Below are positions 1 to 64,000 of a stretch of DNA of 64,000 nt, in pieces. The stretch is taken from positions 992,001 to 1,056,000 of the forward strand of contig JAFCMP010000334.1 of assembly GCA_017506865.1 (NCBI GenBank). Reading direction: 5' to 3'. Below the pieces are notes generated by a model, which saw nothing but the letters and a program-made list of their open reading frames with translations, ran no database searches and was not told the DNA's origin. A program made the position numbers and the translations under genes. The stretch's first letter is position 1. Every line of letters begins with the position of its first letter. The DNA comes from Tribonema minus. Its lineage: Eukaryota; Sar; Xanthophyceae; Tribonematales; Tribonemataceae.

Positions 1-339
1 GCGCCAGCTCAGCAGATGTTCAATTGCGCCGCAACTGGTAATGCTATGCTGTCAGCGCACAGCCTTCTCATGAGTCTTTTGGCGGCAGCCCAAGCTGGCC
101 TTCACTGAAGTACACGAATACAAGTCCATAGGTACATGAGCGTGCTGCCCGATACTGAGAGGGTGCTGCATCCGTCTTCCCGCATGCCCCGCACCACTGC
201 ACTGGTGCTGGCCACCAGCACTGCAAAGATGGACTAGCTGGAGCGTCGGCTCTTTTACCCGCAATTCCTGAGTCACAAGCCTGGAGTCATGACACAAGGT
301 TGCTCCTTCTCGTGTATGCGACCCTCAGGTTGAGCTCAG

Positions 340-3300
340 GGGACAAGGCCAGGGCGGCAGCTACGGCACTGCCGTCGATTGCTGGAGCCTCGGGGCAGTG
401 CTCTACGTCATGCTTGCGGCACGATTTCCCGAGTTTGCCGTACCGAACACTCCCGGTGCGCGACCCATCCTGAGGATGGAAGGGCCGGTGCGTGCTGAGA
501 TTCGTTGTCGGTCGGTCGGCTTGAATCTGAACCGTGAGTAGTACTGCAATTGAAGGTTTTGTGTGCTGCAGGCTGATTCAACCTTCGAACACATGTTTCA
601 TCTGCAACAGTGTTTATCATGAAGTAATCTGTAAGAGAGCATTACCTGCAGCTGAATGCCTGAGCACTGCTGAATGTCTGAGCTCGGCCGCTGTGGTCAG
701 TCACAGCAGCGGTGAGAAGGCGCTACAATGCACAGCTGCAAGCAGGGCTCTTGCTGACGTCGCTCATGTCGCTGCTGCTATCCTGTTTGCTGTACACTGA
801 GTATGCCACGTCTCCTCCCCATGCTGACTTTTGTGGTGATACCACGGACTTGGGTCGCTGGCATTGTTGGAATGGGTGCAAGCATGCCCACCCCCAACCC
901 CTCAAACCCCCAACCCCCTCGGCGACAGGCGACTTCCGTGCTGACCCTTGCACGCCGCCGCCGCCGCCAGCGCCGCATTGCTGGATCCCTAACCCCCATC
1001 GCCCATGGCCGCACCGCTCATGCGCACCACCCGCAGATGTGGAGCGGCGTCAGCGACAGCGCCAAGGCGCTCATCCGCGGCCTCATGGCGCAGGACCCCA
1101 CGCAGCGCCTCACCGTCGACCAGGCGCTGCGCTCGGCATGGGCCACCAACGGCAGCGCTCCGCCCGCCACTGCCGTTGCGCTGCCCGTCCCCCTCACCCT
1201 GTGGGGGCAGGAGCCCCCGCTGCAGCAGGTGTCGCCGCCACCCCCCGCTTTCCCCCCCAAGTTCCCCCTCCTGCTGGGCGCGCCGCCGGCGCCCGACGCC
1301 GCCGCGCGCGTGGTGTCGCCGCCGCCGCCACTGCCGTCATCTGTGCAGCCGCCAGCTGTCGTGCGGCCGTCCGCCGCGGGGGCAGCCGCCAGCGCGGACG
1401 CGGCGAGCATCAGTCCGAGCTCAAGCACGGCGACGGCAGCAGCGGCGGCGGCGGGCTCGTCGCGCAGCCTCGCCGTGCAGGCCGCAGCGGCCGGCGGCGT
1501 GAACCTGGCGCCGCTGCTGCAGCTGCACGGCGGCGTCGCGGCTGCGCTGGAGGCGGCGACGCGCACGTTCGGCACCGGCGGCGGCGGCGGCGGCGCAGCG
1601 TCGGCGGCGGCGCTGCGGCGCGGCGCGCTGCTGTGCCGCGAGAACCTCCTCGGCAGCGTCAAGCTGCTGCGGAAGATGGAGCACACCGCCGCGGCGGTGC
1701 TCGAGCTGTTCCCGGATCTGACGCTGGCAGTGGAGGAGCGCGAGCCGGCGCTCGCGCGCGAGTTCTTTGCAACGGTGCGCGCGTGGGTCGGCGAGCTGTA
1801 CGCAGCTGTCAAGGAGGTGCAGCAGGCAAACCATGCTAACGCGCATGCGATAAGGTGGGTCATGAGCATCAGCGGCGGCACAAACTCTGCTCACACCGCC
1901 AGGACAATGCTGAGACCATTTGGTGCCTGAGCTACGGCTGGCGTGGCGTATGAGGTGGAGCCGGCATGACCTGGATCGACCAAAGCTCACACAAAGAGTA
2001 CCCATCAAGGTGGCCGTGCAGCTGGTTACTATTGCTCCAACCTTGACATGCGGCACTCATTGATATGCTGATGCCATGTTACACTACCCTTTCAGGCTGT
2101 GGGCGAGGGGTTCATTGACGATGCCAGCAAAGAGCTGATGATCTCACCACTGCGTTGCTGACTTGCCTGCCGATGCTGCACTGCAATGCGCTGCCCCAGC
2201 GATCTCATGCGGTCGAGCGTCGGCGGACACCACCCGCAAAATGCGCTCGAGGACAAACCCGCGGCACCATCAGCAGCAGAAGCGAAAGCGCCTGGCTCAA
2301 CCTCGCCGAAGCCACCACCACCATGCCCCCCCCCAGACGCCATGGCAGTGGACCGCGATGCGCTGGAAGTCGTGGAACGCATGCAGTCAACAGACGGCGG
2401 CAGCGGCGACAGCAGCAGCAGCGCCGCTGCCGGCGCCGGCGGCGACGAGGAACAGCTGTTGGACCTGTTTCTGCGGCCGCCGATGCCCGCCGCCGGCGCT
2501 GCCGCCGCCGCTGCTGGGGGCAGCGCCTCCGGCACCGCCGCCGCTCCCGTGCCGCCAGGCAAGCTACGCGCCGTCATTGGCGGCACTGCCGCCGCTGCCC
2601 CTGGCGCATCGTCCGGTGCAAAACTGGAGGGCATTTCAAGCACCGGCTCCCTGGCCTCGGACACAGGGGCCGCCAGTGGGCTGCAGTCGCCCGTGTCGCG
2701 CAAAATGTCCGTGGAGACGACGGATGCAGAGCCGCCGCTGCCGCAACCGGATGTGGCTGCGTCGGCGGCGGCGGCGGCGGCAGGCGGCGCGGAGCACGAA
2801 GTGCGGGCAGCGGGGCTGCACCTGTTCCCACTGCCAGCGGGCGGAGTGGCGACGCCGCGGGATGCGCTTGCCGACGTGCAGCATGCGCTGCAGCTGCTTC
2901 ATGAAGTGAGCATCTGTAGCATTAACCCGATTCAAGTGAAATGACGTTATGGGGTCCATTCGTGACACCGTGTATTTCATTTCCCCAGCTGTGCTGGTCA
3001 CCGTGGTGGACACCTCTGGAGGTCAATGGCTTTTGCTTGCAGAGGCACAGCGCCTGCCAAGCTGTCATCGGGCGAGTGGTACTATTGCCCTGCGGCGCAA
3101 TCTTTCTTGACTGTTGTTGTTGAGGCAAGTGCTCTTTTGTTGTGAAGGTCGTTACATGGTGAGCTCCAGCAACTTGTGCGTTGCCTGGGACGCCCTGCAG
3201 CGTGGTTGAGCTGCTGGGTACTGGTACTGGTACTGGTGCAGTCGCAGTGCATTGCACCCAAAGCGCTCATTAAGATCATTCAGTTTGAATTGATTTGACT

Positions 3301-4590
3301 TCAGCGTGAGGAGACTGCGATGGCAGACACGCACGCTTTCGAAAGCAGGTCATGTTGCACGAACAGTGTCGATCAACAGTTGCCTTGTTATCTACCTTGT
3401 CATGCGGTGCACCCTCAATGTTCTCCTGGTTGCAGTCGTCGCCGTGTTGAGCACTGTGCTCTCCCCATGACACCCCACAAATGGAGGCTCTTCTGCGGCA
3501 ACTGGCACTGCACTCACCTGTGCAGCCGCTTGACAACATTTAGCTGTTTGCTGATTTGCGGCCTACACTGGCACTTCCGTGCACTGCACCTGTTTGTCCT
3601 TAACAACCTGACAATCTGCCAAGACACAGATTTGCTGGCACCATGGGCGCATTGCACGGCCCGCACTGCCGGCTCAACACAGCCAATGGTGTGATATAAT
3701 TGAGCTCACAGTGTTGCATCTGCGTGCTGTCACTTGTGCTTGTGCAGATGGACGGCGTCCTGGAGCAGCTGGCGCTGCTGTGGGCAAACGCCGAAGTCAC
3801 GTTCCACCTGCTGCTACAGAAGGGGGACCTCGTCGAGAAGTTTGTCTCCTTCGCGCACAAGCCGCGCCTGTTGGGGCGCTTCCAGGAGCGTATGGCGGAG
3901 TACGAGCGTTTCTGGTGAGTTCAGGGTTCCACTTACATCAATATTGCTTGGTAGAACAGCTGCTGCGCAGGTCCAGCGCGCAAACTCAGATGGCCTTGTC
4001 GCAACTGATTCGGGGTTTCGAGCCAGGCTGAACTGGTTTAGCCATGGCGCAACTGGCGCATTTCTTATCACGGCTGCTAGTTCTTCTATAGTCACTTGTA
4101 AGGGCCACAGCGCTTGCGCAAGGGCTAGGGTTAGGGTTGCGGTCAAAGCTAACCCTATTTATGACTCTAACCCTAGTCAATACCAGCGAGTAGACTTGCG
4201 AGTAATGAGCAACACTCGAGAGTAATTCTGCAAGTATCGTCAGTTGTGCCACGAGTCAGTTGGGCCGCCAGCTGGCGCAACTGGCGCTGCCAACTGGCGC
4301 AACCTCTTTGGCGCAAGGGGTTTAGTTTAGGCGCTAGCCCTGCTGCTGCTGCTGCATGAGCATGTGCTGGCGCTCCAGTGGTCAGCAACAGCACAGGTGC
4401 TTGCCAGGCAATGCAAGCGGCTCACGCTCCGCATGTTATTGATGCACTCCGTGGTGCGCGCAGGGAAGGCATCCGGCAGCTGTGCAGCCACTACATCAGG
4501 GGCGACGGCAACCAGAGCGCGGCGCGCGCGTATGCGTACCTTGACGAAGCGACGCGCGACAGCGCCGCTGCCTCAGTCGGCAGCGCATGA
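340..4590 (+). CDS. Ser/Thr protein kinase, CAMK/Chk2-Rad53-like, 3' part (5' end outside window)
   Basis: Exons seen: 340-487, 1037-1854, about 2094-2905, 3748-3914 and 4386-4590 (stop 4588-4590). The first encodes kinase subdomain IX (GTAVDCWSLGAVLYVML) and ends RMEGP before GTGCGT. The second continues in phase with MWSGVSDSAKALIRGLM and DPTQRLTVDQALRSAW, the subdomain X-XI end of a Chk2-type kinase. An Ala/Pro/Ser-rich linker and a helical C-terminus follow (VLEQLALLWANAE, FVSFAHKPRLLGRF). The Gly loop, catalytic loop and any FHA domain would lie upstream of the window. Junctions 487/1037, 2905/3748 and 3914/4386 keep phase. Junction 1854/2094 is one base out and the exon near 2094 meets a stop at 2159-2161, so that region holds a mis-modelled splice, an indel or damage. 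Chk2-like is inferred from the AVDCWSLG and WSGVS motifs; another CAMK kinase is possible. Confidence 0.72.
3210..3238. repeat. Short tandem hexamer (TGGTAC)n
   Basis: Three or more copies of a GGTACT/TGGTAC hexamer lie in the intron before the exon at 3748 of the kinase gene. It is a simple sequence repeat with no coding potential. Confidence 0.8.
4124..4176. repeat. Interstitial telomere-like TTAGGG/CCCTAA motifs
   Basis: A GGGTTAGGGTT run is followed about 25 bp later by inverted CTAACCCTA motifs, inside the last intron (3915-4385) of the kinase gene. Similar degenerate motifs recur near 9484-9520, 12649-12673, 36925-36985 and 56038-56085. Confidence 0.7.
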
Positions 4591-5639
4591 CGCATTGCCC
4601 CTGGTGTTGCAGAAGGCCGTCGGATGGCTCTCTTTGTTGCAGTTGGTATCGTAGGGCGGAACCGTTTTGCTTCAAGCTTTTGCGGGCGGCAGGTGGATGA
4701 ACGTCATATTTCTCCGCTGCACTGGCAGCTACAGTATTTGCGACCATGGCACGAGCACGGGTAGGCCCTTGATGGCAGCAGGTGTGCTCTGACGGCTGCT
4801 GAACTTTTCATGTACAAGCGGCAAATGTATTGCGGCTGACTTTGCTCGCCGACACGTCGTTGCTGCCACCCTCCACCCTGCTGCCATTAACAGTGTCAGT
4901 TTTGTTCACAACTCACTGTGTTATTTGTTGCATAGTTGCACTGTCTTGCACATGAGCAGTTGGTGCCTATAGCCGGTGCCAGCCTGTATGCAGAAGCGCA
5001 CAAAGTGATTGCCATGCACCATTGCTGCAAGTAGCCAATCTGATAGTGTGTGTATTGGCGTGTTGACTCGATTCGCTAAATAATGCCTAGGTGGATTGGA
5101 GAAAGCCAGAGCGCACATTTGGGCCCCCGCGGCACTAGAATGCGCACCTGCGACACTGTGTGCTACAGCGGCAGCTTACTGAAGCATGATGTGGCTGGAA
5201 TATACCAAACGTGATAGTTGTTGGTGATTTTGTGTCAGTATACCGTACACATGGGCCGCCTTGCTCAGAACCTCAAAACGCGCACATGTGCCACATTTGT
5301 GTACAACCTGGATCCTCTCTCGAGATCTGTGGGTGGGGCGCAATTCAAACAGTTGCGTAGGAATATGGGAACCACGGTTTCACACCAGGCAAGGCAACCG
5401 GCCAGCTTGACGGCAGTGCGCAGTCACTATGGTAGTGGGATCGCTGCCATGATCTGCATGACCATGCCATCAATTGCTCATGTGTCATCATGACAGCACT
5501 CAGAAGCCCAACCTTAGGACGGCACATATCACAACAGTGCAGGTGCACAAAATGACGAGCGTCCCCTGGGCCGGCGGCGCCCTCGTCGTCAGTGACAGTG
5601 CCCCCAGCAGTACCGCTTTCGCATGGGATCGCATCACGT

Positions 5640-5693
5640 GGGGTCTTGGCTCATTTGGAGAGCGCGCGCTCACTGACAGGTAGCATGCGCGCA
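5640..5693 (+). pseudogene. tRNA-Ala-derived fragment (5' half, rearranged)
   Basis: It begins GGGGTCTTGGCTCATTTGG and continues GAGCGCGCGCTCA, matching the acceptor 5' strand, D arm and anticodon-stem start of the intact tRNA-Ala at 48031-48102. Where the gene has TTAGCATGC it reads CTCACTGACAGGTAGCATGC. The T arm and acceptor 3' strand are absent. The fragment at 47724-47772 shares the rearranged CTCA..GGTAGCATGC end, so the two probably belong to one tRNA-derived repeat family. Confidence 0.65.
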
Positions 5694-6554
5694 AGCAAAT
5701 AAAGGTATACCTTTATGCCCCGCGGCCAGGCTGAGCTCAGAAGGTGCGAGGGCTGCTTGACGAGCAGCAAAAGTCAATGACATTGTTCGACAGCAATAAA
5801 AGAGCAGCAAGCAGAAACACAACACAAAGGCAAGTGTACAAAGCAGGTTTAGAAACATTCATTGCAACAACATTGCTTTGGAGCCGCTACATTGATCCAC
5901 AGCCACTGGCAAACTGAAAGTTACAGGCAGCATCGCCAGCATGAAAGTCGTCATAGCAGGGCAAAGCCGCAAGGGTCTCAGCAGCCTTGCCAAACCGGCG
6001 GATTGCGCATGTGCTTACCGCGTTCTGGCATATGAGAATGGCGGTGTCACAAGTCCACAGTGAGTTGCTGGATGAACCCCAATCACTCTAGACTCACACA
6101 ACATCTATACCACGATCACCCCCACACGGCGCCAGGCCTTTGGGGTGCCAATGTTTTCACATGTGTGATATCACTTTCGGCAGCCCATCTCAAACAGCCG
6201 CAGGCAGCTTGGCCGAGCCTGCCCTGGGTCAGCCCAGGCGCCCACAATGGCCCTTGAGCCGAGGCAGACACATACGCCCTTCCGTGCACGTTTAAATACA
6301 AACTGGAGAGTTGGACAGCGCAACTGGTGGTCTGCTACTTCTTGAGAAGAGACCTCCAGCGACACGCCATGTTGAGCTTTCTGATAGTCTAAGACTTGCG
6401 GCATAGAGTTCCGTTAACTTGGCACTTTTGCAAATGGAGACCCGGGCCTGTTGACAGCGCTCGTGAACCCAATCGGAGTCCGCTACTGCTGTTATTGTCA
6501 GGGGCTGGGAAGCTATAGCTTGAATGTCAGCAGCAGCTGACAGCGCGCAAGCAC

Positions 6555-6632
6555 AAACACACACACACACACACACTCACACACACACGCGCGCGCGCGC
6601 GCGCGCGCGCGCGCGCACGCACACACACAGCA
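6555..6632. repeat. CA/CG dinucleotide microsatellite
   Basis: A (CA)n tract of about 30 bp runs into a pure CG tract of about 29 bp, then a shorter CA tract. It starts some 37 bp beyond the stop codon of the giant gene, so it probably lies in its 3' UTR. Alternating CG/CA is the classic Z-DNA-prone sequence. Confidence 0.9.
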
Positions 6633-6668
6633 GTAGCGACGCAGCAGCAGCTGCAGCAGCGGCAGCGC

Positions 6669-9600
6669 TCACAAGTCACTGAAGCCAGCACCAGCGGTCG
6701 GAGAGGCAGGCAAGGCGGCCTTGGACGCCCTCCTGGCGCCCCCCAGGCGACGCATGGCATCAGCACGGTCGACGGGCTTGCTGTCGTCGGTATCGTCAAA
6801 GACGATCAGGCCGTGCACCCCGGCGCTGACTCCAGCGGCCTCAGCGCTGCGAAACCTACGGGGGTGAGGGTCACTGCGAAGCTCGCCTGCGCTGACAAAG
6901 CCGGCCGGGGGGCTGGCACTTCTGGGGGACAGGCTGCCGCTCAGCGAGGTGAAATCCTTGCCTGAGCTGGTCGTCATGTTGAAGCTGCCGGAGCCGCCCA
7001 GGCCAAAGCCCTTGCCAGAGGCGCCCAACGCGAAGGCGGACTTGCCCCTCATAGAGACGGCGAGCTTGAGGCCCTCGACGCGCGGCGAGAGGCTCGAGAC
7101 GAACTTCTTGGCGGACTTGGAGAGCATGCGCAGCTGGATGAGGAAGGTGACGGGCATGACGATGCAGATGAGCGCGCCGTTGATGAGGAGGATGAAGCCG
7201 TTGAAGAGGGTGACGTTGTAGTTGTCCTCGCCGGAGACGTCGGCCATGATGAGCAGGCCGCAGTAGTACGTCAGGGCCAGCACGGTCATTGCGGCCAGTT
7301 GCAGCAGGTCTGTGCAACACAGGTGCAGCACAGGGAATAAAACTTAATTGACAATTGTGGAATGTCTTACAGAGTTGAGAGTCAGTAAGAACTGCATTAC
7401 TTGAGGGCAAGATTGTGACCCTACACGCCATTATTATTACTACACAAAAGCTCCTGTCAGCGGCGGCCAACGATGCGCAGGCCGCAGAACTTCTGAAGTA
7501 CATCAGGGCCAGCATTGCGGTCAACTGCAGCAGGTTGTAACACACAAGAAGAAGCACGACCGTAAAGAAGGCGTTGACACGTACAAGGACTAGCTGGTAT
7601 GCAGGCATAAATGCCGCAGCGGAATGCGTCAAGTCATGACTCTCGCTGTTCGAAGTGGTGATTGCCGGCTGTTGAGCAACGATACGCAAAACCGCGGTAG
7701 CAACTTGAAGTGGTGGTTAATCGCTGACAACTGCAGCAGGAGCTTTTGCAATCCTGTGCGGCACCGCAGAGACAAAGTCGTGGACACAGCATCACAATGT
7801 AGGTGTCGCAGAGACCATGTGTAATTTCAAAAAGTGTTGATACGAGTGTTGCTGCCAGTGTGCGCAGCAACTATTGCTCAGGCACAGGCCAACATGCCCT
7901 GCACACAGCTGCGGCAGCAGCTTGCTGAAAGGGGCTCTGAGACCAAGGCTCGCAGAAAGTGGTAGCACATGCACGCTGTGACATGGCCAACAAACGCAAC
8001 CGTCCATGCTGCAGCCCAGCCACGCCAACCAGCACACAGCTCTGCAAACATAAGCACAAAAGCGGGGCGCAACTGCCTAGCCTAGTGAAGCTGTAACAAT
8101 TGTCAACTATGTCAGTACAAGCGGCCGTTTGCATTTGCGCAAGCAGGACGTGACTGTCCCAGCATTTGTCAAACAGAACTCTGCTTGAGGAGCAACAGTC
8201 AAAGTTGTTGGTAGGATCCGCGAGCGTGCTTCACCAACAGCAGGTTTACAAGATGATTCCAGGGCAGCACAGGCAAACACAGCCACTACACTCTTAGCAC
8301 ATTGAGTATGACATTAGCACATGAGGGCGTGCAGTGCATCATGGTGTTTCATATCAGAGCTGCTATGCGTAGCAGCGGAGCACGCCGCTTTGCCATGGCT
8401 CGGACATTGTGCCAAGCATTGGGTGGTGATGTGCATGTTCATTTGTGTCACGCATGTGCACTCACCGTCATCATCGTGGACATACGCCTGGCAGTACAAG
8501 TGTACACCCAATGACACCATCGCCAGCAGCAGACCACAGCCACCTGCAGGATCCGCTCCGCTCATCCGCGACCCTGAAACCCAAAAAGCAACCGAGCACT
8601 TATGCTATAGGTGAAGTCAGTCAAGACACTAAACTGTTGAAGTTTGACAATGGTAGATTCTTGGCCTCACTTAGACGCACCAGAAGAGCTGTTGGTTGTT
8701 GAAGTTGAGACGGGTGGAGCCGTGCTATTGCACGCTGAGCAGTGATATGACAGTTGAAGTTGGCATGAAGTTGAAGTATGAATATCACCGTTGAAGTACA
8801 ATATCACATCAGGAACAACATCAACTTCAACAAGTGAGTAGTCAGCAGATGCCCCTGACATAGGGCTACAGCATGCCATTACCCAACTTCAACACCTGTT
8901 CTGCCCTGGAGACTTTGCTATAGCATAAGTGCTCGGTTGCTTTTTGAGTTTCAGGGTCGCGGATGAGCGGAGCGGATCCTCTGCGTCGTTGTGCCTGCAC
9001 GAACAGGTTACACCAAGCAAGCGCCACTTTGCCCTATAAATTTGCGGACTTTAGCAAGTGAAGCTGCACAGGTCGGCACGCCGCCCTTGCCCTTCCCTTC
9101 CCCTTCGAAGATCAATTTTTTAGTTTGTTGTACCAACACTTACGACAAACGTAGCTATAATAAAGCCAATTGAAACTTCATAAGACACTATTTGCGCAGC
9201 TGAACGCAAACTTCCCAAAAAAGTGTAAAAGCCGAACTTTAATAATGATCGTTTATTCTGTGCACGCGCATTTTCTTCGATACCGATGGATGGCCACACA
9301 GCCGATGGATGGCCGCACAGGCAGCGATGCTCGCTCGACAGGAATTGTTGCAGGTACAGCAGTCCCTCCTGCGCCGCTACCGCCATCATCAGAGGTTGTC
9401 TACCATCGCCGCCTCACGATCTGTGCACCGTGTAAACGTCACCCTTGTCGTCGTTGTGGCTGCTCGAGCTCCTACACCTACCCCTGACCCTCATTCTAAC
9501 CCTGCCCTTAACCCTGAGCGCCTACTAGTAGACGAGGCACCCTTGGTGTCAAACCTCAACTTGAACTTGAGGTTGCACACCTCTGCTGTAGCTACACTGT

Positions 9601-12600
9601 GCCCAAATACGTCAAATACGCCGAATACGTACTGGAAATGCGGCGTATTTAAATACGGCGTATTTGTGTGGGAAAATACGCTTTTTTGCAACCCAATGCA
9701 CGAATCAAGACTGTGACTGAAGAGCTCATCTCTAAGAAACAAGCAATGTACTATTATGAGGAGTATACCATACTTGCTGGGTGTTGCCTCCACACGCCTG
9801 CTCATGCATAAGCATGTAAAAGGCTACACATATTTCATAAATTTCAACTCCGCACAGTGCAATACTTTTATGGTCTTGTGTATCTGGAGTTTGTTCTCGG
9901 GTGCCTGCTTTGAAGAATAGGATACTTGTCAATTGACTTCAAAAGGAGTTTCATTTTGATAATACATGGAGCTGAAATCAAGCAGGGCATTGACCTTGGT
10001 TGTTTGGCGCAAGCACGCTATAGTGCGCCCTGCAAGCTGCCTGTGCAAGCGATCTACACCTGGCTGCAATCATCGTCCAACACTGCACGCTGCCCACTTA
10101 GCGTGTGCAAGCGACTCGGATTGGATGCAGACATCTAGGTTTGCTGCAGTGACAGACCAACTAATAAGTTTTCAAGTTTCTGACATCATTTGCGAGTTTG
10201 AATTGCCTATAAACAGATTTTCATCTGCTTGGATTTGTTCGTGTTGCTTATGTGCCTCAGTGTGAGGGTCCATACAAATTGAGGGCATCAGGCCCGCAAT
10301 ATACTGTGACGCACATTCTATAGCGCAAGTGTGCCAGAACAGTGTGGTCCGCAAGCTGTATGCGCTGTCTCACCTGGCATGATGAAGATGATCAGGCCGA
10401 CCAGAACCATTCTTCGCACCATATCGTAGACCTCAAACCACCAGTACGGCGCTTCGTAGTTGTTGAAGAGGAAGCTCAGGCCCGATCTCCAGTTGGGGTC
10501 GAAGCGTCGCGTCTTGAGCACGTATATGAGGGCCACCGGGATGCCCACGGTGTAGAAGAGGCATGCCACAATGGCAGCGGCTTGGTAGGTGTTGTGCAGC
10601 GCTGCAGCAGAGACACGTGCAACAATGCAACAGGTAAGCGTCAAGGGCAGTGCAAGGAGAATACCCACATCGGGTCAGATTGTACTCTGTCCTTCGACCA
10701 AGCTTACATCTCTGCTGGCCTTGTACAGCCCAAAAGTGTGCCATCTACATCATTCACTGTGGTGCGAGCTTGTGTCACCAGGTGGCTTGTGCGCTTATTT
10801 CTGACAAGCTACTGACTCAAGGGCCTACACTGTTGGCAACACAAAGTTGTGCGCAATCTACATTATACGCTGTGGCGCACAATTCAAGCCGTGTTGCCAA
10901 TAGCACTACAGTAAATACACCACTGAAGCTTTGATACAGGGCCCCTTGATCTGAATCGTGACATACAAACACAGCAGTCAATGAGTTAAGGTGACCAACA
11001 AAGGCACTCAGTCAGGCTGTCACGGCAAGTGCCTTTGAGCAGCCGGCGCAGTACGTGTCAACCTGTGCAAGGACTGCTACTGCGGGCAAGCATTTACACA
11101 AGCAGCTCCAGATTTGGCTTGGAGCACATGTTGCTCACACTGTACCATTCGCTTACGTGTGTTGCAGTCCACGCTGAGGTCGGAGTGCAGGTACCGCTGG
11201 CCATTGTCCAGCTGCTTGCAGTTCATGATTTGCGCAGTCAAATTTGTGTCCCACATCCACATCAGTGACTCATTGGATGGACGTGTGTAAATGATGTTGG
11301 TGAGGTGCTTCATGGATTGTGCGTGTCATTGCTGACAACATGTTGCCAGTTGTCCCTCGATCGCGGCTGGACCTGCTCGGGCTGCGACTAGCGCTCGCTG
11401 CTGGTAAACAGCGTCGCCCGGTGCTGAACACATGGCTCTTCACCGCAAACATCACATGCTGGGTAAGAATAGAGAGCTCACAATCACATCGAGCTTGTGA
11501 TAGTCCCTGGTTTATGCCTGATTATGTTTGTATATACATATGCTTGCTGCTTGTCTCTGTTATGCCACCTACCGTCATCAATCATGAAGCCAGCTGGTTC
11601 ATACACCCAGCGCACCATGAAGTTGGTAGAATGGGAGCAGAGGCGTGCATGGCAATCCCACCATCTCCAAATTCTGTCATGGTCAATCTTTCTTCGATCA
11701 TATACTGCTGGCAGGATGCGTGACGATTGTGGAAGTTAGCAGCGTGCAAGCCACACAGCTTCTGCAACTCGGCACTTTTCGATATTCTAGGTTGATGCTC
11801 GTTCAGGTGGGAGCAGAGATGTGACAGGTATATGGTATCTTACAGCTTGTGAGGGCTTCGGGTAGTTTCTCACAGGCCTGCGCAAGAAACATCAACGCGC
11901 CAAGGTAAATTGCACACCTGTACTTGAAGTATTTGCCACCTTTGTTAAAGACGGCACGCATAGTCATATCCGGGGTGAGGAATTGACCAGCAGCCGTAGG
12001 AACAGCATTACATCAGCAAATGCGTTTGCAATGCTTGGCAGCAGCTGATATGTATCCAGCAAAGTCATTGCGGGCGCCGTTTGACAAAACAAGAACTTGT
12101 AAGGAGAGCTTGTAGGTCGGTAGCTGAGCAGTTCAGAACCTCCACGGCAGCAGTAACATACACTGGAGACGGCTTGCTGCAGCCAGACTGATTCAATTTT
12201 AAAATCATCTGTAAGCGCTACATTCACAACAGCCTGACTCCTGCTTGTAATCTCTCTTGACAGAAACTATGCTGCTCTTCGCCAGCAGCCCACAGTGTAC
12301 GTTTGCATCATATTTTTGCGTGGCACTGCGTGGCACCTGAAAGATCGTACGGGACACGGTAGGGTAGATGAGCAGCGTGAGCCATAGCAGCAGCGTCAGC
12401 ATCTTGTTGCGCATCCATATCTTCCGCTCGTGGAGGCTGGCACGCAGCTGGCTATGCGCCTGGCGCGCCTTGTGCTTCAACCAGGTTCCCGCGATGATGT
12501 ACGTGATGCACAGGCCCACCGCAATGATGATGGGCGTGAAGATGGCTGCCAGGAACGCCATGTAGATGTTCATGAGCTTGATGCAGCTCAGAGAGAGGCC

Positions 12601-15600
12601 GGGGATGTTGATGATGTTGATGTTGATGACTGAGCAAGGGACGCAAGGTTGGGGTTAGGGTTAGGGTAAGGGCCGTTTTGAGGTGCCCAGCAGTTGCAAT
12701 GTAGACATTAAAGAGGTTTTCGCGAGCAGCTGAGATGTAGTATTCGGCTACATGATTGCAGGTCAGGGGCGGCCAGTTTGTAGTGAGCAGGCACTGGCAG
12801 CCCTGCAACAGGGGCCCAGAGCTGAAGCTTACCAAGAACATGCGGCAAACACAAACTAGTTGGTGGTTGCACAGTCAATCATGCACAAAATTTTCACCCC
12901 TCGAACTGAAGTATTTTAAAGTACATCAAATTAAGAGCCTACCCAGCAAAGTATGGAGCGCCTGCAATGCAGTCTTGTCACTTACCATATACACATGAGT
13001 GAGATGTGACACGATGCAAGCGAGTGGCACAAGCCTTGAGAAGTGCCTGCCGGTCAGTACTGAAGTCATCATGTCAAAGATGTCTCAAGCGCGGCCTGTT
13101 GCTGTGGAGCTATCACCATGCACACTTCCAAACCAGTATCCACTGCCGAAGCATATGTTCATGGTTAGGTCAGTCCCAACGGGCAATGAATGCAGGCAAG
13201 CGCCTATGGCTAGCAACATTTTTTGTTGCATCGACTGATAGTAAGATCGCACATCAGTTGTGCTCAGGCAGGGGAAGTCAGACGTGCTGCACCAGGCTGG
13301 CTTGTTGAGCATCAACGCCTCACTGAGCTGAGCATGCCATTGCCGCGGGACCTGGCAGAGCGCATCATGGAGTACACACGCGGAGCGTGGCTGCTGGGCT
13401 GTGTTGTAACCCTAATGTCCAGGCTCTTGGAGGGCGCAGTGCGGACTAGGGTGCTGTGTAAGATGAGACCCTAGGGATGCATAGGACACCCGGTAATGTT
13501 CAGGCTCTTCGAGGGCGCAGTGCGGACTAGGTTGCTGCATAAGATGTGACCCTACGAATTCAAAGGACACCCGGCCTCCCTTGGGATCGTTGTTTAGATG
13601 TACCTAAAAGTATAAGTCTACAAGTACATACAGAATTGATCCCTCAAATTACAGAATCATATACAAACGTGTTAGACCTAGTGTCAATTTAGCGTTTAGC
13701 ATTGGTTTCAGCTCAGCATACCTTTCATGGCCACCATCAGGTTCATCAATGTGTCCGGCCAATGGACGCTCACGTTCATCTGCCATCAACAACGCAGAAA
13801 AAAGGCGTGATGATGACAGCTTGAGCCGACTCACGGACAAAAAAGGGGCCAGGCCCCTCGCTGTCTTACCTGTTGTATAAAAAAGGCCTGAAGTGAAGCT
13901 GCTCAGCACAGCATACTGTCACGCTTGGGAATGCACTCATTGTACCAGCAAACATCAGATCAAAGAGCGGACTGCTTCAGTGCTGCTGCCGGGCCTGAAA
14001 TTGACACAAGTGTCAGCAGTGGATCGGGGCAGCTCTAAATTGGACTGAACAAGGTCAGCAATGGGTAATCAACGACTATAATAATCACCGTGTGACATAC
14101 AAAACTTTAAATCCGGCCTTGTTGGTACTGATTATATCAAGTGCTATTGAACGCACGCATTGACCTGTGAGGTGACAGTTTTAGTGGCTGCATCGCCCCG
14201 AGATTGGTATGCAGCAAGCACCCCATTTATTTCTGCAGTGCTGCAGCTGATTGAGGCAGATGTTTGTAACTCTGCAGCCGCAACAGCAGCTCGTGCGCTT
14301 CCTGATGTGATCAATCAACCACAATGAAAGTTTATCGATGGCCTTCGGGTTTATGTCATGGCAACTGGCGGCAGTTGTCAGGCCAAGCACGTGTCTGCGG
14401 GAACATACAAATGAAGCGGCAGACGCCTGCAAAGCGGATGAATCGACTGCTACCGAGCGCTGCAGGGTCTACATGCACCCGGGTAGTTATGCCTCAGTGA
14501 GATGCCCACTTGTTGTGGCGTGCCTTGCTGCGTCCCACACGCATTATGATAGGGACAGCAGTGCGGGCTCTCAATTGTAAGTTTCGGCTGCTGCAAACAA
14601 AGTCCTTTTGGAAGCACGGCTCTAGCTAGCATTCGGAGGTAGTAGTATGTAGTGCGTGGCACAGTGTGCTCTGAGCCGAAAACAGTTAAACGCACTGTCA
14701 GTGTGCAGCACAGGCACCACACAAGCATAAGAGCTGCCTCTGTTGCATGTCCTATGTATGGGTTCATAGAATTTTCGCCCTGGGGCGCAAGTGAACAAAC
14801 TACACGCACTCATGCTAGGGTCATCAATGGGTGTTGTGGACCAAACGCACCTGCAGTGACGAGAACACCTGAACGAAACCAATTGAAACCTTCATCTTGG
14901 AAGAGATGCTGCTGATGAGGGCAGAAAGCCCCTCCCTGATGCCCAGATTAACATCCACGGCCCTGGTGGCGTGGTTCATGCCTTTTACGCCACAAACAGC
15001 CTGCAACATGACAGGTGGGGTACAAATGCAACTTTCGTGAATGCTATTGCCCGTGCAGAGCTGTGAGGCAGATCATGGGGCAACCTCATAGTACTCGGTC
15101 TGCTTCTGACATTGTCAATTCTTAAAACGCGCCAAAAGCCCCATGATGATGTCCATGTGCTTTCACCACCATTCTATGATTCCTGAGCACCGCTGCAGTT
15201 GATGCTCCAACTCGGAGACGTTGATTATCATAGAGAGAGGGGTAGCCCGTGGCGATTGCTCGGGCGGGCGGGGGAGGGGGGGGGGGAGTCATAGCTGCGG
15301 TTGCCTATTCAAGGCCCATCCAGCCAGCTTACAATTTGCACAAGTCTCATCGAAGGCAATCATGTGCTGTGAGCATATTTGCCTCGCACAACGACAACCG
15401 GCCTCCCTAGCCTCGTTGTGATATGCCAGGATACACAGCTCTAAAACTCAAAAATCACCGGTGCCTGCCCACCTGCTGGCCGACATCTGCTGCATCCCCG
15501 ACAGATGCCGTGTTGCCACCATCCTCCACGCCAGTGTTGACGTCAGACACATCCGCTCCAGTGTCGTTAGCGCCCGCGATCTCTACCATGTCACCGATCC

Positions 15601-18600
15601 CGCCGTTGTTGCCGCTGTTGTGCTGACCACCCTGTTGAGCAGCGCTGCCACCGCCCACCATGCCGTTTATGGAGTGCAGCTGCTCAGTTGCCGCGGCAAC
15701 AACAGTTGTGCCGCCAGCGGTCTTGAAGTCGCCATCCTTGCTGGCATTGTTTTGCTGTGGCGTCAGCACGCGGCAACACAAGCCATGTCAGCAATACTCT
15801 ACGTCTGGTAGCTTTTGGTAACTGGCGGTGCGGTAAAGTAAGTCCAAGCACAGTCTGCACAACGTGCCACAGTGGCCCACTGGACTGGTCGAACCTTCTG
15901 TGTCAAGATGCATGTACTGTTCAGAGGAGATCTCACAGCTTTGATTATACTGCAGCGATTGCAGTTCAAGTGACAAGGCATACACGCCAGTGGTCATCAG
16001 CTGTCTGTGGCCACCTCCATGACATTTTCTATAAGAGAGCGCGTGCAGGTGTCAGAAAGGTTGGAGTGATTTTTTGCAGATGGACCGAACGAGCAAGAGT
16101 GAACGGTACACAGCGCTGACTATTACTCAAACGCAGCTTTCATGGCCTGCATACAATGATCCGACAATTACTATATTAGCATATAGCTTCTTTTGGATGG
16201 TCATGCATACATCCACCGTGGTGTCCTCAATGAGAGGAGCACATGAACTCTTTGCACACTGTGTGGCCAGCCACATGGCCTGTGGAATTGAATTTTCCAC
16301 TTCTGAATCAGCAATTTTTTATACCCACAGGTAACAGCTCGTGAGATGGCCATCTATGCCTATATGGCACCCTCAACAACCCTTAATGAGCATGCAGACG
16401 CCGTCATCACCGCCTGAACAGCCACATGGCCTGCAGTCGAGGCAAATTATTACATAAATATGTTTGAGTCATGGTTGAACCCATAGACAACTGCTCGTGA
16501 GATGCTTACCTCCAGCATGGCGCCCTCAACCAGGGAGCACGCGGATGCCATCATCACCGCGTGGCCGGCCACACGGCCTGCGGTCTGAGCACTGCCGCGC
16601 CCGCTGCCATCCTCAGCCATCTGACCCTCTGCCCGCTGGAGCGCCGCCCCTGCTGCCACGTTACTGCTGTCAACGCTTCGGCGTGCATGGGTGCCTGTTG
16701 TGCGGCCCCTGGCGGCGGCGTAGCTCGAGGGCTGGTGCTTGGTGATGCATGATGCGTGGCGCGCAGCTATCTTCGCGGCGACCGCCTCGGGTGCGCCCCC
16801 GGCCTTCAGCGCAAGAGTCACCGGGCGAGGGTCAAGATTACTACGATTACGCCGAGGAATGGCGTGCACATACACTCAGATGCGAGGTCAGATGGAGTTG
16901 AAAAGAATAGCGTTACGGTGCCTGGAACATGTACGTACCACGCATTGTGCAGCTCAAGCGCACAAGTAGATGAACTTTGTTGCGCTACATACCTGCACCG
17001 CCAGTTCTGCCGCCATAGCTTCCGTCTCCATCATGATGCTGCTCCGCCGACGCTCCTTGCGCGCATAGAACGGGATCGGCTTCATGGGGTCTGTGGGAGG
17101 GGGGTTCTGGTAGGGGTCGGGGGCATCCACCGCTTCCGGCGTGAAAGTCGGCGGGGGATACGCAGGGTTGAAGATGCTCTTGAGGTAGTACACCATGCCG
17201 CCCATGACAACAGCAGTTCCCAGCAGGACCACAATGCCGGCTTTGACAGTTGTGCCGGCAGCGGCGCCGCCCTGCACGATGCATGTGTGGAGTCAGGGTG
17301 GCAGTAAGCGTTAAGGTGGTGTCCACAGTAAGTTTTGAGTTGAGGGTATGCGCGGTTGCAGATGTTGTTGAGGTAGTGTACCATGCCGCTCATGATAACA
17401 GCGGCTGCCAGCAGGAACACAATGATAATGCCGGCTTTCGACAGCTTTGCGGTAGCGGCGCTGCCCTGAGAGGAGCATGTGCGGAATCAGGGTTGAAGCA
17501 GGTACTCTGGTGGAGTCACACACACTGGCAGCAATGAAATAGAGAAAGCAACAGCTTTGACGGCGATGCACATGTGCAGTCGTTTTTGTTGCAGCTTTGC
17601 TGCACCCTCGAGGATCCATCAACACCGCGGGAGTGACTGAAGCCCACATTTCCGCAGCCATAGTATGAGGTTGACAGCCCAGCCATGTATTTGCACTGTT
17701 GCGAGGGGGCGCAGCCAGAGGCGACAGTCGCAAGCAATGGCCCCAAACAGGGCTACGGAGCGAGGGATGATGACAGCTTTTAGCAGTAGGTGTTCAAGCA
17801 TGCTCCCAATGCCCTCAAAAATATGGCGTGCACGAACTGCTGCTCGGTGTACTACTAGTACTTACCTGACAGATGTTGCATGATCCGTCGGTTCCAAGGT
17901 AGAAGTTGTCCGCACAGACACCTGCGTGAAGCCATTGGTAAAATAAGTGCACTTGAATGCTTTGGTGGCGCGCAGCGCAAACACATGGGTACGTGAAGCA
18001 TGACAATTACTGCAGGCTGAAGTACTTCTGCATCTGACTATCATCTGACTAGGACATGCGTTGAGGAGCATAGCCCAAATGGTCTTGGATCGCAAACTCT
18101 ACGTCCGGCCTCTGTTGAGGCTTTGAATACAACATCGAATGCCCAAGCACCACTTCGAATGCTCGGCACATGCATTTTGCCCTACTATGACTGCTGGGTG
18201 CATCTCTGACACTTTGTGTCCATGGTGGACTCTACTGGCCCAACAAAAATAACAGAAAGGTGTTCTTGCATACATATTTGTTGTGATTGTGACCTGACCA
18301 TATACGCAGCTGCGATGTTTCAATTACCAAGCGCTTACTCTATAGAAGTATGACGAATGATCAAGAGACAGTGCATGGGGTAACCGCTGCTCTGACTGAA
18401 CTGAGTGTTGTTGAAGCAGCTGAGCACTTCAAGTTGACTGAGCAGCACTTCGCATGGCAACCTTTGGCTGCTGCTGAGCAGCTACTGAGCGATGACAGCC
18501 TGCACCCGGTCGACGGATTCCCAGAAGTATGTAGGGACTCGAGAATCACAGAAATGAACGTCTGACTCATCACGTGGCCTGGCAATTGCATTGGCAACTC

Positions 18601-21600
18601 AGGAACATCATGATTTGTGGAGTTGGTTGCAAGTCGTCATAGTCATCAAAAACAATGTCTTCTCTCCCAACAAGAGCTGACTTGCTGCCTTCCTTAAGGT
18701 TCTGTGCGTTTTGCGCCTGCGCCTCAGGCGCACACGCACCGTTCACTACGATCAGTGCAAAGATTGCATAATTGCCATCATCTTCACCTTCATGCTGATC
18801 TCTTGTGAATTTCTCACGTGAAGTACCCTTGATTGCATGAGGTGGTCACGTACCACAGAGGGGCCCCTTGCTTGAGGCCCGGCGCGCACGCACTGTCTGC
18901 GCCGCCGAGACAGTTGGCTGCCGTCACGCATGCGTGATACCCGTAGGTCGATGTGTCCGCGCTTTCTGGCTGCGCGCGCCAGTACGCCGGGAGCACGGGG
19001 GGGATGCCAGTGCCCTGTGCTGAGCAGTCCGCACCCGTGGGACACATGTCGCATTTGCCATCGCAGCCACGGGGGTTTGTACAGTAGGTACCGGCAGAGC
19101 ATATGACGCAGGAGTAGACGCCGCCCGCACCCTGAACCTGGTGCATCGGAATCAACGGTGCATGTATTAGTAATGTTAATCACTTCCATGTGGGTATCTA
19201 TAAGTATGTACCTGGGTTTCCTGACATGTATACTTTAAAGCATACATATACGATTGGTAATAGCCCCAACAGGCGAGAGCGCGTACACCAGCGATTCTGC
19301 TTATAGCGTCTGACACCATGCCATGATGGTTCTACACACAAACACGCTGAGACAGAGTCTGTATGCTTTGTGTTGGAATGAGTGATGGTGCTCAAGTGCT
19401 CAAATATCGTCAGCGTAGTGCCATGTGAACCTTGTCTGAGCTTGATCTCTAGTCCAGGAAAGCCACAGTCTGGATGCCTTCTGCTGCCAAAACCCATTGC
19501 TACCGTAGTGTGACATATTTGATTTCTTAGAACATGGCGTGCAAGGGGATGGCGCCTGCCAGAGTAAGCAAGCATGCACTGGGGGTGGGGGATACTCAGC
19601 AGCGCACCACAGGCCTTGAACCACGGTGACCGTGCTCTTTCAAACATCAGGTTCAAGTGGAACTTACTCTTCACAGCTACAGACAGTTCACACAGAGAGT
19701 TCACGCAGATGCCGCCGCCCTCATTCATTGACACTGGTGAATCAGCAGTAATCACATCCATATCAAGCCTCAAAACGTTAACTTGCCTGAGCGTACCCCT
19801 CAGAACCGCAGTCCACAGACGCCGTCACCTGCTTCTGCTCCACAGACGAGACACTTGCCAGCCCAACAGTCACTCCGTTGACCGCCAGCGCCGCTGTCAG
19901 GTCGTCATTGGCGCCAAGCGCCTTCACCGCTGCGGCAGCCTCCGCCTCCGACTGCACCACGATTGTTGCCGATATCTGGAGGTCGTTGGTGCTCAAACGG
20001 CGCCCCTCAATGGCCGTGGCCTGCAGGTACTCAGGGTGCAATGACAGATATCAGTGCATGGTTGGCCTCACTTTCATGCGATGCTGTTCGGGGTCCCCAT
20101 AGCTGGGACACAATGCATTTTGCTGGTGCTGCGCATGCAACGCAGGAACACATAATTTACCGGCGAATTCACCGCAGTGGACATATATCAATTGCCACGC
20201 AGGCTGACATGATGCCGTAATGTCAATACACGATAAGATAACCATCGTCTTTACTCAGGTATGGCATGGTTTGAGCAGCACCTCATATACGACAAAAGCA
20301 GACGCAAACCACCGCAGTGCTCGTACACCATTTGCCACGCCGGCTGTGGTGACTCCGTGATGATACATCAGGCCGCCTGAGGTAACAATCAGCTTTGCTC
20401 AGGCGTGGCATGGTTTGGGCAGCACCTTATACGACAGATGCAGACGTAACGCACCGCAGCGCACTTACATCAATCGCCACGCCAGCAGGGGTGACCCCGG
20501 TGATGTCAGCCACCGTGGCCTCAAAGGATGCACGCGTCACTGTGGTCCACTCGCCCTGCAGGTCCACTACCGTAAACTGAACCGAGACCCTGTAGAGGTC
20601 CACTTTGTAGGCGTTGAACGTGTACTTGACGCTGCTTTTGATTGGCCGGCCGACCTCCTTGACAACGGTGATGTCCACCACGGTGTTGTTCTGGATGGCG
20701 TATACCCTGGTTGATCATACACAGATTTGTGACGCGGCTTAGCACCATGTAACTCCTTACTAGTAGCATCTGTATAGGCCAGTGGGCTTGTAACTGGTGC
20801 AAGTCCATATAATAAGTGTTGTCGTGGTACATCCATGCACGCTGCTCATGATGGGGGCGGGGCTCACCATACTCATGGTAAAGCCCTGCTTGCTGCTACA
20901 GCAGTGAGTGCATGGCATAGACCGTGCTCCGCCGAACAAGTGTGTTTAGGCCTCAGCACATGGCCATTACTTGAGCACTTGGGGTTGGATGCAGCAGCTA
21001 CTGCTTGATAACTTGGTGCAACTGTAACTTAGTCATGGAAAAAAACTCTTGTCAGGGGGGCCGGCATCTTCATCGAACATGGTACTGTAGTGGAGGATGT
21101 GAGAGTCGCAAGTACTACAGTTGTCTAATCATCTTCTACAAGAATGTAGAGAGGCTAGGTTTCAACACGGTAGAGCAGCTGGTGGAACTGCATAAACATG
21201 AAAACTGTGGTTATTAAAAACCTAATGTGCTGCCGTAGGGGAGTGCGACGTCAAGTAGTGCTGCTTTAAAACCAGTAAATGTGGCATAATTTACCTCTGC
21301 TGCTTGAGGGGCGGACCTGTATTATGTAAATGCCGCCTAGACGTGGTACAATGATGGTGGGGAGGGACACAGACCCCGTGTTGACCGTTCTGTGTGTCAC
21401 GTCGTCCTAGTGAGGTGGCACGCGCAGCATAGCATATGCCTGGTGGCCGTTTAACGCCGGCTGATCCATCTACAAATGCAATTCAAATTCATAGTATGCT
21501 GCACAGTGTGTCTTTGTTTCAAAGCATACACTTCATACGCTGCATGGCTTTGCCTTGGGCTTGTAACGTACCACCGTGGCGTCGTGACAGTAAGACAGTA

Positions 21601-24600
21601 GGGCGTTGTGGTGGAGTCCACGCAGCTTGAAGGCTGGGCTGGGCCAGCAATGATGCTGTCTGCGCCATGCTTGAACTGGATGTAGTAGTCAGTGGCATCA
21701 ATGTCCAGACGGTAGACAGACACCTGAAGTGGGTCGCCGCCCCTGAGATTGCAGTGCCAGCAGTGCAAGGGTCGAGCGTCAGAAATACAGCAGTGACTGT
21801 GCTGGAAGTGCAGTAGTGTCATTTTCCCGATCTTGGTCGCCGTGTGTTACTAGAACCCGGCTTCCTGGTATGCATGATTCCACTTGTACATGAGCAAGCA
21901 TGTTTTTGAAAAAAACGAAGGCGTACCAGGATACTTGACTGTTTATAACTTGTACCGTAAAGACAACGGCCACAGCGCTATGGGTGAGCAAGATTAGATG
22001 TGGCAGTGGATTGAGTTGCTGATGCACCAGGTCACCCTTGAGCAGGAAAAGAAAGAGGACTTAAGTCTTTGTAACCCGCACCAGATCTAAACTCCTGGCA
22101 GACCACGGAAAGCAGCTGATCACACATCACACAAGTAATCAAAGAAACCTCGAGGCACGTGGCATGCTTTGAGGAGCGTAGCTCACCCACACATAGCTTG
22201 CACGGCCGAGTCTCTGCAGCTGCTGCAGTCGGGGCCTTCGATGTTTTCAATCTTCTCCGCAATGTACAAAACCATAATGAGTACAGGAGAACGTAGGGGA
22301 GGACCCCGAGATGCCATTTGGCGGCGGCGGCGTTTGAGTGGTTGTCGTTGCGACGCTTTCAGACTGTCATACGACATGTAGATTCCTTACAGCAAGATGC
22401 CAATCATCTGGGCTTTTTCGCGCCCTGAGCGAGAATCAATAAAAAGTACATCAGCAGCGTCAACGTACCATGCAAAGTCGTTGGTGGGTGATATTTCTAT
22501 GATCTCGGGATCGACCCTGAAGGGCACAGAAAAGTTCGTAGCGTTGGAGCCAAAGCGGGGCACAGGCGTGTTGTCGGTTCGCTTGATGACGCGCAGCTCC
22601 TGCCCGATGTCCACACTGGAGTCGTAGGGTGTAGTCTCACAAGTGATCAGGCGCGGCTTGATCCTGCACACCGGCGGTCACACACAGCAAAGCTATCATC
22701 AGATGCGCTTTTCTTACAGTTTTTGGTGGACGTCAGACGTTGTTGTTGTACAACGGGGGCTGAGGTGTAGGTGTGCACCATGGTTATTTGCAGCACGTGC
22801 TGCGACAGCTGTTGCAGTGTATTGCTATAGCTATTGCTAGTGAATGCAAGTTCGCATGACGAAATGTAGGATTAGTTGAGCGCTGCTGCTGCAACGTACC
22901 AAACGTAATGCATCAGTGAATCGCTTCTGCGTGCGGCAGGCCTTTGTGTATGGACTGGTTCTGGTGTCACATACTACAAGACAAGGCTTCACTGGACTGC
23001 AGTGCACGTATGGACTTGTATTTATAAAGGCCCAAGGGAGGCCGGGTTGCCTATGCAATCGAAAAGCTTGCGTCAACGCAGCAGCCTAGTCTGCGCTGTG
23101 CCCTAGGAGCTTGGATACCGGCGCCGCAACACAGCCCAGCATTGCACTCACATTGAGGCTCACCCCCAGATTGATCACCCTATCCTTGGGCCCACTGGCA
23201 GTAAGCAGAATCTAGTATTGCGAGTGCGTTGCTGACAAGTGCTTGCGAAATGCATCATGGCACGTACACGTATTGGATGTTCGGCAGCACGGCACAGCCA
23301 GCAGCGTGGGCTTTGTTTTGACATTGTGCTGCGTAGTCAACAGTGCTTGTTGAATTTCTATGTGCAGCAAAATCGCCATTTTTGGCAACCTTGTCTGACA
23401 AGCAGGCCTGCAGGGGAAGACAGTAGCTACTACGGCACAACATACCATATGCCATCGAGTGAGGTGCTCGCATATGGAACCGCCCCACCGGTGTCACCAA
23501 TCTTGCACACATATTCTCCCGTCGAGTCGAGGAATCCATAGCCAAGAATTGTCAGCAGCGCGCCGCCTGCCGCAGATGCATCTGTCACTGTTGTTGCTTC
23601 CCACTCCTGAGAGACCAAAGCAGGTGAGGTATGCAGTAACAGCTTTGAACCTGGCAGTTCCAGTCTGCGCTGGGCCACCTTGACAGCGCACAGCCGACCA
23701 GCCGTATAACGGTGGTTCGAATCGCACTCTGAGCATTGTCGCCTGTCCTTTTTTTGGCATGCTAAATAAACTGAGGGCATACACTCCGTATGCGCCGCCA
23801 GCCTAAGAGCAGAAGGCAACTACAAAATGACAAGAACCGCAGCAGCAGCATTCCTCTGCACAGACGCCTGCGGGAATTTCAACAGTTTTCTCTTGCCAAT
23901 CACAATTTTGACATGTTGCAGCAGGACGCGTAACAGTGCCTGACATGATTGAATCTGGATGTGCAACAACAATGCTTTGTGCAGTAGCAGCCACCCGATG
24001 AAAATGCAGTCTCACCTCCCAGAACGTGAAAATGCTGAATCCCTGGCCCTGGCTGAGGGGCAGCGGTATGTACTCGTAAGCGGTCTTCGACGCTCCGCTG
24101 GAAGTAACTTCAACAGTGAACTCAATGTCGCCCGCAGGCTGCACCCCCCCCCACACCGGCGCCTGGCAGGTGAGAGCCGTGTTTGACAAGAACACAGCGG
24201 CAGTTGACAAGCTCTCATCCGATGTGTAAAAAACGCAGTTGTACTTGTCCTCCACGATGAAGCCAGCGCCGTAGACCGTGATTGAGGTTCCGCCGCCGGC
24301 GCCGCTGTTGTTGAGATCCTTGCTGAGCACTTGAGGGACCACTTCTACAACCAGCGCCTCGGCTCGTGCGCGGAGGACCGGAAGCAACGTGTCGTCTTCA
24401 AGACGGACAAGGTCCACGGTAACGAGCCCTGCTCTGTAGTCTACAGCAAAGGGGGAGCGGTACGGGTCCCCGAACAAATGAGAGTGGTAGAATGCAGGCT
24501 AAGACCAGCCTGAGGGGTCGGGCCAGGTGCTGGGATGGAACTTGGGCTTGAGGCGTGGGCAGTGGTTGCGGTTGTCTTCACGCACTGGCATGTCGCATAT

Positions 24601-27600
24601 GCAATGTGTTTGCGTGTGCCACTTGTGCATTGTGCATTCTCTGCAACAATTCCGATCACTGACATGAGGGGTTGTCCGGCGGAAGGGTAGGGGTTGCAAG
24701 GGACTCGCGTAAATGTCACAGGCAGCAGATACAGGGAATGCGTGCACGAGCTCAATGGGAGCGTATGTGTTGCATAATATATGACACATAATAGGAATGT
24801 CACTCAAGCGAGGGCAGATGCTGGGGAGTCAAGGTGGGATTTGGCACTTGTTAGTGCTGGACTCAGTTGCAGCTAAATCAAATATTTGAACTTTAGTCCA
24901 CTTCAAATCGTCAGTCAAGCCAAAGGCAGTTGCGTTAACTTACACACCCACCGAAGCCCCAGTTGACAGCTGGACAAGCGAGCTCTTCGCCGTTGACAAA
25001 AAAGCATTTAGCCTTGGAGTCGGTGGCAAAAGCCTCAGCGGGCAGCGTTGCCGAGTCCATGCCGGCAACGGTTTCCATCGTGTATTGCAGGTAGTAGTCG
25101 ACCTGATGCATACGGGTTTTCAGCAAAGGTTCAGGAACTATGTGTAAGGCCACCTATGCGGACTGTGCGACGATGCTTGAGGGGAAATGGACCTTGTCTG
25201 TTTCTCCTACCCCTAATGCCAACCTTGTCACCCTGCATGCCCGGTTGAACTTTTGTGACCCTTTTCTCCCTGCACAGCACCACCAGCTGCTGAACAGCCC
25301 TATGTTGGCCCTCCATTGCTGGCGTACACTGGCACCAGCCCATGGCATCTGGTGGCGACTTGTCGACCTCATACACCGTCACACTTGCATCGTGTGCATA
25401 TGACTCACTTATGACTCACTTGAAGTGTATTTGTGATGGCAATGCTCAATTCTCACTTAATTACACAGCTTGCATCTGCATCAACGCACTTTGACTCTGT
25501 TCAGCACATCTTGCGTGCTCTTCAGCTGGATGTTTCTTTCTCATGCCTACAATTGGATTGCCAGCAAGCTTGTCGACGGTGCCGCCAGCAGCCGCTGGTG
25601 TCTCAACACTGTTGTCACCACAGCTGGTGGCAAGATCTCAAATGGGGCTTGAGGGGTCGAATGGATGAGACGGCTCTCTCATGGTACATATACTCTTAGC
25701 ATACCTACCTGAAGAATATGAAGATGAACACCCATGGCCTGTACTTAATGCCAGCTCACACAATTTTATCTTCAAAATTGACGTAAGGTCACTTACACAC
25801 AGCATTCATTAAAAGTCAAATCAGCCTTGACAGGCCATGCTGTGTAAGCTACGCATCTGCACCGTTGAGGTCACTTACGTCAGAGCTGAAACCTTTGCCC
25901 TGTACAGTGATGGTGGCTGCTGTGCCATCAGCGTCCACGCCCGCGGCAACGTAGGCCAGCGAGTCCTCAAAATCTCTGGCCGGGCCCGAGGCAGCAACCA
26001 TGCCGGTCCAAGCAGTTTCGAGCGAGCACTCGAAAGTTGTGTCGAGGGTGTTGAGTACGTCATCAGCGGTGTACAGGACCGAGATGACCGCATGCTGCAG
26101 ACCAGAAGGAGAGCAAGTTGAGGTTGCCCGATTATTGCACCAAGGCAGAGTACAGCAATGGCACGCGGTCTCTGTTGGGACTTTTCATACTTTGGTGCTG
26201 GGCATGCACACGAGTAGCAATCATTGCAGCTCAGGCGCGACCGACGCAGCTGCAAGATTACTCATGAGCATTGACTACAAGTCGAATGTCATCCGGCGCT
26301 GGCGAATCGGTCTTCTACTGCCACTACACTCAAGACCGCCAGTCCACTACTGACCGACACCGCTGCAGGCGCGTCGCTGGCTGGTGCTGCTGACACTTGC
26401 AGTGCAGTCGATGACTTGCGGCTTTTGATACTGCTGATCAGGTGGCTGATATGAAGCCTTCTTTTTTGCTGCCGCAACCGAAAGGTTTGAACAGGCATTC
26501 GTCTTGTCAAACAAAGTATCTGGTATCAACATGGCTTTGCCCTGGTGAAGTGACGGCGATGATTGGTTAATACTGATTTGTATTGCCAGACGTTGAATTG
26601 ATCTCGACATTGTTCCATTTTTTTCTAAACCATGCTCAAGAAACACAATGGAAAGGCAAGTAAGGTCACACAGCGCGCACGTTGTGCCTACGCCTCGACT
26701 TCAATTTTTTAAACGAGGTTCAGGAACCTGTAAGTAGTTTTTTCTTCATATACAGCTTTTGTGGGCATATGCCTGACATTTCTGGTAGCATGCAAAGCGC
26801 CAAGTGCTCTCACCCGGAAGCCTGCCTTGCCATCACCAATTGCAGGTGTCGTTACATTCAGCTGTGAGTTGGCCGTGTCTAGCGTGATGTCCGCGCCAAT
26901 TAAGCCGTCCACCACATAGAACTGCGACGGATCGTCGCGGTTCGTGTATCGGACTTGGTAGATGGACGTGTCGACAAAGAAGGGGATATACTTGAAGTTG
27001 CGGTACTTCAAGAGAATCTGATCGCCTCCGGCGGCGCCGTGCAGGTGGTGGTGGAGCGCCTGGTCGCTGACAACCACCTCGCCGCCAGTAAGACTGGGTG
27101 CAAATGTGCAGAGGCCGCTGGACGCGTAGGCGTAAAGGGGCGTGCTGCGGCAGTTGCAGCTCTCTCCCTAACATAACAAAGAAAATGGTCGGCAGTTGGA
27201 AGTCGAGGCAAGAGCAACGGGTCAGCCATTTTTAGAGCATAGCCACAGGTAATGCTGGTATACCAACGATTGTTGTCATAAGAATGCGCCGAGTCTAGGT
27301 GCAGCCAATAGTAGTGCGCACAAAGGCAGTGTCAGCCTTGACATTTTGCCAAGGCAAGCTGGGCGGCTTTATCTATTGCGTCACCTGGACCCTAATGCTA
27401 TTAATATCCTGAGCTTTGTTAACAAACATCATGAAGGATGCTGTGGCAGGCTGCTGGTCATGTCACATAGAGCCCTTGACCTCATGGTACCACACCTCAA
27501 TTCGACTTCCTCAATGAGTGCACGATACATTGTGATCCCAGTGGTTGCCGTATCTGGGTCTGACAGTCCTCTTAAAGACAACCTTAACAGCCTTAGTTAC

Positions 27601-30600
27601 CGACAACAAAGGGCCTTGATGAAGCTAGGCACTGAAGTGCTCCTGTGACTCACGTAATACCTGTCGCACCACCATATCTGACTGCCTTCTGAAATATTGG
27701 CGGCCGCCGGCCCTGGGTGACATGCATGATGCCCACACCTGTGCAACTGTGCCACAGCCAGTGCCAGTAGTTTCATCAGAAAGCAACTCAACACTAACTC
27801 CAAAAGGTTATTGAGAGCTTACGTGGCACACGTTGAGCCCCCGCGTCCCGGACGCATCCTGCCACCCAATGGTCACATTGCCGTCAATAGCTGAGCTCAA
27901 GTCGAAGTCCGTGTCGATGATCTTGATCTCAAAGTCTCCACACTTGTGCAGGACCACCTCCCAGTGGACAAATGTCCCTCGCTCGTGTGACGTCGGTACC
28001 GCAGGATTCTGGCGCACAACCAGCGTCTCATCGTCTTCGTATACACACGACGAATCTGTCAACATTTGATAAATGGGGTGGGGTCATGATACTGCTGCTG
28101 ATTTTGCGCCAGCATTTTCACGCATACGGTACTGTACAATGCAGTCACTGTAGGCCCAAGTCGAATGAGGCGCTGCTCTTACTTGAAACATTCATGGTGC
28201 ATTCATGCTTTCTGCGTGTACTGTAACAGCACCGAGGCTGAGGGGGCTGTTGCGGAAGATTTCATAATCTGACCAAGCACGTATGTGAGCGTTCAATTTT
28301 GTGCACCCATTCCTCACATGTTTCAAGCTGCAAGCTGCAGCATATGCATTCACTTTGTGCCGGTTCAACTCACGGCAGAACTTGTCAGCAATGACGACAA
28401 CCTGTGTTACTTGTGGAAAGCATTAGCTGGTAAACACACTTTGTGATGCCACCCAGAGCTTTTCAATCTTTCGCTTCAGAATCTTTCTATTGGTTTCCAT
28501 AATAGTTTAAAAGCCTGTAGTTATAACTCTACCATAGCTATGTATTCTATGCCAACCTCAACACTGACTACTATTGATATAAGCTAGCGCTGACCCCTCT
28601 GCAAAGCTACTTAGTCCTGGATCAGTGACGTCTCTTCTACTTGTAGGCTACCTCTAACCCCAACTGCAACACTAACCACAAAGCAAATGTTGAACCTATT
28701 GCATCTTCTAATCTTGGCAGTAACCATTATTCTACCTCTACACCCACCAGTACACCGCGCAACTACTAGATCCCCACCAACACGTTCAATCCTGAAGTTC
28801 ACCAGGCCAATTCGAAGAACTCCAGGAGCTTCAGAAATGTCGCAAGAGAATTGCTTTGTGTAACTAAGGTCTACAGCTGGTGCGGCCGTGTACTAGCCAA
28901 ATTGAAGCTGGTGCTGGGTATGCAGTATTGGCTGAGCACCCTCGATCCCTGCACGCAAGCCACAATGTGCTCCGCAACTTCCTGCGTTAGCAATTCACTT
29001 AGTGGTGCAGATACCAGAGTCAGTGTGCTCTCGACAGCGGCAGTATTGCTCATTATTGGTAGCTAAAGGTGCGCACTAGTGCAAATGGAGTAGCTGTCAG
29101 ATCACCCTTAGGCTACTAGTACTATTAGTAGCCTTTACCCTAAGCTGACTTTGACTCTATACTTCTGAAGTGTATAAATGTCTAGTCCAACCTTAACCTC
29201 GCCCTGCCATTCATCCTCACCCATGCTTATAATCCCAACTCTGAACCTAAAAGTTAACCCTAGTTTCACCTTAAACCCAGCCTGATCCAAGCCCTAAGAT
29301 GCGCGAATGCGGTGCTCACTTGTGCACATAGAGTAGCCATCAAGGTCGGCCCAGAAGGGCGCGATGATGGGGTTCTGTATGTGCTCCACGGGCTCTGCAG
29401 TCGCCATCTCCAGACCCGGGCGATCCAGCCACGATGGAATGAAGCTCGTCATTTCTCCTCCCATAACTATGTAGCCTGCTGGGCACACATGGAATCCGCT
29501 GTATGTGTGTCCGTGATAGTCCCAAGTCGCATCTCCGCCAGGCCTGCCGCACGCATGAATGGGTGAAGCACAGAGTGAGTGGTAGTGCACAGCGGCGTCC
29601 TCAAGTTTGCTGTGAATGGTGTGTGCATGTCAGGTGCAACCATATATATATATAGTATTAAAATACATCACTTCTATATAATATTGTGCTTGGCAATGCC
29701 TGCCGTGCACGGCTGGTACTGGCTTGGTGAGCAGGACGGTGTTCGGTGAACATCGCCTACTGGCTCGTGGTCTTACATCACTGTGCCGTACTGACATTCC
29801 TTTACTGACCGTACAGACATTGTGCTTCATTTACTGCAACAAATGCTGAGGGGCAGAATTCTCACGGTGTTTCAACAATGATGCTCTTTGTGGTTCTTGT
29901 GCTGGTGCGTTTGCTGGCAGTCATGACTTCGAAGTATTGTTAGTTATTATGCGCTTACGACTTCAACTCAGTATGTACAAATTGTGCAAAAGTCAACGTA
30001 ACAGCATATGTAACAGCTACAAAATTCCTCTGGAGCTGTTGCCGAGGCTTCTAATACTGCAAATGAGTTCAGCACCCTGTGGTGCTGTATAACATCAGGC
30101 TGAGCCGCCTGCAAGAGACATCTGCCCTATGCAATGATATCCTTCACACACTGTCAGACACAGTCGCCCCCCTTGCGCCACTATTGTGTTTTCGGTTCAT
30201 GATTTTGCGCTTTTCTACTTGAACAGTATGTCATGTTTTTGAGCAAGATCAGACTCTTTTTGTGTCTCAAAATGACAGAACTCGCAATCATGGAGCTCAT
30301 GGGTATCAGCGTCAAGCTGAAACATCACGTGGCACAATTGCCTAGTGATGTCACAATGATCAGGAAATCAAGCCCTAGATGTGTACCCCTGGTGAAGACC
30401 TGAGCGGAGAGTTACCACCACCAAAACCTCCCAGCCTGCTTGCTGCTCTGCTGCAACCCCCATGCACGTCACTAAGTATGCCATTGCAATGTTATTCATA
30501 CCCGTAGTTCGGCCCCTGCTAACCTGGCTGGCAGTGCTGCTTCACTGGTTTGCGCTGCCAAGCATGCCCTTGCCCTTCCAGATGAGGCTGACAGTGTTTG

Positions 30601-33600
30601 CAGTGCAGCGACAGGTTGCGCGACACAACTCCAAACTCATTTTAAAATATTGTTTTGAGCATTGACGAATGCTTAGGGACAGCTTGATAAAGTCATCGAC
30701 ATTATGCGCAAAAACTTAGACTACCAGTAGTTTCACCACACAGCAACTGTGGCCTGCTGCAAATCCTGGCATATCAGCTTACAAGAGGCAAGATCCTGAA
30801 CTCCTGAACATTGCCTGCACCTGGTCCAGCAAAGTGCTGCATCTACCATTCATAGTTACCGCTCGCCTCCTCCGCCAAACTTTCTGTTTCTGACCCTGGA
30901 ACACCCTTCCAATCGTCACTGCAACAACTATAAGATTGCAGAACTTGGGTATTGCCAGTATTAATAATAACAATTGGGATTGAAGCTTCACATAAAGGAG
31001 TATCTTACTTGGAGCTGACATGTGCTAATATGTGCATCAGCTACTAGCTGTTGAAAGTCACCCGGTGCCACTGCCAGGGTCTTCTACTGCTCTTCCGCGC
31101 AGTACCATCCAGAATGTTTGGGCGCGCTGCGCTCTGTTCACTTTCAAATTGCTTGAGGAGCGGAAACCCAATGCACAGTGACTATGCAGCCATTGGAAGC
31201 ATGTGTGAGCGCACGCGTGCAAGCTCTTTGGCAACCTCTGGACCCCTTGCGCTACTTCGTTCAGCACTGCTAGCTAGCTACAGCCTGGCTTTGCACAGGG
31301 TGTTGTCTACCATGCCATGCAGTGCCCGCTCCTCTACTCCGCTAGAGGGGCGTAAGCCCTATGATGCACTGTGCAGTATACAGCACCATATTACTGATGG
31401 CAGCTCCACCCACTCCATGTTGAGCCAATACATGCGCCTTGAAGTGCCCTCTGAGCTGCTGGGAACACGAACACTTAACACCTGCGACAATACTATAAGT
31501 CACTCACCACTGGAAGTTTACCAGCTGGCAGCCTGAGGTGACCGTCCAAGGCGCCGGCACGCCCAAGTCATACTCAAAGTAGTTCCACAAGTCTGCAGGA
31601 GCGTTGAAAGGGTCCACTTTTCCACCCTCGTCGAGCTTTGATAGTTGGTAGCTGCACCGGAACCAGGTGCAACGGCACGTTCGTACAGCGTATCAGCGCA
31701 GAAAAGCAGTGCACTAGTGGATTGTGGATTCCAGAAGGAAGCTGTCACACAATGCCTGGCCCCCACAACCTGTGCTAGCATGTACACTTGAGGAATGTTA
31801 CACGTGATTGACAGGCTAAGGGCTTGAGTCATGAGAGCGTTGCTGGCTCCCCTTGGTGGTGTAAAATGCCCGAAAGCATAGTGACTTCCACACAAAAATC
31901 ATCAGCACAGGCAGCACCTCAGCATAGTGGATAGCTGAAGGATGGTCATGAGCTTGTGCAGGGCAGTGGAAATGTCCAAATGTCCAGTGTCCCACCATCT
32001 AGCCGATCACTGTCATAATGATTATACTGTCAGTAACGAACTGTTACAGAAAAACCAGCTGAAAAGAGGGGTTGGGGGTTACCTGTCAACAACCACTTCG
32101 TGGGCCGCTGTCAAGTCTTTGGGTCTTTGATCAAATACGGGTTACAAGGGCAAGAATCTAGCATTAGGGGGGATAATCAGGGCAAGCCTGAGTATTATTG
32201 ACCAGAGACATGAAGATGGTGCTAAGCATATATTTCTGCCAAGCTGACCCTGCAAGTTCCATATACCTCTACAGCAACCCGACTAGCTTAAAGTTCCTAT
32301 TCACGACAAGGACACACCCTTTCAGCTCAACCGACTGGGCGGGGCGCGTCATATGTCTGAGACCTTAGTTTTTCTAATACCATCCTGAGTGGAATGTCAC
32401 AGTGGTCTCCAGGGTTTACACCTCAAGTTTTGTTTATGTTTATGCACAACTTGAGCAAGTGCAAGCGCAGTGTGTTACAGCGGATGGGACAGGAGGGCGA
32501 GCTACATGTTGCTGCAGTTCTGTTCATTTAAGCGTCGATTACATTGCCTGCGCCAAAGAAGCACTGTATCCGCCATTATGCGTGCAGCCTCCAACAAGCG
32601 CCGCTGCTATCATCTTCCATGGGCAAACACTCTTGGACAGAACAATGTCAGCTAATAGACAGAAGGAGAGGATGCACCAGCTTGAACTTTACATCAACTG
32701 ATGATGCAACTTGAGCAGATTATATCAGTGCAATTGCCATGCTTGGCCGCTCGCAGCTACCACATGAACTGCAACTTGAAGGCGGTGCCAGCGCCGTGCT
32801 GTGAATTTGCTTTGTCGATTGGTATGTCAGTTTCTATACTTCAGAATCTTAGACTACCATTAGACTATGCGTTAAGGATTGTAGCTTTCTGATTGTGCCT
32901 TGTGCAGCACTACTGATCAAGCTGATCTAGCGACAGTTGCAACAGGTACAAGCACCAGCAGTGACGGCATGCCATACCTTGTGGCCAGCGACTTCAACCG
33001 GAAGCGCGAGCCCGGTGCCAGCACCGCGCCGTGAACTGGCTGAGCCGTCGCCACGTTGACCACCGGCTCGAGGCGCATAGTGTACACCAGGTATCGGTCG
33101 AGGCACGATTCAAAGCCGCAGATCGGGATGCTAACCATGAAGGGCGTTGCATCCGCAAACTCCCCGCGCAGGCCCATGGTGTTGGAGCGCAGCAAGGTCT
33201 CCGCTCCGACCTCGTCCCAAAACCGCCAGAACATGGTCACAATGCCGCTTGAGTAGAAGACAATGGTAAAATAGAACTTCGGACCGAACTCCGAGTCAGC
33301 GGCCGCAGCACCGGGGACAAAGAGGATGCTCATGCCAGTTTCGGGCCCCGCGGTGTCGCTTGAGGAAGAGTCAGGCTGTAGTGAAAGTGTCACATTGTAC
33401 CGTGTGTGTGCAAAGTGTCCAGCAGGGCCAGGGAGGGAGAGGGGACGCGGAAAAGGCACTGCAATTAGCAGCCGATAGCAAGACACTTCCGAATCGGTGG
33501 CAGAACATTTCCTGGTGCCAGCACAGTGCGGCTATTGTACCAGTTGTGCTGCAGCGTCAGCATTCATGTGGGGGTCTAGGATGCTCGGCAGCTTCTGAAT

Positions 33601-36600
33601 CAGTGCGCCTCGGGCACGCACAAACCCGCGAAATCAGCTCATTCAACACGGTGACCTTGGCACTGGCAGACACTGTGGCAGTCGTGATGTCAGACCCTAC
33701 TACATCAGAGCATAATGTAGGATCCTCGAATCTACTACATAAGAAGCATGTACTTCAAGGTTTTGGTGCTCTGGTAGCTTGTCATGATGATGTTCAGGCC
33801 GTTGCGCAGCCAATCTGCTTTTGATGAAGGACAACCAACCGCGATGGCCGCCGTAGGTAGGCGCACATCATTTCAATCAATGCCGCATGCTATGCCAGTG
33901 GACCCGATGGCATCATCGGACTCCATTGCATCTATGCAGTCACAGAGCCATTGCGGCAGCAGCTGCCGCTGCTACAGCCTGAGGTGTGATTAGTGCAGTC
34001 TGGCGTTGAACTCACCCCAGTGACCTAGCCAGAGAGCAATGAGCAGCAGAACAGAGGCAGCAACAGGGCGTCGGTTAGGCGTCAGAAACCCCAAAAACGT
34101 TCTTGACGCCAATAATGTTGGCACATGTCTATCGCTATAGTATACGAGGACTTTGCTGGCACATGCGCATCTCAAGAGCTACAAGCAAGACAACGCGCAA
34201 CATGTGGACTGCTTGAGCGCATGATCATCACCTGCTGTCGTACGTGCACCACTGGAAACATGAAGCAATGATAGTTCCGGAGCGCCCTCAGGCTCCCTCT
34301 ACCCCTATCTTCAACCCCCTACATGCGACTCCAACCTCAACACCAGCCCCCGCCTGATCTTGTTTTGTCTCATTAAAACAGTTGTGCATGACCAAGCTGT
34401 CAATTGTTTCAGTACGGCTGCAGCCACGGGCGTTTGATATGTAGTCGAGCAATCACAACTTGTGAAAAGTGGTTACAAAACAGGGAAATATGGTCTCGCT
34501 TTTGTCCTGACCCTCTGAGTCGGCCTACATCTGCAACACGTAAAGAAACATTAGGAGAAAACGTGATCTCATTTTCACTTCTGACCCGTAGCCTACATCT
34601 AGATCTCCAACACAAGTTAGACATAAGAAACGAACCAGTGCGCTTAGGATATGCGGCTGGTAGCGACCACCACCAGCATGTTTGCTGACAACCGCTGTTG
34701 TTGATAGCATGTGGTGCCTGGCTCTGTGCTCATAAGCTATTACCATGCTGACTGAGGTATAACCTTGGACGGCAGCGGCCAGTGGTGCCAGATGGTACTC
34801 ACAAGGATTCGTTGGGGCTCATATGCTCTGCTGTACAGATTTGAAAGGTGAGGTGAGGTGCTTGTTTGGACAAGCTATGGCTCAGCGGTTGAAGTTGAAG
34901 TTGCAGCAGGGCGCAGGCATATATGTGTCTGAAGAGCACTGGTGCACCAGTGTGCCTGCCTTCCGTGTGATGTTGATGTCTACTGTCAGCAAACTGAGCT
35001 ACTACGCTCAGCTTGCTCAGCAGGCCGTGACTGGATATTTCAACATGCATACTTCTGAATTACTTCGTGATGGTCACCATTCCCTTTGCATATGGCATCG
35101 AACCCGGTGGTCGTATGGCTTGGTGCCTGTCATGTCATAGGCTTGCTCCGCCAACATGCAGTACATTAAGGTGCAGTAGATGTCATTGAGAAGATGTTGA
35201 CGTCTCCACGATTCCTAAGAGTATACCTAAAAGTTAACTTACAGAAGTATGAGCGTCAAGTTGGTGCACTTCCTCTGCGCCATGGTGTGGCGAGCTCATA
35301 AACTTTGAACATCGAGATGCTCATGAGATGTGCATCCCATGTGATTGCCTCAATGTGCACAATACTCCAGCTCGTTGTTAATTGGCTGTGCTTGCATGTA
35401 GTATGCACGCACCTTGTTGATGGAAATTATCGAGTCCGGAGCCGCCAGTGCCCCGCCACCAGGCATGCTCAGCACTGCGTAGAGGATGGTGGCGCCACTG
35501 TTGTATGTGTAGGGCAACTTGAAACTGCAGAAAACAAGCAATTTGCACATATTGCAAGGGGGCCAAAGCTATTGAGCAGTGGTATAGTGGAATAACATTG
35601 GGGAGGTGCAGTGCCATCAATAAAATCCAGAGCAGCTGCACGAGGACAGTGTCACCTTAAGGCATTTCGGTTCGCAGAGGCAACAGTGAGTTGTCACTTG
35701 TGAATAGCCCAAGGGCTGCAGACTGCATCTTCTTCAAGATATGCTTCGTAATTTGTATGCAAGTTGCTCCAGAATTGCTCCACAACTGCCCGTGAGAAAT
35801 GCCCTCCATGACAACTTCAAGAAGTCCTATGTACTCACAGACTGGCGATGTATGCTACTGCTGACATTGCCTTCCGCAAGCAAAAGTTGAAATTAGTGGC
35901 CCACTATGGCCAATGACAGCAAGTTTACTGTTGAATGCATAGCATGCCAATTGTACATGCGGCAGCGGCGCTTTGTGACAGCGTATCGTAGTAGTGTTGA
36001 TATGTCGTCACCCGCAGCTGCGACGTATGCGCAGCTGCTCAAACAGCTTCGATCAAAATGCTTTGGCTTGATAACGGCTTTGACAATATCTGCACAGACA
36101 TCAGTATCTCTTTGGACAGTTGTTGTATTACTAAGTAATACAATGCTATGCTACTACATACACACCTGACCAAAACGGTTGGTCTGCGGTATTGACACAG
36201 GTCAACTGTATCCTGAAGTGCGTCACTGATGCTGTATGAATAATTCACCTAAATTGAGGCCATATGACCCTACAACCCCTAACGCTAAGCGTTACCGACA
36301 CCCTGCCATTACATACTACATACTAGTGCATAGCGAATGATCTCACTGGTAAAGTGTGGCTCTTCATGCCCTTGAACACAAACCCACAAGGTTCTCCGTG
36401 CCTTTGCCACTGCAACTGTAGCTGGCTGTCTCACTTCTGAAATGTGTAGACGTGCTGCGTTGAGGGGCGGGGGGGTGGGAGGCCCCGGGGGTAGGAACTT
36501 CTGCGCAGCGCCGTATGTGCGAGATCCAGCCTCACCTGAATTCATCTGCTGTAAGGGTATAGCTGGTGGTCCCTACGTAGGCAACAGCGCATTCCGCGGC

Positions 36601-39600
36601 GGGCGACACGAGGGTCACGATCGTGGCAGCAATTGCTTCAACGCCAAAGTGGGACAAAGCAAGGGGCACATCGATTAGGTCTTGCGCGAGGTTTGTGCTG
36701 GTGCTACTGCTGCTGGAAAACATCACAGCCGCAAAGTTGTTGCTGCTGGGGCCCGTCTCTTCCAGGCCAGAGTTGTCGGAGGCCAGCGTCGCAAACTGGC
36801 ACCTGCATGCAGCAACAACAAGGGGGGAAAGGACTGCAATGAGGAAAGTGGCGGGTTCAGCCATAAGTACTCATCAGCAGGCTGGAGGACACCGCTTCAA
36901 GGCTGTTGACGCTCCAACGCTCAGCCTCGTGCTAACCCTAATTCTAACCTCAACCCTGACCCTGAGCCTAGTCCTGACCCCAACAAAATTGACTATAGGA
37001 GTTCCCGACAGGTGTCCACTACAAAAGGAGGACGCTGATCCACAGTCGTTTACACTCTCTCTATAATAGTACTTCTATTGGGACAAGCTGCACACCAAAG
37101 CATCAGCCGCGCAAGGCACCTGAACTTTGCAAGGCGATGAAGGAATAATGCAAATACAAAATCAGAAGGTTCGCAACATGATTGGATACGGTTGGCCAAG
37201 GACACTCTTTCTTCACCAGGATATGCTTGCTTGGATGGACATGACGCTACCGATCCAGATACTTGAACGCATATTTGTAACACCGTACGGTGAGCAGAAT
37301 AGAGTGCATGCTAACCCTGATAACCAACGCAAGTGGCGCTCAGGCTGCCCCTGACACCCCCCTTGCGCACATGACTCGCGCTTTTTGCCAGTGCCTTTTT
37401 CCAGGCAGAGTGTGTGACATCAACCTTACCAAGACAGTTCTCTGATGCCCGAGCGTCAACCACATGGCAGTCAAGTGTGTGTCATGCTAACAACTTGAAG
37501 CTCATGTTAACTGCTTTTGAGTCAGGGTTTCAGCGTAAACAGGAATTTTCAGGTCTTTGCAGCCCGGAACCCTGCCACTCACATGAGGTTCGAACATATC
37601 AACTCTATGCCGTCCACACTACTCCATCCAACCTCATACACAAACCGCGCTGGGTCGATCACGGCATTGGTGCCCATGGCAATGCCAATCTCAGTGGCTG
37701 TGGTGGTGATGACGACCTCGATGTCTGCTGTAATTGCAGGGTCACAGAGGTCGCTGCTGTCGCGCAGCTGCACATCTGCACACGAAAGCACAGAGCAGGA
37801 GAGCAGTGAGTGAAGAGACGGGTTCAAGACACTCAGACGCTGCCCCCCCGCCCACTTCAAGAGCTCCGCCACGAGACTGGGGGACAGCCAAGTAGGACAT
37901 TTCTTGCTGCGAGAGCCTCGTCTGAAGCGCTGTAGAGAGCGCGCCCCCATGTTGCACTCACTGACAAGCCTTAGGGGTTGTTTTTGGTAGTCTTACATAG
38001 AGCAGCAGAGGATGATCCAGGCGATAGTGCCGGATGCCTCATTGAGTCTTGCAGTTTATACTAATGTTGGTGACAAACTGCACATATGGTGCTGCGATCC
38101 TTCGCGCCTTTTGATAAAAGGTCTAGAAAACCTGAACAGAAGCCGGGTGTTGATCATGCGCTCCATAAAATCATGTATATTGGCCATGCACCTCGGAGCA
38201 AGTTAATGTTATACACCACCACGTGACATACGCCCCTGTTAGGCTTGTGCACGCCGCTGAAGTGGCAATGCCCCAACTTAACTAGGAACATTGCCAACCA
38301 ACTATGCTACCTAGAGTCTAAGACATGCGAAAAAACGCTGTACGTGTTTGACCTGCCCCTTATCCAAGCAACGTTGCCACATCTACTCCTACGTCACGTA
38401 GTACGTAAGCGATGACACGGGACTTAACATTGTTGCCAGAAATGTAGACTGCCGGGCGGTACCATGCCAGTGGTATGAGCTGCTTGCATTGAAGATCAAA
38501 ACCTACATGAGACGCGGATGTATGTGGGAGAAGCCGCTGCTGCTGCTGATGCAGTCACTGAGCAAAGGTACTGTCTCGAGCGCGGGAATCAGAAGGTGCG
38601 CATGCACGTCCTCACGTAACGCTGGTGCTCATGCGACCAGCAGTGCAGGCACTGCTGATGTGGTGCAGACTTACAGTAGTATCAAGCACGGAGACATGAT
38701 GTTGCAGTTGGCGAGGTGCGCTATCCTAGTTTAGGTGGCGATCTGTACAGAAGCCTTGCTTTATGCGGAAGGCACGTCTATCATGGCTCATCCGCTTAGT
38801 ATATGAAAACACTGCCACACTGCGTTGCACATGTCCTTGTGTCGATGAAAAGGTGCAGCTGCAGTGCGCTGCTAGATAGCTTATGGAAAATGTTGCTGGT
38901 GTGCTCACTCACGACGTCGAGATGGAGGGCCTAGGTGCATCCCACGCACACATCACACCGCTGTGCGAGTGAGCCTTGATATCCCGGTACACACACTCAC
39001 GAGAAACACGTCACCTCAGAAAGATAACATAGCCACCGTCACTCACATCTCAGAGGCTCCTGCGTTGTGGATCACTGTACCACCGCATGTAGCATTCAGG
39101 GACCAAACATATAGCAATGTCGTCATGGGCCAGCTGCTGCACCTAGAAAGAGTCACACACGACAGCGCAAGAGATAGCGCTTCCGTGCGCAACCTCATTG
39201 TTGAACGCATACCTCGCAAGACGTTAGTGTGGGCGCCGTCACTTATCTCCCCAGTGCGCCTGCACCCCTACAAACAGGTCAATGAGAATACGCATACATA
39301 CAGCGATGCCAGCTGTGCACCCGAGAAATGAAGCACGCGACCACTTGTTGAGATGGTTATTATGCAACCTCACTGCAGCAGAGCACTCACCTTGGAGGAC
39401 AACAGCGTAGGCGCCGTCGCTCGTCTCTCCAGCGTACACTGTCCCACCGCAGGTCAAATCCAGGGGACCATACAGCGGCGCCAGCATGGGGTACCCACTG
39501 AACCATGTCCAGTCCACATTTCGCACAGAGATAGAGTCTGGGGGCCCGAGCTCGACGCCTAGATCCCTCAGGAAAATGAGGCCCTGGGCGATGACTGTTA

Positions 39601-42600
39601 CGTTGGTGTAACTGCTGCCATAGAAGGAGCCTTGGATTGACTCTGGCAGCTGCAGCAGTAGCACATCGCCTATGGAGGTGAAGGCACTGGTATATGGAGT
39701 GAGGCTCGCAGTGTCGATAGTGTTCGCAATTCCGGTGGAATCGCCTCTGTGCGCCGCCACCGATGTTGCAAAATAGGATCGAAGCTCCACGGCTGTGAGC
39801 AGCTTGAGGTTTGGGCACTCATCGGTGTACCCAGGCTGTAGAAGTGGGCACAGGGGCAGTTGTTGAGATCAGTACATGTAGCCTGCACATGGTGTATACT
39901 TTGCAGTATACATGTACCTGTATCATACGTAGATGTGAGTGTGTTTTTACCACTACTGCACTTATACACTTCGAAGTAGAAGCACTTCTACGCGCATATG
40001 TGTCACATTATGCAACCTGTTGCTGTACACTTCCAAGTATATACCTCAAGTTGAAATATAGTGTACATATATGCGTGTATTTGGTGTGCGTGTGCGAGTG
40101 CGCGTACATGCGTGCAAGCCATCATATCATGTAGTATCGTTGATTTTGGCACCTGTTGCTAATCAATCAGTCGTGAAATTTCACCAGATCAGTGTGCTTG
40201 TTACGAAGTGCACACCACAGTGACCTGCATGCTTTCATGGAAACTCTGTACTTGCCATGAAACGTTGACCGCCAGTCCTAAACTGTCAGCCCTGAGGCTT
40301 CAAGGCTTGGGACTTGCAATATCGGTGGTGACTCCGATGCTCTCTGTGTGGAAACAGCTAAATTAAGGTTGAGGTACACTAGGCTGAGGTCAACTTGTAT
40401 TATGTGTCGTTGGCACAGCCAGCGCATCACAGTCAGCGCAGTTTTAGTGCTAGAAGGGCGAGGGGGCAAGGCTGCTGGGGGCCATAGCAAACTGGGGACC
40501 CGTAGTGTCACAAGTACTTGGACACAGCATGCTCTGAGCAGCAAAGCCGGCATACTCATACTATTAGATGGCTTGCCCACCATGCCTCCGTCTGGGCTTT
40601 TCATGCATTGATATGAGTCCTTGAGGCCTTTTCACCTCGCTGGGATTTTCTGGTGTACGCGAGCATTCGGGTGAATATGTACTTGTCTTCAGAGTCGTGT
40701 TTGAATATAATCATACTCAGTCACTTGATCACTCTTTAAACTACCCAGCTTTTCCAATTGAAGCAGGCCTGGAATAGTCTTATTGTAGGTGCTATATCAT
40801 ATGACTATGGGACCCCAGGCTTTTTTTAGGTGAGGTTAGTAATACTGTGAAAAGAAACTATCCGATTTAAATCATTCGTACTTGTACACATTCACCTCAG
40901 ACTCAAATTTCAATTTCTGCAAAGATGAGTTTAAAAAAACCAAAATATGCAAGTCGATTAATCTCCTCTTGTAATGCCTTGCCTTTGAGCAAGATGGGCT
41001 ACTTACATCTCAGACATAGGTACCTGGAATAAGGGTAAGCACAGGTTAACACAGTCCGGAAGATAGGTAGAGATTGTCCGTTGCGTGTCAACCACGCTTT
41101 ATGATAGAAATCAAGATCTACTGAGAAGGACGTACATAATCCTTAAGAGTGCCACGATGATCTGTCAGTGGCGTATGTAGCCCTACTTTTGTTGCGGATA
41201 CTGTCATCTTTTCCCATTGGTGTTGCTCTATGAGTTTCATCAAGCAAATCCAAATGACAATTCACAATGACGCAGCCACTGGCATCCCCTGCAGGTATCC
41301 CTGGCAGGGAGCCAGCAGAACATGCAAGACCATTGTACATACTGCAATAGGTAAATTTTTTGTAAGTGATTTGGCATAAGTAGACTAAGGTACACGAGCA
41401 CTCGTTGTCCTCCGCCGCCAGAGGCCGGGTGGTCACCTACTTCCTTGCCATCAGTGATGGGCAACCCAATTTGATTACACTATAAACACAGGTTCACCAG
41501 CTGGCCTGCAGCTGTGCAGACAGTCTACTGCAGTACTGTGGCTTTACCAGGGAACATCTGATTTAGACCGGCAGCAACTTTGCGAGCAGTCTACTGGTGT
41601 TTGGTACAGACAGACCCAGCATGCAGGATATCGCAGATGGATGCATGTGCTTTGACAACGGGCTAACAGCATGTACATGATGACTCACTGTCCGCCACCG
41701 CCAGAGGCCAGGTAGTAGCCGTCCTTGGTGGTCGGCGCATCTGCGGCGTCAGCGACCGCCACCACAATTGTGAGCGTGCCAGGCTGCGTGGTGGCGGCAG
41801 CAGCGCCTTTCAAGAACTTCCAGCAGGGGTCCAGATCGGCGTCATAGAAGTTGTAGATGCTGCACAGCGTGGTGCCTACAGTGGCATTGGCCGTCTGCCA
41901 GCCCACGACGACATAGTCGGGTATGGACTCAAGATTGTCGTAAACGATGGTGAAGGTTCCCGTGCCGTCGTCAGCGAGGCCGATCTCAAAGCTCACGGTA
42001 AGGGGCGTCATATAGATGGGAACGCGGTCGTAGGCGATGACTGTTCCCTTGAAACGCAGGTTGTCGACATAGCCGATGTAGACACCACTCTCGCCGGTCT
42101 GGTGAGAGCAGCAAGAAAAGCAGCATCATTCAATCAACAGGTACACATACTGCAGTCGCAGTTGTCACTTTTTTTACCGCTCACCAGCATTGAACCAACA
42201 ACGACTAGACCGGTAACTAACTTGGTAAGTGCATGAACTGAACAGCAGTGACATGGCCCTTCGAGTTTGAGCACGTGTTCTTGGTGTCGCCGATGTAGAT
42301 TTGAAGTTCCAACCGGTCTGATGGCATCAAAGAGATGAACAACAGCGCTCAGGCTGGTGTCTGAGATGAATGTGTACAGTTGAAGTAGACGAAAGTCCAC
42401 TGAACATTGAATTACTTACCTTGAACCAACAAGAAGTGACTGCATTTTTGAAAGAGGTGTCACGGTGCACATCATGACAATAAGATCATCCTTCAAGTTT
42501 GGCTAGCTGGAGGGGACTCCGAGGCAGTCAACGTGGGGCTAAGATGACGAACGCAAGTGCGGCTCTGAACCTGAGTGGTCAGGAACTTGAAGGAGGGATC

Positions 42601-44829
42601 AATTCTGAGGCTTTGGCAGCCGGGCATTTGCCAAGTCTTTCATTCGCATCAGCTTGTTGTGCACGCTGAATATGGCCCCATCGATAAGAGTGAGGGCATA
42701 CTTACTAGTAGCAGTGAGACAGGCTGAGCAATGCGACAGCCTGAGCAGCTGAGTTAGTGGGCCCTGAGGTTGATTGAGTGGGTTTTAGTGGATGTGCAGG
42801 CGTCGGTCACCAGTTCCAAGGTGACTTTTGCCTTGAAGTTGGTACACATGACAGGTGCATTGGCGCTCAACTTGCTTGATCCACTGGCAGGCAACTGCAC
42901 CGGCAGGCGATTCTTACGTTGAAGTTGATGCACGTAATCAACGATTGCATAGGCCACACATATGGGGTTACCAATTGTGATCATTGACGCGAAAACATGC
43001 TCAATGAAAACAAGCTCAAAAACGGAAAGACTTAGTGTCCAAAGCCACTGTGACACTCGGAAATGCACAGAAACTCCATGCAGTTAAAAGCCTGAAGGCA
43101 GTACGACCACTACTAGTATCAAAGGCTTGTACATGGTACGTACTACTATAGTATGCTCATAGCTTACTAGTACTAGTAGGGGTCATTGGGGACGGTCGCC
43201 GGTGACCCGCGGGGGGTCCAAGCTGGGGGCATGGTTGAGGATGCTATGTGCGTACTACTAGTAGACAGACTGTAACAAGCACGCAGGCTGCGTGCTTGTT
43301 ACAGTGACGCAGCGCATGCGGTACTAGTACTAGTAGTAGCAGGCCTGGGGTCTAGTGTTTCGTGGCGAATGGGCTTGCATTGCTGGCGAGAGCGCGTGCA
43401 CACGCTGCATAGTCCGCACATCTAGCGGATGAAAAAACAAACAGCAGAACATAGTGATTTATAATCACTCACATAATATCGCTGATCCCCTGGGTACAAG
43501 TCCATCCAGAAGGGGGCAATCATGGCGCCGGGGCCTGCGCGTAAAAACATAGCACAGGCAGAACCGCAGATGGACATGATGGTATTGCCTGACAGTGTCC
43601 CGCAGAGTATCAAAATTTTTATTTCTGAAGACGCTGCATCATGATGTCATTGCCAGTGAGAGTGCGCACTAAGATGCCCACTTGAGTCAATCATTATGTT
43701 GCTGTAACAGTGTTTGTACTGCACTATACCCCAGGACCTGAAGTATTTAAAGTTCATCAATAAAATTAGTGGTATCATAGTTATGATATGTTTGACAAGC
43801 CAGCTAGCCAGCTGGAGCAAAGTTAGATAACATTCACGACTGTTGAATTTCAGTGTTCAAAAACTTTCAACTTGAACTTGTTGACCGTCACAGTTGTCGT
43901 GATCGCCTGACTCAGAGGGTGTGCGCCGGTCAACTGCAGTCATGATTGCAATCATGATTATCCTAGACATCAACTGATCGACAATGTCTCCTATACTGTA
44001 ACAGTCACTAGTGTGAATCAAAATATGATGTTGAGTGGATCAATGATGTATCAAAAGTCCAACTCATTGATTTAGTCGATTCAATTTATGATGACATGCT
44101 GCAGCAGACGGTCATACATGCATAGTACTACTTCGAAGTATACTTATAAATAAGAGTTACTGTACTACTAAGTCTACTAGACGACTCCGAATTCCGCATG
44201 GAGTCTTGCTTTCGAAATGACTCAGCCACGTGCGCACATATGATGTGCCATGGCAGACGTCATGCCATTCTGCACCAACTTGATGAACGTGTTGAGATGC
44301 TGTAACACCGTAATTTCAGCGCATGACACTGTGTGCACGGTCCAACTTCAAGTTGGAAGGTTGTATGTAGACAGGTCATGATCATGATGCATCATGATCA
44401 TCATGGATATAAATATCATTAGATCGCAACTTGAACATTGACCTAAGAGCCAGGTAGCTTTGCGTTGTGTTGCACGTTGTGCTCACCGCACTGCTGCCCC
44501 AACAGGTGACCATTGTACCAAGGATTGCCAAGGGGGTCCACAAAGCTGATCCATCCATCGCTGCTGATGTCAACGCCGTCGTATGAGTCCAATGTGTCCA
44601 TGCCGTAGAAAGTCCAAGGTTGCACGAGTGGCGCATACGCAACTTCCTCATCTCCCAACTGCAGGTTGGTCATCGCGGTTGGCGAGCCCGAAGACGTGGC
44701 GGTTGCGTTAGCATAGGTCATGTACTCTTCCGTCAGCACCAGAGAAGCTGTGTAATTGACCATCGCCAACGTCTGAACGCAACAGCCTACGGCCAGCACC
44801 ACAGCGACGTAACGCATGAAAAATGACAT
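6669..44829 (-). CDS. Giant multidomain surface protein: signal peptide, NIDO-like, IPT/TIG-like, Cys-rich, multi-TM (>=32 exons)
   Basis: One minus-strand gene of about 38 kb. Exons in gene order: 44829-44487, 43534-43473, 42098-41689, 39835-39391, 37775-37583, 36802-36536, 35524-35413, 33375-32978, 31651-31508, 29543-29320, 28055-27823, 27167-26814, 26094-25879, 25102-24944, 24498-24016, 23606-23446, 22663-22469, 21742-21572, 20706-20469, 20020-19787, about 19735-19668, 19131-18854, 17921-17866, 17271-16993, 16803-16510, 15754-15473, 15000-14851, 12629-12337, about 11270-11157, 10601-10374, 8543-8466, 7309-6669 (stop 6669-6671). Most junctions keep phase. Mismatches near 41689/39835, 19668/19131, 18854/17921 and 14851/12629 suggest missed small exons. 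The protein is at least 2,600 aa, starting with a signal peptide ([17 protein letters not shown]) and ending in a cytoplasmic Ser/Gly-rich tail after several TM helices. A plasma-membrane adhesion, receptor or mechanosensory role is inference only. Confidence 0.8.
7455..7545 (-). pseudogene. Decayed copy of the start of the last exon of the giant gene
   Basis: On the minus strand the segment reads CTGCTGCAGTTGACCGCAATG then CTGGCCCTGATGTACTTC, matching the start of exon 32 (CTGCTGCAACTGGCCGCAATG...CTGGCCCTGACGTACTAC) about 230 bp away. The copy encodes [14 protein letters not shown] against [16 protein letters not shown], then loses similarity. It lies in the intron directly before exon 32. 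Confidence 0.72.
8548..8980. mobile_element. MITE with ~62-bp terminal inverted repeats and CTGC target duplication
   Basis: The ends, starting AGGATCCGCTCCGCTC and ending in its complement, are inverted repeats of about 62 bp with one visible mismatch. The element is flanked by CTGC on both sides (8544-8547 and 8981-8984), a plausible 4-bp target-site duplication. The 433-bp element has no transposase ORF. Its interior has many GTTGAAGT/ACTTCAAC motifs, like transposase-binding subterminal repeats. It lies in the intron between exons 30 and 31 of the giant gene and abuts exon 31: the left duplication, read as GCAG on the minus strand, is that exon's acceptor. Confidence 0.85.
9283..9320. repeat. 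19-bp tandem duplication
   Basis: Two near-identical copies of CCGATGGATGGCCACACAG lie head to tail in the intron between exons 30 and 31 of the giant gene. Confidence 0.85.
9604..9681. repeat. AAATACG/CGTATTT motif cluster with 14-bp palindrome
   Basis: AAATACG or its complement occurs about seven times in 78 bp, including the perfect palindrome CGTATTTAAATACG at 9644-9657. It is intronic in the giant gene and non-coding. Confidence 0.75.
12649..12673 (+). repeat. Interstitial telomere-like TTAGGG repeat
   Basis: GGGGTTAGGGTTAGGGTAAGG lies 20 bp upstream of exon 28 of the giant gene. Read in the transcript it is CCCTAA, which would serve as part of the pyrimidine-rich tract of that acceptor. 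Confidence 0.75.
13413..13574. repeat. Tandem duplication, two ~82-bp units
   Basis: Two copies sharing AGGCTCTT.GAGGGCGCAGTG and GGACACCCGG, in the long intron region between exons 27 and 28 of the giant gene. Divergence is about 15%. No coding match was recognised. Confidence 0.85.
17330..17465 (-). pseudogene. Duplicate of transmembrane exon 24, without a usable donor
   Basis: After a TCAG acceptor the minus strand reads [20 protein letters not shown] and [17 protein letters not shown], aligning along its length with exon 24 ([37 protein letters not shown]). The upstream intron ends also match (CCTGATTCCGCACATG against CCTGACTCCACACATG), so exon and flank were duplicated in tandem with a period of about 194 bp. 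I see no good GT donor at the end of this copy. It is a decayed exon or, less likely, an alternative TM exon. Confidence 0.78.
17866..20706 (-). other. Giant gene, exons 19-23: juxtamembrane beta domain and Cys-rich GCC2/GCC3-like segment
   Basis: Exons 19 and 20 encode [15 protein letters not shown] and [20 protein letters not shown], a charged alpha/beta stretch seen in protist receptors just before Cys-rich repeats. Exon 22 encodes [20 protein letters not shown] and [20 protein letters not shown], and exon 23 [16 protein letters not shown], the spacing of ephrin-receptor-like GCC2/GCC3 modules. Exon 20 ends CAG|GCAAGT, a GC-AG donor. Junctions 19668/19131 and 18854/17921 do not match in phase, so a small exon or an indel is unresolved here. 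Confidence 0.65.
20170..20370 (-). pseudogene. Two decayed copies of the exon 19 donor junction
   Basis: The working junction reads, on the plus strand, CACCGCAGCGCACTTACATC then AATCGCCACGCCAGCAGGGG. Copies at about 20307-20370 and 20170-20220 keep ACCGCAGTG, TTGCCACGC and GTGA.TCCGTGATG-like stretches at a spacing of about 145 bp. The nearer copy retains a GT at the donor place; the farther one has AT. Confidence 0.72.
21572..27167 (-). other. Giant gene, exons 12-18: IPT/TIG-like modules
   Basis: Exon 15 is the clearest: [40 protein letters not shown] and [12 protein letters not shown] follow the IPT/TIG order (P..G...GG..itv.G.gF...C.f......C..p). Exon 13 ends [13 protein letters not shown] and exon 16 has [13 protein letters not shown] followed in exon 17 by [16 protein letters not shown]. 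Exons 13, 14 and 15 are phase 0-0; exons 17 and 18 enter and leave in phase 2 inside a Trp codon (TG|G). IPT domains are common in extracellular parts of large receptors. Confidence 0.72.
22402..22452. repeat. Dispersed repeat, copy 1 (partner at 46963-47012)
   Basis: About 50 bp (starting CAATCATCTGGGCTTTTTCG and including GCCCTGAGC and AAAAAGTAC) recurs at 46963-47012 with roughly 80-85% identity. This copy lies in the intron just after exon 17 of the giant gene; the other is intergenic. Its nature is unknown, perhaps the remnant of a transposable element. Confidence 0.65.
29066..29105 (-). pseudogene. Decayed copy of the exon 10 donor junction
   Basis: GGTGCGCACTAGTGCAAATG and GAGTAGCTGTCAG match the working junction GGTGCTCACTTGTGCACATA and GAGTAGCCATCAAG at 29312-29345, about 245 bp away. 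The copy's donor reads GTGCGC against GTGAGC in the working site. Confidence 0.65.
32735..32820 (-). pseudogene. Decayed copy of the end of exon 8
   Basis: GGCGGTGCCAGCGCCGTGCT and GTGAATTTGCTTTGTCGA match the plus-strand CCCGGTGCCAGCACCGCGCC and GTGAACTGGCTGAGCCGTCG of exon 8 about 240 bp away. TGCCAT.CTTG.GGCC near the donor also matches. The copy is intronic. Confidence 0.6.
36925..36985 (+). repeat. Degenerate CCCTAA-like tract
   Basis: Repeated CTAACCCTAATTCTAACC and CCCTGACCCTGAGCC motifs lie in the intron between exons 5 and 6 of the giant gene. This may be a degenerate telomere-like repeat or simply a pyrimidine-biased tract. Confidence 0.5.
39030..39286 (-). pseudogene. Two decayed copies of the end of exon 4
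   Basis: The segment at 39222-39286 (GTGTGGGCGCCGTCACTTAT) matches the exon 4 end GCGTAGGCGCCGTCGCTCGT. The segment at 39030-39130 matches a longer part: on the minus strand it reads PMTTLLYV and NATCGGTV where exon 4 reads PMLAPLYG and DLTCGGTV, then meets a stop. Both lie in the intron after exon 4. They are remnants of tandem duplication of a NIDO-encoding exon end. Confidence 0.74.
41400..41450 (-). pseudogene. Decayed copy of the end of exon 3
   Basis: The minus strand reads GGCCTCTGGCGGCGGAGGAC (ASGGGGQ), nearly identical to the end of exon 3 (GGCCTCTGGCGGTGGCGGAC, ASGGGGQ at 41689-41710), about 285 bp downstream in the intron. The working donor GTGAGT is replaced by ACGAGT. Confidence 0.75.
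43160..43345. repeat. ACTAGT-rich block with a 17-bp-arm hairpin
   Basis: A perfect inverted repeat (arms ACTGTAACAAGCACGCA, 43269-43285 and 43289-43305, 3-bp loop) is bracketed by inverted runs of TACTAGTACTAGTAG. It lies in the intron between exons 2 and 3 of the giant gene. It looks like a small fold-back element. Confidence 0.7.
44378..44401. repeat. 24-bp perfect palindrome
   Basis: A 24-bp self-complementary sequence made of ATGATCATGATG and its complement, about 85 bp downstream of the exon 1 donor of the giant gene. An 8+1+8 hairpin (TCCAACTT-C-AAGTTGGA) lies just upstream at 44341-44357. Confidence 0.8.
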
Positions 44830-46280
44830 GACTGCTTGCTGGTGGTAAGATGCAGGCTTGCTATCCCTGCCTCAGCCGTGCGCGGCACGTTCGTCGAAGT
44901 TTGTCGAAACGTCTTTCGGGTGCGTTCGCCGCAACCCTGGCAACCCTGACGCGCCTCCACAGGCAGCAGCTGCTCTGCTGCTGCTGCAGCTGCCGCTGGT
45001 ATTGTTTCCAAGATATACCACCGCGTGCTGCTGCCCTCACTGCCTGTTGTCAGGATCACGCGCAGCAATTTCCCAATTAGCGATAAGTTCGTAAAACGAG
45101 CTTGAAAAACCGAGTAGAAAACCTATTTTCGATTGGCTAGAAATGAGCCAGACAGCCTGAGGGCGCTTGCAGCAAAGGTGCGGGTCCAGGAAGTAGCTGG
45201 CGGCATCAACAGTTCGGTGTTGCTGCACAGGCTGACCGCGTGCAGCGTATTGGCGCTGGCATGTATCGTACTGCATTCATTTTTAAAGGCTGCGACCCCA
45301 CGCTGCGCAGGCTCACATAACCCACTGTTTCGGCCTTTGAAAAGTCGGCGTAACGGTTTTGAAGTTGATTTTCTGTTTCTTTTTCAGAGCCCGATGGGAT
45401 GATGGGATGGCGTGTGTCGATGATGGAGGCGGTGTGTGCGCAATGCTATGCTTGTCACAGCATGCAAGTGTTGATGTGCTTGCATGCACTACACCACCAG
45501 GCTTCTTCTGCCCCCGCACGTGCGCCTATGCGCGGCCTTGCAGATGCTGCACACAGGATGTTTCTTGATGTCAGTGCTCTGCAGCTGCAGTGTAGCCAGA
45601 TGCGCCCCATCCAGAGTGCGCTTGCAGATGCCGTCGTTTCCGGGCTTGCAAAGAAGGTGGAGGCCCCGCAACAGTTGCCGCACTTGCCTGATTCCGGTCG
45701 CAGCGCCACATGCACTCCACCGGCATGGCATTTCTCAACGATCCAAAGTCCTCTACAGTGGCTGCGTTTCATGGAATGCCTTGGCAGTTGGCGCTAAAGC
45801 GCTCCATTGGAGAGGAGCAGAAGGCGGCACACTGCAGGCGGTGCAGAAAATCGCCGGGCGGCGGTTTGCACGCGCGGCTCTGTCAAGCACCACGCATCAA
45901 GGCACATGACACCATCCTGCACAGCGGCTTCAAGCAGGCCACGCACGGCAGTACCGCAAGTCTTACTAGTAGACGGGGCTAGTCGACGAGAAGTACACGT
46001 CATGTGAAGATTCTTGACGTCTCCAGAAGATCGCAGGATGGACATTGTGCTGCCTACCGATGCCTTTCCAGTCACCAGCTACGACGACGAGACACGTCAG
46101 CCTGACCTACCACTCATGGAGGACGTCACCTGCTCCAAAGCACAGGCGCATTTCGGGTGGCGAAGACTTCATGCAGCAGACCCCAACCGGTGCTGCTGGC
46201 AGTGCAACCAAGAGGCCATCAATATGAAACTGACCCACTAGTATTCTGGTCACTATACATACTATAGTATATGATCAGAA
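44830..46280. other. Upstream region of the giant gene; no assignable gene
   Basis: This should contain the minus-strand promoter of the giant gene. From about 45100 to 46240 there are several overlapping plus- and minus-strand ORFs of 60-140 codons in GC-rich sequence (for example 45399-45797 and 46014-46241), but none shows a family motif, clear splice pattern or codon bias. I call no gene; an unrecognised or decayed gene is possible. Confidence 0.5.
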
Positions 46281-46780
46281 TTGCTACAAAGTTGCCTCTT
46301 CAACAATCGGGTCCTTTGGCAGCATCATGATGATCGGGGCGCAATGCCTGCCAGACTGAGTGCAATTGCTCAAGGGGCTGGCAGCAGCACGTGCCTTGAC
46401 CGTGACTGCTCCAGCACCAGCGTGGCGATGCCGTGTGCGCTCAGGCAGCGGCCTCATGATCCGCCGACGCTGCCGCTGCCGCTGCCGCTGCCGCCGTCGC
46501 ACTTGCAGTATGTACGTGAATCATCATTACCGTGACGGTCGCTACGGGAACGTGACGGCTCAGTCAGAAGGCCCGCGGGCGCATGCGCATGTCATGCGCA
46601 CAGACGGCAAGCTTTGTGCCGCAGCAACTACGTGCGGCAGCAACTTGCACTGTCACTGCGATGCCCGGAACAGCCGCTGCAGCGGCGGCCTCGACATGAC
46701 ATTGCACGCATTGGTGCCAGCAACTACCGAGTAGTACTAGTATAATACTGTGCGCCCACTGGCAGGTGTTGTCGATACAA

Positions 46781-46880
46781 CGCATCTCGGTACCTGCACG
46801 AGTGTCGTACAGGTACCGTACAGGTACCAAACATCTCAGTACCTGTACGAGTGTCCGACATACACGCGTACCGGTATGAG
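46781..46880. repeat. GGTACC-rich tandem/palindromic repeat
   Basis: Two ~53-bp units sharing CATCTCGGTACCTGCACGAG / CATCTCAGTACCTGTACGAG, with internal CAGGTACC palindromes. Non-coding and intergenic. Confidence 0.75.
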
Positions 46881-46962
46881 TGTGTTTAGAAGTGATTGTC
46901 ATTGAGGTACTTTCAGATTGTCACATGAATGTAGATTCTGTACTATAAGCTTCAATTGAAAT

Positions 46963-47012
46963 CAATCATCTTGGCTTATTCGTGCCCTGAGCAAGATTCA
47001 AGAAAAAGTACT
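46963..47012. repeat. Dispersed repeat, copy 2 (partner at 22402-22452)
   Basis: CAATCATCTTGGCTTATTCG followed by GCCCTGAGCAAGATTC and AAAAAGTAC matches the intronic copy at 22402-22452. Confidence 0.65.
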
Positions 47013-47723
47013 AGTTAGTGCAGGACCGTACTCTGACAGTACACATGTTAATAACGAATCAAATAATAGGTAGTACACTGGCACATGCAGGCAATAGCAG
47101 CGCGGTTTAAACAGCTGTGGCTGCACTTCAAGTTGTGCTACCCAGTCACCAGCGCCAATGGTAACGCTTCAAGAAGTTTCAACGCAACTGCCTACCTGGC
47201 AGTGCAGCCTGCAAGGGGCTGGCAGCAGCACGGTGACGGTGACTGCAGCAGCAGCACCACGTTGCCGCGTGTGCTCAGGCAGCGGCGCCCTCATGAACTG
47301 CCGCTGCCGCTGCCGCTGCCGCTGCCGCTGCCGCTGCCGCTGCCGCTGCCGCACTCGCAGTATGTACTACGTGAATCATCAGGACCATCATGATCGCAGC
47401 GGGACCGTGACGGCACAGTCAGAAGGCCCGCGGGCGCATGGGAGTGCATCACAGTGGTGACAGCAGCGACTGCTGCCGCGCGCTCACTGGCAGGCGGCGC
47501 CTTCGGGGACGCTCATGCGGCGCTGCCGCTGCCGCACTCGCAGTGTGGTGCTGCATGATTTACTACGAGCTGAGCACTGTGACTGCCGCAGTAGTGGCAC
47601 ACGCATCCTGGCCGAGCGTGCGCAGTTACTGTACCACCGCCTGCCCAATTGGATCATTGTGCCGGAGGGCGAACTGGGAGAGAAGCGATGGTTAAATGGA
47701 AGAGAAGCATGCGTCTCGAATGT

Positions 47724-47772
47724 GAGGGGTCTTAGCTCATTTGGCGAGCGCGCGCTCAGGTAGCATGCACGC
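47724..47772 (+). pseudogene. tRNA-Ala-derived fragment
   Basis: GGGGTCTTAGCTCATTTGGC then GAGCGCGCGCTCAGGTAGCA: acceptor 5' strand, D arm and part of the anticodon arm of the tRNA-Ala at 48031. The T arm and acceptor 3' strand are missing. The ~45 bp upstream (ATGGAAGAGAAGCATGCGTC, TCGAATGTGA) matches the sequence before the intact gene, so the flank was duplicated with the tRNA. Confidence 0.75.
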
Positions 47773-48030
47773 AACTGCCGATCTGGCGGTGCCAGCATCA
47801 CCGTAGTGACAGCGACTGCTGCCGCGCGCTGCGGCGGCGCCCTCAAGGTCATGCAGCGCTGCCGCTGCCGCTGCCGCACTCGCAGTGTGGTGCTGCATGA
47901 TGTACTATGAGCACTGTGACTGGCAGTAGTGGCACGCGGCGCATCCTGACCGAGCGTGCGCAGTACTACCACCTGCCCCGTCGTCGTTTGAGATAGCGAA
48001 ATGGAAGATGAGCATGCATTTCGAATGCGA

Positions 48031-48102
48031 GGGGTCTTAGCTCATTTGGCAGAGCGCGCGCTTAGCATGCACGAGGTAGGGGGTTCGATTCCCTCAGACT
48101 CC
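48031..48102 (+). tRNA. tRNA-Ala (anticodon AGC)
   Basis: A full cloverleaf can be drawn. Acceptor GGGGTCT pairs with AGACTCC (one G-T). The D arm is GCTC/GAGC. The anticodon stem CGCGC/GCACG has one C-A mismatch and the loop TTAGCAT gives anticodon AGC. The T arm is GGGGG-TTCGATT-CCCTC with one G-T pair. There is no intron and CCA is not encoded, as expected for a eukaryote. T-runs at about 48103-48118 suit RNA polymerase III termination. The A and B box positions (TAGCTCATTTGG, GGTTCGATTCC) are conserved. Confidence 0.92.
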
Positions 48103-48445
48103 TTTATTTTTCGTTTTTCGGCCTGCGAGGCATTTGCAGTGGTGGGACATGCCCAGAAACTTGTTGATTTTGTTTTGTTTGCTTGTGTAAGGTTAGTTTT
48201 AATCCAATCAGCAGCTGCTGCTTTATTGATCCTGTTTAGGTGCTTGACAATACGCATGCATCGGTGTATGGCTGCGCTGCGCGCAGCCTTTTTTGTTTCT
48301 GATCGCTCCTCTGATGCTCACGCACTGAAAGTCGGGAGACCCCGAAAAAGCCTCCGTTGGCCTCTAATGCGTTGTTCCTGCGCAGCGGCTGCGCCGCTGC
48401 TGCATCAGTAGCTCCAGCCAACGTCGAATTCATTGTGATACACCT

Positions 48446-48464
48446 CCCCCCCCCCCCCCCCCCC
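48446..48464 (+). repeat. Poly-C homopolymer
   Basis: Nineteen consecutive C bases, interrupted by G before CCC. Intergenic; a site where assembly length is often unreliable. Confidence 0.9.
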
Positions 48465-48810
48465 GCCCATTTGACTTCAAGATGCATGGAGTAGTTCATA
48501 TCTTACTTGGTCCCTTCGTCTTTGTCGAGCAACCCTGATCACTTTTATCATGTTACGAAAACACTTCAGGCAAGGTAGCTGTTGCACCCCCCCTTCAGGT
48601 AAACGGTTTATGTTAGGGTCAGGTTAGTGTGCGCATGATGGAAGCTGTCGCAAGGTGGCAGAAAAGGATCGAGTACATTGGTTCAAACGTCAATTGTCGT
48701 TCCTGACCACACAGTTGTTGCCTCTGGCACTGTTCATGCCAACACGCTATAAGGCAGCAGCAGCACGTCAGTTTTTCCGGGTGTGACTCTCCCACTTCAT
48801 GTCTCGAATT

Positions 48811-48848
48811 GGGGGTTCGATTCCTCATCGCTTCGGGGCTTTTTTTCG
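48811..48848 (+). pseudogene. tRNA 3'-end-like fragment followed by a T run
   Basis: TTGGGGGTTCGATTCCTCA resembles the T arm of the nearby tRNA-Ala (TAGGGGGTTCGATTCCCTCA) and is followed within 22 bp by a run of seven T. There is no D arm or acceptor 5' strand upstream, so this is a fragment or SINE-like remnant. Confidence 0.5.
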
Positions 48849-49027
48849 CCTGCAGCAGTTGCCAGATCTTTGTGCACTGCAAGCACACGTGCAGCACACG
48901 ACCTGTGCAGATAGCCTTCGTTTTCGGCACAACTACAAGAAGGCAAAGCTTTCGTGAGCACTCACGGGCAGGAGGCAGTAGCGGCTGGAGGGGCACCAGA
49001 GCTTGCTGTCTGAAACGAGCCAAGGAG

Positions 49028-50877
49028 ATGTGCTCGTTGCCAGCGTGCTCGCAGTGCTGCTGCCTGTTGAGTGGCATGGGCATAGTCTTTCTGACCATCC
49101 TGGGTATTCTTTTCGAGGAGCAGCCTTTCTTCACCAACCCGGAGGTCTATCACAAGGACGGGAGCGAGGAGGCGGCGGAGGCAGTGTACTGGGGAGCCTT
49201 CATCTATTTCATCACACTGCTGGTGAGTGGCACATTACAACAGCGCTGTTGTTGGTGAATGCAGCAGCCGTGCCTGAGAGCCATCCTGCAGGCAGCCGTT
49301 ACTGCACTGCAGACACAGCAACAGTTTTTGAAGACTATCGCTCACAGTGCGGTTGGCGTGGCGCGGAAATCTCCTTGATTATGTCGCAAGTTGGCGATGC
49401 TCTACACCAGACACACTTCAAGCTGGTGCTGTAGTGTCTGTTCTGCTAGCATTGGCCAGTTTGCACAACTGCTTTTGAATAAACAGGTGATGTTCAATTC
49501 CATTCTCAGCAGTTCGGCCATCCTGCGCAGGCGGTCCATGTGCTTCCAGTACAGAAGCACGACGGAACTGACTTCAGTACATTGCATGCAAAGTGGTCAT
49601 CCATCTGCAGGCAGCGGCCTGTGGTTTGCAGTGTTGCCAATTTTTGGAGCAGGCATCAACTTGACATGTTGCATAAGACGACAGGAGATTTTGAGCGTGA
49701 TCGTGCACGCGTGTGTTGGACAAACAGTAATGCGGGTCATTGAGTGTGTGCGCCAGCATTGCTACTTGCGATCTACAGCACCGAGGTGCACCTGGCTTGT
49801 GTTGTAGCTGCAGCTATCAAGCAGCTTGTGTCCGGTTCGCCAAACCATTTTGCCTGGTACGCAAAACCAGTTGTGGAGTTGCTGGTGCCACCAGCAGTGT
49901 TCTACATGGAAACGAAGCAACAGATCGTAGTGCTCTAGGTGACGAGGAGTGGCTAGCCGCAAGTGCCTTCCACCAATAACCGTGGCAAGCGGTGGATTGA
50001 GTCTGCAACGAAGCACCATCAAGGCTGTTCAGTAGGTGAAGCTGGAGCCTGCAGGGGTCGCTTGCTGACATCACTCTGTTTCACTGGCAGCGCCAGGCAG
50101 GGCCTCCATGCGAGAACCTGCATCAACTGCTTTGGATCTCATGCACGCCACATCTGTGTCGGAAAGCAATAGTTGTTTCTGTGAGCCTCCCACACGACGT
50201 CAACTTCACTAACACATGCACATGAGCTGAGCGTCCGCCTTCGCTGTCGAGTGCAGGTGTTGAGGTGTTGGTATGCATGCGTACACACATCATGTAACCC
50301 CTTTGGGGCCAGCAAAATCTGATGACAGGCGTCGCAGAACAGTATGATAATATACAACTCGCGAGTTGCAAAGGTCGTTTAATCACAAAGGACGTGCTTG
50401 CGTGTATGGATGACCCAAGGCTTTGCAGCCCCTGCAAGGGGTCCACCGCTGCACTCATACTTCGCCATGCAGGCGCCGGTCATGGTGCCGCTGCTGGCTG
50501 TCATGTGCGCGTCTACTCATTGTAGCATCTCCGCAACTCTGCGGCACCCTTCACATCCCATTTGTAATTCGGCACCACACTTCCTGGGTGCGGGGTTTCA
50601 CTGCGTCAGCCTCTCATCACTGCTGCCGCGCATCGCAAACTGTGCACACGCTTGATCGCTTTCAACCCAGCAATCGTGAAAGGCAATTGTGCGTATGAGT
50701 TCTGACCGTGCGCCGCCGTCTTCACACGTGCGCATGCGACCCCCCGCGCAGATGTCCCTGTACGGCATGTGGTACTCCAAGCGGCGCAGCGCGCAGTACA
50801 ACGAGGCGCAGTTCGACCACGAGCTCGCGCCCCTCGCCGCGTCGCCGCCGCGGCCGGACTACGGCGGCTCGCGATAG
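49028..50877 (+). CDS. Ribonuclease-kappa-type small two-TM membrane protein
   Basis: Two exons, 49028-49222 and 50752-50877 (stop 50875-50877), phase 0, giving 106 aa. It starts MCSLPACSQCCCLLSGMGIV with TM1 FLTILGIL, then a loop (EEQPFFTNPEVYHKDGSEEA) and TM2 formed across the splice junction (AVYWGAFIYFITLL|MSLYGMWY), ending with KRR and a polar tail. Length, the N-terminal Cys cluster, the TM1-loop-TM2 order and the basic stop-transfer fit the RNase kappa family (RNASEK, a V-ATPase-associated membrane protein in animals). Sequence identity to known members is not strong by eye. Splice sites are CTG|GTGAGT and CGCGCAG|ATG. A further small exon in the 1.5-kb intron cannot be excluded. Confidence 0.62.
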
Positions 50878-51543
50878 TGCGCCGCCGCCTCTCTACAGGG
50901 CGCTCTGTGCGCGGCGGCTCATGTTGACGGATCTATGTACAGGGCGCTGTGTGCATGTCAAAATTTCAGGCCCAGCGCGCTGTGCCGTGGCAGTGGCTCG
51001 CGCTACTGCACCGAGTTCTGAGTAGCATGAGGGCGTCAGCGCGCGGCGGGCTTGTCTTTGTGGGTCCAGGAGCTAGCTTGAGGGGTTTCGTGAGTGGCAC
51101 GTGCCCGAACAAGCAGGCGAAAGGCACGTGCCCGACAGAGATTTGTACGGCAATCAGCTTGGGAAGTCCTAGAGACTGTTGCTGATGCTACAGGCTGATG
51201 CCAGCAAGCAGCCAGGAACTTGGTCTCAGAGGAAGGTGCTGTCTTGTTAGGGTAGAGGTTGCTCCCAGATGATTTTATGGTGTGGCCGGTGAATGTGATT
51301 TGTGTGAGATTGAGGCCGTTGACGTTGTTGAGTTTTTTTTCGTGTTTAGCGCCTTCGCCTGCTGTCTTTTTTTTCCCTGCTTTTCTTCGTGCCCATGACC
51401 CCGGGAAGCTTCCGTTCCTTACGGACCCCGAAACGCTCGTTGATCTCCTTTCTTGCCATCATTCCTTCTGGCATTGCCTCAGAGTCACCCACTGCCCGCA
51501 ACAGTGATTTTGGTACCTCATCGTTCGGAAAAGCTGGTGGCCC
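50878..51543. other. Intergenic region between the RNase-kappa-like and RMND1-like genes
   Basis: About 670 bp between two co-directional genes. It should contain the 3' UTR of the first and promoter of the second. A short direct repeat (GGCACGTGCCCGAACA / AAGGCACGTGCCCGACAG) at about 51097-51138 includes two copies of the palindrome GGCACGTGCC. No coding sequence recognised. Confidence 0.6.
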
Positions 51544-59799
<8,256 letters not shown>

Positions 59800-61414
59800 T
59801 GTTAAAGAGGGCCCTATCTATGACACCGTATGCTAGCAATACACGAGCTCGCGCATCTGTACCATGTGACAGTGCCATCATTATAACACTTTGTAGAGTA
59901 GGATTTGTGGTGTGCAGTGGACCATCTGTCAGTTGTTGCGCGTGTTGCGCATGACTGGCGCTGCGAACAGGGCCATCGGCAGTGCGCTTTTTTGCGGCAG
60001 CACTGTGACGGCACGCATTGTCTGTACATGAGTGCTGAGAGCATGTCAATCTGGCAGTGCATCACGTCCGTCAGCACTATATGCATGAACGCGCCATGGT
60101 GAGCAAGCATAATTATAATATATTATACATCACATCGCACCAGTGTAGCTTCTCTTATCTTTCCCTGCCTACTGTCTCGTTGCCCTTAAACCCACGACCG
60201 TGCGCCGTTGCTTGAGTGCGCCTAGCGCTGCTGATCTCAGCACGTTCGATGCAGCAACGGTGCGTACTGTCTTGCAGTCTGACTGTCTGAGTGACATGTA
60301 ATGTTTTGCTAGCCACTGGGGCCCTTTGTGACACTGTCGTCACAATCGCGAGCTTGCTCTGTGAATTGAGCTGCGATCTCATCAGAAGACACGGTTGCGG
60401 CAAGCTAATTCAGCTGACTGAAACTAAAATTGGCATTAAGGCTCAGCCGAGAGTGCAGCAGCGCATGTGGTGGTCAACCTTAACGTGGACCTCGACTCGT
60501 GAGTGCAAATGCTAGCAAAAATGCATCAGAAGTGTACTCAGTTTACATCATTGCAACACTTTTGTGGCCACCTCGTCGAGTGCATTGCAGAAATGACTTC
60601 GGGCACAAGGCCACCTGGCCCTCTCTGCAGACAGTGCTTTGTGTCACATGCTCGCTCGCCTCTGTGAATGTCAGAGTGTATCATACAGATCAATGACTGA
60701 AAATTCGCAATGGCAATGGCCATGTCTCTCAAGCAGCTCATGTGTCACTTCAACTGTTAGAACCAGATAAAGCGCCAATGCCTGCAAGTGCGGGAGCGTC
60801 TGCTGATATCGCAGCTCACAAGTGAGCTGGCAACTGGCACGCAGCGCATCTGTTGCATAGCGCGCTTTTCAGAGTGCAATGTCAGCTGCTGCCCCACTGT
60901 TGCTGCTGCGTGAGCAACTGTGGGTTGCGGCGCAAACACAAGTGGCAGTTCTGCGGCATTTGCAGCTTAGCAAATGCTTATCCAAATGCTGAACGGAAGC
61001 TACTGGCCCAATGGCAATGCCACCACTCACAGCCCACCGAAACAAGCACCAGCGGCAAGCAACGACGGACAGAATCCGAAACACATGCCATCAGGGGTGT
61101 GTACATGAGCCAGGCCATTAGGCTGGCCGTTTGCATTTATGGGCGCTCCCTGCCGGGCATGCTGCCCTTCAAGCGGCTCGAGCCAGTGGCGGTGCGCTTC
61201 GCAACGTCAACAGACTTCAACTCGACGGCAACTCTAATCGCGCGGCAGCGCCCGCGTCATACGCGTTGTCCGTGCAGCGCCACCGCACGCTCGTATGGCG
61301 CGAAGGCGCAGGTCGCCTCCAACACTACGTGCCCGCGGTGCTCTGGCAGTGCGTGGCAGCACCAGTGCGAGCCATAAGGTGAAAGGGGGGTTGGAGGGGG
61401 GGAAGGGCGGGGGT
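59800..61414. other. Intergenic region between convergent RMND1-like and WEE1-like genes
   Basis: No convincing gene. The longest ORF (60853-61377, +) is Cys/Arg-rich with no recognisable motif, no splice support and poor codon structure. The region should hold both 3' UTRs. Confidence 0.6.
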
Positions 61415-64000
61415 CTAAAGTGCGGCGGTGGCGGCTCTGAAGCTGGGGCTGTCGTAAGCCGCATCGTAGCTGGCGGACCTGAGGGGCAGAACAGACAAAC
61501 AAAAAAAACAATGCAAGACGTTAATGTTCAGTAAAAATTACATAACATGTGTGGCTCCATCAGCGCTGTAGCGGTGCAATCTACAGAGGAGAGGAGCCAC
61601 GCATGTAGCCAACGATGCCATTGCAGGCTGGACTACTAGTGGGCGACCGACCACAAAAGGTTGAATTGAGCGCAACACCAGGACGCGTGAGACAGCAGTC
61701 ACCCTGCCAGCCTCATTCAAACATTGGGAATGCGGCGTGGCGCTGCGCCGCACCGATGAACATACGTCAACCGCGCGCGGCAGCAGCGCGCGTGTGCCAG
61801 GCTGTTGCCGCCACGGATCATCCTGCGGCACGCCCCCTGCTGGCGATGCGGGCGCAGCAGCAGCAGCGGCGCTCACTGCTGAGTGCCTGTTCCACTGTCA
61901 ACGCTGATGCTCATCATATACGCGCAAGCTCGCTGTAATGCACCCACGTGCTCACCGGCTCGGCGGCGGCGGCAAGTCCGCCGGCAGCCCGCGCCGTCGC
62001 GCCTCCGCCATCAGAAAAGGGTCCGGCACGTCGCCGGCGGCGGCGACGTCAGCGTGGCTCAGCAACTGCGCGGCAGTAGGCCGCGCGGCCGCGTCAGGCG
62101 CCATGAGCGCCGCCACCGCCGCCGCCAGCGCCGCGCTGCTGCCGCCGCGCGGCAGCGGCGGCGGCGCGCCCTCGCGCAGCGCGTGCCACGTGGCGCCGCC
62201 GTCCGGCAGGCGCGCGCCGGTGGCCAGCTCGTAGAGGGTGATGCTGCGGGCGCGGCAGGGCCAGTGTGATTGTCAGCACGGGGTGGCAGTGGTGGAAGGC
62301 ATACTGTAAGTATTGCGCATCGCAGGCTCCTTCTGGCGGTGGCAGCATGCGCTTCCTTGCAGCAGGACCCTGAGGTTACGCATGAAAACGTGTGCTGTCT
62401 TTCTCTGACGGTGCTGGCTGCGCTATTTGATGAACCCTCTGAAGCGAAGCATTACTGGAGCGTTGCGTGCAGGGCGGGACACGCGCTTCTGCACGGCATG
62501 AGCCGACCCGCAGCACCGAGCTGCCCCGTGAGGCAGGCCCGCCGTGCACGACAGACACCACCAATACCACCACCACCACAGGCGGTGCACAAGTGCAGCA
62601 CGCCGCAGCCGCAGAGAAGCAGTGCAAGAGCGCAAGAGGAAAGCTGAATGCGCAAAACAACTGCGGCGCGCACTCACCCCAGCGAGAACATGTCTGCCCG
62701 CGGCGACGCCGCGCCGTTGAGCTCCGGCGCGCGGTAGCACCAGTCGCCCTCCGCCTCGCCGTCGCCCGCGCCGCCCGCGACGCCAAAGTCCCCGACCTTG
62801 AGGCGCCCGCTCGCGCTCAGCAGCACGTTCGCGGGCTTGATGTCGCCGTGGACGATGGCGGCGGCGTGGATCGCGCGCAGCGCAACGCCGACGTCGCGCG
62901 CCACCTTCCACACCGACGCGTCCGGCACGGGCCACGCGCCGCCGCCGCTGCCGCCGCCGCCTTCAGGGAAGACGCCGCTGCCGCCGCTGCTGCCAAGAAA
63001 GGAGACACTGCCGCTGCCGCCGCCGCCGCTGCCGCCACCGAGAAAGGTACCAGTCCCGCTGCCGCCGCCGCCGCTGCCGCCTCCAGTGCTGCCGCCGCCG
63101 CCGCACGCCGCGCGCAGCCCATCCAGCACGTCCTGCAGCGACCCGAGCTCGCACAGTTCCATCTGCACGTGCAGGATGCGGTCCTCCTGCCACGCGCGCA
63201 CGAAGCGCACGACGTGCGCGCAGCCGGCGACGGCGCGCAGCGCGCGCGCCTCGCCCAGCCCGGCGTCGCGGTCGCGGCGCCCGCGAAGCGCGGCGCGGCC
63301 GCGCTTGACGGCGTACACGCGCCCGTCCCTGCGCCAGCGCGCGCGCAGCACGACGGCAAACGCGCCGGCGCCGACGACGCCGAGGTTCACGAACTCCGCC
63401 ACGAAGCTGACGGGCTGCGGCGCGCCGCCGCCGCCGCAATCCGCGCCGCCGCTGCCGCCGCCGCCGCCGCCGTTCACCATGCCCTCGGACGCCGTCGCGA
63501 GGACCTTGCTCTGCTGCAGGGAGTCGTTGCGGTCGAGGCGCGCGCCGCCGCGGCCGCCGGCGCGGCGCGCGTGGGGGGCGTGCGGCGCGCACGGCGCCGC
63601 AGCCGCGGCGCGCAGCTGGTGTTTGCATGCGGGCGTACAAAGTTATGCTGCATTGAGATGATCGGTGTGTATTGGGAGATTGCGCATTGCTGCGTGCCGC
63701 ATGCCAATGCAGTGTTCTCTAAAGCATGTGTACAACATGCGTACCGCCGGCGGCATTTTTTGCAAAGCTTGTGGGCAGGTGCACTTGCAGTACAGATGAG
63801 AGCTCATTGGCGGTCGTGGAAAGCTTCCCCTGCAGCCAGCCACAGAAAAGCCGGCGATCGGTGAGAGGCCACCAGCACGTGGGCCCTCAACAATCATTTC
63901 AGCACATGGCCGCGGCACCAAATCACACACCCAGCGCAGCAGCAATCACTCACCGGTTTGTAATTTGACGGCATTGCCGCGCTGCCGCTGCCGCCGCCGC
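61415..64000 (-). CDS. WEE1/MYT1-type protein kinase (5' end outside window)
   Basis: Exons in gene order: 64000-63954 (partial), 63615-62678, 62243-61956, 61478-61415 (stop 61415-61417), all in phase. Counting from Met at 63480: Gly loop LGVVGAGAFAVV (33-44), VAIK-type Lys in YAVKR (59), catalytic loop HGDIKPANVLL (211-221), GDFGVA (DFG 231-233), EGDWCYRAPEL (244-254), RADMFSLG. The next exon gives ITLYELATG, GATWHALREGAPPPLP and a C-lobe ending in RPTAAQLLSH. 'H.DIKPaN', 'EGD..Y.aPEL' and 'ADmFSLG.tlyE' are WEE1/MYT1 signatures; these kinases phosphorylate and inhibit CDK1 before mitosis. A Gly/Ser-rich insert of about 57 residues (126-182) splits the domain between ELGSLQDVLDGLRAACG and PVPDASVWKVARDVG. 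The N-terminal regulatory region is mostly outside the window. WEE1 versus MYT1 is not settled; no membrane anchor is seen in the short C-tail. Confidence 0.88.

Follow-up and report, generated by a model that had tools for sequence, protein, structure and literature searches.

Copies of splice junctions within introns of Tribonema minus and an excess of local duplications at predicted exon edges

Boundary-crossing duplications in described systems

To our knowledge, the lengthening of introns without transposons is poorly documented. In tandem exon duplication and mutually exclusive exons, the exon copies adjoin the original. Duplications that cross an exon-intron boundary have precedents in two papers (PMC4974935, PMC2812944). 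Ma, Lan and Niu (2016, PMC4974935) described, in the potato RdRp gene, a tandem duplication of genomic DNA that crosses the border between an intron and an exon; that account concerns one gene, in which a new intron and an inserted exonic piece are supported by RNA-seq. De Grassi and Ciccarelli (2009, PMC2812944) reported internal tandem repeats where exons meet introns in human genes that lie in segmental duplications. The boundary repeats alter the splicing pattern, with 27 intron modifications reported, and the paralogs display recent copy-number variation and exonic repeats that turn into introns. Rogers-type gain, as outlined in PMC2891723, starts from a duplicated exonic AGGT segment and is associated with novel introns in Drosophila.

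Here we analyse a stretch of 64,000 nucleotides of Tribonema minus (the window; positions 992001-1056000 of contig C334 in an assembly of 158.18 Mb and 554 contigs), where introns hold copies of their own splice junctions, termed echoes below. As in the potato case (PMC4974935), duplication over an acceptor copies the intron tail, the splice site and the exon head, and the signals are kept; unlike that case, T. minus presents dozens of examples, at donors and acceptors, with predicted absorption into an existing intron. Tandem units at exon-intron boundaries, some of 62-126 bp, are a likeness to the human paralogs described in PMC2812944, from which T. minus differs in that old, diverged junction copies lie within existing introns and occur in excess at junctions. 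In Rogers-type gain, too, tandem duplication of a gene segment supplies splice sites, but in the Drosophila description (PMC2891723) the new intron lies within an exon and its ends match the opposite exon flanks, a geometry not found when looked for here. Introners (PMC9860276) likewise alter the intron content of eukaryotes on a large scale; they are dispersed, whereas the Tribonema copies stay near the junction that they resemble, as judged by comparison within the same gene, and Tribonema is unmentioned in the main text of that paper. Unlike tandem exon duplication, the process in T. minus usually copies an exon edge plus intron flank, and the copies look neutral. Among the literature matches listed, judged by title and abstract opening and mostly from outside subscription journals, there is no other report of introns with many copies of their own junction, and none of junction echoes in Tribonema.

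Junction copies in two genes of the window

The window contains two genes with echoes, located on opposite strands as the initial annotation described. Exons throughout are predictions of a purpose-written gene finder, with outside support only for these two genes and for a myosin gene considered below. The giant gene (6673..44817, minus strand), identified from our gene finder and a public protein, encodes an IPT/TIG-domain protein, JKP88DRAFT_241559 of T. minus, which was the single entry returned by the query. Our model is 93% identical to the public 2460-residue model over 87% of our protein. Pfam TIG matches with an E value of 1.5e-8, and a NIDO (nidogen-like) match falls below the cut-off. 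The two models were compared exon by exon by eye only, and the exon numbers of the initial annotation were likewise mapped by eye onto the exon order of the public model.

The RMND1-like gene (DUF155, PF02582; 51621..59798, plus strand) is defined by our gene finder, a profile match and proteins of relatives. Its listed exons are 52093-52272, 54481-54788, 55904-56029, 56776-56925, 57569-57662, 58227-58281 (with a GC donor), 58712-58879 and 59711-59798. Proteins of three relatives fit, with small changes, the joins FILPYG|CIIFWG, DDMTF|C, RLG|(D/N)I(V/I)E and P|EFFWE; the exon start at 54481 is unsupported by the proteins of the relatives compared.

In the junction test, each exon edge (60 bases on either side) was searched for in its own intron by local alignment, with shuffled sequences as the reference; the p values are approximate because they derive from a Gumbel fit. 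For the giant gene, 33 of the 40 exons of our model were used, seven predicted exons being excluded; the exons at 41096, 38542 and 36231, among the 33 tested, are absent from the public model. The test gave p < 0.01 at 9/64 junctions of the giant gene and 5/12 of the RMND1-like gene, that is 14/76 where 0.76 would be expected; each of the 14 alignments runs across the junction. In the first run, several RMND1 boundaries were misplaced by 1-16 bases; with corrected boundaries and one extra intron, the repeated test gave 6/14 for this gene. One of the 14 significant junctions, the RMND1 acceptor near 56776, scores in both runs and is rejected as an echo, being a simple (GCC/CTG)n repeat. Intron-interior windows used as a control reached p < 0.01 in 33/397 cases in the giant gene and 12/51 in RMND1. 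Many of the interior windows listed at p < 0.003 correspond to the opposite end of a junction echo or to the microsatellite; those remaining represent independent interior repeats, evident in the 12630-14850 intron and weak in two others. The self-comparison and the interior-window test both reveal an 81-bp tandem duplication that lies fully within intron (13413..13574, minus strand), a counter-example to the junction pattern.

The central observation of the initial annotation, that introns hold copies of their own splice junctions, is borne out in 12 of its 13 cases by alignment against shuffles; only the donor of giant-gene exon 13 (25879), with p = 0.38 in the own-intron alignment, does not hold up. 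In the giant gene, the acceptor echo of exon 24 occupies 17154..17493 (minus strand, p = 4e-14), where the functional copy 17154-17299 lies over the acceptor at 17271 and the echo spans 17344-17493. This echo includes 118 bp of exon, and part of it (17465-17382) is annotated as an exon in the public model. The acceptor echo of exon 32 (7309-6673) lies within 7238..7544 (minus strand; functional copy 7238-7321, echo 7461-7544, p = 5e-7). Donor echoes are present in the minus-strand introns that follow exon 3 (42098-41689; intron 41097..41688, p = 1e-6), exon 4 (39835-39391; intron 38543..39390 in our model, p = 3e-6), exon 8 (33375-32978; intron 31652..32977, p = 3e-4) and exon 10 (29543-29320; intron 28035..29319, p = 3e-5). 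That of exon 19 (20170..20505, minus strand; p approximately 0) pairs a functional copy at 20310-20505, over the donor at 20469, with an echo at 20170-20362, at 74% identity and a period of 140. Two signals had been overlooked by the initial annotation: a donor echo at 16323..16585 (minus strand; functional copy 16479-16585 over 16510, echo 16323-16438, p = 1e-10) and a weaker one at the acceptor 19131 (p = 0.003).

In the RMND1-like gene, all on the plus strand, acceptor echoes lie upstream of the exon at 54481 (53994..54524, p = 2e-10) and an array of acceptor copies precedes the exon at 55904 (55673..55910, p = 2e-8). The latter exon is preceded by four successive copies of TGCGYCGCAG|GTGCAT, all four of which keep CGCAG|GTGCAT, including those at 55723, 55772 and 55835; the copy at 55835 is 69 bases from the acceptor at 55904 and in frame with it. 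The acceptor echo at 57569 (57319..57582, p = 1e-10) comprises an echo at 57319-57391 and a functional copy at 57506-57582, and that at 58712 (58482..58753, p approximately 0) an echo at 58482-58618 and a functional copy at 58618-58753. The donor at 57662 gives an echo at p = 0.003; all the p values of this gene come from the run with corrected boundaries.

Distribution of local duplications relative to junctions

The analysed DNA amounts to 314 kb out of 158 Mb, plus four small tubulin loci. The main sample for self-comparison is 264 kb of contig C334, i.e. the window and 200 kb beside it; a second sample of 50 kb from three other contigs consists of a 20-kb stretch of C1 that carries a myosin heavy chain gene, identified by its match to solved myosins, and 10 kb each from C1a, C50 and C150. 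In the 264 kb, at E up to 0.05, 246 of 381 direct pairs and 19 of 227 inverted pairs are less than 1 kb apart, the other 135 direct pairs being at least 1 kb apart. Identities among the 206 pairs listed range over 67-97%, and about 11% of bases fall in short-range pairs at E < 1e-3. Pairs of low complexity (dinucleotide entropy of at most 3.3 bits) or at least 1 kb apart were excluded before counting. The resulting 90 clusters of overlapping pairs comprise 50 that span a junction and 40 others, and none of the 90 is mainly exonic.

The placement of clusters was evaluated by assigning them to introns and moving them rigidly inside these. The intron sets excluded exons scoring below 10 and introns shorter than 60 or of at least 2500 bases, and clusters without an assignable intron were dropped, which kept 58 of 90 in C334 and 14, with 4 dropped, in a further set. 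Junctions are spanned by 35/58 intron clusters against 16.4 expected (z = 6.0, P = 1e-8) and by 16/30 against 6.6 among single-pair clusters; divided by region of C334, the counts are 27/48 against 13.6, 2/2 against 0.4 and, in the window, 6/8 against 2.5. The C334 intron-cluster counts by shift, identity, intron length and size class still rest on the uncorrected RMND1 boundaries. The initial annotation had named the lack of enrichment over random intronic repeats as evidence against its proposal; enrichment across exon edges is found relative to shifted placement. A simpler expectation gives 41/64 junction-spanning clusters against 14.0, and we prefer the rigid-shift figures. In a count of positions, 79 of 366 junctions (21.6%) are spanned against 9.7% by circular shift, and the share of intron points covered falls from 18% (60-250 bases from a junction) through 14% (250-400 bases) to 12% (400-700 bases); these position counts are blurred because echo copies fill the intron adjoining the junction. 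Gene-finder mistakes within repeats are a possible source of bias that could inflate junction-spanning counts.

Base composition is rejected as the cause of the excess. In each of the five GC-matched bins at 0.48 or above, duplications meet junctions more frequently than interior positions (overall 51/280 against 2.0%; in the 0.60-0.65 bin, 0.279 of 68 against 0.025), and none of the four junctions in the lowest bin is matched. This comparison follows a looser rule (12 bases, exons scoring at least 5) under which 64/90 clusters count as touching, and the contrast is widened because touching clusters were omitted from the interior count.

An echo in the same intron is present at 37/280 junctions, with 64 spanning pairs in direct orientation. 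Of 128 pair-junction rows, 98 have the second copy on the side of the intron and 30 on that of the exon, and the copied exon edge has a median of 43 bases (37 junctions). The ratio of aligned length to period in spanning clusters has a median of 0.99 and a lower quartile of 0.57; not all echoes are clean head-to-tail duplications, since some young ones carry unrelated spacers.

On the other contigs, 12/17 clusters span a junction against 6.6 expected (P = 0.0025) and 15/17 come within 12 bases of one against 8.3; all 12 and all 15 are in myosin, and the two clusters outside it are not at junctions. The independent confirmation of the junction excess thus rests on one gene. Combining the window with myosin, i.e. 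genes with a public model or homology, gives P = 2e-5. In the junction test, 13 of 20 myosin junctions (donors 7/10, acceptors 6/10) have a spanning echo at p < 0.01, and at two further acceptors strong matches end at the junction itself. Junction-linked clusters make up 42% of the 8662 intron bases of this gene and 100% of one intron. No junction echo was found in the 10-kb stretches of C1a, C50 and C150 or in the four tubulin loci, each roughly 3.5 kb long. Intron growth by junction-spanning duplication, proposed in the initial annotation as a genome-wide process, is therefore upheld for the window, the 200 kb beside it and myosin on another contig; "genome-wide" is too broad, as only two clusters, both away from junctions, occur in the 13 introns predicted on C1a, C50 and C150, and the tubulin loci show no junction echo.

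With respect to unit size, C334 intron clusters of 100-190 bp span a junction in 27/32 cases against 10.6 expected, while there is no excess among shorter clusters (1/7 against 1.6) and a weak one among longer clusters (7/19 against 4.3, P = 0.09). The 100-190 bp class was picked after the data were seen, and the other-contig sample also shows enrichment of the longer class (4/4 against 1.8). A strict 100-190 bp rule, clear in C334 and not repeated in the other-contig sample, is rejected. A nucleosome measures 147 bp. That duplication is directed at exon edges, with units of some 100-190 bp, close to the size of a nucleosome, copied preferentially across junctions, is a tentative reading that we regard as possible, somewhat short of even odds. 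Its stronger part is the direction to junctions; its size part is weak, since the class was chosen post hoc and the longer class is enriched in the independent sample. We also rejected the idea that exon sequence makes up a favoured fraction of the unit. This fraction has a mean of 0.29 of the period at 29 junctions selected for periods of 100-190 (KS test against a uniform distribution, p = 4e-6), but the 16 single-unit alignments give 0.43, which does not differ from uniform (p = 0.33).

Fate of the copies and competing explanations

The initial annotation held that only one copy in each set keeps a good splice site. This is contradicted in the 264 kb, where GT is kept in 30/36 echoes and AG in 23/28. 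Dead copies with a broken dinucleotide do exist (11/64), and as a rule the claim fails because most echoes are intact. A score above 5 bits is reached by 49/64 echo sites, compared with 12-16% for GT or AG dinucleotides taken at random from introns, and 37/64 score at least as high as the real site; mean scores of echo and real sites are 5.6 and 8.0 bits for donors and 5.8 and 6.9 bits for acceptors. The view that one junction stays active through loss of the extra sites is accordingly not supported, and the splicing choice must come from context because most echoes keep good sites. That context is perhaps exon definition: predicted exons have a median of 158 bases (n = 190), and exon definition would pick the real junction because the exon-proximal site yields a normal exon.

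Within pairs, identity is 0.888 in the exon part, 0.900 at the splice site, and 0.844 and then, beyond 25 bases, 0.831 in the intron part. Under a neutral model, an intron pair diverges along two branches (16.9%) and a site pair, whose functional member stays constant, along a single branch of about 8.5%, so that a site identity of about 0.915 and 84% intact dinucleotides are expected. The observed site identity of 0.900 and 53/64 intact dinucleotides are near this one-branch expectation, and the echoes therefore look neutral.

We consider it probable that short local duplication recurs in T. minus, in excess at exon edges, and that its products are absorbed into introns and decay neutrally. 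The duplications, their excess at predicted junctions, the lack of mainly exonic clusters among the 90, the intact echo sites and the neutral-like divergence are observed. In the proposed sequence of events, T. minus would keep generating short local direct duplications, mostly of 100-200 bp. Those fully inside coding exons would be purged by selection, and those over an exon edge would persist because splicing stays with the junction that bounds an exon of normal size, presumably through exon definition. The extra exon edge and splice site would turn into intron, which may grow by about one unit each time, and the echo would then decay at the neutral rate and leave long-lived, intact decoy splice sites. 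On this account the echoes would not be spliced in, and the excess would be mutational, duplication being favoured at or near exons.

Two explanations would dispense with any targeting to junctions. Duplications may land anywhere, with exonic ones purged and junction-spanning ones seen for longer by virtue of their conserved functional copy. Identity within pairs is indeed higher in exon parts (0.888) than in intron parts (0.831), and in naive counts the 21.6% of junctions spanned is close to the 18% of points covered at 60-250 bases into the intron. Local duplications also occur outside both genes, as in the tRNA-Ala region (47446..48104, plus strand), where a copy upstream of the tRNA gene (48030-48104) is 74% identical. 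The conserved-copy effect may matter most in the giant gene, where most pairs are old (71-78% identity). As the conserved copy decays more slowly, old junction pairs remain detectable for longer, and the bias should therefore fade among similar pairs. The excess instead rises with similarity, from 2.1-fold overall to 3.9-fold at identities of at least 85% (12/27 clusters against 3.1 expected) and 6-fold when such pairs lie in introns of at least 900 bp (8/18 against 1.3), and in myosin every one of the 15 clusters comes within 12 bases of a junction. Slow decay of the conserved copy is thus not the whole cause; pure detection bias is rejected as a full explanation, and we regard the absence of a junction preference as unlikely. 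Alternatively, ancestral introns may have been so short that any 150-bp duplication touching one had to include a junction, the echo DNA being later recopied. The myosin introns, with 42% of their bases and one whole intron junction-linked, fit this idea, as do the echo-free tubulin introns of about 230-290 bases between predicted exons on C142 and C513. The excess is, however, equally strong in introns of at least 900 bases (20/37 clusters against 8.4 expected) and stronger among similar pairs, and the giant gene, with long introns and few repeats, has 6/7 clusters at junctions. Short ancestral introns are rejected as a full explanation on the strength of the long introns, and we find the idea doubtful, if a little less so than the lack of any preference.

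Echoes might instead be alternative splice sites or exon ends maintained by selection, as the many intact and strong sites, the in-frame RMND1 copy at 55835, the echo annotated as an exon in the public giant-gene model and the in-frame mini-exons placed by our finder in myosin would allow. Site divergence nevertheless fits neutral decay and is not conserved above the neutral expectation, the RMND1 insert is absent from the proteins of three relatives, and three echo-encoded myosin segments fall outside the printed myosin-Va alignments while a fourth is gapped there; selection for function is improbable. Several junctions read AG|GT, and introners are known from many eukaryotes (PMC9860276), which invites the thought of new introns formed by tandem duplication of exonic AGGT or by introner transposons. 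The Rogers geometry, in which the intron start is compared with the downstream exon start and the intron end with the upstream exon end, reaches p < 0.01 in 0/62 comparisons in the giant gene, 0/14 in RMND1 and 1/20 in myosin, as by chance, and with 1/96 Rogers-type gain is rejected. Against introners, all 14 two-gene and all 13 myosin matches score best against their own intron within the same gene, and the part of the window between 6.7 and 53 kb contains only one distant direct pair at E < 1e-3. Intron gain of either kind is very improbable here. The copies differ by 3-33%, at many levels of identity and on two contigs, which makes misassembly of haplotypes or reads hardly credible.

If short local duplications are treated by splicing as intron, as the favoured account of recurrent duplication at exon edges holds, the echoes suggest a route by which introns lengthen, and T. 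minus preserves numerous direct traces of this route, at donors and acceptors alike, which a comparison with a relative could date. They also pose a puzzle for splicing, as decoys often lie 100-200 bases away and over half of them score at least as high as the real site, yet the coding exon is seemingly chosen. Annotation of such genomes is affected because echo copies mislead gene finders, as in the public giant-gene model and in our own model of myosin, into which our gene finder inserted in-frame echo mini-exons.

Splice sites in the RMND1-like and myosin genes

Two acceptors in the RMND1-like gene (DUF155, PF02582; plus strand), at 55835 and 55904, are both intact, and the 69 bases that separate them are in frame. 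Use of the acceptor at 55835 would add 23 residues to the protein, and three relatives are without those residues. A GC donor (CCCAG|GCGAGT) after 58281 appears to close the exon of this gene that begins at 58227; exon and donor dinucleotide together cover 58227-58283. In the myosin heavy chain gene of contig C1 (positions 1000001-1020000), an exon ends, within 4056-3918 of this 20 kb stretch, in a poor donor, GTTAGG, and the adjoining echo, a diverged intronic copy of the splice junction, carries a good one, GTGAGC; the active splice site may possibly have been handed over between the two.

An echo annotated as an exon, and a duplication around a tRNA

The public model of the giant gene (JKP88DRAFT_241559; IPT/TIG-domain protein, minus strand) counts the echo at 17465-17382 as an exon, and the predicted protein therefore contains two similar hydrophobic segments in tandem. 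The same duplication process is found beyond the giant and RMND1-like genes, at 47446-48104, where the surroundings of a tRNA-Ala(AGC) have a diverged tandem copy.

Other intronic sequences

At 9120-9227, inside the giant gene's final long intron, there is a short minus-strand match to PF00146 (mitochondrial NADH dehydrogenase subunit 1; E 1e-5; 25.4 bits, below the cut-off of 27); it may be a piece of mitochondrial DNA that was transferred to the nucleus. An imperfect (70%) inverted repeat of ~430 bases lies in the same intron at 8548-8980. A long GCT/CCG microsatellite occupies 56428-56771 within an RMND1-like intron. Intronic telomere-like (CCCTAA/TTAGGG) stretches are observed at 56038-56084 of the window and at 124186-124340 of the 264 kb obtained by joining the window to the adjoining 200 kb of its contig.
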